Below, piece after piece: positions 1 to 64,000 of a DNA stretch of 64,000 nt. The DNA is from Halobacillus halophilus DSM 2266 (GTDB lineage Bacteria > Bacillota > Bacilli > Bacillales > Halobacillaceae), in NCBI RefSeq assembly GCF_000284515.1, contig NC_017668.1, positions 186,001 through 250,000 on the forward strand. Reading direction: 5' to 3'. The notes under the pieces are model-generated. The model searched no databases, was not told the origin of the DNA, and worked only from the letters and a program-made list of their open reading frames with translations. A program made the translations under genes and the position numbers. The stretch's first letter is position 1, and every line of letters starts with the position of its first letter.

Positions 1-827
1 CGACAGAAGTAGAGAATTTCCCTGGATTTCCGGATGGAATCATGGGACCTGAACTAATGGATAATATGAAGAAGCAGGCCGAACGTTTTGGAGCTACTTT
101 TAAACGAGGTTGGGTCACGGATGTCAATGTCGATCAGCGCCCTTTCACACTGAATGTAGATGGTTTAGGAGAGCTCGAGACGCAAACGCTGATCATATCC
201 ACAGGGGCGTCTGCTAAGCTGCTTGGCATACCGGGAGAGAAGGAAAACATCGGAAAAGGTGTAAGCACCTGTGCTACGTGTGATGGTTTCTTTTTCCGTA
301 ATAAAAAAGTGGTCATCGTTGGGGGTGGCGATTCCTCAATGGAAGAGGCTACTTTCTTAACCAAGTTCGCAAGTGAAGTGCAAGTCGTGCATCGCCGTAA
401 TGAATTGCGAGCGTCCAAGATTATGCAGGAACGAGCGAAAAACAATGAAAAAATCACGTGGGCTCTTAATAAAACCCCGGTGGAAATGGTTTCAGATGGT
501 ATGAAGATTACAGGTTTGAAAGTGAAAGACAATGAAACAGAGGAAGAGGAAGTAATTGAAACAGACGGAATTTTCGTAGCCATTGGACACAATCCAAATA
601 CCGAATTCTTAAAAGGTAAGCTGGATATGGATGATAAAGGTTATCTTCTGGTAGAGCCTGGTACAACCGATACAAATATTCCTGGCGTATTTGCGTGCGG
701 CGATGTACAGGATCAGAAATACAGGCAGGCAGTTACGGCAGCAGGTACAGGTTGTATGGCTGCTATGGACTCTGAGCGTTTCCTTGAAGGAGAAGCCGTC
801 ATTGATTGGAGTCAAAACCTATCATAA
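1..827 (+). CDS. trxB: Thioredoxin reductase (5' truncated by window edge)
   Basis: NADPH-dependent flavoenzyme that reduces thioredoxin in the cytoplasm. The reading frame is already open at base 3, so the N-terminus with the first FAD-binding glycine motif lies outside the window. About 275 of the usual 310-320 residues are visible. Seen: the redox-active CATC disulfide motif, the NADP-binding GGGDSS motif followed by the HRRNELRAS stretch that contacts the 2'-phosphate, and the C-terminal FAD motif GVFACGDVQD. A strong terminator follows directly. The family is certain. An in-frame ATG at base 42 is internal. Confidence 0.95.
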   Translation, partial: TEVENFPGFPDGIMGPELMDNMKKQAERFGATFKRGWVTDVNVDQRPFTLNVDGLGELETQTLIISTGASAKLLGIPGEKENIGKGVSTCATCDGFFFRNKKVVIVGGGDSSMEEATFLTKFASEVQVVHRRNELRASKIMQERAKNNEKITWALNKTPVEMVSDGMKITGLKVKDNETEEEEVIETDGIFVAIGHNPNTEFLKGKLDMDDKGYLLVEPGTTDTNIPGVFACGDVQDQKYRQAVTAAGTGCMAAMDSERFLEGEAVIDWSQNLS

Positions 828-835
828 AACCAAAA

Positions 836-873
836 AACCACCTTTTACTTGTAAACAGTAAAGGGTGGTTTTT
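836..873 (+). terminator. Rho-independent terminator of trxB
   Basis: A 14-bp stem (AACCACCTTTTACT pairing with AGTAAAGGGTGGTT, one G-T pair) with a 7-nt loop and a short T run, starting 9 bases after the trxB stop codon. Confidence 0.85.
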
Positions 874-938
874 AATGGATGTATTAAACGGTGTGGTTAA
901 ATTACCTCGGCAGGTTATTCCATTAACGGCCCGGTTAG

Positions 939-1448
939 TTGAAGACTCAGTTTCGAGATAACTCGGGTCCGTTACGTTAATTGGTGGAGGATTGGTGGGG
1001 AAGTAACTCGCTTTCCTATGGGGGAACGGTGAGCTTCCTCGCTCGTTTCACTCCCTGCGGGATCTCACCTAGTCCCTTCTCCCACGGGAGTCTCATCATT
1101 TCCCCACCAACCCAGCCACGGAAGAATAGTGGACCCTTTTCAAGAGAGAATGCTCTCCTCCTAAATAGGTCCTAAATGCTTCTACGACAAACTTTCACAT
1201 CGTTCTAGCATGAAAATGAGTTCATCATCACATGCTTTTTTTCACATCAAGAAACGGTGTGTGAAGTGGTTTCGAGTTTCTAATTCGGCTAGGTCCGGAG
1301 GGGGACGATGAAGACTCCTGTGGGATGAAAATGACAGGGGAGACCCCGGAAGGCAAAGCCTGAGGAGGCTCCGCGCATTCCCACGGAAAGCGAATTGTCC
1401 CCCGGAGGACCTATCCTCTCTTTAAATAGCTCGAAACTGAGTCTTCAA
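939..1448. repeat. Inverted-repeat element, copy 1 (about 506 bp)
   Basis: The unit starts with GAAGACTCAGTTTCGAG at 941-957 and ends with its exact complement CTCGAAACTGAGTCTTC at 1430-1446, giving 17-bp terminal inverted repeats (19 if the flanking TT/AA is counted). Inside are two related modules, each bounded by its own inverted repeat: one of type GGTGGGGAA...TTCCCCACC (about 990-1110) and one of type GGTCCGGAGGGGGACGAT...GTCCCCCGGAGGACC (about 1292-1412). Both carry the core GAGACYCC...GAGGAGGCT...GAAAGCGA that recurs at 26.5-28.5 kb and 47.8-48.3 kb. No credible gene lies inside; the open frame at 981-1175 is repeat sequence. The gap between trxB and the next gene holds only this element and two terminators. 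Confidence 0.85.
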
Positions 1449-1502
1449 GTAATGAAAGCTTATCTGTAATAAGCAACTTGGATAATGATTAGAACAATCA
1501 AT

Positions 1503-1544
1503 AAAAGCCTCAACTTCCCAAATCAAAGGGAGGTTGAGGCTTTT
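1503..1544 (-). terminator. Terminator of the M24 peptidase-like gene
   Basis: A 17-bp stem with one mismatch (AAAAGCCTCAACTTCCC against GGGAGGTTGAGGCTTTT) with an 8-nt loop, just past the stop codon of the leftward gene at 1555. Confidence 0.8.
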
Positions 1545-1554
1545 AGGTGAAAAA

Positions 1555-2715
1555 TTATTTGAGTAGACGATGCTCAAAAGGAAAGTCAGAGAAATTTTCT
1601 ACGCCATCTTTCGTTACGAGAAGCTGTTCCTCTAATTTGACTCCTTCTTTGCCACCAGGTGAGCCAATATAACTTTCTACAGAAAGCACCATATTTTCTT
1701 GAATGACCCCATCATATCCTTTTTCTTCGAAGTCCTGCGGATAAACAATATAAGGGTATTCTCCGCTTAAGCCGGTACCATGAGCTACAGTAAAGTAACG
1801 ATTCGGGAAGAACTCATCCGGAATCTGCCAGCTTTTTTCAGCGTACTCCCGGAAGGTCATGCCTGGTTTTAATAAGTCAATATTATACTGGATCTGCTCA
1901 TAAGCGGTCTGATACAGGCGTTTCTGCTCGTTCGAAGGCTCCGAATCCCCGCACAAAAATGTTCGGCTGATATCGGTGAAAAAACCGAAAGGACCATTCA
2001 TATCCGTATCAAAAGCAACAAGTTCTCCTTCGTTAATCACCTTATCACTGCATTCCTGGAACCATGGATTTGTACGATTTCCAGAGTTTAGAAGCCGTGT
2101 TTCCACATAGTCTCCACCTTGAGCGATGTTTACCTGATGTAGATAAGACCAGAGTTCATTTTCTGTAATTCCTGGTTCCAGAGCCTGCTGCATGCGGATC
2201 ATACCTTCTTCTGCTGTACGAACAGAAATTTTCATCGCTTCGATTTCCTGCTTGTTTTTAATACTTCGGGCATGCTCAATTGGTTCCTGCCCATCGCGGA
2301 CGTCGATTCCTTGTTTGGCAAGCTCCACAGCCCCTACAGAAGGGATATAATCGACAGCAAGTTTCTTGTTAGAACCTGCATGCTGAGCCATCAAATCAGC
2401 AATTTCTTTTGCCCATTCTTTCGCATTATCATAAAGGTTCTCACCAGAGGCTACATAAGATAGAGTGATGGCTGGTCTAACTTCATCAATGGTTTCGAGT
2501 CCTTCTGACAGATGTTCACAATTAGGGAAATCGAACAGTGTGATAGGTCCCTCTGTTGGGATGAATACATAGCGGCCTGGGTTTCTCAGCATAAATACCT
2601 GCATGTTCCTGCTGCCTGTTGCATAACGCAAGTTCACCGGGTCAAAAATGACGATACCGCCGTATCCCAGCGCTTTTAGCTGGTCACGAACACGGCCCAG
2701 CCTGTATTGGCGCAT
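1555..2715 (-). CDS. M24 (pita-bread fold) family Xaa-Pro peptidase-like protein
   Basis: Probable dinuclear-metal hydrolase of the aminopeptidase P/prolidase superfamily, cytoplasmic. The five M24 metal ligands are present: Asp236 (VAFDTD), Asp248 (FFTDISRTF), His312 (AHGTG), Glu347 (SVESYIG) and Glu362 (KLEEQL). An extra Asp238 and all spacings match, from memory, those of the DMSP lyase DddP, but the residue matching its catalytic Asp377 is Gly318, so lyase activity is not supported. The first ATG (2715) has no ribosome site. A strong GAGGAGG site precedes an in-frame ATC at 2767-2769, which would add 18 residues that align with the N-terminus of relatives. A GntR regulator lies upstream on the same strand, with a palindrome between them. 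Substrate unknown. Confidence 0.85.
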   Translation of the reverse strand: MRQYRLGRVRDQLKALGYGGIVIFDPVNLRYATGSRNMQVFMLRNPGRYVFIPTEGPITLFDFPNCEHLSEGLETIDEVRPAITLSYVASGENLYDNAKEWAKEIADLMAQHAGSNKKLAVDYIPSVGAVELAKQGIDVRDGQEPIEHARSIKNKQEIEAMKISVRTAEEGMIRMQQALEPGITENELWSYLHQVNIAQGGDYVETRLLNSGNRTNPWFQECSDKVINEGELVAFDTDMNGPFGFFTDISRTFLCGDSEPSNEQKRLYQTAYEQIQYNIDLLKPGMTFREYAEKSWQIPDEFFPNRYFTVAHGTGLSGEYPYIVYPQDFEEKGYDGVIQENMVLSVESYIGSPGGKEGVKLEEQLLVTKDGVENFSDFPFEHRLLK

Positions 2716-2810
2716 ACGGACAAGATCGATCTGAGTTTTATCATGTCGGTTACTCGTCAGTTTAGAGATAGTAATTCCTCCTCATTCACGTTTGTGTATT
2801 AACTAACATA

Positions 2811-2836
2811 TTACAATAAGATATAACTTATTGCAA
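2811..2836. promoter_or_regulatory. Palindromic operator candidate for the GntR regulator
   Basis: The inverted repeat TTACAATAAG - 6 nt - CTTATTGCAA has 10-bp arms with one mismatch. It lies between the stop of the gntR-type gene (2853) and the M24 gene. It is AT-rich with no T run, so it is not a terminator. Control of the M24 gene by the neighbouring regulator is an inference. Confidence 0.5.
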
Positions 2837-2852
2837 TAGGTAGTGAGGAGGC

Positions 2853-3563
2853 TTAACTTCCAATTTCTACCTTATAATTAAAGCCGGAAGGAAGGTATTT
2901 CGTGCGGCTGTATTCGATAGGCTTCAACCCGCTGCCCGTTGTTGTCCGTTCAATATCAATGAGAGCTTCTCCGGGGCTGACCCCTAATACATCAGCTTCA
3001 AACGAGGTGGCATTAGATGCAGATACATCTTCTTGAATATTCGTATAATAAATTCCTTGTTCTCCTAACTTCGGGAAGATATCGAAGGACGTATCTATAT
3101 CATTTTCAATGGTTTTACCGATAGAATAGGGAAGAAACAATTGTTGAAATGCGATTGGTTTTCCATCAGCTAATCGGATTCTTTCAATCAGAAACATCTC
3201 TTCCTCTTCAGTGAGCTCCAGGGAATTCCGGGCGTGGAGCGCATGAGAAGCTTTACCGGAACGGATTACTTTTATAGAGAAGTGGGTCCCTTTTTCATGA
3301 TGGAGGACGCCGGGATTCACTCCTTCTTCCGGAGGAATCGTGCGTACTCTCGCGGGAGATCCTCTCCGGGTTTCCAACACCCCGTTCTGAACGAGTTCCC
3401 GTATCGATTGCCGAATCGTAGTTCGGCTTACGTTGTACATCTCAATCAATTGACTTTCAGAAGGGATCGCATCCCCTGGCTTCCATACTCCATCTTTCAC
3501 GTTGTGGATCATTTTATTTTTAATTTGTATATATAAAGGCAGTTTTCTTTGATTTTCAGCCAT
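2853..3563 (-). CDS. GntR family (HutC/UTRA) transcriptional regulator
   Basis: DNA-binding repressor-type protein of 236 residues. The N-terminal winged helix (about 8-75) includes PSESQLIEMYNVSRTTIRQSIRELVQNGVL, typical of GntR. The C-terminal part (about 90-233) is a UTRA ligand-binding domain, recognisable by the FLIERIRLADGKPIAFQQLFLP and IDIERTTTGSGLKPIEYSRTKYLPSGFNYKVEI-like segments. The start is set by a GAAGGAG site. It probably senses a small metabolite and controls the downstream M24 gene through the palindrome at 2811-2836. The ligand cannot be named from sequence. Confidence 0.9.
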   Translation of the reverse strand: MAENQRKLPLYIQIKNKMIHNVKDGVWKPGDAIPSESQLIEMYNVSRTTIRQSIRELVQNGVLETRRGSPARVRTIPPEEGVNPGVLHHEKGTHFSIKVIRSGKASHALHARNSLELTEEEEMFLIERIRLADGKPIAFQQLFLPYSIGKTIENDIDTSFDIFPKLGEQGIYYTNIQEDVSASNATSFEADVLGVSPGEALIDIERTTTGSGLKPIEYSRTKYLPSGFNYKVEIGS

Positions 3564-3660
3564 GTTAAAACTCCTTCAGAATGGATTGAATCGTTTCCTC
3601 TTGCTTTTATTTTAAAGGAGCTTGTGTATTCATGCCACCTGGCCTGCAATTCAGCATACG

Positions 3661-3690
3661 AAAAAGGACGCCCAGAGGACGTCCTTTTCA
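3661..3690 (-). terminator. Terminator of the yfhO operon
   Basis: Stem AAAAGGACG...CGTCCTTTT (extended by CC/GG with one bulged base), located 4-33 bases past the stop of the leftward yfhO gene and followed by a T run on that strand. Confidence 0.75.
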
Positions 3691-3693
3691 CCA

Positions 3694-6279
3694 TTATTTG
3701 TGTGTTTTTCTCCGGATCCATAAGAAGGAGAGGAGCACGGATAATAGGCATACGACAAGCGTAGCTTTGAAGTAAGGTGGATAATACGTAAAGGATACAT
3801 GGTTCTGTCCTTCTTCAAGTTCCACGCCAAGATAGGCATAGTTCGCACGTAAGACTTTCTTTGATTCTCCGTTAACCTCAACACGCCAGCCTTTTTCATA
3901 AGGGACAGGAATCGTAAGGAATTGATCCGTCTGATTGTTATTCAACTGAATATCGACCTGGTTTCCATTCACAGCTACGCTGGAAACCTCATTGGCTTCG
4001 TCATAGGCTTTCTCAAGCGTTTCATAGGTTGCGTAGTGCAATTCAAGTTCGGCCAGTTGGTAATCGCCTTTAGGTACACGTATGGAAATTTTTTCGTCAG
4101 CTGGAACGCGGATCGTCACATCGTTCATTCCAGTTCGGTAAAAGGACTCCCGCGATTTTCTCGATGTTCGGTAATCATTCACATACAACGGAAACCAGGG
4201 AGCAGATTTAATATTATTTTTTATATAAAAGGATACATATATATCTTCGGCATCTTCAGGAAGCGAGTCGAACTGCAAGTCTAAACCGCCCGTTTCCTCG
4301 GTCACTCTCAGCCGTTCATCCTGGTAGGTGCCTCCAACTGCTTTTACCTCAGCGCTGTCCATCAAATCAGGGAGCGGTTTAACCTGAGAGGTTTCGGAAT
4401 CCGGATTTTCTAAAATGATACCTTCAATCATGGCTTGCTCCCGTTTAATCATGGAAGCATCTGATAGGGAATCTACACTGTAAACCTTGCTTGTCGTACG
4501 TGCAAAGGGCAGCAGCTTTGTATTTCGATAGACTTGATAGTTCCTGCTTTCTAGATAAGGCTCAAATCCATAAGGCATATTCCTGTCAGAACCCTTTTTA
4601 GTCATAATGTATTTTCCGCTTAAGGAGCTGTACAAGTTGGCTCGGTCGCCAAATCCAGAATAACGGCTGATACTCTCTTGTTTCATATCGACTTCCATAT
4701 CCTCATAATACCAGTAAAGGATATGTTCATTTAATATACTCGAATAGACACTGGTCCCGCTGAAATCCTGAATAAGCGGGATATTATTACGGTCATCCAT
4801 CCCTTTCCATTCGAGTCGATAGAAGGAACTTGGATCCTTCTCCTGGACGCGATCCACCAGCTGTTGCTGTTCAGGAGAAGCATAGCCATCACTAAGCATG
4901 TATTCTTTAGTCGTTTCTTCGAGATTTCCTGCTTTATAAAGTTTGTCGTGCTGATAAACGTTCATCATCCCTGCGTTCAGCAGGACAATGATCACGCCTC
5001 CTGCTACCCAAGTTTTTTTATTCTGAATACTAAGCAACAGGAAAGCTGCTATGGAGATTCCGACCTGATAAAGCATGTATTGGTCAAATACGCTTTCGAT
5101 TTGATAATAAGGATCTCTCCAGGCAAAAAAGTAATAGCTAAGGCCTGTCAGAAAGATCGCCACGAAAACTTCCCATCTTTTTACCTGATTCATGAATTGC
5201 AGGCCCGCTGCGACTAGCCCGCCGGCTGCAAAAAAGCCGAGGTATTCAAAACGGTGTCTTGGGGCAGAGAAGCCGTTAAAGGCGCTTCCCATAAATGGAC
5301 TGAAATGAAAAAGGATAAATAACAGTGTCAGGACAGCAAACAACCGGAATATTTTATTTTTATAAAAAGAAAAAAGAAATAGAAAAAGCACTACAATGGT
5401 CGACAGCAAAAATGTGCGGCTGTCGAGCAGCATGTTATCGCTGAAGTCAAAAAGCGGGCGTTCTTGATTAAACGCCGGTCTGTAGTTATGAAAGTAAGCG
5501 TATAGTGTAGGTACAAAGGAAATAGAAGCGGCTCCCATTCCTAGTACTACTGAAATGACATAGAGCTTAAGCTGCTGGAGTTTCCCTGCTTCTTCTTTCT
5601 GCAGAGAAATAAGCCAGCGAACAAGAATATAGATCCCAACAAAAATGAAGCTTATATAAGCAAAGTAGAAATTGTTGAACATGGTTGCGGCAATGGCAAA
5701 AATAAACCAGCCCGGCTTTTGGTCACGGATGATTTTTTCAATCCCTAGAATTAAGAGAGGGACAAATACAAAGGCATCTGCGAAAAATTCCCAGTAAGAT
5801 ACATGACGGAAGTAAATAACCGAAGCACCGTAAAGAGTAGCCCCAATAAAAGATGGAATGGTACGGAGCGACATATATTTAAAAACATAGGTGGTAAGCA
5901 AAATGACAAGGGTCATGCGAATGATGCTGCTGAATATAATAGCTTGAGCCCAGAACAATGAGTCTGGCTTTCCAATTACATGCAGCAACTCCAATAAAAA
6001 GACCACTCCCACCGTCACAAGGAAGAAGAGGTTTGTTGAGAAGTAATAACCCAACTGACCGAAAAATCCTCCCCCAAAACCGAGATCGAGCGAATAAAAG
6101 AAATTCCCGCTCGTGTAGTTTTCGTATAAAAATTGTTTGAAGGGAATCATTTGGTTCAGCCCGTCATTTGGCCCTGCCATGAACGTTCCTTCCATCCATT
6201 GCCTTAAAAAGAATAGATGGGATAAGGTGGCGATAAGCAGACTTGAGAAGAATAGTATCGTGATTTTTTGTTTATTCAT
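3694..6279 (-). CDS. yfhO: YfhO family GT-C fold membrane glycosyltransferase
   Basis: Large polytopic membrane protein (861 residues) with about a dozen hydrophobic segments in the first 440 residues, then a long extracellular region, and a last membrane helix ending in RRKTHK. In Bacillus subtilis the CsbB-YfhO pair with a GtcA-type flippase adds sugar to lipoteichoic acid; YfhO is thought to transfer the sugar from lipid carrier to polymer on the outer face. Here it is the last gene of a three-gene cassette, 12 bases after the gtcA-like gene, so the same role is inferred. The ribosome site GGTGG precedes the ATG. No frameshift or truncation is visible. Confidence 0.9.
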   Translation of the reverse strand: MNKQKITILFFSSLLIATLSHLFFLRQWMEGTFMAGPNDGLNQMIPFKQFLYENYTSGNFFYSLDLGFGGGFFGQLGYYFSTNLFFLVTVGVVFLLELLHVIGKPDSLFWAQAIIFSSIIRMTLVILLTTYVFKYMSLRTIPSFIGATLYGASVIYFRHVSYWEFFADAFVFVPLLILGIEKIIRDQKPGWFIFAIAATMFNNFYFAYISFIFVGIYILVRWLISLQKEEAGKLQQLKLYVISVVLGMGAASISFVPTLYAYFHNYRPAFNQERPLFDFSDNMLLDSRTFLLSTIVVLFLFLFSFYKNKIFRLFAVLTLLFILFHFSPFMGSAFNGFSAPRHRFEYLGFFAAGGLVAAGLQFMNQVKRWEVFVAIFLTGLSYYFFAWRDPYYQIESVFDQYMLYQVGISIAAFLLLSIQNKKTWVAGGVIIVLLNAGMMNVYQHDKLYKAGNLEETTKEYMLSDGYASPEQQQLVDRVQEKDPSSFYRLEWKGMDDRNNIPLIQDFSGTSVYSSILNEHILYWYYEDMEVDMKQESISRYSGFGDRANLYSSLSGKYIMTKKGSDRNMPYGFEPYLESRNYQVYRNTKLLPFARTTSKVYSVDSLSDASMIKREQAMIEGIILENPDSETSQVKPLPDLMDSAEVKAVGGTYQDERLRVTEETGGLDLQFDSLPEDAEDIYVSFYIKNNIKSAPWFPLYVNDYRTSRKSRESFYRTGMNDVTIRVPADEKISIRVPKGDYQLAELELHYATYETLEKAYDEANEVSSVAVNGNQVDIQLNNNQTDQFLTIPVPYEKGWRVEVNGESKKVLRANYAYLGVELEEGQNHVSFTYYPPYFKATLVVCLLSVLLSFLWIRRKTHK

Positions 6280-6291
6280 AAGGGACCACCA

Positions 6292-6678
6292 TTATTGTTT
6301 TAATATTTTACTAGTGACGATAAAGGTTACCGGAACGGTGAAAAATACCGCGATCAGCGGCGCAATATTACTGTTTAGACTAAGCAAATCAACCAGAACA
6401 AAGACAAGAATGGATGAAACACCCACGTTGACCACTTGAGTTAATGGGAACTGCAGGAATTTTTTGAGTGTAGGTTTTACTTTATAAGTGAAATACGTAT
6501 TTAGAAAAAAAGAAATAACAAAGCTTATGAGAAAGCCAGTTATGTGAGCTGCCATATAATGAAAATTTAGTAAGTTATGGAGGAATAAGAACACAATGTA
6601 ATAATTAAGAGTGTTCATTCCCCCAACCAGTATAAAACGTGTAAGTTCATTGTTTAGTGAGTTGATCTTTAGTGTCAT
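6292..6678 (-). CDS. GtcA family flippase (polyprenyl-phosphate sugar translocase)
   Basis: Small membrane protein (128 residues) with four hydrophobic segments, typical of the GtcA/GtrA family. These proteins move undecaprenyl-phosphate-linked sugars across the membrane for wall or lipoteichoic acid decoration. Seen: ELTRFILVGGMNTLNYYIVF at the N-terminus and the ISFFLNTYFTYKV stretch common in the family. It overlaps the preceding glycosyltransferase gene by 32 bp and is followed at 12 bp by yfhO, so the three are co-transcribed. It fits as the middle step between cytoplasmic sugar-lipid synthesis and external transfer. Confidence 0.9.
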   Translation of the reverse strand: MTLKINSLNNELTRFILVGGMNTLNYYIVFLFLHNLLNFHYMAAHITGFLISFVISFFLNTYFTYKVKPTLKKFLQFPLTQVVNVGVSSILVFVLVDLLSLNSNIAPLIAVFFTVPVTFIVTSKILKQ

Positions 6679-7603
6679 GAATATTCGTATCCTTTACAAG
6701 ATAGTGTGGACGGCGTTTGACTTCATTATAGATACGGCCTATATATTCTCCGACGACCCCAAGACTGAGCAATTGAACGCCGCCAAGGAACAGGATCGCT
6801 GAGATGGTGCTGAAATAACCAGGTACCGCAATACCTGTTCTGATAATTTCTATAAAAATAAAGCCGATGTATCCAAGCGATAGTAATAAAGTGAGAAGAC
6901 CTGCATAAAAGCAAACCCTCAGGGGTTTGGTATTGAAAGAAACAAGGCCGTCAATTGCATAGTTTAACAGTTTAGAAAACGACCACTTTGAATCTCCTTC
7001 CTGTCGGCTCACATTTTCATAATTAATTACTTTTTCTTCATATCCGACCCAGGAAAACAGTCCTTTAGAGAAGCGGTTCCCTTCACTCAGTTTTAAAATG
7101 TCATTGACGACGGCTCTGCTCAACAGACGAAAATCGCCAATACCATTTTCTAATGTTACATCTACCAGCTGATTGATAACTTTGTAGAAGGTTGAGGACA
7201 GGGCTTTTCGAAGAGGAGACTCTCCCGTTCGAGTGCGACGTGCAATTACCTGATCATATCCTTCTTCATATCCTTCAACCATGGCCGGCAGGAGAGAACT
7301 CGGGTGCTGAAGGTCTGCATCCAAAATGATAACAGCTTCCCCTTTCGATTTTTCAAGCCCTGCGAGCATAGCTGCCTCTTTCCCGAAGTTACGAGTGAAG
7401 GATATATATTTTACTTGATCATGAGCAGAAGCAAGCATCTGAATCGACTCTAACGTATGATCCTGGCTGCCATCATCAATAAAGATGAGTTCATAATCGT
7501 AATGGAGCGGTTCCATTTGATTATGTATAGCCTCATAGATCATAGGAATATTTTTCTCTTCGTTAAAAGAAGGCAGAATTAACGATATTAATGATTTATT
7601 CAT
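6647..7603 (-). CDS. csbB: CsbB-like family 2 glycosyltransferase (sugar to undecaprenyl phosphate)
   Basis: Inverting GT-A enzyme of 318 residues. The catalytic domain starts at once (LISLILPSFNEEKNI), with FIDDGSQD at about 42-49 and the metal-binding DAD at 95-97 (ILDADLQHP). Two C-terminal membrane helices (about 230-290) place it on the inner face. The family (CsbB, GtrB, YkoT) loads a hexose or N-acetylhexosamine on undecaprenyl phosphate. First gene of the cassette; the ribosome site GAGGTGAAAG fits the ATG. A sigma-B-like sequence and a hairpin lie upstream. The exact sugar cannot be read from sequence; csbB is a family-level symbol. Confidence 0.88.
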   Translation of the reverse strand: MNKSLISLILPSFNEEKNIPMIYEAIHNQMEPLHYDYELIFIDDGSQDHTLESIQMLASAHDQVKYISFTRNFGKEAAMLAGLEKSKGEAVIILDADLQHPSSLLPAMVEGYEEGYDQVIARRTRTGESPLRKALSSTFYKVINQLVDVTLENGIGDFRLLSRAVVNDILKLSEGNRFSKGLFSWVGYEEKVINYENVSRQEGDSKWSFSKLLNYAIDGLVSFNTKPLRVCFYAGLLTLLLSLGYIGFIFIEIIRTGIAVPGYFSTISAILFLGGVQLLSLGVVGEYIGRIYNEVKRRPHYLVKDTNIHDTKDQLTKQ

Positions 7604-7621
7604 TCTTTCACCTCAAGATTA

Positions 7622-7649
7622 CATGGTCAAGGTTGGAAACCAGACCATG
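7622..7649 (-). promoter_or_regulatory. Leader hairpin or operator upstream of the csbB-like gene
   Basis: CATGGTC-aa-GGTT-gga-AACC-a-GACCATG forms an 11-bp nested hairpin a few bases before the ribosome site of the leftward gene. It could be an operator palindrome or an RNA leader structure. Nothing else identifies its role. Confidence 0.45.
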
Positions 7650-7682
7650 ATTATACTTCCTTTTCTTTTTTTCCTCTAACAT

Positions 7683-7708
7683 CTTCCCTTAAATTTGCTT
7701 TTTTAAGC
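7683..7708 (-). promoter_or_regulatory. Possible sigma-B promoter of the csbB-like operon
   Basis: On the minus strand GCTTAA, 14 bases, GGGAAG resembles the sigma-B consensus GTTTAA-N13-15-GGGTAT. It is about 80 bases upstream of the start codon. csbB of B. subtilis is a known sigma-B gene, which supports the reading, but the match is imperfect. Confidence 0.35.
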
Positions 7709-7865
7709 GTCTAAAAAGAGGAAAGGTACTTCCCTCCTGATTTTGATTATACGATTCTATTATTCTGAATAATGGGGAATAGGAAAAAGTAATCCGTGAA
7801 ACTTTACACGAGTTAATACGTAAGTGAATTATAGGTAAGATTGATGAAGGGGCGTGGGGAAATAG

Positions 7866-8645
7866 ATGTTAAAAGTTCTTTCAATAAATTCAAAGTGTTT
7901 AAATGATTCACGAACAGTCAGAGTCTATACACCGGATGATTATGGTGAAAAAGATAAAAGCTATCCCGTGGTTTATATGCATGATGGTCAAAACGTTTTT
8001 CGCGATCAATCAGCTATAGGGGGCATATCCCTGAACTTAGAACACTTTTTAGATAGAAATAAGCTTGAAGTCATTGTGATTGGAATAGATTCGAAGCCTG
8101 GAGAACAGAGGAAAGTCGAATACTGCCCATGGGAAAATGGGAAGTACAGTCGTGACATGATGAAAGATGAAAGTCGAATCGGGGGAGGCGGAAAGCAGTA
8201 CATAGAATTTGTTGTTCAGGAGTTAAAGCCGTATATTGATGAGAACTACCATACCCAGCCTGATGAATCAGCTATGGCTGGAATTTCACTTGGTGGCTTA
8301 ATTTCTACTTATGCTATGTGTAAATATCCAAACCTCTTTAAAAGAGTGGCGGCAATATCGTCTGCTTTTTTTCGCAATCAGGAGGAAATGGAACAACTTG
8401 CTCATAGCGCTGATTTATCTTCTGTGGAAAGATATTATGTTGATTGCGGAACTCTCGAAGCAGGGAGCGATGAGGAAACTATTAATCAGGGGTTCATAGA
8501 ATCAAATCAGCGCATGTACGATATAGTAAAGCATAAGATCGAACCTTCTAAATTTAAGATTATTGATGGTGGAGAGCATAACTACACTCATTTCCGCCGC
8601 CGAGTTCCAGAATTTTTACCTTTTTTAATAGAGGGATGGAATTGA
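7866..8645 (+). CDS. Alpha/beta hydrolase, esterase D/enterochelin esterase-like
   Basis: Cytoplasmic serine hydrolase of 259 residues, no signal peptide. The fold starts with a strand-rich segment (SRTVRVYTPDDYGEKDKSYPVVYMHDGQN), the oxyanion region is YMHDGQN, the nucleophile elbow is GISLGG, and the catalytic His is likely in GGEHNYTHF near the C-terminus. This layout is that of the putative esterase family that includes siderophore esterases and carbohydrate esterases. It is monocistronic, divergent from the csbB-like operon, and ends before a terminator. Substrate unknown; there is no Fur box in front, so a siderophore role is not supported. Confidence 0.8.
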   Translation: MLKVLSINSKCLNDSRTVRVYTPDDYGEKDKSYPVVYMHDGQNVFRDQSAIGGISLNLEHFLDRNKLEVIVIGIDSKPGEQRKVEYCPWENGKYSRDMMKDESRIGGGGKQYIEFVVQELKPYIDENYHTQPDESAMAGISLGGLISTYAMCKYPNLFKRVAAISSAFFRNQEEMEQLAHSADLSSVERYYVDCGTLEAGSDEETINQGFIESNQRMYDIVKHKIEPSKFKIIDGGEHNYTHFRRRVPEFLPFLIEGWN

Positions 8646-8759
8646 GAGTAGTAAAAAGGGTAGAGCTTTTTAAAAAGGTAAGAATAGGTCATGCGAGTAT
8701 GTCTACAGATAAGCTCCCGATTTTGTAAGAAAACCTTTCGGGATAGGCACCACGGAATT

Positions 8760-8801
8760 AATCCCATCTCCAGAAGTGTACACTTGGGGGCGGGATTTTT
8801 T
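8760..8801 (+). terminator. Rho-independent terminator of the esterase gene
   Basis: Nested stem: outer AATCCC/GGGATT, inner palindrome AAGTGTACACTT, with a run of T after the last arm. About 115 bases past the stop codon. The rest of the 306-base gap to the NUDIX gene holds only the repeat end fragment. Confidence 0.7.
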
Positions 8802-8859
8802 ATTGGAATGGCTTAGTTAAACTTCCATGTTGATGTTAAGGAAAAGCTCCCTTTTCTGT

Positions 8860-8902
8860 AAGACTCAGTTTCGAGATAAATGGGTCCGTTACGTTAGATG
8901 GA
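8860..8902. repeat. Solo end fragment of the inverted-repeat element
   Basis: AAGACTCAGTTTCGAG and the following 27 bases, through GGGTCCGTTACGTTA, match the left end of copy 1 (941-983) and the right end of copy 2 read in reverse. The rest of the element is missing; the NUDIX gene follows at once. Confidence 0.75.
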
Positions 8903-8951
8903 TCCAGTGTTTGTGGGGATCGTAGAAAAAAGTACGGAGAAGGGATGTGAA

Positions 8952-9407
8952 ATGGTGAAAGACTATGTGAAAGATATGAGAAGTCTAATTGGAACCCGCC
9001 CCTTTATTATTGCAGGCTCTACGATCTTGCTTCAAAATCCAGAGGGTAAAATATTGTTCCAATTCAGGTCGGATACAAAGGAATGGGGTCTGCCTGGAGG
9101 AGCTATGGAGCCAGGCGAAAGTTTCTTTGAAACGGCAGAAAGAGAGCTGCATGAAGAAACAGGACTTGTTGCCTTAAAATACCTGCATCTTGGAACTTTA
9201 TCTGGAAAGGACCTTTATTTTCAGTATCCAAACGGAGATGAAGTCTACAATATTATCGGTGTGTTCCTTGCTTCTAACATAGATGGGACCTTAAAGATAA
9301 ATGATGCCGAGAGTTTGAGATTATGCTATTTCTCTTATGAGGATCTCCCTGAAAAAGTAGATGAGCGAGCAAGGTTGATCCTGGAAACATATCGAAGTTC
9401 TTTATAA
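8952..9407 (+). CDS. NUDIX hydrolase
   Basis: Pyrophosphohydrolase of 151 residues acting on a nucleoside-diphosphate-linked substrate. The complete NUDIX box GX5EX7REUXEEXG is seen at residues 50-71 (G50, E56, R64, E65, E68, E69, G71). The flanking strands AGSTILLQ and ILFQFRS fit the fold. The start at 8952 is chosen because an upstream in-frame ATG at 8898 lies in the repeat fragment, and AAGGGATG precedes 8952. Substrate not predictable. It ends 21 bases before the broken acetyltransferase gene. Confidence 0.85.
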   Translation: MVKDYVKDMRSLIGTRPFIIAGSTILLQNPEGKILFQFRSDTKEWGLPGGAMEPGESFFETAERELHEETGLVALKYLHLGTLSGKDLYFQYPNGDEVYNIIGVFLASNIDGTLKINDAESLRLCYFSYEDLPEKVDERARLILETYRSSL

Positions 9408-9428
9408 GGATAAGAAAGCAGGTGGGGA

Positions 9429-9971
9429 ATGTTGAATTCCTGGAAAGGAAGCCCAATATATTTGCGTGAAATAGTAGAAGAGGATTGGCAGACTGTTCAC
9501 TCTTACGCATCCATTCCAGCTGTGAGCCAATACCAGACCTGGGGACCAAATACAGAAGAACAGTCCAGGGAATATGTGAATTAGATCATGAGAGAGGCTT
9601 TGCATCAACCGCGAACACGGTATGCATTTGGTATGCTGGATAGAGGGAATTATCAGTTTTTAGGCGTAGGTGAGTTGAATATTAGGAGTGAAGCCAATAA
9701 ACAGGGAGAAGTCTCCTATATCGTTCATCCTGATTTTTCAGGAAAAGGGCTGGCGACCGAAATGGCCAGTATGCTAATTGAATACGGATTCAATAAACAT
9801 AAGCTTCACAGGATTTATGCGACCTGCGACGTAAGAAACGTAGCATCCTCCCGTGTTTTAAAAAAAAATGGTATGAAAAAGGAAGGTTGTCTGCACGAAG
9901 ATTTACTGGTGGACGACCAGTGGCGTGATTCGTATCTATACGCCATCCTGGAGCAGGAATGGCGTCGTTAA
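9429..9971 (+). pseudogene. GNAT acetyltransferase (RimJ/RimL type) interrupted by an in-frame TAG
   Basis: Reading from ATG 9429 the frame gives a normal RimJ/RimL-type start (LNSWKGSPIYLREIVEEDW), then stops at TAG 9582-9584 and continues in the same frame to 9971 with the acetyl-CoA-binding core (VSYIVHPDFSGKGLATEMASMLIEYGF, then DVRNVASSRVLKKNGMKKEG). One CAG-to-TAG change would explain it. An internal ATG at 9588 could give a 127-residue fragment lacking the first strands and is unlikely to fold. A sequencing error or suppression is possible. Upstream ribosome site is present, so decay is recent. Confidence 0.8.
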
Positions 9972-10005
9972 AAAACTTTTCGATTCGTGAACGGAGGGGA
10001 AAAAA

Positions 10006-10533
10006 TTGAAACGGATTATGGTAATGGGAATTTCTGCAGGAGCAGGAAAATCCACCTTTGCCCGGCATTTGGGAGACCGGTTAAATATAAGTGTTTATCA
10101 TCTCGATGCTTTCTACTGGAAACCAGGCTGGATCGAAGCAGGCTTGCCAGAATTCAAAAGCAAGCAGAAGGAAGTGGTGGGAAGGGACTCCTGGATTATT
10201 GAAGGGAATTATAGTTCGACCTACGACCTGAGAGCTTCCCATGCAGATACGATTATTTACCTGGAGCTGCCGCTTCTTCTTTGTCTCTACCGTGTGTCTA
10301 AAAGGTGGTGGATCCATCGCGGAAAAACGCGTGCAGACATGGGGGAAGGGTGTGAAGAGAAACTTGATTTTGAATTTATTAAGTTCATTGTTACCACCTA
10401 TTATTCTCGGAAGAAAAAAATGAAAAAGAGGCTTGAGGCTTTTCAAAGCATGAGCCCTGATAAAAAGATAATTGCTTTAAAAAGCAGAAAGGAAATCAGA
10501 GTTTTCTTAAAGTGCCTCGATTCTGAAGGTTAG
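10006..10533 (+). CDS. P-loop NTPase, adenylate kinase-like (FlaR/topology modulation type)
   Basis: Cytoplasmic nucleoside-kinase-like protein of 175 residues. Walker A is GISAGAGKST at residues 8-17; the following HLDAFYWKPGW and WIIEGNYSSTYDLRASHADTIIYLELP are hallmarks of the small kinase-like family often called topology modulation protein. The C-terminal RKKKMKKR region is basic. Preceded by GGAGGGG. Real function in Bacillaceae is unknown. The broken GNAT gene ends 34 bases upstream, and the cydDC promoter follows. Confidence 0.75.
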   Translation: MKRIMVMGISAGAGKSTFARHLGDRLNISVYHLDAFYWKPGWIEAGLPEFKSKQKEVVGRDSWIIEGNYSSTYDLRASHADTIIYLELPLLLCLYRVSKRWWIHRGKTRADMGEGCEEKLDFEFIKFIVTTYYSRKKKMKKRLEAFQSMSPDKKIIALKSRKEIRVFLKCLDSEG

Positions 10534-10642
10534 TGCAGGACTTTCAAAGAGATGGTATGCGACGCGAATGATAAGGAAAAAATGAATAGAAATTGTCATA
10601 AATTCATCAGTTCTATCCTTAGAAGTTTGGAGCAGGATGCAT

Positions 10643-10675
10643 TATAATGAGATTAATGTGTGAATTAATTCACAA
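10643..10675 (+). promoter_or_regulatory. -10 box and Rex-like operator upstream of cydD
   Basis: TATAAT at 10643-10648 is followed at 10658-10675 by GTGTGAATTAATTCACAA, which matches the Rex consensus TTGTGAA-N4-TTCACAA at 13 of the 14 fixed positions. A palindrome here would block initiation. Rex senses the NADH/NAD ratio and represses cyd genes in several Bacillota, so redox control of cydDC is likely. Confidence 0.7.
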
Positions 10676-10701
10676 ATAGCTTCAGTTAGGAGTTTATATA
10701 G

Positions 10702-12441
10702 ATGAAACATTTGAGCAAATTAGCCTTTGGTCAAAGAAAAGTGATTCTGACTTTGTTCATCATTTCTCTTATCATTGGTGGAACAATCATAGGACAGGCT
10801 TACTTTTTTGTAGCCATTGTGGACCGTATCTTTTTAGATCAGCAATCGTTTCTGGACATTGTTCCTCTGCTCGCTGGACTATTACTTGTTCTGGCTGGAC
10901 GGGCAGGGTTTACGTGGCTCCATGGTCGTACCGGTGTGAAAATGGCCGCCCGCGCAAAGAGTCATTACCGTCAGGCTATCATACAAAAATTTTCAAGGAA
11001 TCCTATTCAAGCTTCTTTGAAAGGGCAGTCGGGCCGTAAAGTAAGTGTTCTTATGGATTCAGTAGACGAAATAGACGGCTATTTTAGTAATTACGTACCT
11101 CAAATGATTCAGACGGCTGTCATCCCGCTTATGATTCTCATTGTTGTGTTTACGCAGCACATTTATTCCGGACTCATTATGCTTATTACCGCTCCGTTTA
11201 TTCCTTTTTTTATGGCAATTGTCGGAGTGATGACGAAGAAAAAGTCAGAAGAACAAATGGAGAAACTTTCTGCTTTCTCCGGTAAGTTTCTAGATACACT
11301 TCAAGGCTTAACAACGTTAAAGCTATTTGGAAGAGCTCAGAAGCAGAAAGATGAAATAGAAAAGAGCAGCCTCGGCTTTCGTGATGCTACCATGGGCGTT
11401 TTGAAGGTAGCCTTCATTTCATCGCTTATGCTTGAGTTTATATCCATGCTCAGTATTGGTCTGATTGCACTGGAAATTGCCATTCGTTTGGTGGTATATG
11501 AAAGCATTCCGTTTTTCTCTGCTTTTTTCATTTTGGTATTAGCCCCTGAATTTTACTTAACTCTTAAAGATTTCGGCAGTGCTTTTCATACAGGACGTGG
11601 AAGTTCGGGTGCTGCCAATCAGCTGGCAGAGGAGCTGAATGAAACCGAATCTTATGTAGAGTGGGGAGAAGGAAAACTATCTGCAGGGTCTAAGCCTCCA
11701 TCTTTAGAACTTGATAACGTGCAATTCAGCTATGGAAAAGAAGAGGGGTTATTTGCACTGGAAAATATTCAGGCAACGATTCCCGCTTATTCACAAACTG
11801 CGATCGTCGGGAGAAGCGGCTCTGGTAAATCTACATTGCTCCATGTGGTAGCTGGGCTGATCCAGCCTTCAGAAGGGCGAGTGAAAGTAAATGGGGAAGC
11901 TCTTTCCTTTTACCAGGAGCACGAATGGTTCAAGGAAGTCAGTTATATTTCGCAGCATCCTTATTTATTCTCGGGAACCATTGCTGAAAATATTGCGATT
12001 GGCGGTCGTGGTAGTCACTCAATGAACGACATTAAAGCTGCTGCTCAGAGAGCGGGAATTGCAGAGCTTATTGAATCTCTGGAACGAGGCTATGATACTC
12101 CTGTTGGAGAGGCAGGCCGCGGACTTTCAGGTGGTGAAAAACAGAGACTTGCGATAGCGCGAGCTTTTCTAAAACGTCCGTCTGTTATCCTTTTTGATGA
12201 GCCCACCACAGGACTAGATTTAAAGACGGAGCGCATCTTGCAGGAATCTATGAAGGATCTCTCTAAAACGTCAACCGTTATTACAGTAGCGCATCGTCTT
12301 CATACGATCAAAAACGCTGACCAGATCCTGTTCTTAGATCAAGGGAATCTGGCTGCTTTAGGACCTCACGATGTATTAATGGAGAGTCATCCAGAATATC
12401 GGGAAATGGTGCAGCTTCAGCAAGGAGGGACGCCAGCATGA
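10702..12441 (+). CDS. cydD: Thiol reductant ABC exporter subunit CydD
   Basis: Half of the heterodimeric CydDC transporter, which exports cysteine/glutathione-type reductants and is needed to assemble cytochrome bd. 579 residues: six membrane helices in about 15-300, nucleotide-binding domain about 335-575 with Walker A GRSGSGKST, signature LSGGEKQRLAIARAF, Walker B VILFDEP and a switch His in TVAHRLH. Overlaps cydC by ATGA (12438-12441), so they are translationally coupled. A Rex-like operator sits in the promoter. The oxidase genes cydAB lie 40 kb away in this window. Confidence 0.93.
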   Translation: MKHLSKLAFGQRKVILTLFIISLIIGGTIIGQAYFFVAIVDRIFLDQQSFLDIVPLLAGLLLVLAGRAGFTWLHGRTGVKMAARAKSHYRQAIIQKFSRNPIQASLKGQSGRKVSVLMDSVDEIDGYFSNYVPQMIQTAVIPLMILIVVFTQHIYSGLIMLITAPFIPFFMAIVGVMTKKKSEEQMEKLSAFSGKFLDTLQGLTTLKLFGRAQKQKDEIEKSSLGFRDATMGVLKVAFISSLMLEFISMLSIGLIALEIAIRLVVYESIPFFSAFFILVLAPEFYLTLKDFGSAFHTGRGSSGAANQLAEELNETESYVEWGEGKLSAGSKPPSLELDNVQFSYGKEEGLFALENIQATIPAYSQTAIVGRSGSGKSTLLHVVAGLIQPSEGRVKVNGEALSFYQEHEWFKEVSYISQHPYLFSGTIAENIAIGGRGSHSMNDIKAAAQRAGIAELIESLERGYDTPVGEAGRGLSGGEKQRLAIARAFLKRPSVILFDEPTTGLDLKTERILQESMKDLSKTSTVITVAHRLHTIKNADQILFLDQGNLAALGPHDVLMESHPEYREMVQLQQGGTPA

Positions 12442-14147
12442 AAGACATAAGCCAAATGATTAAGCTTGTGGCATTGGAGAAAAAAGATGTTTTGTTATCG
12501 ATTTTGTTTGGTTTTCTAGCTGGAATGTCGGCTGTCGGGCTTTTTGCCTCAAGTGGCTATTTGATTTCGCGAGCCGCTCTTGTCCCGCCGCTATATGCCC
12601 TCACGGTCCTGATTGCCTTCTTAAAATTATTCGGGTTTGCAAGGGCTTTGGGACGTTATGCGGAGCGTTACTATTCCCATCGCGCGACTTTCACGATGTT
12701 AAGTAATATTCGGGTGGCCTTTTTTGAGAAACTGGAGCCTTATGCTCCGCGTGTTTTTCAAAAATACAGGAGTGGTGATCTGCTGGCTCGGATTGTGGGA
12801 GATGTGGAAAGTCTGCAGAACTTTTTCCTCAGGGTCTATTATCCTCCGGTAGTTCTCGTGGTTATCTTTTTAAGCACGATTGTGTTTACATCAATCTTTT
12901 CTACATCCATTGCAATCGTACTGCTTCTTGGGCTGGTCCTTACAGGAGTGTTTGTTCCCTATTTATTTTCATTACGGCAGAGAACGATTGAAAATAGAGT
13001 AAGGGAATCGCGAGGAGAATTATCGATAGATGTAACGGAATTTCTTTTTGGATTCCGTGATTTGAAAATCTATCAGCAATTGGAGGATAAAGAAGAACGG
13101 ATGCATGAATCCTCTGCTTCTTATATTAGAGAACAGGAGCGGGAGGGTATGCAGAGAATCTTCAGCCATTCTGTTAATACACTCGTGTCTTTACTAGTCT
13201 CATGGGTGGTATTGGGACTGGGTGCTTATTTGGTTGCCAGGGGCGATTTAAATGGCTTGTTTTTAGCGATGCTTGTGATGATTTCGCTGACGGTATTTGA
13301 AAATGCTACTCCCATGGCCGTCCTTCCCAGTCACTTAGAAGACAGTAAACGTGCTTCCGGACGACTGTTTTCCATAGGCGATGAAATGATTGAGGATAAA
13401 GGCAGGCTGCATCTGGGTGGCGGGGAGTCATACGGATTTGAATTGAGCGGAGTAGATTTTCATTTTCCTGAGGAAGAGCGGCAGACTTTGCAGCAAGTAA
13501 ATTTGAAAATTCCAGCCGGTTCCAAGACTGCTCTCGTCGGTCCAAGTGGGTCAGGTAAATCAACTTTACTGCAGTTGCTCTTAAAAATTCATACCTCTGA
13601 TCAAGGGGATATCTGGTTGAATGACCATCCAATGGAGCGCATTGATGAAGAGAGTATTTGGAACAGGAGCAATGTCGTTTTGCAGGAAAATCACTTCTTT
13701 TTTGGTACTGTTCGGGAGAACCTGCAATTAGCTAAAGATGACCTTACGGATGAGCAAATGCTGGACGCACTCCGTGACGTAGAGCTTGGGTCTTTCCGGT
13801 TGGACTACCCCGTATTTGAAAAGGGAGAAAATCTCTCTGGTGGAGAAAAACAGCGTCTGGCAATTGCGCGGGCGATGCTGAAAGGGGAACAACTCTGGAT
13901 ACTGGATGAACCTACTTCTTCTATAGATGCTCTAACTGAGCGGAAAATTTATGAACGTTTGTTTAATCAGGCGGAAAGGGATACTCTGATCCTGGTTAGT
14001 CACCGTCTTACAGGTCTTGAACTCATGGATCAGATTATTGTGATGGATGAAGGTACGATTGTGGAAAAAGGAACTTACCATGAATTGATGCATAAGCAAG
14101 GCTACTTCTATGAAATGAAACAAATCGAAAAAACCATCTTCGGATAA
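12438..14147 (+). CDS. cydC: Thiol reductant ABC exporter subunit CydC
   Basis: Second half of the CydDC exporter, 569 residues. Six-helix membrane domain about 15-300, with AERYYSHRATFTMLSNIRVAFFEKLEP typical of CydC; nucleotide-binding domain about 345-565 with Walker A GPSGSGKST, signature NLSGGEKQRLAIARAM and Walker B LWILDEPTSSID. Shares 4 bp with cydD. The operon ends in a very stable hairpin at 14171-14209 whose stem is repeated elsewhere in the window, including after cydB. Confidence 0.93.
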   Translation: MKDISQMIKLVALEKKDVLLSILFGFLAGMSAVGLFASSGYLISRAALVPPLYALTVLIAFLKLFGFARALGRYAERYYSHRATFTMLSNIRVAFFEKLEPYAPRVFQKYRSGDLLARIVGDVESLQNFFLRVYYPPVVLVVIFLSTIVFTSIFSTSIAIVLLLGLVLTGVFVPYLFSLRQRTIENRVRESRGELSIDVTEFLFGFRDLKIYQQLEDKEERMHESSASYIREQEREGMQRIFSHSVNTLVSLLVSWVVLGLGAYLVARGDLNGLFLAMLVMISLTVFENATPMAVLPSHLEDSKRASGRLFSIGDEMIEDKGRLHLGGGESYGFELSGVDFHFPEEERQTLQQVNLKIPAGSKTALVGPSGSGKSTLLQLLLKIHTSDQGDIWLNDHPMERIDEESIWNRSNVVLQENHFFFGTVRENLQLAKDDLTDEQMLDALRDVELGSFRLDYPVFEKGENLSGGEKQRLAIARAMLKGEQLWILDEPTSSIDALTERKIYERLFNQAERDTLILVSHRLTGLELMDQIIVMDEGTIVEKGTYHELMHKQGYFYEMKQIEKTIFG

Positions 14148-14170
14148 AAGCAAGATGAAGCAAAAAAATC

Positions 14171-14209
14171 CCACCTCAGGTCATCCATTTACTGGATGAC
14201 CTGAGGTGG
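14171..14209. terminator. Terminator with the shared CACCTCAGGTCATCCA stem, copy 1
   Basis: A perfect 17-bp stem with a 5-nt loop, followed by a T-rich run. The inner 16 bp of the stem are identical to those at 22243-22290 and 54667-54716. Located between cydC and the convergent gene at 14280, so it can serve both. Confidence 0.85.
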
Positions 14210-14279
14210 TTTAATTTTCCGGAAACCAGGGAGGAGACTTGGAGAGATTCCCTGACTGCCGCTTGGTTCACGATTAATA

Positions 14280-14648
14280 CTAGTACGGATAATATGGATA
14301 CTGATAGTAAGGATAAGGAGTAAAGTAAGGAAAAAGGGCAAGGGCAGTTAATCCTGCAATGGGTAGTACAGACCGCCGGAAACGACGAGCTCTTCTTCGA
14401 CCATAACCACCATAACCGAATTGACGATCGTTCGAACTTGAGCTTTTAGCTTCAACTTTTTCATCTACCATAACATCTTCACTGATCAGCATCGTGATCT
14501 TATCATTTCTCACATCAATGATAATTCCATCCACTGTGCTCCCGTCCTCAAGCGTAACCATAACGTGGTAATCCTTGTGTTGTTCGCACTGGCTTTCAGT
14601 AGGTTTCATGTGAGACGGCTGCTGGTACATATTCCTTTCGTCTGTCAC
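14280..14648 (-). CDS. Small LSm/SH3-like protein with Arg-rich and Tyr/Pro-rich tail
   Basis: 122 residues, no signal peptide. Residues about 27-68 (VMVTLEDGSTVDGIIIDVRNDKITMLISED) read as a small beta-barrel of the kind seen in LSm-like Bacillaceae proteins. It is followed by a Gly/Arg-rich stretch (GYGGYGRRRARRFRR), a short hydrophobic segment, and a C-terminus of Tyr/Pro repeats (PYFTPYPYYQYPYYPY). The start is a GTG behind GAGGAG. The Tyr/Pro tail is of a kind found in spore surface or membrane-attached proteins, but function is unknown. Lone gene, divergent from the MBL hydrolase. Confidence 0.6.
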   Translation of the reverse strand: MTDERNMYQQPSHMKPTESQCEQHKDYHVMVTLEDGSTVDGIIIDVRNDKITMLISEDVMVDEKVEAKSSSSNDRQFGYGGYGRRRARRFRRSVLPIAGLTALALFPYFTPYPYYQYPYYPY

Positions 14649-14777
14649 TGTTAATCAACTCCTCACAAAACCATGATATTCACCCATGAAAAATTTGTGA
14701 CAAACATCCAGCAGCCAGGGTGTTTTTCTATCCATATTTTAGTAAAATGTAGAAAAAGGAAAGGTGAGGTGGAGGCA

Positions 14778-15722
14778 TTGGACAAGAAAGCACCCATAGA
14801 ACTAGGAAATGATATCTATCTAATTGATGGGTTTGACTTAGGGTTTGAAGGTCGCACGGGTACATATGTCTTACAGGGAGAGAAGCTTACTTTAGTAGAA
14901 ACAGGTCCCAGCCCTTCTGTGCCAAGAATTCTTGAAGGATTGAAAGATTTATCGCTCGCTGCTGAACAGGTTGAGTATATTATTTTAACTCACATCCATC
15001 TGGATCATGCAGGTGGGGCTGGCTTGCTGCTTCAGGAATGCCCGAATGCTAAAGTTATTGTGCACGAAAGGGGAAAGAGGCACTTAGTTGATCCTTCCAA
15101 GCTGATTGCGGGCGCCCGGGCTGTATATGGGGATAAATTTGATCAGCTGTTCGATCCCATTCTTCCTGTTCCTGAAGAAAAAATACTTACGAAATCGGAT
15201 GGAGAGACACTGGATATTGATGAGAACCGCCGCTTAACTTTTTATGATACTCCTGGACACGCGAAGCACCACTTAGGAATCTTTGATTCAGCAAGCCAGG
15301 GGATTTTTACCGGAGATACTGCAGGCATCCGCTATCATCAAACTGAGCATACTGGCTTAACTTTTTTTCTGCCTACTACATCACCGAATCAATTCGACCC
15401 GGAAGCGATGAAGCAATCGATTGAGCGATTTCGCGCAATGAACCCGAAGCGGCTGTTCTTTGGTCACTTTGGTAAAACTGAAAATCCTGAAGAAGCTTTT
15501 GATGAAGTCATTGAATGGATTCCGATTTTTGTGGAGGAAGCGCGTACAGCATGGATCGAGAACGAAGGGATCGCAGGTATTGAAGAGCGTCTCCATAGAC
15601 GCATTGTGGAATATTTAAATGGAAAAAACATTACGGAAGACCATCCAGTTTTCGAATTACTGCGCTTAGACTTTGAAGTCTGCGCTATGGGACTGGCCGA
15701 TTACCTTCGTAAGCAGTTATAA
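14778..15722 (+). CDS. MBL-fold metallo-hydrolase
   Basis: Zinc-dependent hydrolase of about 314 residues. The metal site is visible: HIHLDHAG (HxHxDH), the distal His in DTPGHAKHH and Asp in FTGDTAGI, with a final His in FFGHFGKT. This is the glyoxalase II-like branch with a helical C-terminal extension. The start is uncertain: TTG 14778 (GGTGAGG 8 bases upstream) or GTG 14769; an ATG at 14673 has no ribosome site and would add an unrelated leader. Substrate unknown. Monocistronic. Confidence 0.85.
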   Translation: MDKKAPIELGNDIYLIDGFDLGFEGRTGTYVLQGEKLTLVETGPSPSVPRILEGLKDLSLAAEQVEYIILTHIHLDHAGGAGLLLQECPNAKVIVHERGKRHLVDPSKLIAGARAVYGDKFDQLFDPILPVPEEKILTKSDGETLDIDENRRLTFYDTPGHAKHHLGIFDSASQGIFTGDTAGIRYHQTEHTGLTFFLPTTSPNQFDPEAMKQSIERFRAMNPKRLFFGHFGKTENPEEAFDEVIEWIPIFVEEARTAWIENEGIAGIEERLHRRIVEYLNGKNITEDHPVFELLRLDFEVCAMGLADYLRKQL

Positions 15723-15860
15723 TGACTATTATAAAACGTTTGATTAGGATAGCTGGCCTTAATGTAGCCAGCCTGTTCTATACTTTTAAAAAAGGATCAT
15801 CAATTTACTGCTAGATTTGATAAACTATTAGATAGAACATAAATATCAGGAGGTAATGTT

Positions 15861-16241
15861 ATGAGCAAAAGAGAATTTGTGACAGCCATTAATTGCATGG
15901 ATGGAAGAGTCCAGCTGCCGGTCATCCATTGGATGCAGGAGAAGTACGATGCTGAATACGTAGATATGATTACAGAAGCAGGACCGACTCGTTATTTACT
16001 TGAGGGTTCGCCGGACAATTTAGAAGCCATGCAAGCTAAAGTGGGAATTTCCTGTGAAAAACACGGATCTGACATTATTGCAGTGGTCGGTCACCATGAC
16101 TGTGCAGGTAACCCTGTTCCCAGGGAAGAAAAAGTAAATCAGATTAAGCAATCGGTAGAGCTTGTCCAGTCATGGGGCTATCAGGCAGAGGTTATTGGTC
16201 TCTACGTAAATGATCAGTGGGAAGTAGAGTTTATTTTATAG
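15861..16241 (+). CDS. Small beta-carbonic-anhydrase-like protein
   Basis: 126 residues, shorter than usual beta-carbonic anhydrases (about 190-220). Zinc ligand pattern CxDxR ... HxxC is complete: Cys12, Asp14, Arg16 (INCMDGR) and His78, Cys81 (VGHHDCAG). The protein ends soon after the last strand and lacks the long C-terminal helices of the classic enzyme. A ribosome site AGGAGG precedes the ATG. It could catalyse CO2 hydration or be a related non-enzymatic zinc protein; the conserved ligands favour metal binding. Standalone gene. Confidence 0.75.
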   Translation: MSKREFVTAINCMDGRVQLPVIHWMQEKYDAEYVDMITEAGPTRYLLEGSPDNLEAMQAKVGISCEKHGSDIIAVVGHHDCAGNPVPREEKVNQIKQSVELVQSWGYQAEVIGLYVNDQWEVEFIL

Positions 16242-16600
16242 AGACTTAAGTACTTAGTTGTGAAATAAACAGGGGCTTTGAGTGGAAAAAGGAGAGAGTC
16301 AGATGGAGCAGGCCAGCTGGTTTGAGATAATAGAAAATGAATGGGATCCTATTTTTTAGAACTGCAAAGGCTCTCTCCAATGATAACTGCCAAATGTTGC
16401 CGCTATCTTTGTGAAGATTGCGAGCATAGTTGAAAGTCAAAATAAATGCTGCCTATTCGCAAGTTACAGATAACGGATCACGTCATAGAGCTGCCCGACT
16501 TGAAGAAAGAGAGTTGATCTGTCTGGTACCGTTTGAGAGACCCCCTCATCTGTTGTAAAATAACTGATTAGTGAATCTAAGAGGAAACAGGGTGTTAGAT
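16242..16600. other. Gene-free stretch before the FAD oxidoreductase
   Basis: About 360 bases with no convincing gene or hairpin terminator. An 18-codon frame at 16302-16358 (ATG after GGAGAGAG) is the only translatable item with a ribosome-site-like sequence. It is too short to support as a gene. Confidence 0.4.
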
Positions 16601-17725
16601 GTGACTAGATATATTGTAGTAGGTGCAGGGATTCTTGGTGCTTCAACGGCATATCACTTAGCGAAAACGGGGGCTGAGGTGACTATCATAGACCGAGAGG
16701 ATCAGGGGCAGGCCACAGAAGCGGCTGCGGGTATTGTTTGCCCGTGGCTTTCCCAGCGTCGAAATAAAAAGTGGTATCAGCTTGTTAGAGGAGGCGCTAA
16801 TTATTATCCGGACTTAGTGCAATCGCTGCTGGACGATGGAGAAGCAGAAACAGGTTACAAGAGAGTCGGAGCTATCAGTTTGCATACCGATAAAGATAAG
16901 CTGGATAAGATGGTAGAAAGAGTATTAAAACGAAGAGATGATGCGCCTGAGATCGGAGAAGTAACCCGGCTTTCCCCTACGGAAACGTACAAGCTTTTCC
17001 CGGTATTATCAGAGGAATATGGAGCGGTACACGTAAGTGGAGGAGCACGAGTGGATGGGCGCTTAATGAGAGATGCTCTGCTTAATGCAGCCAAGAAGCA
17101 TGGGGCTGTCCTTGTTAAAGGAGAAGCTTCTCTTGTATATAAAAAGGAAGATACCAGAGGTGTCCAGGTAGATAGTCAGTTCTATGCTGCTGATCAAGTG
17201 ATCGTGACAGCAGGAGCCTGGGCGAAAGAATTGTTTACTCCTTTAGGCATTAATTTTAAGGTTACGTTCCAAAAGGCTCAAATTGTCCATATGAAACTAG
17301 CGGAGAAAGACACAAGTGAGTGGCCTGTAGTTATGCCTCCCACCAATAAGTATTTGTTAGCTTTCGGCGGAGGTAGAATTATCGCTGGATCCACACATGA
17401 AGATGACACGGAATTTGACCATCGGACGACTGCGGGAGCCATTCATGAAATCTTCGACCAAACACTCAGCTACGCTCCAGGCTTATATAACAGTTCCTTT
17501 CTTGAGACGCGTGTAGGATTCCGGCCGTTTACGCCTGGATTCCTTCCAGTGTTTGGTTATGTACCAGAGCATCCCGGACTGCTGGCAGCTAACGGTCTCG
17601 GGGCCTCTGGATTAACTTCCGGTCCATTTCTCGGCGCTGAACTTGCCAAACTTGCTCTAGGTCAGGAAACAGAGCTTGATCCTGCTGACTATGATCTATC
17701 AGAAGCAATAGAAATTATGAACTAG
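16601..17725 (+). CDS. FAD-dependent oxidoreductase (DAO/glycine oxidase-like)
   Basis: Flavoprotein of 374 residues from the D-amino acid oxidase/sarcosine oxidase family. The N-terminal dinucleotide motif VVGAGILGASTAYHLAKTGAEVTIIDRE is complete. The mid part holds the substrate-binding sheet, and the C-terminus has the FAD-contact motif ANGLGASGLTSGPFLGAELA. The start is GTG 16601 or GTG 16592; an upstream GTG at 16571 adds residues before the FAD strand and is less likely. It would oxidise an amine, giving imine and hydrogen peroxide. Substrate not predictable. Followed by a terminator. Confidence 0.85.
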   Translation: MTRYIVVGAGILGASTAYHLAKTGAEVTIIDREDQGQATEAAAGIVCPWLSQRRNKKWYQLVRGGANYYPDLVQSLLDDGEAETGYKRVGAISLHTDKDKLDKMVERVLKRRDDAPEIGEVTRLSPTETYKLFPVLSEEYGAVHVSGGARVDGRLMRDALLNAAKKHGAVLVKGEASLVYKKEDTRGVQVDSQFYAADQVIVTAGAWAKELFTPLGINFKVTFQKAQIVHMKLAEKDTSEWPVVMPPTNKYLLAFGGGRIIAGSTHEDDTEFDHRTTAGAIHEIFDQTLSYAPGLYNSSFLETRVGFRPFTPGFLPVFGYVPEHPGLLAANGLGASGLTSGPFLGAELAKLALGQETELDPADYDLSEAIEIMN

Positions 17726-17792
17726 AATGAATGACGATCCTCAGAGTACGCCGTTCACTCTCACTAGAGAGAACGTATATTACAGCTCGACG

Positions 17793-17832
17793 ATAAAAAG
17801 ACCAAATCACATTGTGATTTGGTCTTTTTATC
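17793..17832. terminator. Terminator after the FAD oxidoreductase
   Basis: AAAAAGACCAAATCACA pairs with TGTGATTTGGTCTTTTT around a tiny loop. The symmetrical A and T runs allow use in both directions (also by the leftward gene at 17970). Confidence 0.85.
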
Positions 17833-17969
17833 ATGCTAAGCCAAGGCGGTAGGGAGGACCATGTGGATCTCCCTGTTAAACTTCCTATTTTCACCCTTAC
17901 GACAATAAATGGAAATTTCAATGAATATAGAAAATGTTAGACTGGTTCATGTTTAATAAGGTGCTGATC

Positions 17970-18392
17970 CTAAGATTTTAGTTCTGGATAATCGCAATAC
18001 TCAATGATAGTTCCTTCTGTATCGGCTGGGTTTAAATAAATTAAACGCCTTCCATGCTTATTTGTTCGAAGTGACCATTCTAGTGTGCGGATACCTTTGG
18101 TTTCAAGTTCTTTCAAAGCTTGATCAAGATCTCCTACATGATAGGCCACATGATGAACGCCTTTCCCTTTCTGCTTAATAAACCTGGCAATAGGAGAAGT
18201 TGTATTATTAGTAGGCATGAGAAGTTCAGTCCTGTCACCATCAATATCAATGATGGCAATTTCGCTTTCCACGCCTTCTGCTTCGCTTCGGTAGCGATCG
18301 ATTAACGTTCCGCCCAATTCATTCGTATGAAATTCGATACTGTCTTCTATATTGCGAACGGCAATGCCGATGTGGTCTAATTTTTTCTTCAT
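17970..18392 (-). CDS. VOC family protein, methylmalonyl-CoA epimerase-like
   Basis: 140-residue metal-dependent vicinal oxygen chelate protein with two beta-alpha-beta modules. Metal ligands fit the epimerase pattern: His7 (LDHIGIAV), His near 84 in KGVHHVAYHV, Glu near the end in IIEYCD. The segment ELLMPTNNTTSPIARFIKQKGKGVHH closely resembles the methylmalonyl-CoA epimerase core. No mutase or propionyl-CoA genes are nearby, so the physiological substrate is uncertain; another acyl-CoA or glyoxalase-type reaction is possible. Good GAAGGAGG ribosome site. Confidence 0.75.
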   Translation of the reverse strand: MKKKLDHIGIAVRNIEDSIEFHTNELGGTLIDRYRSEAEGVESEIAIIDIDGDRTELLMPTNNTTSPIARFIKQKGKGVHHVAYHVGDLDQALKELETKGIRTLEWSLRTNKHGRRLIYLNPADTEGTIIEYCDYPELKS

Positions 18393-18710
18393 TCAAGACC
18401 TCCTTCTGGGTACGAATCATTCTACCATACGACCCTTTTCCTGCTGCAAGATCCCAGCCTTCTTATTCCACTAACTGAATTGTACAAGATAGAACCTTTC
18501 TGCGACATAGAACAGTAGCAGCAGCTGCTTTATTCGAACGTGGTCCTCTGGCCGTTCCCGTACTTGTCGTTGTGCTGGTTTTAGCTGTACTCTTATTCAT
18601 TATCTATATTCTGTTTGTTCGCACACTTTTCGACTGTAATTTCGGCCGACCTCACCATAAATAATACCTGTAACTTTTGGAGCGCTCTTTCCGAAGGGGT
18701 CCCCTGCATA
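18393..18710. other. Gene-poor stretch with a weak short ORF
   Basis: About 320 bases between the epimerase-like gene and the terminator of the DJ-1-like gene. On the minus strand an ATG at 18600 opens 45 codons to 18463, rich in Ser, Thr, Lys and Arg, but without a clear ribosome site. On the plus strand a frame ending at 18664 spells a membrane-like segment but has no start codon. Neither is supported as a gene. Confidence 0.4.
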
Positions 18711-18747
18711 AAGAAGGCTGACATCCTGCTCGGATATCAGCCTTCCT
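18711..18747 (-). terminator. Terminator of the DJ-1/PfpI gene
   Basis: GAAGGCTGA...TCAGCCTTC stem (9 bp, extended by an imperfect inner part) downstream of the leftward gene, followed by T residues on that strand. Confidence 0.75.
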
Positions 18748-18753
18748 CTACTA

Positions 18754-19413
18754 TTAACCCAGTTGTTTAACAAGTTCTTTCGCGACAGCCTCAGTAGACT
18801 GAGGGTTTTGACCGGTAATCAAGTAACCGTCTACTTCATAATGAGTACTCCAGTTAGGTCCTGAAGAAACTGTGGCTCCTAGTTCATTCAATTTACTTTC
18901 CAGTAGGAAAGGCATGTACTGATCAAGAGTTGTTTCAGCTTCTTCGGAGTCCGTGAAGGCACTGACGCGTTTGCCTTTAACCAGTGGTTCTCCATTAGAT
19001 AAAGTAGCTCCTGTAAGTCCGGCGGGACCGTGACAGACGGCTGCTACATATTTATCAGCTTCGTAGAAGTTACGAAGCAGTTTTTGAAGAGTTTCATTAT
19101 CAGGAAAATCGAACATAGTTCCATGTCCGCCTGGTAAGAAAACAGCGTCAAATTGTTCAGCTGAGAAATCAGCGATTGGTGCTGTGCTTTCCAGGTGAGG
19201 TTTTGTATCTAGAATTTCCTGAGGCTCATCTTCGCTCACACTGTTTGGATCTACAGGGACGACTCCACCGTTAGGGCTTGCTACAGTTACTTCATAACCG
19301 TGCTGTTTAAATTCATTGTAAGCCTCTCCGAATTCGGAAAGCCATACGCCTGTAGGTGTCTCATCAGTGATTTTATCATGATTAGTAAGCACCATTAATA
19401 CTTTCTTAGCCAT
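18754..19413 (-). CDS. DJ-1/PfpI family protein (Hsp31-like glyoxalase III/deglycase)
   Basis: 219-residue cytoplasmic protein of the class I glutamine amidotransferase fold. Nucleophile Cys127 sits in AAVCHGPAG; the conserved Glu before it is in the segment around residues 25-30 (WLSEFGEAY), and the FLPGGHGTMFDFP motif at about 92-104 is typical of Hsp31-like proteins. These detoxify methylglyoxal and act as stress chaperones. The ATG at 19413 is chosen because AAAGGAGGA lies just upstream; a longer frame to 19551 runs back through the promoter region of the divergent regulator. General stress role inferred. Confidence 0.88.
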   Translation of the reverse strand: MAKKVLMVLTNHDKITDETPTGVWLSEFGEAYNEFKQHGYEVTVASPNGGVVPVDPNSVSEDEPQEILDTKPHLESTAPIADFSAEQFDAVFLPGGHGTMFDFPDNETLQKLLRNFYEADKYVAAVCHGPAGLTGATLSNGEPLVKGKRVSAFTDSEEAETTLDQYMPFLLESKLNELGATVSSGPNWSTHYEVDGYLITGQNPQSTEAVAKELVKQLG

Positions 19414-19527
19414 ACAAAAATCCTCCTTTATTATAAGAAACGTTTGTAAAAGTTTTTTTAACGCAGCATCATGCGCTAAAAGAATAGTTCCCAATAAAAA
19501 TGTGGAATAAACATGGGCAGAACATGG

Positions 19528-19586
19528 TTGACAAGAAACACATTCCTGCATACGATAGATGTATATATGAATATATGTGCATATAA
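19528..19586 (+). promoter_or_regulatory. Promoter and ArsR-type operator of the metal resistance operon
   Basis: TTGACA (19528-19533), 17 bases, TACGAT (19551-19556) is a strong sigma-A promoter. Immediately downstream, 19562-19586 holds the AT-rich inverted repeat TATATG-N10-CATATA, in the position and style of CzrA/CadC operators. Metal-free regulator would block transcription. Confidence 0.75.
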
Positions 19587-19603
19587 GGGTGGTGTAAAAT
19601 CAT

Positions 19604-19942
19604 ATGGATAATGAACAGAAGAAAAAAGATCAGAAGGATAATCAAGAAGTAGAGGGGCTGGATGAGGAGACATTGTTCGTCGTCTCCCAAACGTTTAAAG
19701 CTTTGTCTGACCCGACTCGTATCCGGATCTTACATCTTCTATGTGAGCAAGAGATGTCCGTTAACCAAATTGCAGATACGTTAGAGTTAAGACAGTCAAC
19801 CGTTTCACATCAGCTGAGGTTTTTGAAAAATTTGCGTTTAGTTAAATACAGAAGAGCAGGTACAACACTATTTTACTCTCATGATGATGAGCATGTCATC
19901 AATGTCCTACAGCAAACGATCAACCACGCTCTGCATCACTAA
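19604..19942 (+). CDS. ArsR/SmtB family metal sensor, CzrA-like
   Basis: 112-residue dimeric winged-helix repressor. The recognition helix is [29 protein letters not shown]. The Cys-rich alpha-3 site of CadC is absent, but the alpha-5 zinc/cobalt site of CzrA is complete: Asp95, His97, His108 and His111, with the same 2, 11 and 3 spacings (DxH...HxxH). So Zn(II) or Co(II) sensing is likely. It lies 14 bases before the P-type ATPase gene and has its operator in its own promoter, so it controls the operon and itself. Confidence 0.92.
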
Positions 19943-19956
19943 AGGAGAGAGAAACA

Positions 19957-22083
19957 ATGAAAGAATATAAACTCCAGGGGCTGTCCTGTGCAAATTGTGC
20001 AGCCGAAATGGAAAGCGAAATTAAAAAGTTAGACCATGGGGGCGACGCACAGCTGAAATTTAATTCAAGTAAACTTCTCGTCCATGAACAAGTTAATTTA
20101 AGCAAGGTGCGTCAAATATTGAAATCAGACGGAGCTTCACTTGTAGAAACGAAGGAGCATGGAGAGAACGGTCACAATCACTCTCACGGTTCCAATATGA
20201 AGATGCTGGTTTTTCTTTCAAGCGTAATTTTTGGACTCACGTTTTTATTGCAAAGTCATGTTTCAGGTTATGTGTTAATTATGATGTACGTAGCTGCCAT
20301 GGCTCTCAGTGGTTATCAGACATTTATTAAAGGAGCCAAAAATTTAGTTAAGTTGAAGTTCAATATTGATACACTGATGACAATTGCACTGATAGGTGCC
20401 GTAGCTATTGGAGAATGGCGTGAAGCCACAATTGTAGCGATCCTATTCGGTTTAAATGAATACTTGGAAGGTCTCGGTATGGAAAAAGCAAGGAATTCAA
20501 TGGAGCAGCTGCTAAAAGTAGCTCCTAAACAGGCCACTCTGATACTTGAGAATGGATCCGAAAGAGTTGTACCGATCGAATCACTGCAAGAGAATGATGT
20601 AGTACTCGTAAAAGCTGGTGAAAAGATCCCGTCCGATGGGATCGTGATAGAAGGGTTCAGTTCCGTGAATGAATCGGCTATTACCGGCGAATCACTGCCG
20701 GTCGAAAAGGCGTCGGGGGAAAACCTGTATGGAGGCAGCATTAATAACGAAGGACTTCTAAAAGTGAAAATAACCAGAGCTTATGAAGATTCCTCCTTAG
20801 CGAAAATATTACATTTAGTTGAAGAAGCACAGGAAATGAAAACACCAACCGAATTGTTTATTAATCGTTTTGCTAAGTACTATACCCCGGCGATCATGCT
20901 TATTTCCCTTCTGGTTATGGTCCTTCCGCCTTTGTTATTCAATATGGAATGGGGATCAGCACTTTATCAGGGGCTTGCGGTGTTAATTGTTGGCTGCCCG
21001 TGCGCGCTCATTTTATCTTCCCCGATTGCTATCGTGTCCGGAATTACGAAAAACGCCCGCAATGGGATATTGGTTAAAGGCGGCGTATTTTTAGAGCAGC
21101 TGGGTAAGGTAGAAAGCATAGCTTTTGATAAAACAGGCACATTGACTAAAGGAGAACCTACCGTTCAGACAGCGAGGGTATATAATGCTGAACTCTTTTA
21201 TTCAATAGCTGGTTCGATTGAAAAGAATTCATCCCATCCAATTGCCAAAGCAGTAATGGCTGAAGTTAACACGAAGAACTCAGCATTAAAAGAGCCTTCA
21301 AAAGTAGAAGCGTTACCAGGGAAGGGGATTTACGCTGAAATTGATCACACCCCTTACTATATGGGCAGCGAACAGACGATTCCTCACTTGAATTTATCCA
21401 ACGAACAGAAAAAGGATATTGAGTCATTGAAAGAGGCAGGATACACGCTGGTCATTGTTTCAAGTGAAGAGGAGATTCTTGGGATATTCGGGATCGCGGA
21501 CGAGATAAGAGATGAAAGTAAGTCCCTGATTAAAGACCTTCATTTGGCAGGGATTAAGCATACGATTATGCTTACTGGAGATCATGAAAAAACAGCGGAA
21601 AAAGTAGCTGGTGAAATTGGGTTAACCGATGTATATGCTGGTTTGCTTCCAGAGCAGAAAGTAGAACAAGTAAAGAGACTAAGTAAAGGTACCAGGCTTG
21701 CTATGGTGGGGGACGGAATTAACGATGCACCCGCTTTGGCTACAGCTGATCTCGGCATTGCTATGGGGAAAGGAACCGATAGTGCGATTGAGACAGCTGA
21801 TATTGTCCTTATGCAGGACCACCTGGGTAAACTGCCAAGTTCTATAAGAATTGCCAAGCAAGTGAATCGAGTCGTTAAGCTTAACATTACTCTTGCTTTA
21901 GGATTGAAGCTTGCCGCGTTACTCCTGACGATTCCAGGGTGGCTCACACTATGGGTAGCTATCTTATCAGATATGGGGGCTACGATTCTTGTTACCCTTA
22001 TCAGCTTAACAGTCTTAATGAATAAGACAAATAAAACATCATTTGTTAAAGAAGAGGAAAAGGGAGTGCAGCCGCAGTCATAA
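19957..22083 (+). CDS. cadA: P1B-type heavy-metal-exporting ATPase (CadA/ZntA type)
   Basis: 708-residue membrane pump that exports Zn/Cd/Co-type ions. Domains: an N-terminal metal-binding domain with Cys11-x-x-Cys14 (SCANC), a His-rich linker (HGENGHNHSHGSN), membrane helices, actuator motif NESAITGESLPVEK, the ion-binding CPC in VGCPCALILSSP, phosphorylation motif DKTGTLTKG, HP locus SSHPIAKA, and GDGINDAPALA. The CPC with a downstream DMGATILVT helix fits the Zn/Cd/Pb subgroup. Co-transcribed with the CzrA-like sensor. Followed, after about 160 bases, by the shared-stem terminator. Confidence 0.92.
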   Translation: MKEYKLQGLSCANCAAEMESEIKKLDHGGDAQLKFNSSKLLVHEQVNLSKVRQILKSDGASLVETKEHGENGHNHSHGSNMKMLVFLSSVIFGLTFLLQSHVSGYVLIMMYVAAMALSGYQTFIKGAKNLVKLKFNIDTLMTIALIGAVAIGEWREATIVAILFGLNEYLEGLGMEKARNSMEQLLKVAPKQATLILENGSERVVPIESLQENDVVLVKAGEKIPSDGIVIEGFSSVNESAITGESLPVEKASGENLYGGSINNEGLLKVKITRAYEDSSLAKILHLVEEAQEMKTPTELFINRFAKYYTPAIMLISLLVMVLPPLLFNMEWGSALYQGLAVLIVGCPCALILSSPIAIVSGITKNARNGILVKGGVFLEQLGKVESIAFDKTGTLTKGEPTVQTARVYNAELFYSIAGSIEKNSSHPIAKAVMAEVNTKNSALKEPSKVEALPGKGIYAEIDHTPYYMGSEQTIPHLNLSNEQKKDIESLKEAGYTLVIVSSEEEILGIFGIADEIRDESKSLIKDLHLAGIKHTIMLTGDHEKTAEKVAGEIGLTDVYAGLLPEQKVEQVKRLSKGTRLAMVGDGINDAPALATADLGIAMGKGTDSAIETADIVLMQDHLGKLPSSIRIAKQVNRVVKLNITLALGLKLAALLLTIPGWLTLWVAILSDMGATILVTLISLTVLMNKTNKTSFVKEEEKGVQPQS

Positions 22084-22242
22084 AGAGAAGTACCATTAAG
22101 TTGTTTGATGGACTGGATAGCTGTGCTATGCACTTCTTTTTCCAACTGAGTTAAATCAAGTGAATTTTATAAGCCATAGGACGATGGCGATCATTTCCCC
22201 CTTACTGAAAACCTCCGCAGCAAAAAAGCAAATAAGGAAAAT

Positions 22243-22290
22243 AAACCCACCTCAGGTCATCCATAATATGGATGACCTGAGGTGGGTTTA
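22243..22290. terminator. Terminator with the shared CACCTCAGGTCATCCA stem, copy 2
   Basis: Stem ACCCACCTCAGGTCATCCAT with a 3-nt loop and T-rich end. The inner 16 bp are identical to copies 1 and 3. It lies in the 430-base gap between cadA and the MurE-like gene; the rest of that gap shows no gene. Confidence 0.85.
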
Positions 22291-22515
22291 TTTGGGAATT
22301 ACCTGGGCGTTGTGACTGTTTTTCATTTATTAGAAGTCAAAAGCGTTTGGCTGCGTTAAAATAAGGGAAAAGGTTTAATTAATCTAGTATGGGTGCGGGG
22401 GTATTGAAGCCCGGAAGATGATGGGTTTATTTCCGTTAATCAAATAGAGAAAACATACATATTTTAACGCGAATCTGACGACGCTAACTATTATATTATG
22501 AGTGAGGAAACAACT

Positions 22516-24009
22516 ATGATAATACATTTTGATCAATTCAAACATTTGAATATAAAGCGCATGTACGGTCCTGATTACCAGGAAGTGGTACATCTGGCCT
22601 TTCACTCTAAACGAGTAGAGAGGAATTTTGCTTTCTTCAGTATCAAAGGAGAGAGTTTTAATGGAGATCAGTACGTAGCAGAAGCGGTTCAAAATGGCGC
22701 ATCACTTATTATTGGCGTGAACGAATCGTTATTTCTGGAGCTTAGTCAAACTTACCCTCATTGTACATTTATTGTGGTGGAAGACGTTAGAGAAGCCATG
22801 GCTTCTTTTTCAAAATTTTTCTTCGGCCAGTCAGATGAACGTTTAACGACGATTGGGGTAACAGGTACAAATGGCAAGACTACAGTAACGGCCTATGTGC
22901 GTTCACTATTAACACTTCTAGGCATGAAAACGGGATCGATTGGAACAACAGGAATTTGGTCGTCGCAAAGAAGATTCGTTTATAAAAAGAGTACTCCTAC
23001 TACTCCTGAATCTTTAGATTTGCATCATATTTTTCGTGATTTAGTTGAGGAAGGCGACCATGCGGCAGTTATGGAAGTATCATCCATTGCTCTTGATCAA
23101 CAGCGTGTAGAAGGAATCACGTTTGATGTAGCCATTCACACTAATTTTTCCGAAGAACATCTTGAGTATCATAAAACCATTGATCACTATAGAGAGTGCA
23201 AGATGAGGCTTTTCCATCAATCCGTTCATAAAGTGGTTAATATAGATGATGATGGAATGGGAGAAGATCTCTTAAAACTCCAGGATGAAAACATGATTAC
23301 CTACAGTATTCAATCAAATAGTGAGGCTGACCTTAAAGCAGAAAATATTGAAGTGACAGAAGAAGGATCAATTTTTGATTTATCTTTCAATGGAACTACG
23401 AATAAGGTTTATGTACCTGTGTATGGAACCTATAATGTCGCAAATGTACTGTCGGCTATAGGGACATCCCTGCTGCTTGGGTTTACGCTGGGTGAAGTTT
23501 TAAACGTTGTTCCAAAGCTTGAGGGACCAGAAGGAAGGTTCCAGGTGATTCAAACTCCGCACAACCAAAAAGTTATTTTGGATTATGCTCATACCCCGGT
23601 CGCTCTGGAAAGGTTGTTGGAAGAAGTAAAGAAACTGGACTATCGCCAGTTGATTGTTATGATAGCCGGCATTGGAATTCGTGACTTTAATAAGATGCCC
23701 AAAATGGCTGCCGCGATTGAAGGAAAAGCCGATCAAGTGGTTGTAACTGTTGATCATCCAGGTTACCACCATCCCAAGGTTATCATCGACCAGGTAATGA
23801 CTGGTTTTAAAGAACCTGAAGCTCCTTATATTCATACAGCGCAGACCCGTGCTGAAGGAGTGAAAAGATCTCTGGAACTCGGTAAGGAAAACGACATTAT
23901 TCTTCTTACCAGCGGCTGTATAAATAATGCCCAGATTGTAAGAGGAGAAGAAATTCCTCATTCTGATGAAGAGATCATTGACAGCTATTATCGTCCTGTT
24001 ATGTTATAA
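22516..24009 (+). CDS. MurE-like Mur ligase family protein with atypical substrate motifs
   Basis: ATP-dependent amino acid ligase of 497 residues with the three Mur domains. Seen: P-loop GVTGTNGKTT, the STPTTPESLDL and TNFSEEHLEYH motifs, the lysine in RECKMRLF that is carbamylated in Mur ligases, and DYAHTPVAL. The substrate-recognition motif of MurE (DNPR for diaminopimelate, DNPA-like for lysine) reads DHPG at about 413-416, and the usual GKGHE is replaced by TSGCINNAQ at about 465-473. So the added amino acid is probably not diaminopimelate. Stand-alone, outside any division-cell wall cluster. ATG 22516 follows GTGAGGAAA. Could be a paralog for an unusual peptide. Confidence 0.8.
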   Translation: MIIHFDQFKHLNIKRMYGPDYQEVVHLAFHSKRVERNFAFFSIKGESFNGDQYVAEAVQNGASLIIGVNESLFLELSQTYPHCTFIVVEDVREAMASFSKFFFGQSDERLTTIGVTGTNGKTTVTAYVRSLLTLLGMKTGSIGTTGIWSSQRRFVYKKSTPTTPESLDLHHIFRDLVEEGDHAAVMEVSSIALDQQRVEGITFDVAIHTNFSEEHLEYHKTIDHYRECKMRLFHQSVHKVVNIDDDGMGEDLLKLQDENMITYSIQSNSEADLKAENIEVTEEGSIFDLSFNGTTNKVYVPVYGTYNVANVLSAIGTSLLLGFTLGEVLNVVPKLEGPEGRFQVIQTPHNQKVILDYAHTPVALERLLEEVKKLDYRQLIVMIAGIGIRDFNKMPKMAAAIEGKADQVVVTVDHPGYHHPKVIIDQVMTGFKEPEAPYIHTAQTRAEGVKRSLELGKENDIILLTSGCINNAQIVRGEEIPHSDEEIIDSYYRPVML

Positions 24010-24011
24010 AC

Positions 24012-24047
24012 AAAGGGAAGGCTGGAGACATTCCGAGCCTTCCCTTT
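24012..24047. terminator. Bidirectional terminator
   Basis: AAAGGGAAGGCT/AGCCTTCCCTTT, a perfect 12-bp stem with a 12-nt loop, between the convergent MurE-like and HD genes. Confidence 0.8.
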
Positions 24048-24050
24048 GGG

Positions 24051-24590
24051 TTAATCAAACGTTTGTTTAACTAGTTGCCGGTAGTTATTAAAAAAAGCCG
24101 GAATATCTTCCTCTTTTAATCCGTCAGCCATCATGTCTGATATAGATTGATAATACCACTTCTGGTGTTGATAATCAGCGTTAAAGTTACTCCAAATTTT
24201 ATCCCCATATACCTCGAGATCCTGAATCAATGATTGAAGATTATCCAATTTGTCGGCGACTATTAATGCTTTAATGTCCATCGAACCTTCTTTAACAGAT
24301 TGGATCGTGTGGCTTTTACGTTCGTTCCAGGATTTGCTCTTATCTTCTGTGTGAGCAGCTACTAATGCTTTAACCTCTTCTCCAAATTCTTTTTCAATGT
24401 CTTGCAGTGTGTAAGGCGTATCTTCTGCTACGTCATGAAGATATCCTGCGCATACTACTTCTGGTCTGAACCCTGCCTTTAGCAATGATTCTGCCACTCG
24501 TTCAGGGTGAACGATGTAATCCATATTTGAATTTTTTCGCTTTTGCCCTTTGTGGGCTTCTGCAGCAAAATGTCTCGCTTTCTCAATCAT
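24051..24590 (-). CDS. HD domain phosphohydrolase (SpoT/MESH1-like)
   Basis: 179-residue protein with an N-terminal HD fold. Metal ligand pattern: His28 in the YIVHPERVA segment, the HD pair in GYLHDVAEDTPYT, and Asp near 123 in VADKLDNLQSL. This layout (HP..VA..L, LHD..ED, AD.L.N) is that of RelA/SpoT hydrolase domains and small alarmone hydrolases, which cut (p)ppGpp. There is no synthetase domain, so it would be a stand-alone hydrolase, possibly acting on another nucleotide. Good AGGAGG ribosome site. Divergent from the ribF-like operon. Confidence 0.8.
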   Translation of the reverse strand: MIEKARHFAAEAHKGQKRKNSNMDYIVHPERVAESLLKAGFRPEVVCAGYLHDVAEDTPYTLQDIEKEFGEEVKALVAAHTEDKSKSWNERKSHTIQSVKEGSMDIKALIVADKLDNLQSLIQDLEVYGDKIWSNFNADYQHQKWYYQSISDMMADGLKEEDIPAFFNNYRQLVKQTFD

Positions 24591-24730
24591 CAGATCGCCT
24601 CCTATGTAAGAGCTTCTTGCTTATTATTAAACACCACGTGCAGAACAGTTGCAAATGAGAGCGAGTGTTGCTTAAATAGGACATGGTATTATATAATTAA
24701 TAGGTTTAATCATTATGCTAAAGGGGAGCA

Positions 24731-25675
24731 ATGGAGATGGAGACATTTGAAGTTACGGCACAGCCGCCGCAAAATTCAGAGCCTGTCGTATTAGTTATCG
24801 GTAAAATGGACGGAATGCACCTGGGGCATCAATACCTTCTGAATGAGGCAAAAAAGATAGCTTCCTCTGAGGATCAAATTGCTGTTTATGGATTTTCCGA
24901 TCATCCTAAATGGGTGTTAAAAGGAGATTCAGAATATGCTTCATCTCTATCTTCTTATCAAGATAAAATAAGGTTGCTTCAGGGGCACGGAGTGGATCGT
25001 TACTACCATGTTCATTTCACAAAAGAGTACGCCAAAACCTCTCCGGAAGAATTTGTCTTTGAACATTTAAGTCAATTAAACATCTCGCACATTCTTGTCG
25101 GGGAAGGGTTTCGCTTCGGTAAGGGAAGAGGTTCTGACGCACAGGGGCTCGCAGAAATATGTGAGGAAATAAATGTACCGGTAAAAATTGTGCCTCACCT
25201 AAAATTAAACGGGGAGAAGATCAGCAGTACAAGAATACGATCTCTCGTTCACGAAGGAAAAATGGAAGCCGTTCAATCCATGCTTGGACGTCCTTTAGAA
25301 ATTACAGGAGTAGTAGAAAAAGGGGAGCAGCTTGGCCGTGAACTAGGGTTTCCTACCTTGAATTTGGGAGATATTAAGGAATATGTAGAAGTAAAACCGG
25401 CTGTCTATCTAGGAGTGGTTAAACTCCACCGGGAAGCTCCCGAACATTATTATACGTTAATTAGTGCCGGTTACCGTCCAACGGTAAATGGTGACTCTTA
25501 TAAAGTTGAAGCGTATATGCTGGATTTTTCAGGAGATGTGTACGATCAGACTGTATCTGTAAAGTTCCTGCGTCATCTTCGGGATGAGGTGGATTTTAAA
25601 GGAATGGATGCACTGGTAGAAGAGATGAAACAGGACGAACGTTATGCACGAGAAATTTTAGGATTATCATCTTAG
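24731..25675 (+). CDS. RibF-like bifunctional riboflavin kinase/FAD synthetase paralog
   Basis: 314 residues with both RibF domains: an FMN adenylyltransferase domain (GKMDGMHLGHQ with HxGH, GEGFRFGKGR, ISSTRIR) and a flavokinase domain from about 185 (GRELGFPTLNL, VEAYMLDFSGDVYDQ with the catalytic Glu). Several motif positions differ from the usual (GNFDGVH, PTAN, NIGYRPT), which suggests a paralog rather than the housekeeping copy. No FMN riboswitch was recognised upstream. First gene of an operon with DUF1450 and DUF1189 genes. FAD/FMN synthesis is inferred, activity uncertain. Confidence 0.82.
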   Translation: MEMETFEVTAQPPQNSEPVVLVIGKMDGMHLGHQYLLNEAKKIASSEDQIAVYGFSDHPKWVLKGDSEYASSLSSYQDKIRLLQGHGVDRYYHVHFTKEYAKTSPEEFVFEHLSQLNISHILVGEGFRFGKGRGSDAQGLAEICEEINVPVKIVPHLKLNGEKISSTRIRSLVHEGKMEAVQSMLGRPLEITGVVEKGEQLGRELGFPTLNLGDIKEYVEVKPAVYLGVVKLHREAPEHYYTLISAGYRPTVNGDSYKVEAYMLDFSGDVYDQTVSVKFLRHLRDEVDFKGMDALVEEMKQDERYAREILGLSS

Positions 25676-25700
25676 TCATTACAGAAAGGAGTATTTAACC

Positions 25701-25949
25701 ATGGGGGTAGTAGTAGTCGAAGTTTGTGACGGAAACTTAATAACTGAGCTTGATATTGAAGACATTATTGAGTCCGAATACCCTGAAGTGGCGGTACTCA
25801 TGAACGAATGCCTTTCCTTCTGCGGCATGTGCGCGGTCAGACCTTATGCGATTGTAAATGGCACGCGTGTTTTCGCTAAAACGTCAGAAGAAGCTTTGGA
25901 TAAAATCCGTACAAAGATTGAAGAAGAACTTGCTGTGTATGCAGATTAA
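25701..25949 (+). CDS. DUF1450 (YuzB-like) small protein
   Basis: 82-residue cytoplasmic protein of the DUF1450 family, a thioredoxin-fold-like group of unknown function. Hallmark: the Cys-rich MNECLSFCGMCAVRPYAIVNG segment (Cys at about 37, 41, 44), which may bind metal or a cluster. It lies 25 bases after the RibF-like gene with an AAAGGAG site and 14 bases before the next gene, so it belongs to the same operon. A redox or flavin-related function is a guess. Confidence 0.85.
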   Translation: MGVVVVEVCDGNLITELDIEDIIESEYPEVAVLMNECLSFCGMCAVRPYAIVNGTRVFAKTSEEALDKIRTKIEEELAVYAD

Positions 25950-25963
25950 GGCAGGAGAATAAC

Positions 25964-26452
25964 ATGGAGTTTTTTGATTCATTATGGAATAGTGTACGTT
26001 TACCTAAGAAGGAAGCGATGTTCCGCCTAAATCGGAAGGGAATTACAAGTACGATCATGTATTTGTTCATTTTGATGACGGTCCTATTTCTTCCGGATAT
26101 GGTCGGAACGATTATACGTCTTGACTCAAACTTGACCGAAGTGTCCCGCGGCCTCTATCTGGTACAGGTGTTTGTCTTCTATCCAATGCTGATTATATTT
26201 TTAATTCTTGTGGGGGTATCTGCTCTTGCAGGTGCGGCTCTCATCATGACGAACCAACTGGATCGTAAACTGACTTATCAGCAGTTGTGGAAGATGACAG
26301 CATATGCTGCAACCGTGCCGTTGGTTTTGAGTATCCTTTTAAAAAACACACCCGTTCCCAATGGACTCAGCGCTCTTATATTTTTTTCCTTGTTTATTTA
26401 TATCATGTTTCGCATGATCATTATATATCCTAAAAAGAAAGCCAAACGTTAA
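25964..26452 (+). CDS. DUF1189 family membrane protein
   Basis: 162 residues with four or five hydrophobic segments. It starts with the soluble FFDSLWNSVRLPKKEAMFRLNRKGI stretch typical of DUF1189, followed by TM segments around 30-50, 65-95 and 105-155 and a basic tail (KKKAKR). Function of the family is not established. Last gene of the ribF-like operon, terminated by a hairpin. Confidence 0.75.
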   Translation: MEFFDSLWNSVRLPKKEAMFRLNRKGITSTIMYLFILMTVLFLPDMVGTIIRLDSNLTEVSRGLYLVQVFVFYPMLIIFLILVGVSALAGAALIMTNQLDRKLTYQQLWKMTAYAATVPLVLSILLKNTPVPNGLSALIFFSLFIYIMFRMIIIYPKKKAKR

Positions 26453-26470
26453 CCGTAACGTTTGGTTATT
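26442..26470 (+). terminator. Terminator of the ribF-like operon
   Basis: CCAAACGTTA-accg-TAACGTTTGG followed by a T-rich run. The first arm overlaps the end of the DUF1189 coding region. Confidence 0.8.
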
Positions 26471-26680
26471 TTATTATTTGGCTCTATTAAACGATATTGT
26501 TCATTCTTCATTACAGCCTTACCTTATTCCACAATAGGGCCGGATTGTGGAAGACTCAGTTTCGAGATATTTTTATGAGAAGAAAGGTCCTGCGGGGGAT
26601 GATTCGCTTTCCGCGGGCATGTGCTGAGCCTCCTCAGTCTTGAACTGCCCCCTTAAAATTGGACACATTCATTAAAATTA

Positions 26681-27550
26681 TCACGCCAATTCTTGAAAGC
26701 GGGCTCGATAGGAAATGGGGCTTATTCTGAGCTTCGATTTGATGCGTTTATGATTATAATAATGGATATATTCCTCTAATTCTTGTTTGAAATGGGCCAC
26801 ACTTTCAAATTCTCTTAAATAAAGGAATTCCGATTTCATGATACCGAAAAAGTTCTCCATAACGGCGTTATCATGACAATTCCCTTTTCTGGACATGCTT
26901 TGGGTAACTTGATGGTCTTTCAATTTCTTTCGATAGGGAGCCATTTGGTAATGCCATCCCTGGTCGGAGTGCATAACCAGTTCATCCGATGGATGAAGGC
27001 GTTCAAATGCTTGGTCTAACATGTTGTTCACCAAGGAATAGGTGGGTCTGGAACCAATTGTGTACGTGATGATTTCTCCATTGAATAGATCTAAGACAGG
27101 GGAAAGATAAAGCTTCTCGCCAAATAGCTTGAACTCCGTAATGTCTGTCACCCATTTCTGATTCGGCTGATCCGCCTTGAAATTCCGATTTAAGATGTTT
27201 GGAGCCGTTTGACCAACTTTCCCTTTATAAGAACGATATTTCTTCATTTTCACCGTAGACTGAAGCCCCAGTTCTTTCATAAGACGATAGACTTTTTTAT
27301 GGTTCACTTCATGACCTAGATTACGAAGCTCATTTTCAATGCGGCGATAGCCGTAGCGACCTTTATGTTCTTTAAAAATGGAGGTGATAAGCTCCTTTAA
27401 TGGTCGGTCCGTTTTTGGCTCGAGTTGCTTTTCTTTCCAATGGTAATAGGTACTTCTAGGGATATCAGCTATTTCCGTCAGCTGTTTAACTGGAAAATGA
27501 AACCTTAACTCATCGATTACTTGCGCTTGTTCTTCTTTCGAGATGCTTTC
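26681..27550 (-). CDS. IS150-type transposase OrfB (expressed by -1 frameshift)
   Basis: DDE transposase catalytic part, 289 codons in this frame. N-terminal part has the HTH_21-like segment GRYGYRRIENELRNLGHEVNHKKVYRLM; the rve core has Asp in WVTDITEF, Asp in MHSDQGWHYQ and Glu in AVMENFFGIMKSE. There is an ATG at 27307, but the frame is open back to 27550, where it joins orfA at the heptamer A-AAA-AAG (minus strand, 27556-27550). So the active product is an OrfAB fusion made by -1 frameshifting. Confidence 0.92.
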   Translation of the reverse strand, partial: ESISKEEQAQVIDELRFHFPVKQLTEIADIPRSTYYHWKEKQLEPKTDRPLKELITSIFKEHKGRYGYRRIENELRNLGHEVNHKKVYRLMKELGLQSTVKMKKYRSYKGKVGQTAPNILNRNFKADQPNQKWVTDITEFKLFGEKLYLSPVLDLFNGEIITYTIGSRPTYSLVNNMLDQAFERLHPSDELVMHSDQGWHYQMAPYRKKLKDHQVTQSMSRKGNCHDNAVMENFFGIMKSEFLYLREFESVAHFKQELEEYIHYYNHKRIKSKLRISPISYRARFQELA

Positions 27551-28023
27551 TTTTTTTGAGCTAAGGTCTCTAACTTTTTTAAGTATTCATTTTCCATCCG
27601 TAAGCGTTCATTCTCTTTCTTTAAGGCTTCATAAGAATCCATTGAATCTTCTTTCTTCTTATGAGACGTCATCTGTGTTGGCCCCTTCCTTGTAGATTCA
27701 AGGGCTTCTTTTCCGCCTTCCAGCCACTTCTTACGCCATCGGCGTACCATGGAGAAATCGGGGATGTGAAACATAGCGGAAGCTTCTCGAATCGAATATT
27801 CTTCTTCCTCTATACGTTGAATTACTTTCAGTTTAAAGGCAGCTGAATAGTTTGTATAGGGGAAGTCGAAGGCTTCACTACCATGATATTCGGATAATTT
27901 CACCCAATAACGGATGGAAGAACTATCCACTCCCAACTCTTTTTCTAAGTCACGGAAACTGACATTTTCCGTGAGATAACGTTGGACGATCAGGTACTTT
28001 TCTTGAGAAGTAAGTTTAGACAT
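27517..28023 (-). CDS. IS150-type transposase OrfA
   Basis: 168-residue DNA-binding subunit. Two helix-turn-helix units are seen: NVSFRDLEKELGVDSSSIRYWVK and YSIREASAMFHIPDFSMVRRWRKKW. A leucine-zipper coiled coil follows (EALKKENERLRMENEYLKKLETL). The slippery heptamer lies in the codons just after it (QKKK). It overlaps the OrfB frame by 34 bp. By itself OrfA usually represses transposition. Confidence 0.92.
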   Translation of the reverse strand: MSKLTSQEKYLIVQRYLTENVSFRDLEKELGVDSSSIRYWVKLSEYHGSEAFDFPYTNYSAAFKLKVIQRIEEEEYSIREASAMFHIPDFSMVRRWRKKWLEGGKEALESTRKGPTQMTSHKKKEDSMDSYEALKKENERLRMENEYLKKLETLAQKKKASRKKNKRK

Positions 28024-28665
28024 ATGTTGGGTCCCTCCTAAGTTTCATAAGGTGTCCAACATTTGGGGGTCATTACATCTTCGACTTCCGGGGTCTCACC
28101 GATCATGTTTATCCCGCAGGAGTCTTCATCATCCCCCTCCGGACCTGGCCAAATCAGAAGCTCGAAACCACTTTAACTCGTAAGGAATTAGACCAGGTGG
28201 TTCTGTACCTATTTTTAAGGGTATAACGATGCACAATAGCCTGTTATAAAATCGTTTAATGCAGATTAAGGAGAAGAACTTTCATCTTCTGGAAGGGTCC
28301 GTTCGCAACATTATAGCGGGGTTGGTGGGGAAATGGCGAGACTCCCATGGGAGAAGGGACTAGGTGAGATCCCGCAGGGAGTGAAACGAGCGAGGAAGCT
28401 TACCGTTCCCCCATAGGAAAGCGAGTTATTTCCCCACCTGCCCTTGTCCATCTAACGTAAAGGACCCATTTATCTCGAAACTGAGTCTTCAAGTAATGGG
28501 AGCTTATCTTCAGGTTGTCACGGGTGGCTTCGCAGGATAATCGTTTTAACATGTTAAATAAAGATTTTTTTTTGAAAGTGTTCAGAAACGATAAACTTGT
28601 TGATTTTGCTGAAGGATTTGGATAAACTATCAATAATTTATAACTAAAAAAAGAGGCGGGATTCG

Positions 28666-29505
28666 ATGAATCAAGCGTTAGTTCTACAATCCGATTTTGG
28701 CAGAAGTGACGGGGCAGTCAGCGCCATGCACGGGGTTTCCTATTCCGTATCTGAGGGGTTATCAATCTTTGACTTAACGCATGACATCCCTCCTTTCAAT
28801 ATATGGGAAGCTTCCTATAGATTGTGGCAGACAATTGCATACTGGAAGGAAGGCACGGTCTTTGTTTCAGTGGTGGATCCCGGTGTAGGTTCGACGAGAA
28901 GGAGTCTCGGAGTAAAAACAGGGGCAGGCCACTTTGTGATTACTCCTGATAACGGAACACTGACCCACATTAAGCGTACAGAAGGTATTGTACAGGCGCG
29001 TGAAATTGATGAAACTATTAATCGGCTTCCGAGGTCAGGGGAGTCCTATACGTTTCATGGAAGAGATATTTATGCCTATACAGGAGCACGACTTGCCTCT
29101 GGAGTCATTTCGTTTGAAGAAGTAGGTCCTGAAGTACCGTTAAAATCACTGGAGGAACTACCTATTCAGGAACCAAGTATAGGAAGAGATTATGCAGCGG
29201 GGAGCATCGACATACTGGACATACGTTTTGGAAACCTGTGGACCAACATCCCCCGTGATTTCTTCAAAAAAATTGGGGTTGGTTATGGAGATACACTGGA
29301 AGTAACGATAACTCACGATGACCGGGAAGCTTATCGTAACTCAATGACTTTTGGTCGTTCTTTTGCTGATACTCACAAGGGTGAGCCGTTAGTGTACGTT
29401 AATTCACTTGATAACTTAGGTGTAGCCATTAACCAGGGTTCGTTTGCGAACGCTTATAATATTGGAACTGGATCCAGTTGGCAGATTACCTTACTAAAAA
29501 GCTGA
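28666..29505 (+). CDS. SAM hydroxide adenosyltransferase (DUF62)
   Basis: Cytoplasmic enzyme of 279 residues that hydrolyses S-adenosylmethionine to adenosine and methionine. The family (fluorinase/chlorinase relatives) is marked by SDFG (Asp10), VVDPGVGSTRR and FHGRDIYA, which supply the Asp-Arg-His triad used to activate water, and by NSLDNLGVAINQGSFA in the C-terminal domain. A halogenase would need changes at the halide pocket that cannot be judged here; the triad favours water as nucleophile. RBS AGAGGCGGG. Monocistronic, directly after the repeat region. Confidence 0.88.
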   Translation: MNQALVLQSDFGRSDGAVSAMHGVSYSVSEGLSIFDLTHDIPPFNIWEASYRLWQTIAYWKEGTVFVSVVDPGVGSTRRSLGVKTGAGHFVITPDNGTLTHIKRTEGIVQAREIDETINRLPRSGESYTFHGRDIYAYTGARLASGVISFEEVGPEVPLKSLEELPIQEPSIGRDYAAGSIDILDIRFGNLWTNIPRDFFKKIGVGYGDTLEVTITHDDREAYRNSMTFGRSFADTHKGEPLVYVNSLDNLGVAINQGSFANAYNIGTGSSWQITLLKS

Positions 29506-29570
29506 GCTTCCCGCAGCAGGTTGTAACGTAAATTCATTTGATTCGTCTAATGAAGTAGAGGTGATCAAGC

Positions 29571-30083
29571 ATGAAAATATGGAAGATTTTATTGCTTGCT
29601 TTATTGCTAACCGGCTGTGGTGAGAGCACCGAAGAGGAAACTGATCAATCCAAGAAGGAACAGGAAAATAGCACGATGGAGCAGGAAGACCAGGAACCGG
29701 ATAGTAAAGAAGAAAAAGGTACGGAGGATTCTGCTGATATGAACAAAGAAGAACCTGAGGATAAGGCTGTAGAAAAACAAGTTGAGATTATTGAGGAGCT
29801 GGATGCTTTTATTCAGAATGTTCAGCAAGGGACCGTGGATGAGGTACACATTGTGAGACGTACGACAGAAGGAGATCCCATTTTTATTGATCTTTCTTTT
29901 AACGGGGAAGATATAAATTATAAACACGATAATCGAAGAGATAAGCTCGGGAATGGGCAAATAACGACAAAGACATGTCAGAGTATCGATAAGGAAGAGC
30001 AGGAGGGTACACTCGCTTATCAACTAACTTGTGGTCATGAAAGGTCTGTAGAAATTTATCAAACCGACTATAATGAATATTAA
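29571..30083 (+). CDS. DUF4362-like lipoprotein
   Basis: 170 residues. A signal peptide with lipobox LLTGC (Cys at about 16) anchors it on the outer face. Then a long acidic Glu/Asp/Lys-rich linker (about 18-70) and a compact C-terminal domain with IVRRTTEGDPIFIDLSFNGEDINYKHDNRRDKLG and two Cys (TCQSI, LTCGH) that may pair. The domain resembles DUF4362 as found in Bacillaceae lipoproteins. Function unknown. Strongly acidic linker fits a salt-adapted host. Confidence 0.75.
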   Translation: MKIWKILLLALLLTGCGESTEEETDQSKKEQENSTMEQEDQEPDSKEEKGTEDSADMNKEEPEDKAVEKQVEIIEELDAFIQNVQQGTVDEVHIVRRTTEGDPIFIDLSFNGEDINYKHDNRRDKLGNGQITTKTCQSIDKEEQEGTLAYQLTCGHERSVEIYQTDYNEY

Positions 30084-30183
30084 GAGATCTCTCTTTCTTA
30101 TAAGGTAAGCAGAATAGAAGCATTTGGAAATCCATCTGTGCTACACTGCCTCTGTAAACCTTTAATAAGAAAGGGAGTTTTTT

Positions 30184-31008
30184 ATGAAAACCATGACACT
30201 TCATAGCAATGTGGAAATGCCTCAACTAGGATTTGGAGTATGGCAAGTAGAACAGAAAGACGCAGTAGCCGCTGTAACAAAGGCGCTTGAAACAGGATAC
30301 CGCCATATAGATACGGCTGCTGCTTATAAAAATGAAGAACAGGTTGGCGAAGCTATTAAGCAAAGTGGTTTAGGCCGTGACGAACTATTTATTACGACCA
30401 AAGTCTGGAACGCCGACCAAGGATATAACAACACGATTCAAGCGCTTGAGACTAGTCTGGATAAGCTAGGTCTTGAGTATGTAGATCTATATCTAATCCA
30501 TTGGCCGACTCCTGAATACGATGAATATGTAGAAACTTATAAAGCACTGGAACAGCTGCAGAAGGATGGAAAAGTAAAAGCGATCGGCGTGTGTAACTTT
30601 GATATTGACCATCTTGAGCGTCTGATGGAAGAATGTGAAGTAAAACCATCCGTTAACCAGGTCGAATGCCATCCGTATCTTGCTCAGAATGAACTGAAAG
30701 ATTTCTGCCGCAAAAATGGTATCCATCTGGAAGCGTGGAGTCCACTAATGCAAGGAAAAGAAGTGCTGAAGGACGAAACCATTCAATCAATAGCAGAGCA
30801 GCACAATAAAACAGCTGCCCAGGTCATAATCCGCTGGCACTTGCAAAACGAGACCATTGTTATTCCAAAATCAGTCACACCTTCAAGAATCGAAGAAAAC
30901 TTCAATGTATTCGATTTTGAACTGACGGCAGAGGATATGAACTCCATTAATAAATTAGACCGCGGAGAAAGAAAAGGACCTAAACCTTCTGAGATGAACA
31001 TCCGATAA
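30184..31008 (+). CDS. Aldo/keto reductase
   Basis: 274-residue NADPH-dependent TIM-barrel oxidoreductase, AKR5-like (YtbE/YvgN group). The catalytic tetrad is complete: Asp43, Tyr48, Lys73 and His106. The C-terminal cofactor motif VIPKSVTPSRIEENFNVFDFEL contacts the 2'-phosphate of NADPH. Such enzymes reduce methylglyoxal and other aldehydes. RBS AGAAAGGGAG. Ends before a strong terminator. Confidence 0.93.
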   Translation: MKTMTLHSNVEMPQLGFGVWQVEQKDAVAAVTKALETGYRHIDTAAAYKNEEQVGEAIKQSGLGRDELFITTKVWNADQGYNNTIQALETSLDKLGLEYVDLYLIHWPTPEYDEYVETYKALEQLQKDGKVKAIGVCNFDIDHLERLMEECEVKPSVNQVECHPYLAQNELKDFCRKNGIHLEAWSPLMQGKEVLKDETIQSIAEQHNKTAAQVIIRWHLQNETIVIPKSVTPSRIEENFNVFDFELTAEDMNSINKLDRGERKGPKPSEMNIR

Positions 31009-31028
31009 AAAGAATGTAGGAAAGAATG

Positions 31029-31058
31029 AAGCTGCTGGTTTTCCGGCAGCTTTTTTTA
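31029..31058 (+). terminator. Terminator of the aldo/keto reductase gene
   Basis: AAGCTGCTGG-tttt-CCGGCAGCTT with a T run; all ten positions pair (one G-T). Confidence 0.88.
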
Positions 31059-31205
31059 TACAAGCAGGTGCAGAGGGATAAGTAGAATATTAATACATAC
31101 ATAAAGGCGCATTAGTAGTAGAGTAATCAAATAATTAGTATTATTAAGTATAGTTCATTAGTATTACGTAAAGATAGATACAAAAACGGGAGTGGGTAAA
31201 AAGTA

Positions 31206-32747
31206 ATGGTTAAAAGGCTGAACGGGAATCTACTTATGTTATGTTTTTCTTTCGGAGTGCTTATAATTGCAGTGACGGTTTATATTTTGCACCGTATTTT
31301 TGGATTTTTAGAGTCTTACTCCCTGCTTATGGGGGTTAATAATCTTTCACCTTCTATGAATACCCTGCTTTATATCCTTTTAGGGATAACGGCGGCTCTT
31401 GTATTCACAGGTTTCGCTCTTTTTCGCACGAACCCGAATCACCGCATACTTCCATTAATCATTACCTTAGCCTTAACTCACGGCTCAATGCTCATCATTG
31501 CTTCAGGCGACGGGTTAGTTGAATATCATTTCTCTATATTTATGGTTCTTGCTTTAATTGCCTATTATAACTCTATCGCCATGCTTAGCATCAGCGCGGG
31601 TATATTTGCCGTCCATCACTTAGTTGGGTATTTCTTTTTTCCTGTGCTGTTGTGCGGGACACCAAATTACAAATTCTCTTTGCTTATGATTCACGCTGTG
31701 TTCCTTTTGCTAACCTATGGAGCCACGCTCATCTTAATTCTACATAAGAGGAATTTAGAAAAAGAGATAGAGAAGGAGCGCAGCCTTAGTTCAGAGACGT
31801 ACGAAGCAGTCGTCCAGCATGTGAACCGAAGCGTGGTCGAGCTTGGGAGGCTGGCGCAGGTCATTCAGCGTGAAACAAATGAAAGCGCCAATTCTGCTCA
31901 GGATATGGCTGGTTCTGTTCAAACCATGAATGCAGCGGCTGTTACTCAAAGAGGCCAGGCAGAAGAAAACACGGGAAAGCTGGCAGAGCTGCTGCAAACG
32001 ATTAAAGAAATGGATGAACATATAAAGGAAGTAGAGGACCACTCTGAGTTTGCTAATGAACAGTCGCTTGCAGGAGCATCTGTTGTTGGTAAGGCACGCA
32101 ACAGGGTTCAGGAGGCCAATCGCTCAGTGGAGCAGTTAGAAAAGCTATTCGCCCAATTTTTGAATCAGACGGGTGAAGTCTCCACTTTCGTTTCTGTTAT
32201 AAGGGATATTACCGAAAAGACAAATCTCTTAGCCCTCAATGCTTCTATTGAAGCAGCAAGAGCAGGAGAAGCAGGAAAAGGGTTTGCCGTTGTAGCTGAA
32301 GAAGTCAGGAAATTAGCCCGCCAGTCGAGTCACTCTGCACAATCCATTCACAAAGTTGTATCGGGTATTCAGGAAGAATCAGCGGTCATCCATTCAGAAA
32401 TGAATGAATGTACTTTAAAGATAAATGAAGGATACAAATTGATGGAGAATGCTGAAGGATCATTAAATGTTATCCAGAAAGCTACATCGGAAGTTACTCC
32501 CCGGATAAAAGATACTGGACAGCGTTCTTCCCAAATCCGTACAAGTGGAGCTGGGGTTCAAGCTTCCATGCAAGAGCTGAAAAATGCTGCTAAAGAGAAC
32601 GAAGCAAGCAGTGAGCAAATAGCCGCAGCTTCTCAACAACAGCTGGCCATGTCTCAGGAATTAGAAGCTGTTGTTGATCAGCTAAATCAATTAACCTATG
32701 AACTTCAAGAGTTAGTGGATGGGATGAGTATTGAAAAAGTATCCTAG
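31206..32747 (+). CDS. Methyl-accepting chemotaxis protein with a multi-helix membrane sensor
   Basis: 513-residue chemoreceptor. Residues 1-185 form about six membrane helices with almost no outside domain; no HAMP is seen. The membrane part includes [16 protein letters not shown] and, about 30 residues on, AVHHLVGYF. This paired Glu/His-HH pattern occurs in other integral sensor domains of chemoreceptors and GGDEF proteins and could hold a metal or heme. The signalling hairpin tip is [37 protein letters not shown]. Signal unknown; possibly redox or oxygen. Confidence 0.9.
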
Positions 32748-32850
32748 CAGGAGCGGTAGAAAACGGTGAAGTTGATCAGGGCTCTTTTTAAGGATAGGAA
32801 ATAAACCCAATCCTGAAATTCAAGTTTCTTGAAAATAATCATTGTAACCG

Positions 32851-32904
32851 ATAGGATGAGATCATTGGTAAAAATAAGTAGACGAACTCATCCTATATCC
32901 AATG
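32851..32904. promoter_or_regulatory. Interleaved inverted repeats before the membrane transporter gene
   Basis: ATAGGATGAG (32851-32860) pairs with CTCATCCTAT (32887-32896), and CATTGG (32863-32868) pairs with CCAATG (32899-32904). The order a-b-a'-b' gives two competing hairpins or a double operator. It lies 29 bases upstream of the start at 32933. Confidence 0.45.
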
Positions 32905-32932
32905 TATCGTTCGCCTATGGGCAGGTGAGGTT

Positions 32933-34306
32933 ATGCAGAATTTAAAGATTACAAATTATCTATACATCTTTTACTCATTGGTGTTCTTGCTAAATATTGT
33001 TCACGTATTCTGGGCAAATGATATTCTATTCTTTGTCATTGGGGTCATGGGAATAGTGATGTTGATTATTAATTTTCCCAGGTCTGACAAGGTGTTCCGA
33101 ATCCTTGGTGTTGTGCTGTTAGCGATAGGCATTTTTTTCTTTATATCGAGTGACGTCTCTGTAAATGAAATACCTTCTTACTTTGCTGGAAACATAAGTC
33201 TGCTTTTTCTTCTTTCTATGCTTCCATGGATGAATAGCGTAGTGAAAGCTGGAAGATATAATAAATTGCTGCAGTCGTTGCTCGGCGGGAATGTGAAAGG
33301 TATGGGATCCTTGTACATACGAAGTGAAGTAACGATGGTCTCGCTGGCTGCTTTTTTGAATTTATCATCAGCTACAATCTCGCAAGACTTGCTGAAAGAG
33401 CAGTTAAAAGAAGCTAAAACAAAAATCAGAAATAGCTTCATAGCCATGGCGACGCTTAGAGGGTATTCTCTTGCATTACTGTGGAGTCCACTCGAAATAT
33501 TATTGGCTACATCCATCTTCATTACAGGCGCGAATTACTTGGAAGTGCTGCCCTGGATGCTGCTCGTTGCCATTCTTGGAATCACATTGGACTCGACTAT
33601 CGGAAAGCTCATTTTTCGAAAGCATGATATAGGAAGTAATTCACTGACATCAAGCCATCCCCAGTTCCAAAAAAAGAAACTGGTGGAATTTATAGCTGCT
33701 CTTGTTCTATTTTTAGTGGTGGTTGTTTTCCTGGCAAATGTCGTTCAATTTGACTTTCTATTTGCCGTCACCATTGCTATATTCCCATTTGCTTTTATAT
33801 GGGCTGTCGTAAAAAAAAGAAAAACCAGTTTCCAGCAGATTGGTTGGCCGACATGGAAAAAACAGACGAATAACTTAAATAATTTCATCGTGTTATTATT
33901 GTCGTTATCGTTTTTTACGGAGGCCTTGAATGCTTCACCGTTTTTGCAATATTTACAGGATCCAATTGTGGCTTTGGAAGGCAGCCCTATCCTCATTATG
34001 TTGTTTATTCAAGCTGCATTTCTTGTGTTAACCCTGCTCGGCGTGCACCCAATTGCTACGATGGGGATCTTTGGGGGAGTCAGCGGTCTGTTAATAGAAG
34101 CGCTGCCTTCAGTAACTTTGACGATTTTACTCGCAAGCTGCGCAATTGCTACGGTTCCATCAGCTCCATATGGTCTTATTGTAACGATTACGTCTGTCGG
34201 TTTAGGGGTCAATCCTTATCAAATTGTTTTAAAAAATCTTCCGTACACTTTAATGTGCGGATTTATAGGTATAATTGTTTCTATGATAACGCTTTACATT
34301 TACTAA
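32933..34306 (+). CDS. Polytopic membrane protein, ion-transporter-superfamily-like
   Basis: 457 residues with about 11-12 hydrophobic segments and a short cytoplasmic loop (about 225-250). The segments LGVHPIATMGIFGGVSGLLIEALP and SCAIATVPSAPYGLIVTITSVGLGVNPYQ resemble the re-entrant substrate loops of anion/dicarboxylate permeases. I do not recognise a specific family. Ribosome site AGGTGAGG precedes the ATG. Interleaved inverted repeats upstream suggest regulation. Ends with a terminator; monocistronic. Confidence 0.65.
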   Translation: MQNLKITNYLYIFYSLVFLLNIVHVFWANDILFFVIGVMGIVMLIINFPRSDKVFRILGVVLLAIGIFFFISSDVSVNEIPSYFAGNISLLFLLSMLPWMNSVVKAGRYNKLLQSLLGGNVKGMGSLYIRSEVTMVSLAAFLNLSSATISQDLLKEQLKEAKTKIRNSFIAMATLRGYSLALLWSPLEILLATSIFITGANYLEVLPWMLLVAILGITLDSTIGKLIFRKHDIGSNSLTSSHPQFQKKKLVEFIAALVLFLVVVVFLANVVQFDFLFAVTIAIFPFAFIWAVVKKRKTSFQQIGWPTWKKQTNNLNNFIVLLLSLSFFTEALNASPFLQYLQDPIVALEGSPILIMLFIQAAFLVLTLLGVHPIATMGIFGGVSGLLIEALPSVTLTILLASCAIATVPSAPYGLIVTITSVGLGVNPYQIVLKNLPYTLMCGFIGIIVSMITLYIY

Positions 34307-34330
34307 AAGTCCAGTGTTTGTATAAAGACG

Positions 34331-34360
34331 AGAATCTTCTTCAAGAAGATTCTTTTTTTG
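34331..34360 (+). terminator. Terminator of the membrane protein gene
   Basis: AGAATCTTCT-tca-AGAAGATTCT followed by a run of T. Confidence 0.85.
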
Positions 34361-34462
34361 TCGCTGAAAATCATGAATGAAAATGCTGCAAGTATATTAA
34401 ACACCTGAGAAAAGGGGAATATATTGATAGACATTCAAGCAGTGAAGAAGGAGTTTATTTAA

Positions 34463-35419
34463 ATGATCATAAGGTTCGGATACGTAGCCCATGCACTCTC
34501 CCTTTGGGAAGCCACCCCGGCAAAAACCATGACCTTTTCAAGATACAAAAAATTACAAGAAGAAGAGCGGCTGCCTGAGCTGCAAAGAATTACCCGTCTA
34601 AATTTACAGCATACACTCAGGGCCATTCATTACAATATTGCACATGAAATACCACTATATCGGTTCTCTTCCTCACTTGTTCCATTAGCCACCCATGACG
34701 AAGTGGAGTGGGATTATATTACACCATTCCAGGAGTTGTATGCTGAAATTGGTACGCTCGTTAAGAGACATGAGCTGAGAACGAGTTTTCACCCTAATCA
34801 ATTCACACTATTCACGAGTGATAAACCCCATGTGACAGAGAATGCCGTTAAAGACATGGAATATCATTATGCTTTATTAAAAGTGATGGGTCTCCATCAT
34901 GAATCTCATATTAATCTTCATATCGGAGGGGCCTATGGGGATAAATCAGCTGCCCTGGAGCGCTTTCATGAAAATATAAAGCAATTGCCAGATCCTATCA
35001 AAAAGCAAATGACCTTAGAGAATGATGATAAAACGTACACCACTACAGAAACCTTGGAAGTATGCGAAAAAGAAGGGATTCCCATGATGTTTGACTATCA
35101 TCATTACATGGCTAACCATACCGCTGAGGAAGATCTAGCTGAACTTTTGCCAAGGTTTTACGAAACGTGGTCCGGATACGGGCTTCCACCTAAAGTTCAC
35201 TTATCTTCTCCAAAGAGCGAAGGGGCTTATCGTAGTCATGCAGATCATGTAGATGAAGCGTTTGTAACCCCTTTTCTAAAGATAGTGAAACAGACAGAGC
35301 AGCCGATTGATGTCATGATTGAGGCTAAGGAAAAGGATCGTGCTCTATTGAAGCTTGTAGAAGACCTGGCCGCTCAGAGAGGTGTGAAGCGGTTAAAAGG
35401 GGCAGAGCTTGATTTTTAA
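34463..35419 (+). CDS. uvsE: UV DNA damage endonuclease
   Basis: 318-residue TIM-barrel endonuclease that nicks DNA 5' of UV photoproducts, an alternative to UvrABC. The start is typical ([27 protein letters not shown]). Metal ligand clusters: [40 protein letters not shown], and the C-terminal [15 protein letters not shown], all conserved UvsE/UVDE motifs. RBS AAGGAG. Standalone; in Bacillus it is usually active in sporulating cells. Confidence 0.95.
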
Positions 35420-35471
35420 AAGTGGATTAAACCCACGCAGAAATGAAATTCCGCAAGAGGAGGTGTAGAAG

Positions 35472-35939
35472 ATGACTGACGAAGAATACCTGAAGTACAC
35501 GATTCAATTAGCCGCTGACAATGTGGATCACGATGGAGGTCCATTCGCTGCCATTGTAGTAAAAGAAGGGACTATTATTGCGGAAGCAGGTAACAGAGTG
35601 ACAGAGAAGATGGATCCAACAGCGCACGCGGAAGTGCAGGCGATTCGAAGTGCGTGCGAAACTCTGAAACATTTTGAATTGAAAGGATGCGAGCTCTATG
35701 TAAGCTGTGAGCCCTGCCCTATGTGTGTGGGAGCTATCTATTGGGCGCGTCCTGATCAGGTGTACTTTGCGGCAGGAAGAGATGATGCCTCACGGGCAGG
35801 TTTTGATGATAATCTGATCTATAAAGAAGTTTCAAAGGATCCACAGGAGAGATCTCTACCTTTCCGCAGGATAAACGTACAGGATGCAGCGCTTCCTTTT
35901 AAGAAGTGGGAGAGGAAAGAAGATAAATCAGCGTATTAA
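35472..35939 (+). CDS. guaD: Guanine deaminase
   Basis: 155-residue zinc-dependent deaminase converting guanine to xanthine. Cytidine-deaminase-fold motifs: His52-Ala-Glu54 (HAEVQAIR) and PCPMC (Cys82, Cys85). The flanking VGAIYWARPDQVYFAAGRDDASRAGFDDNLIYKEV and a Phe/Tyr-rich C-terminus match bacillar GuaD, including the domain-swapped tail. RBS AAGAGGAGG. Ends 13 bases from the convergent CDP-alcohol phosphotransferase; no terminator seen between them. Confidence 0.92.
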   Translation: MTDEEYLKYTIQLAADNVDHDGGPFAAIVVKEGTIIAEAGNRVTEKMDPTAHAEVQAIRSACETLKHFELKGCELYVSCEPCPMCVGAIYWARPDQVYFAAGRDDASRAGFDDNLIYKEVSKDPQERSLPFRRINVQDAALPFKKWERKEDKSAY

Positions 35940-35952
35940 GTTTCCTTTCCAT

Positions 35953-36534
35953 TTACTGCAGGATTCGCTTTGCTTCTATGAACCTTTGTATTCCTGTAAA
36001 CAATTCCACAGCGAAGAAAAGAAGAGTGGACCATAGAAGGAAGTTGGGAAACAGAAGCATAATACTAAAGAATATAAAGCCTTCTGATCGTTCAGCCGCT
36101 CCTGCTTGATAATAAAATGACTTGATACCTGCCTTTTCAGAAACTGCCCCTACGACTAGGAAAACCGTCATGGAAATAATGATCGAAACGCTTAACAGTA
36201 GTAGTGGCCACATGACTTCGGGATGTAAATAGGCAATCGCCACAATCATAGCTACTTCCACGATTCGATCGAACGTAACGTCCATGACGGTTCCAAAGGG
36301 AGAGGATTTAGTATGGCGTGCCATCGTCCCGTCAACAGCGTCTAAAAAACCTGATATCCATAATACGATGACTCCTATTATTGGATAACCGCTTAAGTAG
36401 AGAAGACTGGTAGAAAGACCTACTATAAGTGCGAGAATGGTTATCTGATTGGGGGTCCTTCCTCTTCTTAATAAAAAAGAAGCGGTTTTTTCTATAGATG
36501 GCTGTACATACTTTCTGGCGTGCGTGTCTAACAT
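35953..36534 (-). CDS. CDP-alcohol phosphatidyltransferase family membrane enzyme
   Basis: 193-residue inner membrane enzyme with about five helices. The catalytic signature D-x2-DG-x2-AR-x8-G-x3-D-x3-D is complete (DAVDGTMARHTKSSPFGTVMDVTFDR). It transfers a phosphoalcohol from CDP-diacylglycerol or CDP-alcohol; the exact alcohol (glycerol phosphate, inositol, serine) cannot be told. ATG 36534 has an AGGTG site; a GTG 9 bases upstream is an alternative. Divergent from the LysM hydrolase gene. Confidence 0.88.
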   Translation of the reverse strand: MLDTHARKYVQPSIEKTASFLLRRGRTPNQITILALIVGLSTSLLYLSGYPIIGVIVLWISGFLDAVDGTMARHTKSSPFGTVMDVTFDRIVEVAMIVAIAYLHPEVMWPLLLLSVSIIISMTVFLVVGAVSEKAGIKSFYYQAGAAERSEGFIFFSIMLLFPNFLLWSTLLFFAVELFTGIQRFIEAKRILQ

Positions 36535-36662
36535 TAAAATCACCTGCTTTTCTCTTTTTCTCTCATTCTAACCCTTTCTAGTGGTTCATAAAATCATTTA
36601 AGCTCCTATTCCGTACATTATACAGCTGGTAATGTTGGAAAGAATTAATAGTGAAAAGTTTT

Positions 36663-36706
36663 AACCTCCCATGTTAATGTGTGAAATAGATTATTTCAGG
36701 GAGGTT
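36663..36706 (+). promoter_or_regulatory. Leader hairpin that sequesters the ribosome-binding site
   Basis: AACCTCCC (36663-36670) is the complement of GGGAGGTT (36699-36706), which contains the ribosome site of the gene starting at 36715. An inner stem TGAAATA/TATTTCA stacks below it. If transcribed as part of the leader, translation would be off until the stem opens. Confidence 0.55.
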
Positions 36707-36714
36707 GATTGCAT

Positions 36715-37296
36715 ATGTTTAAGAACTTAATGATTTCCTTATTGGTGTTTGCTGGAATATTCACATTTACTTTCCCTGCGCAGGCTGAAGGCGCTGAAGA
36801 AACTTATACCGTCCAAAAGGGCGATTCCTTATATAGCATTGCATCGAACTATGGCATTTCTACCCATCAGCTGAAGGCGGTCAATGATAAATCGTCTTAT
36901 ATGATTTATCCGGGAGAACAGTTGCAGATGCCTGTGCTGCCTGAAGAATGGGAGAAAGATTTACTTGCCCGCTTAGTTGAGGCGGAAGCTAAAGGCGAAA
37001 GTTATGCAGGTAAAGTGGGCGTGGCGACGGTAGTTTTAAACCGTGTAGAAAGCGATAAATTCCCAGACTCCATCTATGGAGTGATTTACGATGGAATTCA
37101 ATTCTCTCCAGTATTGAACGGGACGATCGAGCAGCCTGCCAGTCAGGAATCGAAACAGGCTGTAGAGGAAGCCGTAGCTTATCAGGGATACGATAGAGAG
37201 TCTCTTTTCTTCTATAACCCTTCGAAAGCTTCCAGCAGTTACCTCAGCAGTAAAGAAGTGACTACAGTAATTGGTGATCACGTATTCTTACGGTAA
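36715..37296 (+). CDS. LysM-containing cell wall hydrolase (SleB-like)
   Basis: 193-residue exported protein. Signal peptide to about 23 (FTFTFPAQA), one LysM domain (about 29-72, ETYTVQKGDSLYSIASNYGISTHQLKAVN) and a C-terminal Hydrolase_2 domain with the catalytic Glu in RLVEAEAKGESYAGKVGVATVVLNRV. The family includes the spore cortex-lytic transglycosylase SleB and CwlJ. ATG 36715 has GGGAGG at good distance; this site is paired in a leader hairpin. Role in germination or growth is inferred. Ends before a strong terminator. Confidence 0.9.
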   Translation: MFKNLMISLLVFAGIFTFTFPAQAEGAEETYTVQKGDSLYSIASNYGISTHQLKAVNDKSSYMIYPGEQLQMPVLPEEWEKDLLARLVEAEAKGESYAGKVGVATVVLNRVESDKFPDSIYGVIYDGIQFSPVLNGTIEQPASQESKQAVEEAVAYQGYDRESLFFYNPSKASSSYLSSKEVTTVIGDHVFLR

Positions 37297-37299
37297 TAT

Positions 37300-37336
37300 A
37301 AAAAGCAAGCATGGTTAGCCATGCTTGCTTTTTTTG
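37300..37336. terminator. Bidirectional terminator
   Basis: AAAAAGCAAGCATGG-tta-GCCATGCTTGCTTTTT, nearly perfect, between the convergent hydrolase and symporter genes. Confidence 0.88.
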
Positions 37337-37351
37337 TCTTATTTAAATAAT

Positions 37352-38764
37352 TTAACCGGCTTCTTCATCATCAAACAGTTCCACTTCTTGTTTACTTTTA
37401 CGTTTCTTATATACCCGGTTCACATAATCATCTGTAAGGGCTGCAATTTCTTTATGCAGGAATAGGAGCGGAATAATATTGGCTAGTAGTACAAAGGCCA
37501 GCAGCAAATCAAGGAATTGCCACACAAATTTCAGCCCGCCGATGGCTCCGACAAAAACCGCTAAAATATAAACGATCCTCATAACACGGGCAAATTTAAG
37601 GTTATATAGATACTCCGCTTGTTTTTCGCCATAGAATACCAGGATCCCAATGGTCGTCATGACAAAGAATAATAGAAAAATGGAGATAAATGTACTTCCG
37701 AAGGCATCTCCAAACTCTGTGCCAATGGCAATGTTAATCATGTTGGAAGCTTCCGTTCCCCCAACCTCTTTCCATGCTCCGGTAACTAGAACGGTGATGC
37801 CCGAAATGGTACAGATAACAATCGTGTCAATAAAGACACTGAATATTCCCCAGAGACCTTGTCTGGAAGGGTGGTCTGTCTTCGCGGCAGCATGAGCAAT
37901 AGGAGCTGTTCCCAGTCCTGCTTCATTAGAATACAGACCGCGGGCAATCCCCCAGCGTAGAGCTTGAGCTACACCCGCGCCAGCGAATCCTCCTGTTGCA
38001 GAAACCGGAGTGAAAGCATGAGTGAAGATTAAACTGAATACTTCCGGAAGCTGACCGACATTGGCAAAGATGACATAAAGGCAGACGGTTAAGTAAATAA
38101 GTACCATACCCGGCACCAATTTATCGGTAATCTTGGCGATACGCTGAATACCTCCGAATACGACAGCAGCAATAGCGACACATACCACAGCTCCTGTAAT
38201 ATAAACAGGCCAGCCGAATGCTCCCTCGGCCTGTGTGGCAATGGAGTTGGACTGTACCATCGTACTTGGAATCAGTTCAAGCATAAGAAAAAACGCGAAG
38301 GCTGAGGAAAGCCATTTCCAGCCGAGGGCTTTTTTTATGTAATATTGAGGTCCCCCGACCCAAACGTTCTTTTCGTTCTTTTCCCTGTACTTCATACCCA
38401 GCAGAATTTCAGAGTATTTTGTCGCCATTCCTATGAGAGCAATAATCCACATCCAGAATAATGCTCCGGGACCTCCTAAGGAGATGGCAATAGGAACACC
38501 AACAATATTAGTGGCTCCTGCAGTAGAGGCTAAGGCAGAGGTGAATGCTTGAAATGGGGTGATGGTACCTTTTTTATCGGTTTTCTTGAAGATCTGACCG
38601 ATGGTTTGATGGAGAACGTGACCAAAGAAGCGAAATTGAAAGAATTTGATTCTAATGGTAAGGAAAATACCTCCTGCAATCAGAATAATAGCAAGTGGAT
38701 ACGTCCATAAAAAATCTGACAAGTCAGCAATCCCTTGCTCTATACTACTCCATAATTGTCCCAA
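37352..38764 (-). CDS. Sodium:alanine/glycine (AGCS) family symporter
   Basis: 470-residue membrane transporter importing a neutral amino acid (alanine, glycine or glutamine) with Na+. About 10-11 helices; family motifs TPFQAFTSALASTAGATNIVGVPIAISLGGPGALFWMW and GIARGLYSNEAGLGTAPIAHAAA are present. The start is TTG behind AAAGGAGG. An acidic/basic tail (KKRKSKQEVELFDDEEAG) is cytoplasmic. A sodium-driven symporter suits a saline habitat. Monocistronic. Confidence 0.92.
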   Translation of the reverse strand: MGQLWSSIEQGIADLSDFLWTYPLAIILIAGGIFLTIRIKFFQFRFFGHVLHQTIGQIFKKTDKKGTITPFQAFTSALASTAGATNIVGVPIAISLGGPGALFWMWIIALIGMATKYSEILLGMKYREKNEKNVWVGGPQYYIKKALGWKWLSSAFAFFLMLELIPSTMVQSNSIATQAEGAFGWPVYITGAVVCVAIAAVVFGGIQRIAKITDKLVPGMVLIYLTVCLYVIFANVGQLPEVFSLIFTHAFTPVSATGGFAGAGVAQALRWGIARGLYSNEAGLGTAPIAHAAAKTDHPSRQGLWGIFSVFIDTIVICTISGITVLVTGAWKEVGGTEASNMINIAIGTEFGDAFGSTFISIFLLFFVMTTIGILVFYGEKQAEYLYNLKFARVMRIVYILAVFVGAIGGLKFVWQFLDLLLAFVLLANIIPLLFLHKEIAALTDDYVNRVYKKRKSKQEVELFDDEEAG

Positions 38765-38916
38765 TTAAAGGCCTCCTTTAAAGTATTAGAAATTTTGTGT
38801 GAATTAATCCATATATTCCCTAAAATGTTGTAATTAAACACAAAATGAGCAAGAGAGATGAGAATGAAAAGTGGTTCGCGTATGATGGTTATAAAGGCTC
38901 TCAGGAGGGATAAGCT

Positions 38917-39513
38917 TTGTTAATCCATAAGGACCATTTCAAAGATCATAATATGAGTAAGTTGATCAAAGGCGCAGTTGTACCGAGACCGATTGCATGG
39001 GTGTCTACAGAAAGTACTGATGGTGTACGCAATTTAGCGCCATTCAGCTTTTTTACAGTAGCTTCAATGGACCCCATTACGTTATGTTTTTCAGTGGGAA
39101 ATGTAGAACGGGAAAAAGATACACTGACTAATATTAAAGAGACCGGCCAGTTTGTCGTGAATATCGTATCTGAGTCGCTTGCCAATCAGATGCATGAAAG
39201 CAGCAAAGCTCATCCGAGAGAAACAGATGAATTCATAAAGGCAGGAACGAGGACAGAACGAGCGGCATACGTAGAAGCTCCACTAGTTACGGATTCACCC
39301 GTAAGCATGGAGTGTGAGCTCGACAGGATCATTGACCTGGGGCTCAACCAGCTAATTCTTGGACAGGTTGTTGGCTATCATGTTAGGGAGGAAGTGTATA
39401 TGGAAACAGATAAGATTGACCCTTATAAGTTGAAACCTGTGGGGCGTATGGCAGGAGATTATAGTTATATCCGTGAATTCTACAAGCTTCCAAATGAGAA
39501 TTTGCCAGAATAA
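38917..39513 (+). CDS. Flavin reductase-like FMN-binding split-barrel protein
   Basis: 198-residue protein of the flavin reductase-like (DIM6/NtaB) family. The N-terminal VPRPIAWVSTESTDGVRNLAPFSFFTVASMDP and the NIKETGQFVVNIVSE segment are the FMN-binding hallmarks. It either supplies reduced flavin to a partner or reduces a small substrate. The TTG start has AGGAGGG 7 bases upstream. Monocistronic, ended by a terminator. Confidence 0.88.
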   Translation: MLIHKDHFKDHNMSKLIKGAVVPRPIAWVSTESTDGVRNLAPFSFFTVASMDPITLCFSVGNVEREKDTLTNIKETGQFVVNIVSESLANQMHESSKAHPRETDEFIKAGTRTERAAYVEAPLVTDSPVSMECELDRIIDLGLNQLILGQVVGYHVREEVYMETDKIDPYKLKPVGRMAGDYSYIREFYKLPNENLPE

Positions 39514-39541
39514 AAAAGCACCCAATGTGGGTGCTTTTTTA
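39510..39541. terminator. Bidirectional terminator
   Basis: AAAAAGCACCCA-atg-TGGGTGCTTTTT. It overlaps the last codons of the convergent DUF2935 gene region and serves both directions. Confidence 0.85.
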
Positions 39542-40339
39542 TTCCGTACGGGGCTTTGTAGGGTCACAGGAAGGGTGCTCTCCCTGTGTAGACTCAGCTA
39601 TTTTAAATAAGTAATAACATTCTTCGCGAGCCATATGGTCTGCCATTAAAGTAGAAAAAGTACCTAGTAGTTCGGCATTCATCTCCATTTCTTCCAGTTC
39701 TCTCAGAAAGGTTTTAAAAATCTTCATTTCAAGAGCTACTTCATCGTTAAATTTTCTTAATGCTGGAAAGGATTGGCGATTCGTGCGCAGGTACCCTTTC
39801 ATTTCTACGGCTTTTAAGTAAAATTGCTCAAAATGCTTCGTAAACTTATCGCTTTTTTCTTTCAAGCGCTTTTCCACACCATCCAGTTCATCATTAATAG
39901 CTCCCGCGTGTCCTGAAGCGTCCATTAACCAAAGGAGATGGTGATGCAGCTCATGGAAGAGAGGCGGTACTTCTCTTTTTCCTAAATAGCCAATAACCAG
40001 CATATACTCTTCCAGTTCATTTACCATGTGATTAATAAAAGTGGGAGGAAGGTGGATCTTGATTTGACTAAAGAGAGAGCGCTCAAGTAAATCAAGCTTA
40101 AACCGGTGAAATTCTCGTACTTTTTCTCCAGCTTGAAGGCTGAAAGTCATCCAATCCTGTATGGTTCCACTTCTGGATTGATTGAGATAATCATCCCATA
40201 ACTGTACGTAAGACTTAGCCAATTCAATCGTTTCTTGTTCTGAAGGGTATAACGAATCTCTGATAAACCTGGCATGGTCTCCCAAAATTTGCAGCCAGAA
40301 CTGATGCTCGAACTTAGCTGTTTCTTGAAAGCTCTTCAT
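39539..40339 (-). CDS. DUF2935 domain protein
   Basis: 266-residue all-helical cytoplasmic protein, two related four-helix bundles. Potential metal ligands recur: KFEHQFWLQILGDHARFI, HELHHHLLWLMDASGHAGAI, VALEMKIFKTFL and MADHMAREECYYL (Glu/His pairs). Proteins of this family bind iron in known structures, as far as I recall, but have no established function. RBS AAGGGGTG. Standalone gene with its own terminator region. Confidence 0.85.
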   Translation of the reverse strand: MKSFQETAKFEHQFWLQILGDHARFIRDSLYPSEQETIELAKSYVQLWDDYLNQSRSGTIQDWMTFSLQAGEKVREFHRFKLDLLERSLFSQIKIHLPPTFINHMVNELEEYMLVIGYLGKREVPPLFHELHHHLLWLMDASGHAGAINDELDGVEKRLKEKSDKFTKHFEQFYLKAVEMKGYLRTNRQSFPALRKFNDEVALEMKIFKTFLRELEEMEMNAELLGTFSTLMADHMAREECYYLFKIAESTQGEHPSCDPTKPRTE

Positions 40340-40413
40340 TGTCTACACCCCTTGTCTATAGCTTCCTTCCATAATTATTCAAAAAAGGAGGGGCTCATAC
40401 GAAGGACTCTCAT

Positions 40414-40436
40414 AAAAAAAGCTCGCAGATGCGAGC
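40414..40436 (-). terminator. Terminator of the ThDP-enzyme operon
   Basis: GCTCGCA-ga-TGCGAGC followed on the minus strand by a run of seven T, about 60 bases after the stop of the leftward gene at 40494. Confidence 0.8.
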
Positions 40437-40493
40437 TGAAACAGACTTGAACCTTTTCTACTAATACTCTGGAATTGAGAGTGGTTCAGTATC

Positions 40494-42128
40494 TTATTTT
40501 CCAAAGGATGAAAGGAATTTCACTCGGTCTCCCATAGGCGGAACGGTATCATCTACCAGAGATATTTCCAGCAAAGATGGGCCGGTGGTTTGAAGCAACT
40601 GGCGAACCTTTTCTTCAGTAAGTTCACCCAGGTGGTCAATTCGAGCGCACGGTACACCTAAGGAAGCAGCCATTTGAGAAATATCCACCGGTTGTTGAGA
40701 AAATCGTTCATGGGCTCGTTTATATTGAAGGGAGTGGCCATGATGAACCATGCCAAGACGTGAATTGTTCATAACTACGAACAATACGGGAATATCGTAC
40801 TCTTTTGCCGTAAGGATCTCCATTCCGTGCATAAAGAAGCAGCCATCTCCTGTAATACTAATCGTTGGCCGTTCCGGTTCAGCAATTTTGGCGCCAATAG
40901 CACTGCCAATACCACTTCCCATAGCCCCAAAATGCACGTTTATATCAAAGGAGTCTTCATGAAAGACATTCATGTGGTTAATGACGTAGGCCATAAATTC
41001 TCCAATATCAATTGTATATCTTGAAGAGGAAGGCAAAATTTCTTGTAGCTTATGCAGCACATTGGAGGTATTGTACTCTTCCGTCAAAGATACGTTAGCC
41101 CTGTTCTCCGCAGGATAAGAATTTCTTTTCTTTCCGCGTGCATTTAATTCTGTGATCATGGAAGAAACGGTAAGGTGAACATCGCTGTGAATCGCTGTAT
41201 CTACGACATATTTTCGATTGAAAACAGAAGCATCGAAATCGACCTGTATGGTCCATTTGTCTTTATTAATATTAGGGTTCCAATTATTGGTGGCCGTTTC
41301 TCCGAGACTGGAGCCTAATATAAGAACCGCTTCCTTTGTACGATCATTAATCAGCTGGGAAGCTTGTTCATGACCGGCAAACCCGAATACACCGGCGAGA
41401 AGTGGATGGTCATCGGGGATCAATCCTTTGGCCTGCGGAGTAGTGACAATCGGCCAGTGGAGAGTTTCGGCTAATTCAAGCACATCATTAACTGACCCCC
41501 GTATACCTTGGCCAGCAAAGATATAACCACTTTTGACTTCCGTCATTTTGTCAACCGTTTCATGGATTAACTGGTCATCCGGCAGTAAGGGAGTGCGAGA
41601 TGGGAAAGCTGGAATCCGGGGTGCAGGAATATCGTGCAACTGCACATCGATCGGCATTGCAATATGTACAGGACCCGGGACTCCCGTAAGGGCAATTTCT
41701 ACGGCCGTATGAATTTCAGAGAGAAGGTCTTCCGCCTTATCCACCCGTTTACTGTACTTCGTGACAGATTGATAAAGTGGATCTGCATGAAGCTCCTGGG
41801 AAGCGTTAAGTCCAACAGTGTTTACAGGTACAGCGCCCGTTAGAAACAACACAGGCAAGTGTTCCCGCATAGCATTTGCTGCCCCCGTAACTAAGTTAGT
41901 ACCGCCGGGACCGCTGCTCCCAATACAGACTCCGAGAGACTGAGAATACTTGGCATAAGAAGCGGCCATATAGGCGGCAGCACCTTCATGTTTAGCAATG
42001 ATTGGTGTAATGGAAGGTGTATCATAAAGTTCATCAAAAAAAGCATTAACGGACCCTGCAGGGATTCCGAAGATTTTGGACACATTTCCTGACACTAGGT
42101 AATCCAGAACAGCTCGAACGGATTTCAT
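40494..42128 (-). CDS. Thiamine diphosphate-dependent enzyme (acetolactate synthase-like)
   Basis: 544-residue ThDP enzyme. The catalytic Glu is in AKHEGAAAYMA (about 49), and ThDP/Mg binding is in GDGCFFMHGMEILTAKEYDIPVLFVVMNNS. Three domains as in acetolactate synthase, pyruvate oxidase and related decarboxylases. No regulatory subunit or other branched-chain genes are nearby, so it is not the biosynthetic ilvB. Substrate not predictable. It starts inside the stop of the upstream c-di-GMP gene (ATGA, 42125-42128), so translation is coupled to a signalling protein, which is unusual. Confidence 0.83.
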   Translation of the reverse strand: MKSVRAVLDYLVSGNVSKIFGIPAGSVNAFFDELYDTPSITPIIAKHEGAAAYMAASYAKYSQSLGVCIGSSGPGGTNLVTGAANAMREHLPVLFLTGAVPVNTVGLNASQELHADPLYQSVTKYSKRVDKAEDLLSEIHTAVEIALTGVPGPVHIAMPIDVQLHDIPAPRIPAFPSRTPLLPDDQLIHETVDKMTEVKSGYIFAGQGIRGSVNDVLELAETLHWPIVTTPQAKGLIPDDHPLLAGVFGFAGHEQASQLINDRTKEAVLILGSSLGETATNNWNPNINKDKWTIQVDFDASVFNRKYVVDTAIHSDVHLTVSSMITELNARGKKRNSYPAENRANVSLTEEYNTSNVLHKLQEILPSSSRYTIDIGEFMAYVINHMNVFHEDSFDINVHFGAMGSGIGSAIGAKIAEPERPTISITGDGCFFMHGMEILTAKEYDIPVLFVVMNNSRLGMVHHGHSLQYKRAHERFSQQPVDISQMAASLGVPCARIDHLGELTEEKVRQLLQTTGPSLLEISLVDDTVPPMGDRVKFLSSFGK

Positions 42129-44947
42129 TTTTTTAACCCCTTTTTAGAATGTTTTTTTGCAAATTCTTCAATCAGTTGACCGGGAGGAAGAGGACGACTG
42201 AAAAAGAACCCTTGGATTAAATAGCACCCACGGCCTTGAAGAAAATCAATCTGATCCTGCGTCTCTACTCCTTCAGCAATCACATCAAGTTTAAGACTGT
42301 TCGCTAAAGTGATAATGGTATCGGTGATCGCTGCATTATTTTTATTAGTTGTAATGTCATCAATAAAGGATTTATCGATTTTAAGGGTATCCACAGGAAA
42401 GTTCTTTAAGTACCCAAGCGATGAATATCCTGTGCCGAAATCATCAATTGAAATTTTAATCCCCAGGTTTTTCAGTTTTTTAATAGTAGTCGTGGTTTTA
42501 CAAGTATTGTGAATAATAAGATTTTCTGTCAACTCTAATTCCAAGTTCTCTGCTGGTAGATGAGTTTCATTAAGGACACGCATCACCACGTTAACTAAGT
42601 TGTTCTGGTTGAATTGCTGAGGCGACAAATTGACAGAAACCGTCCAATCCTTATATCCCTTCATGTACCATTGATTCATCTGTTTACAAGCCTCTTTTAA
42701 CACCCATTCTCCGAGTCTCGTGATTAACCCTGTTTCCTCAGCAAGAGGTATAAAGGTTTGAGGTGGAACGAGCCCTAAATCAGGATGATCCCAGCGAATT
42801 AGAGCTTCCATACCAATCATCTCATTGGTTTCCAGATTCATTTTAGGCTGATAATGTAACATAAACGAATTTTCTTCGTTTAAAGCTTTGTAGAGGTCGT
42901 TCTCTAGCTTTATTGTTTCTATAGAGCGATTATCGATGTCCGATGAATAAAATTGAAACTGGTTCCCTGAAAGCTCCTTGGCCTTGTACATAGCCAAATC
43001 GGCATGCTTAATAAGCTCTTCGGCACCTGATCCGTCAGATGGGTAAAGACTAATACCGATACTTGTTTTAATGGCTATTTCCTGGTCATTTATTGTGAAT
43101 TGCTGCTCGAAGACCTGGAGGATCTTGTTCGCATAATTGACCGCATCCTGCTCTTCCTTCACGCTCGGTAGAAGGATAATGAATTCATCGCCGCCTTGTC
43201 TCGAAACGGTGGCATCTTTAGGCATAGCAGACTCGAGACGCTGTGCTGCCTTTTGGAGTACCGTATCTCCAAATCCATGACCGAATGTATCGTTAATCTT
43301 CTTAAATCGATCTAAGTCCAAAAACAGGATGGCTAATGAACGGTTGTGGAGCTCGGCGTACGTTAAGGCCTGGTTGAGCCTGTCCTGGAATAAAACACGG
43401 TTGGGTATATTCGTCACTATATCGTAATAGGCATGGTATTTTATTTTTTCTTCCATTTGTTTTCTGGAGGTCACATCTTTAAATGTAATGACATAACCTA
43501 CAATCTGCTCAGCTTGTCTTTGGGGTGTAATCACATATTCGACCGGAAAGTAAGAACCATTTTTCTTTTGAAAGTAACTATCAGAATGACCATGATTGTT
43601 ATCGGCATCATCCGATTCCGCAAATTCACGGAAATGGTCACCCTGGTCAACCTGATAGAATATCTTTTTGTAAGAAAGTCCCAAGATTCCATCTTCGTTC
43701 GGATAACCAAGTAGTTCGATCGCGGAAGGGTTGGCGAAGGTGATTTTTCCGTCTAAGTTAAGACCAAAGATTCCTTCCCCGGCTGAATTTAGGATAAGTT
43801 CTTTCTCATTACTGATTTTTTGTAAATCTGTGATGGCTTCCTCAAGTTCCTTATTCTTTTGCGTTAGTTCAGAGGTGCGTTTATTAATGATCCATTCTTG
43901 TTTTTCCATATAAATTAAATTAAAAAGAACAGGCGCTGTGGCATCCACTATGGATTCAGCAAGCTGGCGAACATAACGGGGATATGTATAGCCTTTTTCT
44001 TCTAAATTTACAATTGCTATGGTCCCGAGTACTTCTCCTACAGCTACCAGGGGGATCATATATAATCCTTTAATACCAAATCGCGTGCATGCCTCATGGT
44101 TCGGTCTTGAATCTATGGTAACGTCAGGAATCATGATGGAATGTTTCTTTTCGACAACCTCGCGGAAAGCAGCATCATTTTTAAAATCAACCTTTAGTTG
44201 CTGGTGTGTGTTCTTCCAATCATCTTCTGTCCAGTCACTGTTTTTACTCAAGCTGACGGGCTTCATCTGCAACTCAGCTGCGGGATCAAGGAAATGAGCG
44301 CCAATGTTATTGTTTTTTAACACTTTACTTAAGTAATAGAAACATTTGTCAATGGCTTCTTGAAGAGAAGAACAGAGTGAGAGTTCGCGGGTTACATCCA
44401 GTAATAGCTGCTTTTCTTCAATTAAATCTTCTTTACGGGTCAAATTAGTAGCATTTCGAATAGCTACAGCAGCCATATTTACATAAGCTTTGATGGACTC
44501 TATTTCATCATCGGTTAAATCCATAGGAATTCCATAGTCGAATAAAAATACCAATCCATAAAGTTCATTTTCATAGAATATAGGGGCCACAAGTAAAGAA
44601 TTAATTTTGAACGCATTTACCGCCCTTGAATCAGGACGATTGTCTTTTGAGGTGTCTGGAATGTAAATGGTTTTCTTCGTTTCAATGACTTCTTTTGCAA
44701 GTTGATCGTATTCTGGATCTACAATATGCATATCAAGCGTCATTCCATTTAGAAGAGCAGGTTTCCCGACGTAGCCTCTATAGGTGCCATCTTCTTGTGG
44801 CAGGTAAATCCCAACAGAATCACAGCGTGTGATTTCTTCGGATATGGCTGTTACGACGTGCTCTAAAACATCGCGCAAATCAAGTTTGGTATTGATAAGC
44901 TTAGTAATTTGCGCTAGGCGAGAATATCTAGTTTGTTCTTCAGCCAT
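42125..44947 (-). CDS. GAF-GAF-PAS-GGDEF-EAL protein (c-di-GMP turnover)
   Basis: 940-residue cytoplasmic protein without membrane helices. Domains: GAF about 20-165, GAF about 185-345, coiled coil about 350-385, PAS about 385-500, GGDEF about 515-670 (FLDLDRFKKINDTFGH, RQGGDEF), EAL about 690-935 (GMEALIRW, ELTENLI, IDDFGTGYSSL, DTLKIDKSFI, AEGVET). The cyclase and phosphodiesterase motifs both look intact. The inhibitory RxxD site before GGDEF is lost (MPKDATVS). Two GAF domains and a PAS suggest several inputs. First gene of a two-gene operon with a ThDP enzyme. Confidence 0.93.
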   Translation of the reverse strand: MAEEQTRYSRLAQITKLINTKLDLRDVLEHVVTAISEEITRCDSVGIYLPQEDGTYRGYVGKPALLNGMTLDMHIVDPEYDQLAKEVIETKKTIYIPDTSKDNRPDSRAVNAFKINSLLVAPIFYENELYGLVFLFDYGIPMDLTDDEIESIKAYVNMAAVAIRNATNLTRKEDLIEEKQLLLDVTRELSLCSSLQEAIDKCFYYLSKVLKNNNIGAHFLDPAAELQMKPVSLSKNSDWTEDDWKNTHQQLKVDFKNDAAFREVVEKKHSIMIPDVTIDSRPNHEACTRFGIKGLYMIPLVAVGEVLGTIAIVNLEEKGYTYPRYVRQLAESIVDATAPVLFNLIYMEKQEWIINKRTSELTQKNKELEEAITDLQKISNEKELILNSAGEGIFGLNLDGKITFANPSAIELLGYPNEDGILGLSYKKIFYQVDQGDHFREFAESDDADNNHGHSDSYFQKKNGSYFPVEYVITPQRQAEQIVGYVITFKDVTSRKQMEEKIKYHAYYDIVTNIPNRVLFQDRLNQALTYAELHNRSLAILFLDLDRFKKINDTFGHGFGDTVLQKAAQRLESAMPKDATVSRQGGDEFIILLPSVKEEQDAVNYANKILQVFEQQFTINDQEIAIKTSIGISLYPSDGSGAEELIKHADLAMYKAKELSGNQFQFYSSDIDNRSIETIKLENDLYKALNEENSFMLHYQPKMNLETNEMIGMEALIRWDHPDLGLVPPQTFIPLAEETGLITRLGEWVLKEACKQMNQWYMKGYKDWTVSVNLSPQQFNQNNLVNVVMRVLNETHLPAENLELELTENLIIHNTCKTTTTIKKLKNLGIKISIDDFGTGYSSLGYLKNFPVDTLKIDKSFIDDITTNKNNAAITDTIITLANSLKLDVIAEGVETQDQIDFLQGRGCYLIQGFFFSRPLPPGQLIEEFAKKHSKKGLKK

Positions 44948-45189
44948 TTCATAACCTCCATACTCGTCATATTATGATAATGTTCGACTTCTGAAACGAA
45001 CCTCCTGCTTTAGGACCTCACTTAATGTGTTCTCTATCATAAAAAGGGTCAAAAGTCATATCTAAATTACTTATTTATACAGTTATAAAGTATCAGGATT
45101 TGATTAGGGTAAAAGGCCAAAAAGGTGTACGGATTGTAATGAACAAATCTGCTAAACTTGAGTATTTATTTAAGGAAAGTTAGCAATAG

Positions 45190-47812
45190 GTAAGCGTTTG
45201 AGATTATCTCTGGCTTTTCCCCTGCTCCACACCGAACGTGCTAGTTTCCCAGCATTCGGCGTTCCATCTAAAGGTATGTACTACATTATAAGTTCCTATG
45301 TTACTCTTCGAGACTGGATGCAACGATCCCTTCCACCCCACATACCTTTCGGTATTGATTGATTTTGTCTAAGATCAATCGATTCTGTGGTAATCGTTCA
45401 AGATAAACCTTTATCTTCTCTATATCTTTCATATGGATAAGTCGATGGATATCCTTATGAAGAATACGGAGATTCTGAAATTGATCGGACCCTCCTTGGT
45501 TCTTTGGCACGTAATGGTGACAGTGAACGTCTTGTGCATGGAGGTATTTGCCTGTAATTTCGCATCTTCCCATCTTCATACTATATCGACTAATACGATT
45601 ATCCAGATATTCAATACTTCGTTTCGGTAGAGAAGACTTCATTAAATGTCCAATTTCTTTCTGGATATCCGGGCGGAGACTTTTGTGTATCTGTTCCCTA
45701 CCCTTCTTTGTGTAAAGCGAAAGCTTTGAACTGAAGCTCATCGCATGGAATGTTTTCACATTGCCAATGGGGAATAGATACGTATCATTGATATTGATCG
45801 TTTTCGTTCCTAAGCTAAAGGTCTTCCTATAGAAAGGAGGTGGCTTAAAAGGATGTTCTAGCTTTCCAACCGGTCGAAGACGGTTCACTAGAAATGGTTT
45901 TAGATCGTAAGCAAGACGTGAAAACACGAGACTTACATGAGTCGCTCGCTTAAAGTATTGGTGAAGTCCTAGAACAAAGCTATTATAACGATTAATATTC
46001 TCAGTAGAAGGCGAAGCTTTCATTCTTCGAATGAGTTTCTTCGCTTCCTGTTTGATTTTCTCGCTTTTTGAAGTAACGACCCCAGTATGGGCCACTCGTT
46101 TCTTACCCTTTTTATTCGCACGAATGGTGAACCCTAAGAACTCCGATTCTCGTTTTCTTAAGTTTACAATTTGAGATTTCTCTGGTGAGATATCCAGTTT
46201 CAAACGCTCTTTGAGGTACAGACGTACCGCATGGTACCACCTTTGCGCTGTCTTTCCATCCCGACATAGAATTTTAAAATCATCCGCATACCGGACCAGA
46301 TATCCTTGTTTCAAATTCGTTTGTTTTCTCGCTCGCCTTCTGGCATCATCTGAACTGTAGGATTTCGTCAGGGGAAATACTTCCCACTGGTCGGCAACCC
46401 ATTGGTCTAGATCATTTAAGACAACATTCGAAAGAAGGGGAGATAAAATTCCACCTTGTGGCGAACCCTTATCGGGCACACCTTCACCATCAATTTCTGA
46501 TGTAATCATTTTAGAAATACATGCCAGTACCTTTCGGTCTTGGATGCCAATATTCCAGAGTTGCTTCTTTAATAGACGATGATTTACGTTATCAAAGAAG
46601 CTTTTAATATCTACATCAACCACGTAATGAAGTTGACTATGGTTAATCAGAAACTGTATTCTTGCCATAGCATGATGAGCAGACCGGAGAGGTCTGAAAC
46701 CGTAGCTATGTTTGAAGAATTGAGATTCTACAATCGGTTCGAGAACTTGTTTGAAGCATTGTTGGATCACTCGATCCAAGATACATGGAATCCCAAGGGG
46801 TCTCCATTTTCCGTTCTCTTTTTCAATCCATTCTCTTCGAACTTTCTTCGGGTGATAGTTTTGAAGTTTACTTCGGACTTCATTTACCAGATCATTTTCG
46901 GAGAGCTCTTTCATGTCATCGATGGTTTTCCCATCGGTTCCTGGTGTTCTAGAACCTTTATTGGTTTTAATCATGCGAAAAGCGAGCAGGATGTTTTCTC
47001 TCGATATGATGGTTTCATATAAATGAGAGAACGTATTTCCCTGACTCGCTTTTTCATGAAGATCCGTAAAGGTCTCCGTCATATTATAATAATCCCAGTT
47101 TCGCAGCGTTGACACTGTGGCATCCCTCCTTTGGAGTGATGTTCCCACGTTCCTACCCGATCGGTGCCATTCACGTTAGGAAAATAATCGTTTCATACTC
47201 TAGACTTGGGGCTATTCCTCCACTTCCATTACAGAAGTTTCACCAGTCATTCCCCTACCTTCACAAGGATAAATGCTTTTCAGCATAACTTTATAGCAAC
47301 CGTTTCGGGTGACAGCCCTTGATTCAACGTCCCTTGCTTTCCAAGTACCATACAACGTAGCTATCCATACTAAACGTAGATGCTTCCTTTAAGCCTGTGA
47401 GCTCGATACCGCCATCGTTCGGTATAGCGTCTTTCAGAGGGGGCAGTTTTACTCCACACCACTCACGTCATCGTAAGATGACCACGTAAGTTTCCTTACG
47501 TTCGAAACTTTAGACCCTTACCTTCGGAAGTTCGTCAGTTCCTATCTCAAAGAACGATTCTCATCCTATCTAGTTTTTCAGCCGTGGGGCATATCCGTCA
47601 GCATACCTAATGGCTTCAGCCTTCGTTCTGCCCAATCTACCTGTGCTTCACACCCTAAGACCTGTCCGTCTTAACGCATGCAGAAGTGTTGACGGGATGG
47701 TTTCAGGAAACATGGATCCTTCATTCCCATCCTCCGTTGTACAGTTAAAATTTAATCAAATAAACTTCCTGCCTTTCACGCTGAAAAGCGCTTATAGCAG
47801 AACTTGTCGCGC
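45190..47812 (-). mobile_element. Group II intron (ORF-encoding)
   Basis: On the minus strand, an RNA part of about 0.7 kb lies before the reverse transcriptase gene. At the 3' end, 45224-45265 fits domain V (ACGCCGAA...TTCGGTGT stem around GCTGGGAAACTAGC), followed by a domain VI-like stem with bulged A (45192-45220). The 5' end is placed near 47812 (GCGCG resembling GUGYG). Boundaries are approximate. The 5' end is only 14 bases from inverted-repeat copy 3. The group II class was not assigned. The gap 44948-45190 shows no gene. Confidence 0.8.
45301..47115 (-). CDS. ltrA: Group II intron reverse transcriptase/maturase with HNH domain
   Basis: 604-residue multifunctional protein. Reverse transcriptase blocks run from about 50 to 330 (GRPLGIPCILDRVIQQ-like block, SYGFRPLRSAHHA, VDVDIKSFFDNV, GSPQGGILSPLLSN, YLVRYADDF with the catalytic YADD). 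A maturase X domain follows, then a C-terminal HNH endonuclease (CEITGKYLHAQDVHCHHYVPKNQGGSDQFQNLRILHKDIHRLIH). GTG 47115 is chosen since AAAGGAGGG lies 9 bases upstream; an ATG at 47148 has none. It splices its own intron and moves it by target-primed reverse transcription. No disruption is visible. Confidence 0.92.
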   Translation of the reverse strand: MSTLRNWDYYNMTETFTDLHEKASQGNTFSHLYETIISRENILLAFRMIKTNKGSRTPGTDGKTIDDMKELSENDLVNEVRSKLQNYHPKKVRREWIEKENGKWRPLGIPCILDRVIQQCFKQVLEPIVESQFFKHSYGFRPLRSAHHAMARIQFLINHSQLHYVVDVDIKSFFDNVNHRLLKKQLWNIGIQDRKVLACISKMITSEIDGEGVPDKGSPQGGILSPLLSNVVLNDLDQWVADQWEVFPLTKSYSSDDARRRARKQTNLKQGYLVRYADDFKILCRDGKTAQRWYHAVRLYLKERLKLDISPEKSQIVNLRKRESEFLGFTIRANKKGKKRVAHTGVVTSKSEKIKQEAKKLIRRMKASPSTENINRYNSFVLGLHQYFKRATHVSLVFSRLAYDLKPFLVNRLRPVGKLEHPFKPPPFYRKTFSLGTKTININDTYLFPIGNVKTFHAMSFSSKLSLYTKKGREQIHKSLRPDIQKEIGHLMKSSLPKRSIEYLDNRISRYSMKMGRCEITGKYLHAQDVHCHHYVPKNQGGSDQFQNLRILHKDIHRLIHMKDIEKIKVYLERLPQNRLILDKINQYRKVCGVEGIVASSLEE

Positions 47813-47825
47813 GCTCCCGTTTCTT

Positions 47826-48326
47826 GAAGACTTGATTTCGAGACTTTTGTGAGAATTTGGTCCTGCGGGGGACGATTTCGCTTTTCGCGGGCATGTGCTG
47901 AGCTTCCTCGGGCTTAACAGCCCTGTGGGATCTCACCGATCATGTTCATCCCGCAGAAGTCTTCATCGTCCCCCTCCGGACCTTGCGATATATGGAGCTC
48001 GAAATCTCTGCTCGAAACGCGCCGTTTTATGATGGAGATAAACTTCTAACAATAAGCGTGTACGTGTAGATCATTCCCGCTATAGAAGCATTTAAGGCGG
48101 ATCAAGAACCCCTCTATCGTCTATAGAAGGGTCCGTTCACTCTTCCATCATAGGGTGGCGGAGGAAACGACGAGACTCCCGCGGGAGAAGGAGCTAGGCG
48201 AGACCCCACAGGGAGTGAAGCGACCGAGGAGGCTTGCCAGTTCCCCGCAGGAAAGCGAGTTGTTTCCGCAGCCATCCCTTCTCTATATTAAGTAACGGAC
48301 GCAAAATATCTCGAAGCTGAGTCTTC
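47826..48326. repeat. Inverted-repeat element, copy 3 (501 bp)
   Basis: Starts with GAAGACTTGATTTCGAGA (three mismatches to the consensus end) and ends ATCTCGAAGCTGAGTCTTC. Same order as copy 2: the GGTCCTGCGGGGGACGAT...ATCGTCCCCCTCCGGACC module at about 47860-47981, then the GAGACTCCCGCGGGAG...GAAAGCGAGTTGTTTCCG module at about 48150-48275. No gene inside. The right flank CACAATCCGGCCCTATTGTG equals the left flank of copy 2. Confidence 0.85.
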
Positions 48327-48394
48327 CACAATCCGGCCCTATTGTGTAATAACTTTTCTGATTAAAATTGAACATAACCTTTAACAGAACCAAT

Positions 48395-48428
48395 AAAAAA
48401 GTGTAAACATCTACGTTTACACTTTTTT
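48395..48428 (-). terminator. Terminator of the siderophore-binding protein gene
   Basis: AAAAAAGTGTAAAC-atctac-GTTTACACTTTTTT, perfect 14-bp stem, directly after the leftward gene. Confidence 0.88.
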
Positions 48429-48434
48429 CATTCT

Positions 48435-49403
48435 TTATTGTGTTAGTGTCTCTGTAACCTTATCTATAGTCATGCCATGGGCAATTACGCCATCAATTGT
48501 CCAGTGACTAGGTTCGTTCATTTGATAGACTTGGTCATTTTCAACAGCCGGGGTGCTTTGCCATACGGAACTATTATTAAGAATTTCCAACCCGGCTTCT
48601 CCCTCTTGAGCAATTAAAAAGACATGGTTAGCATCCATCTGCCCTAGTTTTTCTAATGCGATTGGATTCCACTGCGTTTCGGCTTCCGGAAGGTTTTTAA
48701 TAAACTCAGGCTCTGTCACGCCAAGGTCGTTGTATAGAACTTCTGCACCATAACGAGTGTTTTCGAAAACATAGAATTGTTCACCTGAAGCCCATACGAA
48801 TGCAACTGACTCGTCACCTATGGACTCTTTCAGACTTGCTTTAGCTTCCTTTGCTTTTTGGTCAAAATCAGCCAGTGCCTGTTCGGCTTCTTTTTGTTTA
48901 CCAAGAATTTCGCCCATTTGGGTTAATTGCTTGCGCCAATCTGAACTGTTTTCTTCACTGAATACGTAGGTCGGAGCAATATCACTGTATTCTTCATACG
49001 TACCATTTTGCAGAGCGGATGGACCGCTGAATAAGATTAAACCTGGATCCTGGTTAATGGTTTGTTCTAATGGCAGATCCCAGGCTATTTTGGGAACCCC
49101 CTCTAATTGAGGCTGTAGGTAGTCGAGAACTGTGTCACCAATCGACCACTGTGCCACGGGCTGCTCTCCAAGAGCTACTAAAGGATCTTCTAAGTAAGGG
49201 GCGAGAATGCGTTCAGGATTGGAAGGAATGGTTACTTCTCCCATCTCATGAGTTAACGTTCGCTCTTCGTTTGATTGTTCACCTTGATTTTGGTCTGAAG
49301 AGTTTTCTTCAGAGGACGTAGTGTCTTCATTATTATTACATGCCGTTACTACAGTAAGCATGATCAATAGACTGAATAACAAAAGGGATTTTGATCTAAG
49401 CAT
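48435..49403 (-). CDS. Iron-siderophore ABC transporter substrate-binding lipoprotein
   Basis: 322-residue lipoprotein with signal peptide and lipobox LTVVTAC (Cys about 19), an acidic Asn/Glu/Ser-rich linker, then a class III binding fold (MGEVTIPSNPERILAPYLEDPLVALGEQPVA at the start, a second lobe from about 190). It captures a ferric siderophore outside the cell. ATG 49403 has TAGGAGGAAAG upstream; the longer frame to 49541 runs back through the Fur box and is not coding. Divergent from the permease operon, sharing a regulatory region with two Fur boxes. Siderophore type unknown. Confidence 0.92.
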   Translation of the reverse strand: MLRSKSLLLFSLLIMLTVVTACNNNEDTTSSEENSSDQNQGEQSNEERTLTHEMGEVTIPSNPERILAPYLEDPLVALGEQPVAQWSIGDTVLDYLQPQLEGVPKIAWDLPLEQTINQDPGLILFSGPSALQNGTYEEYSDIAPTYVFSEENSSDWRKQLTQMGEILGKQKEAEQALADFDQKAKEAKASLKESIGDESVAFVWASGEQFYVFENTRYGAEVLYNDLGVTEPEFIKNLPEAETQWNPIALEKLGQMDANHVFLIAQEGEAGLEILNNSSVWQSTPAVENDQVYQMNEPSHWTIDGVIAHGMTIDKVTETLTQ

Positions 49404-49435
49404 GACTTTCCTCCTAAAATGATAGTCTAATACCC

Positions 49436-49545
49436 GATAATGATAATCATTTTCATTGAAAATGTCAAGGCAAAACCTGCTGCACCTGACTTGAACTACT
49501 AGAATATTATCGATATAATACGTAGTGATAATGATTCTCAATTTT
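49436..49545. promoter_or_regulatory. Two Fur boxes in the divergent siderophore region
   Basis: GATAATGATAATCATTTTC at 49436-49454 and GATAATGATTCTCAATTTT at 49527-49545 match the 19-bp Fur consensus GATAATGATTATCATTATC at 17 and about 15 positions. Each box lies close to one of the two divergent start sites, so iron represses both units. Confidence 0.85.
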
Positions 49546-49595
49546 AATTAAATAGATACATAAACTGATGCTAGTGATAGAGAGGATTTACTGCC

Positions 49596-50651
49596 GTGAG
49601 CGAAGAGGTTGAGCGAAATAAAAATAATAAAAAAGATATAGAAGGATTAACCTTGAAGTTCTTCCAGGCTGGACTTGTATTTTTGCTGGCTATTGCTGGA
49701 TTATTCCTGTCTCTTGGACTATCCGTTTCTTTAGGGGTAACCGACATACAATTAAAAACGGTATGGGACTCTATATTCGCTTTTGATCCAGGAGTCACAA
49801 ATCATCAGGTGATCCGTGAACTGCGTTTACCTCGTGCATTTGGCGCTGCTCTAGTGGGCAGCTTTCTTGCTGTTTCAGGGGCTGTCATGCAGGGATTAAC
49901 TAGAAATCCGCTGGCTTCTCCCTCGATTATGGGGGTCACGCACGGGGCTGCTTTTGCTCTTATCATTGCGTTAGTGTTTTTCCCGACTATGACGAATCTG
50001 GGGATGACCATTTCAGCTTTCATAGGGGCGGGACTCGCTGTACTTATTGTATTCGGTGTAGGGTCTTTTTCAAAAGGCGGCTTGACCCCTGTAAAACTTG
50101 CCCTTGCCGGTGTGGCAGTAGGTGGCATGTTGAGTTCTCTATCTTCTGCCATCTCTCTTCATTTTCAGGTGGCCAAGCAAATGAGTTTTTGGTACGCCGG
50201 AGGGTTAACGGCGACAGACTGGTTGTCTGTGAAAATTCTTTTAGTTGTTGGAGTTGCGGGTTTAACACTTGCATTACTTCTCTCAAGAGCGGTCACAATC
50301 CTTAGTTTAGGAGAAGATGTGTCCAAAGGACTCGGGCAAAACACTTTCGTCGTAAAGTCTTTAGGAATTGTGGTTGTTTTTCTTTTAACAGGAGCTGCTG
50401 TTTCTGTTGCAGGGACGGTTGGATTTGTTGGATTAGTTATTCCTCATATGACCCGGGCTTTAGTAGGCACGGACTATCGGTTGATTATTCCAGTATCGGC
50501 TGTGCTCGGAGGATTGCTTCTTGTGTTATCGGATATTGGAGCGCGGCTCGTTAACGCTCCTTTTGAGACTCCTGTAGGAGCCATCACGGCGTGTATTGGT
50601 GTTCCTTTCTTTCTTTACCTTGCTCGAGGAGAGGGGAGGGGGATGGAATGA
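49596..50651 (+). CDS. FecCD-family siderophore ABC permease, first subunit
   Basis: 351-residue membrane permease with about ten helices, typical of BtuC/FhuB. Family motifs: REL.LPRAFGAALVGSFLAVSGAVMQGLTRNPLASPSIMG and the C-terminal AGTVGFVGLVIPHMTRALVG. GTG start; ribosome site about 10 bases upstream. Overlaps the second permease gene by ATGA. Under Fur control. No ATPase gene lies in this cluster, so the transporter must use one from elsewhere, as FhuC-type shared ATPases do in Bacillota. Confidence 0.92.
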   Translation: MSEEVERNKNNKKDIEGLTLKFFQAGLVFLLAIAGLFLSLGLSVSLGVTDIQLKTVWDSIFAFDPGVTNHQVIRELRLPRAFGAALVGSFLAVSGAVMQGLTRNPLASPSIMGVTHGAAFALIIALVFFPTMTNLGMTISAFIGAGLAVLIVFGVGSFSKGGLTPVKLALAGVAVGGMLSSLSSAISLHFQVAKQMSFWYAGGLTATDWLSVKILLVVGVAGLTLALLLSRAVTILSLGEDVSKGLGQNTFVVKSLGIVVVFLLTGAAVSVAGTVGFVGLVIPHMTRALVGTDYRLIIPVSAVLGGLLLVLSDIGARLVNAPFETPVGAITACIGVPFFLYLARGEGRGME

Positions 50652-51658
50652 ATAAAAAGCAGAGCCGCTTTGGCTGGGTTGTCTCTATACTAGGAGTTAG
50701 TATATTTTTGTTATTTCTATTCAGCTTAAACATGGGTGTCGTCAACATAGCTCCAATGGAAATCATTCGTACGCTTCTTGGGAGTGGAAGCAGCACGCAG
50801 GAAATGGTGTTATTTGATATCCGTCTGCCGAGAATGGTGCTTGCTCTTCTAATCGGTGCAGGCCTCGGGGTCTCAGGCGCCATTCTTCAAGGGGTATCAC
50901 GGAATGACCTTGCGGACCCGGGGATTCTTGGAATTAACACAGGAGCCGGTTTTGCTATTATTGTCTACATTTTCTTTTTTCAAGGTTCGATGTCCAAATT
51001 AAGTGGCCTTGGTATTTACGCCATGCCCCTTTTTGCACTGGCAGGGGCTTTTCTGGCTGCTTTTCTGATTTACCTATTAGCCTGGAAAAAAGGGATTAAT
51101 CCTGTTCGGTTAATTCTTGTTGGTATCGGGGTGAATTCAGGATTCAGCGCAGCTTTAATTATTTTTCAAGTGAAGATGAACCCTCAGGATTTCACTCAGG
51201 CTATGGTGTGGCTTGCTGGGGATATATGGGGAGGTAACTGGGACTTTGTTGCCGCTTTGGCTCCGTGGATCATTTTGTTGACTGTATATGCCATGTACAA
51301 AGCGTCAGTTCTGAATATCTTGAATCTTGGCGATCAGATTTCCACAGGTCTGGGGGCGGCCGTGGAAAGGGAACGCAGGGTTTTATTGGCGCTTGCTGTT
51401 GCGCTTGCCGGATTATGCGTAGCTGCTGGTGGCGGCATTGCTTTTCTTGGACTGGTAGCCCCTCACCTGGCTCGAAGATTAATGGGACCAAAACACGAGA
51501 CGTTAATTCCTGTTACGGCTTTAATAGGTGCGCTGATTTTGCTAGCAGCGGATACAGTAGGAAAGAACTTGATCGCTCCTGCCGAAATACCGGTTGGTAT
51601 CGTAGTAACCATTGTGAGCACCCCTTACTTTATATATTTACTAATGAAAACCCATTAG
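50648..51658 (+). CDS. FecCD-family siderophore ABC permease, second subunit
   Basis: 336-residue permease with about nine or ten helices. Motifs: DIRLPRMVLALLIGAGLGVSGAILQGVSRNDLADPGILG and GGGIAFLGLVAPHLARRLMG, the latter with the EAA-like loop for ATPase contact. ATG 50648 overlaps the stop of the first permease by 4 bp, behind a GGGGAGGGG-like site; an upstream frame start at 50591 is inside the first gene. The two would form a heterodimer. Followed 15 bases later by the reductase gene. Confidence 0.92.
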   Translation: MNKKQSRFGWVVSILGVSIFLLFLFSLNMGVVNIAPMEIIRTLLGSGSSTQEMVLFDIRLPRMVLALLIGAGLGVSGAILQGVSRNDLADPGILGINTGAGFAIIVYIFFFQGSMSKLSGLGIYAMPLFALAGAFLAAFLIYLLAWKKGINPVRLILVGIGVNSGFSAALIIFQVKMNPQDFTQAMVWLAGDIWGGNWDFVAALAPWIILLTVYAMYKASVLNILNLGDQISTGLGAAVERERRVLLALAVALAGLCVAAGGGIAFLGLVAPHLARRLMGPKHETLIPVTALIGALILLAADTVGKNLIAPAEIPVGIVVTIVSTPYFIYLLMKTH

Positions 51659-51673
51659 AAGAGGAGACCAATT

Positions 51674-52660
51674 ATGAACGAAATGTTTGATGTAACGATT
51701 ATTGGCGGAGGAACAACAGGTTTATATACATCATTTTACAGTGGCATGCGCGGTTTAAAAACAAAAGTCATTGAATATCACCATGATCTGGGCGGGAAAG
51801 TAGCTTTCTTCTACCCTGAAAAGAAGCTTTATGATGTAGGAGGGTTTCTCGGGGTCCGGGGAGAAGATCTCGTGACCGAGGTGGAAAACCAGGCGTTAAG
51901 TGTCCAGCCTGTTATCGTTACAGGCGAACAGATTCGGACGATTAATAAACAGGAGGATGGATCCTTTATCCTGACAACAGCAAGTGGTGAGCAGCATTTT
52001 TCGAAAACCGTTATTGTTGCCTCAGGTATGGGGACATTCGAAATGGAACCTCTTCAGGTAGAGGGCAGTAGTCAGTATGATGACAGGTGCATTCACTATA
52101 CTATTCAAAACGTAAATCAGTACGCCGGAAAAAAAGCAGCTGTTATCTCTCAAAGCCGAGTTGGAATCGACTGGGCGCTTGCGCTTGAAAAAGTTGCAGA
52201 GGAAGTACATTTAATTAACCGTGGCGAAGAATTTAAGGCCGTGTATGAACAGGATATAGAAACTCTTGAAAAGTCATCCGTTCACGTTCATAGGAATCAA
52301 AAGGTAGAAGATTTAGCAGGTGACGGGCAAGTGCTCACAGGAGTTACTTTACAGGACGGAACCGAATTGGAGGTCGAGCACATTTTAGTCTATGAAGGAC
52401 TGAATATAGAGAAAAGCCTGTATGACAGCTGGGGCCTTGAAACAGAAAAAGGAAGGATTCCTGTTGGTACGGATATGTGCACATCTATCGATGGGGTTTT
52501 TGCAGCAGGCGACGCGGCTATTTATCCAAGTAAGACGATGTTGATCGCTTCTGGATTTTCAGAAGCAATGACAGCCGTAAATAGTGCAGCCATGTACCTG
52601 GATCCTAAAGCAAAAGCGCAGGTGTATAGTACGGTTATTTATAAACATGCGAAAGATTAA
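51674..52660 (+). CDS. IruO/YumC-like flavin reductase with altered NADP motif
   Basis: 328-residue FAD protein of the ferredoxin/flavodoxin-NADP reductase type 2 (thioredoxin reductase-like) family. FAD motifs: VTIIGGGTTGLYTSFYSGMRGLKTKVIE and the C-terminal GVFAAGDAAIYPSKTMLIASGFSEA. In place of the usual GGGDSA-type NADP motif it reads SQSRVG at about 158-163 (VISQSRVGIDWALAL). Fur-regulated with siderophore permeases, so a role like Staphylococcus IruO, reducing the ferric siderophore in the cytoplasm, is inferred. The changed glycine motif leaves its electron donor open. Terminated by a hairpin. Confidence 0.83.
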   Translation: MNEMFDVTIIGGGTTGLYTSFYSGMRGLKTKVIEYHHDLGGKVAFFYPEKKLYDVGGFLGVRGEDLVTEVENQALSVQPVIVTGEQIRTINKQEDGSFILTTASGEQHFSKTVIVASGMGTFEMEPLQVEGSSQYDDRCIHYTIQNVNQYAGKKAAVISQSRVGIDWALALEKVAEEVHLINRGEEFKAVYEQDIETLEKSSVHVHRNQKVEDLAGDGQVLTGVTLQDGTELEVEHILVYEGLNIEKSLYDSWGLETEKGRIPVGTDMCTSIDGVFAAGDAAIYPSKTMLIASGFSEAMTAVNSAAMYLDPKAKAQVYSTVIYKHAKD

Positions 52661-52673
52661 CCCGGACAAAAAC

Positions 52674-52720
52674 CCGAAATGAGAGAAACCTTTTCCTGCG
52701 GAATCTCTCATTTCGGTTTT
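52674..52720 (+). terminator. Terminator of the siderophore uptake operon
   Basis: CCGAAATGAGAGA (52674-52686) pairs perfectly with TCTCTCATTTCGG (52704-52716), followed by T residues. Confidence 0.85.
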
Positions 52721-52736
52721 TTTAGTTAGGGGAAAA

Positions 52737-53069
52737 TTAATGGCAGATGCCCAAATTATAGGCAACGATCTTTAATTGGGCACCAATCGTTAGAAGCCAG
52801 GCGGTAAGGTTAATTAGAGCGATTGCAGACCATTTTCGAGTATGAACAACGGATTTTCGCTTACTAAAATAGTAGGTTAAAAAAGGGATCGTAAGTATCG
52901 TTATGATAGTAGTCAATCCTAACAAACCTTTGTATTCGTTTGTCCATAGAAAATGATTAGGGAATGGGATAATAATAGTTGGTGTATATAAGATGGAGAT
53001 AAAATAAAATCCTAAAATCCAAGAAGTGAGCATAAAGAAAAGGCTCATCCAAAGTGAGAGTAGTTTCAC
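52737..53069 (-). CDS. Small membrane protein, three predicted helices
   Basis: 110 residues with hydrophobic segments at about 5-28, 47-67 and 80-102 and a basic loop (SKRKSVVHTRKW). GTG start with AAAGGAGAG. I do not recognise the family. Conserved placement is not visible from here. Located between the siderophore operon terminator and the DUF4385 gene, which it may follow in one transcript. Confidence 0.55.
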   Translation of the reverse strand: MKLLSLWMSLFFMLTSWILGFYFISILYTPTIIIPFPNHFLWTNEYKGLLGLTTIITILTIPFLTYYFSKRKSVVHTRKWSAIALINLTAWLLTIGAQLKIVAYNLGICH

Positions 53070-53152
53070 TTGTTTCTCTCCTTTGCATCATTATTCCGAC
53101 CTTGTTGGTCGGGTTAATGATATCTTATGTTTCCCCGCTCGAAAAGTCAATA

Positions 53153-53599
53153 TTACCCGTATGATTTTTGGTGTTCTTTTTTCTTCTTCAAGTATTCTTC
53201 ATTTTCCCTTGCCTGGATCCACTTTTCTTCGAATACCTCGGCTGATTTTGCTTTTTCTTTATCAATATCCCGTTCATTAATCTCACCATTTTTATCGTAC
53301 TTTTTACCCCCTTTATAATTTGCATAGCGGCGGGAGCGTGTATATCCCATCTGCAGAAATTTCCGTGCCATATCCATGCCGACGAAGTCATCATTTTTCT
53401 TGTATTCTAAGAACATTTGATAGATTTTCTCTGATGATTCCCTGGCTATTTCAGGAGTTTTAAAGCGCCAGTGGGGGAGGATCTCCCCTTTGTAGGGTTC
53501 GACCATCAGGACGCCCTGTTCTCCTCGCCCTACTCTATATTTGTCCGGGTTCTTACGGAAATCTGTATTTTTAAAGTCTATGGAATAATCGAATGGCAA
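53153..53599 (-). CDS. DUF4385 domain protein
   Basis: 148 residues, cytoplasmic, very charged. The whole length fits DUF4385: PFDYSIDFKNTDFRKNPDKYRVGRGEQGVLMVEPYKGEILPHWRFKTPE then MDMARKFLQMGYTRSRRYANYKGG. The C-terminus is a Lys/Glu-rich helix. TTG 53599 is the probable start (AAGGAG 8 bases upstream); an earlier TTG at 53629 would overlap glsA. Function unknown; the family is common in bacilli. Follows glsA by 16 bases, so likely co-transcribed. Confidence 0.8.
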   Translation of the reverse strand: MPFDYSIDFKNTDFRKNPDKYRVGRGEQGVLMVEPYKGEILPHWRFKTPEIARESSEKIYQMFLEYKKNDDFVGMDMARKFLQMGYTRSRRYANYKGGKKYDKNGEINERDIDKEKAKSAEVFEEKWIQARENEEYLKKKKEHQKSYG

Positions 53600-53615
53600 A
53601 GCAATTTCTCCTTCA

Positions 53616-54560
53616 TTACGTATTTTCAACTCCGAACATATTTAATTCCAGATCCTGAGACAGTTTTTTTATGAGGGCTCCGCCTGCGGTACTGTTGCCT
53701 TTTGGACTGATGGCTGGTCCAATGACACCAACCCCCATTCGGCCTGGAATAGCACCGATAATACTGCCAGATACTCCGCTTTTACAAGGAAAACCAGCTT
53801 CTACAGCATAGTGACCTGAAGAGTTATACATACCTGAGGTCATCATAATAGCTTTGACAGTGCGAAGGTGATGAGGAGGAATTAATCGTTCTTCACTTTC
53901 GGAAGTCATTCCACCTCTTGCCAGGAATGCGCCTACGCGCGCAAAATCCTCCGAACACATCATGACCGAATTCATCCGAAAGTATAGCTCGAGTGCATCA
54001 TCCACACTGGTAACGAGCGTTCCTGTACTTTGCATGAAATAAGCCAGAGAACGGTTACGGGCACTATTGGCACGTTCCGCCTGGTACACTTCCTCACTCA
54101 TTTGCAATTCGTTATTATTTGTAATTTTTTTAAGGAAGTCAAAATAGCGATTAAACCGGTTTTCTACACTTTTCCCTTTGATTAATGCAGCAGTAGCGAT
54201 GGCACCTGCATTAATCATCGGGTTAAAGGGTTTGCTGGTATCGTAAGATTCAAGCTGACTAATGGAATTAAAAAAATCCCCCATCGGTTCCATCCCCACT
54301 GTCTGGAAAACACGATCTTTGCCAAAATCCTGCAGGGCGAGCATTAGACCGATGATTTTCGAGGTGCTCTGCATGGGAATATAATGATGGTGATCACCTG
54401 CTGATAAAGACTCTCCTTCATTCGTTATGATGGTCACACCTAGAAGGTCCTTCATCGTTTCATCAAAATTGGGAAGGTCCATGTTTACTTTACCTGAGGA
54501 AGCATAGGGTTTGCTGTCTTCGATAGCATCTTCAAGATATTCTTCAGTGAGTTTCTGCAT
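53616..54560 (-). CDS. glsA: Glutaminase
   Basis: 314-residue serine-dependent glutaminase of the beta-lactamase-like fold, converting glutamine to glutamate and ammonia. Catalytic Ser65-x-x-Lys68 (MQSTSK), then NPMINAGAIATAALI and the GVSGSIIGAIPGRMGVGVIGPAISPKGNS core. RBS AAGGAGAG. Glutamate is a compatible solute in halophilic bacilli, so a role in osmotic balance is possible. Read leftwards after the cydAB terminator. Confidence 0.95.
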   Translation of the reverse strand: MQKLTEEYLEDAIEDSKPYASSGKVNMDLPNFDETMKDLLGVTIITNEGESLSAGDHHHYIPMQSTSKIIGLMLALQDFGKDRVFQTVGMEPMGDFFNSISQLESYDTSKPFNPMINAGAIATAALIKGKSVENRFNRYFDFLKKITNNNELQMSEEVYQAERANSARNRSLAYFMQSTGTLVTSVDDALELYFRMNSVMMCSEDFARVGAFLARGGMTSESEERLIPPHHLRTVKAIMMTSGMYNSSGHYAVEAGFPCKSGVSGSIIGAIPGRMGVGVIGPAISPKGNSTAGGALIKKLSQDLELNMFGVENT

Positions 54561-54666
54561 GTAGTTCTCTCCTTACCTGTTATTCATCTCTACCTACTTC
54601 CCTTATAAATGGAAAGGATAAACCAATTAGCACCCTCTAATGCTCAATAGTATAAAAAAAGTAAAT

Positions 54667-54716
54667 AAAAGGCACCTCAGGTCATCCAGATAATGGATGA
54701 CCTGAGGTGCCTTTTA
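54667..54716. terminator. Terminator with the shared CACCTCAGGTCATCCA stem, copy 3
   Basis: AAAAGGCACCTCAGGTCATCCA-like stem of 22 bp with a 5-nt loop; inner 16 bp identical to the hairpins after cydC and cadA. Located just after cydB on the leftward strand. Confidence 0.85.
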
Positions 54717-54732
54717 TTTAAAGTAAAGTTGG

Positions 54733-55758
54733 TTAAGGTTGTTTAAGGTAGCGTCTATCTTTAAGGAACAGGCGCCAGAACAGATAAAAGGCAGGAATCA
54801 AAATTCCAAATCCAACCCCGTACACAATCAGCATCGGATAGAAGGTTGATGGATTTGTGAATCCATCTGTAACGGTGAGATGCGGGTAGACGAGATAAGG
54901 GAGGTGTGCTGAACCATAAGCATAGATGGCAATTCCATATTGGAGAATGATAGCTGTAACAGCAAACCTTGACCAGCCGCGCACTCCGTCCCGTTTTTTA
55001 ATAAATAACAAAGTGTACCCAATGATAAAAAAGAACACAGATAATCCAAACCACAGCCAGTTATCCTCGATGTTCTCTACGATCCAATTTGCTTCGGACG
55101 GGAATGTCCCAATTGTTAACATAGCAATAGCGATCGACACAGGACCGAGCCAAATCGCATGCTTGCGAAATGTCTGATAAGCTGACCAATCATCTGCTTC
55201 CTTGGAATAATCCATAAGGAAAACGGCTGAGATAAATAGCTCGGTGGAAAGACCAAATGCAATATGCATATACAAGGTTGGATGAGTAAGCAGCTCAGCG
55301 TAATGAAGGACTGGCAGATCATTTTCATAATCCACAAATCCACCGAGTGTGATCGGTAAGATACTTACAAGAAGTGCGGGAATAATTAACCCGGAAAATC
55401 CTGAGGTCAGACGCATAAGCTCCCTGTACTTTTGAGTGTGGTGTTCAAACACCATAAACGTTGTTCGAATCGTCAAAAGCAGCAGCCCAATTCCGACGGG
55501 GACAAGCAGGATACTGCCAAGTAAAGTTGTTGCAAATGGGAAGAACGTAACAACGGAAACAACGAAGATGACTAAAAAGACATTTGTAACTTCCCAGGTA
55601 GGGGATAAAAAGCGGTTCGCTATTTGCGAAGCACTGGTCTGATCATTTTTTCCGTAAATCATTCCCCAGAATCCTGCTCCAAAATCCAGGGATCCAAGGA
55701 TGGAGTAGATAAAGAGTAAGCTCCATAATATCGTAATGGCGAGCGTCGAGGCTTCCAT
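54733..55758 (-). CDS. cydB: Cytochrome bd ubiquinol oxidase subunit II
   Basis: 341-residue membrane protein with about eight to nine helices, partner of CydA. The start LAITILWSLLFIYSILGSLDFGAGFWGMIYG is typical of bacillar CydB, as are PTWEVTNVFLVIFVVSVVTFFP and the FGLSTELFISAVFLMDY helix. The subunit holds no heme; it supports CydA. RBS AAAGGAG. 34 bases after cydA, same operon. No cydDC here; they are at 10.7-14.1 kb. Confidence 0.93.
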   Translation of the reverse strand: MEASTLAITILWSLLFIYSILGSLDFGAGFWGMIYGKNDQTSASQIANRFLSPTWEVTNVFLVIFVVSVVTFFPFATTLLGSILLVPVGIGLLLLTIRTTFMVFEHHTQKYRELMRLTSGFSGLIIPALLVSILPITLGGFVDYENDLPVLHYAELLTHPTLYMHIAFGLSTELFISAVFLMDYSKEADDWSAYQTFRKHAIWLGPVSIAIAMLTIGTFPSEANWIVENIEDNWLWFGLSVFFFIIGYTLLFIKKRDGVRGWSRFAVTAIILQYGIAIYAYGSAHLPYLVYPHLTVTDGFTNPSTFYPMLIVYGVGFGILIPAFYLFWRLFLKDRRYLKQP

Positions 55759-55792
55759 AGGTTAATCAGCTCCTTTATAGGTAAACGTGGAT

Positions 55793-57121
55793 TTAATGCG
55801 CTGCATCCAGGTCTTTGCTTACAGGGTTCCGCTTAAAATAGGATCGCAATACAAAACCGGTAATAAATAATAGAGTGATATACAGCGTTAAAAATAATCC
55901 AAGTAAAAATCTGACACTGCTAGATTTAGTTGCGGCTTCGCCTGTTCGAAGCACATCTGTTATGGTCCAGGGCTGTCTTCCAATACAGCTGAAGCACCAG
56001 CCGGTTTCAATCGCAATCATCGCAAGCGGTCCGCTGACTGCAAGAATGGCCAGAAGCCATCCTGGAAATTCTCTTTTTAGCACATGCTTCCAAAATATAG
56101 CGAAAAAAGCGACGACAATTAAAAGCGATCCGATACCGACCATGACATTAAATAGGACATGTACATACAGAGGGGGCCAAAGTTCCTCAGGAAATTCGTT
56201 CAGGCCGAGAACTTCTGTATCTAAGCGGTCTCCAGCCAGAAAACTGAGAGCGTATGGAATCTCTACGGCATATTTGACCCGCTGGTCTTCCAGTGATGTA
56301 TAGCCTCCAATGGATAAAGGCGCATAGCGGGTGGTTTCGAATAAACCTTCAGCGGCAGCGAGTTTACGCGGGTTATATTCATGAAGCATTTGAGCCGTTT
56401 CGTGTCCATTTATCGCAGTACCCAGGGACATGATGGCCCCGAAGTACAAGGCAATAGTCAGAGCTTTTTTATGATAATTGCGTTCTTTGCTTGAGAGGCC
56501 TCTTCTCATTAAACGGATAGCAGCAATGGAAGCAATGATAAAAGCAACTGTCATATAAGCAGATAAAGTTACATGGATGGCTGTCACCCCAAAGCTCGGG
56601 TTAAAGAAAGCAGCCCATGTATCGACATCCGTCACACTTCCGTCAGGGGTTATATTAAAACCGGCGGGTGTATTCATCCACGCGTGGACATCTGTAATTA
56701 GAATTGCCGAAGCGGTGGCACCAAGAGCAACCGATATTATGCTGATAAATCTTAAAACAGGCGGCAGCCGATCAGCTGCATATAAGTAGATCGACATGAA
56801 AACAGCTTCGATTAAGAATGCGAATATTTCCATCTGAAAAGGCAGGGCAATGACTTGTCCGACAATTTCCATGAAATTAGGAAAAAGCAATGATATAAGA
56901 ACACCGACAATCGTACCGGAAGCAATTGAAACCGCAAGTATAATAGCGAAACCTTTCGTCCACCTTCTTGCCATCAGTGCATAATCGGAATCTTTTTTAA
57001 TGTAATGCAGAACTTCGGCGATGATAATCATCACAGGGAGTCCCACACCGATTGTGGCATAGATAATATGAAACCCTAAGGAAGACCCAAACAATACGCG
57101 GGCCATAACCACGATATCCAT
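55793..57121 (-). CDS. cydA: Cytochrome bd ubiquinol oxidase subunit I
   Basis: 442-residue membrane subunit with about nine helices carrying hemes b558, b595 and d. Seen: the N-terminal heme ligand His18 (GFHIIYATIG), the acidic pair in PFQMEIFAFLIEAVFMS, and GRQPW in TGWCFSCIGRQPWTITDVLRTGEA. The quinol loop is short, as usual in Bacillota. High-affinity oxygen reduction under low oxygen. ATG 57121 has GGAGGTG 9 bases upstream. No Rex box was found in its short promoter region, unlike cydDC. Confidence 0.94.
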   Translation of the reverse strand: MDIVVMARVLFGSSLGFHIIYATIGVGLPVMIIIAEVLHYIKKDSDYALMARRWTKGFAIILAVSIASGTIVGVLISLLFPNFMEIVGQVIALPFQMEIFAFLIEAVFMSIYLYAADRLPPVLRFISIISVALGATASAILITDVHAWMNTPAGFNITPDGSVTDVDTWAAFFNPSFGVTAIHVTLSAYMTVAFIIASIAAIRLMRRGLSSKERNYHKKALTIALYFGAIMSLGTAINGHETAQMLHEYNPRKLAAAEGLFETTRYAPLSIGGYTSLEDQRVKYAVEIPYALSFLAGDRLDTEVLGLNEFPEELWPPLYVHVLFNVMVGIGSLLIVVAFFAIFWKHVLKREFPGWLLAILAVSGPLAMIAIETGWCFSCIGRQPWTITDVLRTGEAATKSSSVRFLLGLFLTLYITLLFITGFVLRSYFKRNPVSKDLDAAH

Positions 57122-57210
57122 GAAATATTCCACCTCCAATAACTATCCATCATTTATTTCCTTAATCTCTATTTATATACGAAAATATGGAATTTCGATC
57201 GGCAGAATAC

Positions 57211-57240
57211 AAAAAAGACACCCACTAAGTTAGTGAGTGT
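57211..57240 (-). terminator. Terminator of the methyltransferase gene
   Basis: GACACTCACTAA-c-TTAGTGGGTGTC followed by a run of T on the minus strand. The stop codon of the gene (TAA) lies within the first arm. It isolates cydA from upstream transcription. Confidence 0.8.
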
Positions 57241-58009
57241 CATGCTTTTGACAGAGAACCATCCATTCATCAATTGAAAAAGATTCCATGCTACCTTCTT
57301 TAAGGACAAAGGAAAAATAGGAAGAGGCTTGAGGCCCCGCTTTAAGGAAATATTCTTCCACAAGCTGCTGACTGTTTTTATCATGAAGGGTTCGCTCAAG
57401 CCAATCCCGGAAAGGCAGTGTTTTTTTGCGCTTCATCTCTCTTTTTAGCTGAAATCCTGCAGGCTGAATCATTGTTTTCCATTCTGAGACTTTCCAGGCA
57501 CGGTGGTGACTGGGGTCACGCATTTCCTCGAACGTGTTGTAGAAAAGGTCGAGGTGATCATCCTCAGGGGCAGTATTATCGATCATCAAAAATAATCCCC
57601 GGGGTTTCAGTACCCGATAAGCTTCTTTTATAAATTTCTCTGGGTCTGAAAAGTGATGAGGAGCAATTCGGCAGCAGACTACATCAAAGCTTTCATCAAG
57701 AAACGGGAGGCTGGATACATCCGCAACAATATAGGAAAGGTTTTTTATATCGCTCAAGTGCCGGGCTGTGTTTTGCAGCATATCTTTGGTAAGGTCGCTT
57801 GCGACAACATGATCCATCCACCGGCTCATTTCCCTGGCTACATGCCCGCCGCCAGTCGCCAGATCAAGACCTTTCCAATTTGGTTCAGGGTTCAGCCATT
57901 CCGTAATTAAGTTTAAGTCCTGCTGGTTATTATGGGTAGCGCTGCTTACATAAGCTTCTTTGTTTTTAGAAAAGGTAGATTGCACCCTTTTTTTCATTTC
58001 TTCAGACAT
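57230..58009 (-). CDS. Class I SAM-dependent methyltransferase
   Basis: 259-residue cytoplasmic methyltransferase of the UbiE/Methyltransf_11 type. SAM-binding motif GLDLATGGGHVAREM (about 47-61), then VVASDLTKDML, IVADVSSLPFLDESFDVVCCRIAPHHF and YRVLKPRGLFLMIDN. The start at 58009 has GAAGGTGGCGGG; a longer frame back to 58285 runs through the ileS promoter of the other strand and is not coding. Substrate unknown; small-molecule methylation is likely. Confidence 0.88.
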   Translation of the reverse strand: MSEEMKKRVQSTFSKNKEAYVSSATHNNQQDLNLITEWLNPEPNWKGLDLATGGGHVAREMSRWMDHVVASDLTKDMLQNTARHLSDIKNLSYIVADVSSLPFLDESFDVVCCRIAPHHFSDPEKFIKEAYRVLKPRGLFLMIDNTAPEDDHLDLFYNTFEEMRDPSHHRAWKVSEWKTMIQPAGFQLKREMKRKKTLPFRDWLERTLHDKNSQQLVEEYFLKAGPQASSYFSFVLKEGSMESFSIDEWMVLCQKHDTH

Positions 58010-58176
58010 CCCGCCACCTTCTTTCTGGTTTGTTATTAGTGTACTCTCCAGATGGTAAAAGCGATAATACTGTATTTTAATCCAACCTGATAAGTAAAAT
58101 GAATCAAAGAACACGGCTGCCATGTTAAGTCGTATAAACCCTCCGAAAAATGGGCAGGATGGTGGGTGAAGATCCT

Positions 58177-58205
58177 TTGACAATTCAAGGATTTCCATGT
58201 ACGAT
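58177..58205 (+). promoter_or_regulatory. Sigma-A promoter of the T-box/ileS unit
   Basis: TTGACA (58177-58182), 17 bases, TACGAT (58200-58205). The T-box leader begins about 25 bases downstream. Confidence 0.8.
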
Positions 58206-58229
58206 ATGGAGAAACTACGTATTTTTTCG

Positions 58230-58475
58230 TTGACGAGAAGAGTAGGCTGTAAAGGCTGTCCACAGAGAGTCGCTGTTTGCTGCAAGGCGATGACAGGTTA
58301 GAGCTGAAGATCATCTCTGAGAAGTTTCGCTGAAATAAGGGTAGAGTAGGTGGAACCGGCAGACGGCCGTTATCCGTTTTATGAACCGAGAGCCGTGCAA
58401 TTGCTGCGCGGAATATGGGTGGTACCGCGGATCTACATCCGTCCCTGTTTTTATGAGCAGGGGCGGATTTTTTAT
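58230..58475 (+). ncRNA. T-box leader (isoleucine) of ileS
   Basis: Transcription-attenuation riboswitch that reads uncharged tRNA. Stem I shows the AGTA loop (58241) and AGAGAG bulge; the candidate specifier codon ATC (Ile) is at 58310-58312. The T-box sequence GGGTGGTACCGCGG is at 58417-58430, followed by the terminator stem ATCCGTCCCTG/CAGGGGCGGAT and a T run. With low Ile-tRNA charging the antiterminator wins and ileS is expressed. Confidence 0.95.
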
Positions 58476-58555
58476 ATTTTAAAAGGGATTTCCCCTTGAG
58501 TCTATGGTTGATGAATTTATCGAGATAAAAATAAAAAGGGTAAGAGGTGGAACGA

Positions 58556-61500
58556 ATGCGCAGTGTTAATACGAAAGAAGCAGCAGTAGACCGCGAGAAT
58601 CGCGTCAAGGACTATTGGAACGCTGAAAATGTATTCAATCGTTCAATGGATGAACGAGAGGGTGCGGAAACGTTTGTATTCTATGAAGGGCCTCCAACAG
58701 CTAATGGACTTCCGCATGCCGGTCACGTACTGGGCCGTGTTATTAAGGACTTCGTAGCTCGCTATAAAACCATGGGAGGTTATCAGGTACTTCGGAAAGG
58801 CGGCTGGGATACTCATGGTCTCCCTGTTGAACTTGAAGTAGAGAAGCAGCTTGGTATTTCCGGAAAACAGCAAATCGAAGAGTACGGTGTAGAGAAATTT
58901 ATTGAAGAATGTAAAAAAAGTGTCTTTAACTACGAGAAGCAGTGGAGAGAGTTTACGGAGTCCATCGGCTACTGGCTGGATATGGATGATCCGTACGTAA
59001 CGCTTCAGAACCGATATATTGAAAGTGTCTGGTATATCCTGAGTGACCTTCATAAACGTGACTTATTAAGCAAAGGGCACCGTGTTACCCCTTACTGCCC
59101 AAGCTGCCAGACCACACTTAGTTCGCACGAAGTTGCTCAAGGGTATGAAGATGTTAAAGATCTGTCAGCAACAGCTAAGTTTAAAGTGAAAGGATCCGAA
59201 AATGAGTTCTTCCTGGGATGGACGACAACTCCTTGGACCCTTCCGGCTAACGTAACGCTTGCTGTACATCCTGCCCTTACTTATGTGAAAGCGAAGCAGA
59301 ATGGCGAAGTTTATATCGTTGCTGAAGCACTGGCTGAGAAAAATATGGGAGAAGACTACGAAGTTCTATCTACTCATAAAGGCAGTGAGTTTACCGGAGT
59401 AGAATATGACGCGCCATTCCCATTTGTTCAACCAGAGCGTGGCCACTTTGTGGTAGAAGCAGATTTCGTTAACGCAGAAAGCGGTACAGGTGTCGTACAC
59501 ATTGCTCCTGCTTATGGTGAAGATGACTACGCTTTAGTAAACGAACACAATCTATCTTTCTTTAACGTGGTGGACAGTCAGGGACGTTATACGGAAGATA
59601 TTCCTCCGTTTGCAGGACGATTCGTAAAAGACTGTGACGTTGACATTGTGAAGTACCTGGCAAACGAAGGTCTTCTTTTCCATAAAGAAAAGTATGAGCA
59701 CAGTTACCCTCACTGCTGGCGCTGTGACTCTCCGTTGCTTTACTACGCAATCGAAAGCTGGTTTATCAAAACGACAGAACTGAAAGATCAATTCCTGAAA
59801 AATAACCAGCAAGTGGAGTGGTATCCAGACCATATTAAAGATGGCCGTTTTGGTAATTTCCTTGAAAATATGGTCGATTGGAATATTGGACGTAACCGTT
59901 TCTGGGGTACACCGTTACCTATCTGGATCTGCGACTCCTGCAATCACCAGTATGCACCGCACAGTCAGGCGGATCTGCAGGAAAAAGCGATCGGTGATAT
60001 CGGAGATGTAGAGCTTCATAAGCCATATGTCGATCGTGTTCAGTTGAAATGCGATCAGTGTGAAGGAACGATGAACCGTGTCCCTGAAGTTATCGACGTT
60101 TGGTTTGACAGTGGCTCCATGCCGTTTGCTCAGCAGCACTATCCATTTGAAAATAAAGAGCAGTTTGAGAAGCAATTCCCGGCAGATGTCATCTGTGAAG
60201 GAATTGACCAGACCCGCGGATGGTTCTACAGCCTGCTTGCTGTTTCGACCTTGTTTACAGGGAAAGCCCCTTACAAACGTGTGCTTTCTACCGGCCACAT
60301 CCTGGATGAAGAAGGTCGTAAGATGTCGAAGAGTAAAGGGAATGCCCTTGACCCAATGGATCTCGTGAATAAATTTGGAGCGGATGCTTTCCGTTGGGCT
60401 CTCCTTGCTGATAGTGCTCCATGGAACAACAAGCGCTTTTCAGAACGCGTTGTTGTGGAAGCTAAATCCAAAGTGATTGATACGCTTGTAAATACGCACG
60501 GATTCTATACGCTGTATGCAAATATTGATGGTTACGAGTTCGACGCGAAGGAAGCGGGAGAGAAAACACTTCTGGACCGCTGGGTACTCGCCCGATTGAA
60601 TAGTGTTACAGCTACGGTTACCGAGGCTCTCGATCATTATGACTTTACAAAAGGTGCTAAAGAGCTGGAGAAATATGTCGATGAGTTGAGTAACTGGTAT
60701 ATTCGTCGTTCCCGTGATCGTTTCTGGCAGGAAGGGATGACTGAATCCAAGAAAGCGGCTTACCATACCTTGCACGAAGTGCTGGTTAACTTAAGTAAGC
60801 TGCTCGCACCGTTTATTCCATTTGTGGCTGATGATATCCATCACAACCTAACAGGCGAAAGTGTTCATCTGGCTTATTTCCCTAAAGTGGATGACAATCA
60901 GGCAGACAATCAGCTTGAACAGGATATGGATGCCGTCCTTCAAGTAGTTGAACTGGCTCGCGGCGTACGTAATACCGAAGCGATTAAGACGAAGCAGCCG
61001 CTTTCTGAACTAGTTGTCATTCCTGTTAACCCTGAACAAGGAAAAGCACTGGAGCGATACAATTCCATCATCCGTGATGAAATTAACGTCAAAGAAGTGG
61101 TCGTTAAGCAGTCTTCTGATGATCTTGTCCGTTATGAAGTGAAACTGAATTTCCGTGCGGCAGGTCCTGTCCTCGGTAAGAATGTAGGAGCGGTGAAAGG
61201 CTACCTTGAAAAGCTTTCGGATGAAGAAGCAGCTAAGGTTGTAAACGATGGGAAAGTCGTGGTACCAACAGGAGACGGAGAAATTGAAGTACCGATGGAT
61301 CTACTAAACGTAGAACGCGTAGCTGATTCCGGCTTGTCTATGGGATCCAACCAGGACTTCCACGTGATCCTTGATACAACGATCACTGAAGAACTTCGCC
61401 TTGAAGGTCTGGCGCGCGAAGTGATCCGTGTCATTCAGGATGATCGGAAACAGCAGGATCTTCCAATTGATCTTCGCGTCAATATTGCTCTTGATGGCGA

Positions 61501-61645
61501 TGAAGATGTGAAGAAAGCCATCCAGCAAAATGAAGCATTGATTCGTGAAAATGTACTCGTGAAGAACCTTACAGTAGGAGAAACGGATAACATGAAAGAC
61601 TTTACGGTTGGCGAAAGCCAAGTAAGAGTCGCGCTTCAAAAATAA
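58556..61645 (+). CDS. ileS: Isoleucyl-tRNA synthetase, IleRS2 type
   Basis: 1029-residue class I synthetase. HIGH motif reads HAGH (LPHAGHVLG), followed by [17 protein letters not shown]; editing domain [18 protein letters not shown] in [14 protein letters not shown]; Cys pairs in [26 protein letters not shown] and LKCDQCEG. Length and the GWDTHGLP context mark the eukaryote-like IleRS2, which as a class tolerates mupirocin better than IleRS1. ATG 58556 has AAGAGGTGG; a GTG 9 bases earlier is less likely. Controlled by an isoleucine T-box. Confidence 0.95.
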
Positions 61646-61658
61646 ATAAGTATAAATA

Positions 61659-61698
61659 AAAGACCTGGCTCAGAGGTATCCTCGTGCCAGGTCTTTTT
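61659..61698 (+). terminator. Terminator of ileS
   Basis: AAGACCTGGC...GCCAGGTCTTTTT, 10-bp stem with a longer loop holding a small inner helix. Confidence 0.85.
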
Positions 61699-61802
61699 AA
61701 TAGGACAAAAACGAGCTTACCATCTTATATAAGTGAAAGGGTGATAAATTTACAAACTATTCGATCATTCTGGGTAGTCTTATGTTAACCTTAGAGTAAC
61801 TA

Positions 61803-61883
61803 TTATTCACTTATGAATAACGATTGCAAGCAGTTTCCTAGGAGTGAGTAAAATTCAATTGAATTTATATTCAAATTTGAATA
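61803..61883. promoter_or_regulatory. Three ATTCA-n-TGAAT palindromes before the sigma-54 activator gene
   Basis: TTATTCACTTATGAATAA (61803-61820), AAATTCAATTGAATTT (61851-61866) and TATTCAAATTTGAATA (61868-61883). The last two are perfect 16-bp palindromes. All share ATTCA, 2-4 bases, TGAAT. They end 19 bases before the start codon and look like a set of operators, possibly for autoregulation. Confidence 0.6.
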
Positions 61884-61902
61884 ATGAGGGTGATGTGGTG
61901 AT

Positions 61903-63264
61903 ATGACAGAGTGGGATGAATATAAAACGATCTTTCATTCGCTCCAGGAAGATATTCTCGTCACAAAAACGGACGGGACTATTGTAAAAGTAAGCGAAGG
62001 CACTGGGGCAGTATATGATATTAATGCAGATGAGCTGATGGGCAGATCCGTCTATGATCTGGAAAAAGAAGGACTCTTTACTCCTCTTGCTACGCCAAAA
62101 GTCGTGGAGTCGCAAGAGAGAGCGACTTTTGTTCAAACCCTTAAGGGTGGTAAGAAATTGCTGGTTACGGCTTTGCCCGTTTTTAATAATGACGGTGAGC
62201 TTGTACGTGTAGTCAGCTACTCGCATGATGTAACGGAATTAATGGAAATCAAGGCCGGAATGGAAGAGATGACGGTTGAGATGGAGCGTGTAAGAGATGA
62301 GCTTACTCGGTTAAAGCAGCAGAATGAGGGAGAGTTTATTGCTAAAAGTGAACAAATGCGCAAAGTCCTCGCTACAGCCAGTCAGGTGGCGGGTGTAGAC
62401 GTAAATGTTCTTCTCTTAGGTGAGTCTGGGGTAGGCAAGACAGAGCTAGCAAAAATGATGCATGAAAAAAGCGAGCGTTCAAGCGGCCCCTTTATTGAAG
62501 TAAACTGCGGAGCGATCCCGGATTCATTATTTGAAGCAGAACTGTTCGGTTATGAAGGCGGCTCCTTTACGGGGGCTACTAAAGGAGGAAGGAAGGGATT
62601 TGCTGAACTGGCTTCTGGCGGAACCTTGTTTCTGGACGAGGTAGGAGAGTTATCCCTGGCCAATCAAGTAAAGGTACTAAAATTAATTCAGAAAAAAGAG
62701 TTCTATAAAGTAGGCGGCCGTAAAGAAATTCATTCCGATTTCCGCCTGATTAGTGCAACAAATAAGCATTTAAAAGAATCTGTAGAGCAAAAGCTGTTTA
62801 GAGAAGACCTTTATTTCCGGCTGAATGTAGTTCCTTTAACGATTCCTCCTTTAAGGGAAAGAAAAGAAGATATTACCCCGCTTCTCCAATCCTTTCTTGA
62901 GCATTTTACGACCCGTTATAAAAGAAAAAAAGTGTTAGATCGAGATGTACTGCATGAATTGAACAAATTGGAATGGAAAGGGAATGTAAGAGAGCTTATG
63001 AATCTGGTGGAAAGATTAGTCGTTACTTCGCAGGACACTATTATTCTTCCTTCCGATCTCCCTGAATCCTATCAGCAGATCATTTCTTCCTATTCAGAAA
63101 TGAATAATTTTGAGGAACCCTTGGCTATGACCATGGAAAAAGTAGAAAAAGAAAGACTGGAACAAGCGAAACAAAAATTTCATACAACGACTAAAATAGC
63201 AGAAGCACTGGGCATCAGCCAGCCTACCGTAGTTAGAAAACTCAAAAAATACAGAATTAAATAA
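61903..63264 (+). CDS. Sigma-54-dependent transcriptional activator (PAS-AAA-HTH)
   Basis: 453-residue enhancer-binding protein. PAS domain about 5-115, coiled coil about 120-145, AAA+ domain about 150-385 with Walker A GESGVGKTE, the sigma-54 contact loop GSFTGA (usually GAFTGA), Walker B GGTLFLDEVGEL and the R-finger region FREDLYFRLNVVPL; C-terminal Fis-type helix-turn-helix (TTKIAEALGISQPTVVRKLKKYRI). It lies directly upstream of a -24/-12 promoter and a yjiH-like gene, its likely target. The PAS ligand is unknown. ATG with GAGGGTGATG upstream. Confidence 0.92.
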   Translation: MTEWDEYKTIFHSLQEDILVTKTDGTIVKVSEGTGAVYDINADELMGRSVYDLEKEGLFTPLATPKVVESQERATFVQTLKGGKKLLVTALPVFNNDGELVRVVSYSHDVTELMEIKAGMEEMTVEMERVRDELTRLKQQNEGEFIAKSEQMRKVLATASQVAGVDVNVLLLGESGVGKTELAKMMHEKSERSSGPFIEVNCGAIPDSLFEAELFGYEGGSFTGATKGGRKGFAELASGGTLFLDEVGELSLANQVKVLKLIQKKEFYKVGGRKEIHSDFRLISATNKHLKESVEQKLFREDLYFRLNVVPLTIPPLRERKEDITPLLQSFLEHFTTRYKRKKVLDRDVLHELNKLEWKGNVRELMNLVERLVVTSQDTIILPSDLPESYQQIISSYSEMNNFEEPLAMTMEKVEKERLEQAKQKFHTTTKIAEALGISQPTVVRKLKKYRIK

Positions 63265-63268
63265 TAAA

Positions 63269-63286
63269 TTGGCACGATACTTGCAT
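63269..63286 (+). promoter_or_regulatory. Sigma-54 (-24/-12) promoter
   Basis: TTGGCACGATACTTGCAT fits the consensus TTGGCAC-N5-TTGCW at every fixed position. It starts 4 bases after the activator stop codon and points toward the yjiH-like gene at 63543. Confidence 0.88.
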
Positions 63287-63291
63287 GTTAC

Positions 63292-63326
63292 AAAGGTAAG
63301 AGACTGTAGTCTTTTGCCTTTTTTTA
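63292..63326 (+). terminator. Terminator overlapping the sigma-54 start site
   Basis: AAAGGTAAGAGACT (63292-63305) pairs at all 14 positions, G-T pairs included, with AGTCTTTTGCCTTT (63308-63321), then T residues. It would stop read-through from the activator gene. The predicted sigma-54 start (about 63296) falls inside the first arm, so that transcript would carry only a shortened stem. Confidence 0.65.
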
Positions 63327-63542
63327 TTAGTTTTTGTTAGAGGTCGTGGCCGATTTCTCTTAAACGTGATCTTCGACTAAAGGGGATTGTGGAAGAAGCC
63401 TTTTCGAGGTGTTGTGTGGAGGAGTGTTCCAGGAATCAGCTCGTCCAGCTAGTACAAAGGTGTAGAGTGGCTGAGAGATTTGTCTTAGACGATAGGTTGT
63501 TTTCAATGTAACCTTATTAAATAATTTTAAGGAGTGGAAGCG

Positions 63543-64000
63543 ATGGAGGTTAAGCAAAAAGAAAGTTTTCAATCGGAGGAATGGAATGAGCAACAGGGTA
63601 ATGGGAAGCGGCACTCCAGTCGAAGTTATTTTTGGTTTATAGTTCCTTCTTTATTAGGCGTGTTATTGTTTTTATTCCCTATTCCTTACGGCGGAAAAAT
63701 TACGATTGGCGTCGGCATTATGGCAGAATCTGTACAGGCAAATCTGGAGCCGATTCTCCCAAGTTTAATGACAGGAATTCTAGTGGTTTCGGCTATCCTT
63801 CCAGTCGTAGCGAAAACGGTGAAGCCAAAATTTATCATCGATCAACCGTTCATAAAACAACTATTTGATGTGAACACGTTTTGGATGGTCACGAGAATAA
63901 TTGGAGCTGTATTTGCTCTGATGACTCTTTTTGCCGTTGGACCGAAGTTTATCATTTCTGATGTTACCGGTGGCACTATGCTTTATTCTCTCGTCCCTGT
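63543..64000 (+). CDS. YjiH family membrane protein (3' truncated by window edge)
   Basis: Open from ATG 63543 (AAGGAG upstream) to the window end, 152 codons visible. A hydrophilic N-terminus of about 30 residues, then membrane segments FIVPSLLGVLLFLFPIPY, LMTGILVVSAILPVVAKTV and TRIIGAVFALMTLFAV. This fits the YjiH family of Gate-domain (nucleoside-recognition-type) transporters. Behind a sigma-54 promoter and its activator, so expression depends on the activator's signal. Substrate unknown. The 5' leader of about 250 bases between promoter and gene shows no other gene. Confidence 0.8.
   Translation, partial: MEVKQKESFQSEEWNEQQGNGKRHSSRSYFWFIVPSLLGVLLFLFPIPYGGKITIGVGIMAESVQANLEPILPSLMTGILVVSAILPVVAKTVKPKFIIDQPFIKQLFDVNTFWMVTRIIGAVFALMTLFAVGPKFIISDVTGGTMLYSLVP

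Follow-up and report, generated by a model that had tools for sequence, protein, structure and literature searches.

MITE-like elements of Halobacillus halophilus share a kind of two-arm site with small-gene cassette arrays

The repeated units of about 500 bp in the salt-loving bacterium Halobacillus halophilus DSM 2266 are, on sequence comparison, the inner part of MITE-like elements whose real ends read GGCTCTGTTAAA...TTTAACAGAGCC, and the kind of arm and spacer that they contain is common to the junctions of two small-gene cassette arrays and to a site behind a recombinase gene. The units are probably MITE-like relatives of a cassette-carrying transposon within an integron-like system of Bacillota, the activity of which we infer.

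The window, a stretch of 64,000 bp that was analysed as a whole, contains the 17-mer GAAGACTCAGTTTCGAG and its complement at 941/1430, 26550/28474 and 47826/48310, giving intervals of 506, 1941 and 501 bp. A sequence-only reading had described three units of about 500 bp at these places (506, 501 plus an insertion sequence, and 501 bp), and this description stands; copy 2 without its 1,437-bp insertion sequence measures 504 bp, three of which are the target duplication of that insertion. The inserted element is presumably IS3-like, judging from its ends, and matches of 1,437-1,438 bp at 99% identity or more split three further units of this genome. The outer end of copy 1 (877-888) has three mismatches to GGCTCTGTTAAA, and the two arms of copy 3 deviate from the 17-mer by three and one mismatches. 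The same kind of group II intron that separates the Y site of copy 3 occupies four cassette-junction sites elsewhere, and in the relative G001 the outer Y part of this copy is joined without an intron. A remnant of a fourth unit corresponds to a fuller unit in the relative G019 and to no unit in G001. Rfam covariance models matched nothing in window positions 860-1500 at E<=1, and nothing within the three cores at the gathering threshold.

Table 1. Coordinates of unit copies, their parts and their insertions in the window.
Feature	Position	Strand	Remark
Copy 1 X frame, with its X site directed towards the core and a decayed outer end	877..940	+	X/Y class not from the automatic call
Copy 1 core, 506 bp, between two 17-mer arms	941..1446	+	
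Copy 1 module M1, GC-rich palindromic hairpin	961..1126	+	
Copy 1 module M2, hairpin with GAGACCCC...GAGGAGGCT...GAAAGCGA	1265..1427	+	
Copy 1 Y frame, decayed outer end	1447..1490	+	
Fourth-unit remnant: outer end GGCTTAGTTAAA, Y frame, single 17-mer (8859-8875), start of M1	8810..8902	+	
Copy 2 X frame and outer end GGCTCTATTAAA (26480-26491)	26480..26549	+	
Copy 2 core, split by the IS, M2 left and M1 right	26550..28490	-	
IS inside copy 2, 1,437 bp	26641..28077	-	ends and flanking TCT (3 bp) determined by eye
Copy 2 Y frame (AAGTAATGGGAGC...), outer end unrecognisable	28491..28515	+	
Copy 3 Y site, outer part past the intron (TTATTTAAGGAAAG)	45160..45179	-	
Group II intron within the copy 3 Y site, RT ORF 45301-47148	45180..47814	-	ends approximate
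Copy 3 Y site, inner part, separated from the remaining Y by the intron	47815..47825	-	
Copy 3 core of 501 bp, with M2 to the left of M1	47826..48326	-	
Copy 3 X frame and outer end TTTAACAGAACC (48380-48391)	48327..48391	-	

Genome-wide, the 17-mer gives 215 and 222 matches at up to three mismatches, compared with 6 and 5 for a reversed control. In a 464-kb sample not chosen for the repeat, consisting of the window and 20 evenly spaced 20-kb stretches of the same genome, 20 inward-facing 17-mer pairs lie less than 1.2 kb apart and 12 of them span 496-517 bp (arms with at most four mismatches); 621,581 bp of this genome, much of it chosen for the repeat, contain 61 pairs, 35 at 496-517 bp and nine at 553-574 bp. 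Longer units have insertions within M1 or M2, several of them at recurring points. The order of the two modules is constant, and of 50 module intervals in the 464-kb sample 38 lie within a unit, 12 at no more than about 500 bp from a 17-mer and none solo, supporting the view of a composite over chance adjacency (unit 3319199, at a stretch edge and without a module match, was dropped from module and flank analyses). Plasmid and phage collections yielded no match, and the viral contigs searched a single distant one at 23% identity.

Conservation extends past the 17-mers on the outside, so these do not form the outer ends. A consensus from 56 X and 58 Y flanks defines outer boxes, which give an element of about 620 bp where both ends are readable; the X-side 17-mer lies 62-67 bp inside its box in 19 of 21 readable units and the Y-side 17-mer 48-51 bp inside in all 21. 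The proposal of a mobile or recombining unit is supported, and the 17-bp repeats, taken at the time for its terminal repeats, are internal arms that also occur in the cassette system. On each side the sequence can be read as a site of two arms around a G-rich spacer, the inner arm being the 17-mer: GCAAT-AGGGCCGG-ATTGTGGAAGACTCAG on the X side and CTGAGTCTTCAAGTAA-TGGGAGC-TTTACTTTAAA on the Y side. In DNA largely selected by the 17-mer, this arm adjoins the outer X motif in 29 of 31 cases and the outer Y motif in 38 of 38. One X and one Y flank were assigned in 54 of 60 units, with no XX, no YY and six unclassified. Both boxes have at most three mismatches in 21 of the 60, and looking there for target duplications, as had been suggested together with empty sites, we found an 8-bp repeat (at least 7 of 8 bp matching) beside the boxes in eight units, six of them perfect by eye, against a mean of 0.55 and a maximum of 4 in 300 shuffles. 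Among 126 length and offset settings scanned, the 8-bp setting belongs to the ten best, and the others of these overlap it. The unit at 793995, flanked on both sides by tacgaata, is missing from G001, where this one locus is near-empty with a flank indel; the unit at 261861 is likewise absent there, with indistinct edges. Outer inverted ends, duplications and the one locus empty in a relative support a non-autonomous mobile unit. Most units directly follow the 3' end of a gene.

From one species to another the frames remain where they are, and cores, as far as sequence comparison tells, are swapped between loci with their polarity in the frame kept, as expected of the recombining unit envisaged earlier. 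In relatives at about 92% identity the frames are in place and hold different cores, taken over from other loci; in a comparison with 83 cores of H. halophilus and 18 of relatives, the four best matches of a core never include the orthologous one in the cases checked, all being at other loci. Core pairs at least 92% identical share the same polarity in 12 of 12 cases (eight clusters, not independent), and their flanks at -60..-26 are 0.41/0.37 identical versus 0.39/0.37 in random pairs. The corresponding ungapped identity over four orthologous pairs is 0.76 for X but only 0.44 for Y, with one Y flank split by the intron. Core orientation within the frame is distributed 35:19; of 10 orthologous loci at which it could be called, 8 show a difference, as do 13 of 20 pairwise comparisons. 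In the window, the copy 2 core is opposite to the cores that G001 and G019 have in this place, and the copy 3 core is reversed in G001. Of the 16 rows of the orthologue comparison, 673047 is not a unit, three of the other 15 have no syntenic pair and two units are absent from G001; the orientation at 233826 comes from a separate locus comparison. These orientations and the flank classes had led to an early reading in which the core flips in place between inverted 17-mers, as an inverton. We abandoned it because near-identical cores keep their polarity, none of the 12 pairs being opposite, and because orthologous cores are not nearest relatives, and we now regard such inversion as quite improbable.

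A further candidate, core excision by an integrase, was rejected since no core-less frame, the expected product of X-by-Y excision, was ever found: the 464 kb contain 21 outer boxes near a 17-mer, six weak ones far from any, and no facing pair about 115 bp apart. The statistical boundary between core and frame falls inside the 17-22-bp arm and not in the G-rich spacer. Arms within a unit are not homogenised (1.67 mismatches versus 1.77 shuffled, 307 of 2000 shuffles being as low). Tracts of module length are identical between otherwise unlike cores (47 of 73 oriented cores aligned, 480-600 bp), which points to gene conversion. The swapping of cores would mostly be ectopic gene conversion, to which the recombinase possibly contributes.

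This kind of arm and spacer recurs in two cassette arrays. Array 2 spans 42.55 kb (1496748-1539297) with 40 cassette junctions, has the perfect 8-bp duplication ttctggga on both sides, and its outer ends resemble those of the units (boxes with 4 and 5 mismatches of 24; one case); array 1, which carries the recombinase gene, has a right outer end only. The junction pattern is an attI-like first site followed by 40 plus-strand sites in array 2 and seven sites in array 1, with none in the reversed control. Within the arrays the pattern also matches the minus strand four times, each time at the right half of a palindromic site. A junction is mainly one two-arm site with a GGGGGC spacer, the 17-mer being its inner arm, and M1/M2 cores were not found in the arrays. 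Of 47 cassettes, 40 have a plus-strand ORF of at least 50 aa, four only a minus-strand ORF and three no ORF. Comparison of the cassettes with five relatives' loci gave the intron ORF as the sole match.

The arrays could instead be gene clusters in which transposition or conversion, and not site-specific recombination, multiplied a terminator-like repeat. This would suit the terminator-like hairpin inside many junction sites, the conservation of the right half in just 8 of 47 sites and the 21 of 73 array ORFs on the other strand (52 are on the plus strand). Against it, all 49 sites point the same way on one strand, the recombinase is linked to an array, and five of six duplicated segments end, in both copies, no more than 18 bp at their 3' end from the spacer (six of the 12 rows, being intron copies, were set aside). 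One of these segments is common to both arrays; the sixth, which does not end at sites, fits the gene-cluster reading. We judge the latter unlikely, and the duplicated cassettes are consistent with integrase-catalysed cassette movement.

The recombinase is XerA-like and of the tyrosine type, and a 17-mer site lies 81-104 bp behind its gene in five of six genomes with a close homologue; by position, this site is a putative attI-like site. Of 11 recombinase loci, five have a usable ORF, four with and one without the site (L102-L104 and L106-L108 were left out), and a second recombinase in G002, 54% identical, has no nearby 17-mer. A structure model with a mean pLDDT of 49 was left unused. One-strand runs of sites, a site beside the recombinase gene and duplicated cassettes ending near a junction would also fit ordinary integrons (CALINs) with an IntI recombinase. 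On profile evidence, the recombinase is not IntI: it scores 95.6 bits on TIGR02249, far below the cut-off of 265, and best on XerA (218, cut-off 220), and none of 22 genus genomes has an IntI-type integrase above the TIGR02249 cut-off. The attC boxes GTTRRRY and RYYYAAC occur in 5 and 1 of 49 sites, where random expectation is 5.4 and 1.5. Ordinary integrons are thus highly unlikely here. The resemblance lies in the recombinase gene beside the first site followed by one-strand small-gene cassettes, in cassette duplication and in group II introns within junction sites; unlike in integrons, the Halobacillus recombinase gene is co-oriented with the array, and related sites number in the hundreds outside the arrays, within MITE-like units.

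At E<=1e-40, 7 of 44 family genomes possess the recombinase gene, and just 5 of the 19 unit-rich genomes do; its absence from the other 14 means that it is not needed there now for copy number or core exchange. This absence, the tracts shared by unlike cores, the lack of core-less frames and the core/frame boundary inside the arm would all be expected of ordinary MITEs with an old integron-like site, in which RecA-type gene conversion by itself keeps the cores alike and the recombinase is uninvolved. Such a reading leaves unexplained the unit-like ends and 8-bp duplication of array 2, the 17-mer and G-rich spacer behind the recombinase gene, and the polarity kept by near-identical cores despite the 35:19 classes. 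We hold it to be nearly an even call, slightly on the doubtful side; it overlaps with the transposon-relative explanation on the exchange step, and the two are not mutually exclusive.

Under the transposon-relative explanation, a transposase would move both unit and array via the outer ends, and the recombinase would move cassettes at the G-rich spacer. The ends are of the GGCTCT type and the duplications 8 bp long, as in the ISL3, IS6 and IS1595 families, and profiles of these three families revealed no transposase as a general partner for the outer ends. ISL3 transposase occurs in just 3 of 22 genus genomes (it is absent from G001, G007, G010, G015 and G019), unlike what an ISL3 derivative would suggest; IS6 transposase exceeds the cut-off in 0 of 22, and IS1595 transposase was not found in the H. 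halophilus genome, whose own ISL3 element ends in GGCTCTAGAATATTTGTTGGGG. Reading by eye the ORFs listed for the 42.55-kb array, ten of whose cassette proteins were profiled, showed no transposase. Besides the transposase that was not found, the observations that tell against this explanation are the scarcity of the recombinase in unit-rich genomes, the lack of core-less frames, the core/frame boundary inside the arm, the module-length tracts shared by unlike cores, the single outer end of array 1, the arrays' lack of M1/M2 cores, the second recombinase of G002 and the low Y-side identity of orthologous flanks.

Like MITEs, the units are short and hairpin-rich, with no recognised ORF, inverted ends, target duplications and many copies; unlike them, they contain recombinase-type sites, exchange their core between frames and share their ends with a cassette array, and the autonomous parent was not found. 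The pdif (XerC/D) modules of Acinetobacter similarly place genes between two-arm sites of tyrosine-recombinase type; the Halobacillus sites all run in one direction, with the recombinase gene beside the first, whereas the orientation of pdif sites alternates. The bcr repeats of the Bacillus cereus group are dispersed repeats of Bacillaceae too.

Integrons, which are gene-collecting systems, are known from few reports in Bacillota. Judged by titles and abstract openings, none of the open-access papers listed for this topic deals with integrons or MITEs of Halobacillus, and among the matches listed, 20 of 190 in one case, none describes a comparable system for Bacillaceae, Firmicutes or Bacillota. 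Tentatively, Halobacillus and its kin may possess an integron-like system of independent origin, with a XerA-type recombinase, two-arm sites with G-rich spacers, transposon-carriable cassette arrays and MITE-like derivatives; the derivatives, which can reach hundreds per genome and are located behind genes, would scatter sites able to turn neighbouring genes into cassettes. Tools based on IntI and attC could overlook a cassette system whose recombinase and sites are of another kind. Units behind genes may provide junction sites for new cassettes; if dispersed units do seed them, the origin of cassettes and their sites becomes testable in a harmless organism suited to the laboratory, and if the system did arise independently, MITE-like units would be a source of both recombination sites and cassettes.

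The three units reported in the window are real, and the 17-mer bounding their cores gives 215 + 222 matches across the 4.17-Mb genome (window included), as against 6 + 5 for a reversed 17-mer. In 464 kb of DNA not selected by repeat content, 12 of 20 17-mer pairs lie 496-517 bp apart, as do 35 of 61 pairs in a wider sample of the same genome. Every copy of the hairpin modules M1 and M2 in the 464 kb belongs to a unit or has a 17-mer no more than about 500 bp away. Since the spacing peaks at this length and the modules of this sample never lie far from a 17-mer, the proposed composite unit of about 500 bp is upheld over repeats of no fixed length with mostly single modules.

The 17-bp repeats had, however, been taken for the ends of the element, which proves misplaced. 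Conserved flanks of two kinds, X and Y, lie beyond them (one of each in 54 of 60 units, two alike in none, six unclassified) and share an outer box, GGCTCTGTTAAA. Both boxes are present at up to 3 mismatches in 21 of the 60 units, the box standing 62-67 bp outside the 17-mer in 19 of the 21 X flanks and 48-51 bp outside it in all 21 Y flanks; the 13 of these units in the 500-bp class measure 613-631 bp, apart from one of 604 bp. Looking for target duplications and empty sites, as the sequence-only reading had suggested, yielded both. Eight of the 21 two-box units are flanked by 8-bp duplications that agree at 7 or more positions (shuffled mean 0.55, maximum 4 in 300 shuffles; 126 settings tried), six being perfect by eye (tacaggaa, tacgaata, atcttttt, taaataat, tatttttt, tactaaaa), and relative G001 lacks the unit present here at 793995. 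By simple ORF calls, 61 units lie between convergent (22), tandem (24) or divergent (2) genes, with 13 not classed and 2 overlapping an ORF, compared with 28, 147 and 36 among 211 background intergenic gaps above 60 bp; of the 24 tandem units, 19 sit closer to the upstream gene's 3' end than to the start of the next gene.

At up to 2 mismatches, the 17-mer has 44-359 matches in 19 of 44 family genomes and 0-31 in the remaining 25. Elsewhere in the order, 57 genomes gave counts of 0-2, like the control, and searches of plasmid and phage collections found none. The unit is a real, abundant, family-restricted MITE-like element. Five genomes (G004, G005, G011, G024, G039) combine few 17-mer matches (5-18) with 8-19 junction-pattern matches, on one strand in each genome, and may hold cassette arrays without dispersed units.

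Cores sit in either orientation within their frames (35:19). We examined 15 units, some partial, of which 10 loci were callable here and in one or both of two relatives about 92% identical (G001 and G019; the G019 frame at 186941 and both relatives' at 233826 were read individually). The X/Y frame is identical wherever called, and core orientation differs at 8 of 10 loci (13 of 20 comparisons). Ungapped outer-flank identity in four orthologous pairs is 0.76 for X and 0.44 for Y, so vertical descent of frames rests on position and flank kind more than on letters. Flipping of the core in place was rejected, because in the cases checked the ortholog is never among a core's four best matches, which sit at other loci; the pool of 83 own and 18 relatives' cores favours own matches. 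Core matches across loci reach 100% over 501 bp (701713 and 729859) between unrelated flanks. A strong identical segment joins 69 of 1081 core pairs, and cores that are otherwise unlike share identical tracts as long as a module, so that pieces smaller than a core are exchanged too. Gene conversion explains these mosaics. Label statistics place the core/frame boundary inside the 17-22-bp arm. Polarity is kept in 12 of 12 pairs of near-identical cores, which form 8 clusters and come from this genome only; this keeping of polarity leaves room for a site-specific step. Both relatives have replaced cores yet no recombinase match at E<=1e-40, so the recombinase described below is not needed for core replacement at present.

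Outward-facing 17-mer pairs led to a gene for a 280-aa tyrosine recombinase, followed by a palindromic site of 54 bp (folding z -8.3). A 17-mer site lies 81-104 bp past the recombinase stop in five of six genomes: this one, Halobacillus aidingensis, Halobacillus sp. Nhm2S1, Halobacillus sp. A5 and Sediminibacillus terrae. The last two were recovered by the recombinase search together with Pontibacillus litoralis, whose locus lacks the site, and one distant gut bacterium (32% identity). A second H. aidingensis recombinase, 54% identical, has no 17-mer nearby. The protein scores 218 bits with XerA, just under the cut-off of 220, and 205 with XerC and XerD. An IntI integron was rejected, the IntI model giving 95.6 bits against a cut-off of 265 and GTTRRRY and RYYYAAC occurring only at random level in the 49 array sites.

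Small ORFs follow the recombinase, with one site (consensus TATCTCGAATTCAAGTCTTnnAGTAAnGGGGGCGnTTGTTnAATA) between each. Array 1 has 7 junctions; array 2 (1.50-1.54 Mb) has an attI-like first site and then 40, and its region (1440-1600 kb) gave no recombinase match at E<=0.01. All 49 sites point the same way; the pattern also matches the minus strand four times inside the arrays, each time at the right half of a palindromic site. A plus-strand ORF of at least 50 aa is present in 40 of the 47 cassettes, a minus-strand ORF only in 4 and none in 3 (52 plus-strand and 21 minus-strand ORFs in total); for 31 of the 40, no more than 72 bp separate the stop from the site. Among ten cassette proteins profiled, a GNAT acetyltransferase and a DUF4367 protein (minus strand) exceeded the cut-off and the others matched no profile above it. 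In five of six duplicated non-intron segments, both copies end no more than 18 bp from the spacer, one of these segments being common to both arrays; in three, both copies also start within 29 bp of it. The ends of the sixth do not coincide with known sites. One duplicate, compared by eye, places the crossover at AAN|GGGGGC. The right half is visible in only 8 of 47 junction sites. On folding, five sites picked for it gave bottom-strand z of -3.2, -3.0, -3.0, -1.7 and -0.7, with three top strands at least as stable (-3.9, -3.5, -4.4). A group II intron interrupts four junction sites, within the spacer, and also the Y site of copy 3 in the window, which is uninterrupted in G001. This intron runs with the cassettes, whereas the IIC-attC introns described in PMC7923331 run opposite to them.

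Features and their coordinates
Feature	Position	Sequence or reading
Array 2, left end	1496748	GACTCTGTTAAAG...
Array 2, right end	1539297 (last base)	...GCTAACACAGCC
Array 1, right end	677664	...AAACTTTAACAGAGCC, 1 mismatch
Array 2 junction site	L073 19269-19400	contains outer-end-like AAAAATCAACACTAAACTTTGACAGAGG; possibly unit-derived
Longer units (553-960 bp), examples	C1:927172, 828303, 3994535	M1 and M2 carry extra inserted stretches, at points that recur: small nested repeats
Decayed X-end-like sequence	window 63384-63424	GGATTGTGGAAGAAGCCTTTTCGAG; probably an old unit remnant
Three hairpin copies	window 14158-14217, 22234-22293, 54659-54718	hairpin around ACCTCAGGTCATCCA...TGGATGACCTGAGGT; possibly a terminator element in several copies
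T-box leader	window 58221-58449	upstream of long plus-strand ORF 58547-61645
Divergent 390-392-aa and 180-187-aa ORFs adjoining the cassette recombinase, relatives' loci	L110 8112-9856, L109 8126-9868	L110: longer ORF integrase-like by eye; both border a gene resembling a chaperonin, which suggests that this is a genomic island

Array 2 is flanked at both ends by ttctggga and, from its sequence, reads as a 42.55-kb insertion with a duplication as long as the units'. The boxes at its two ends mismatch at 4 and 5 of 24 positions, and matches so weak are not rare (160 kb holds 19 at up to 7 mismatches, counting those of units); the exact duplication, a single case, is therefore the main evidence for shared termini. 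A left outer end was sought for array 1 and not found. Recombinase activity, transposase identity and a role for the units in cassette making are what we infer. The inner arms, the outer ends and the target duplications tie the units to an integron-like cassette system whose recombinase is not of the IntI type.
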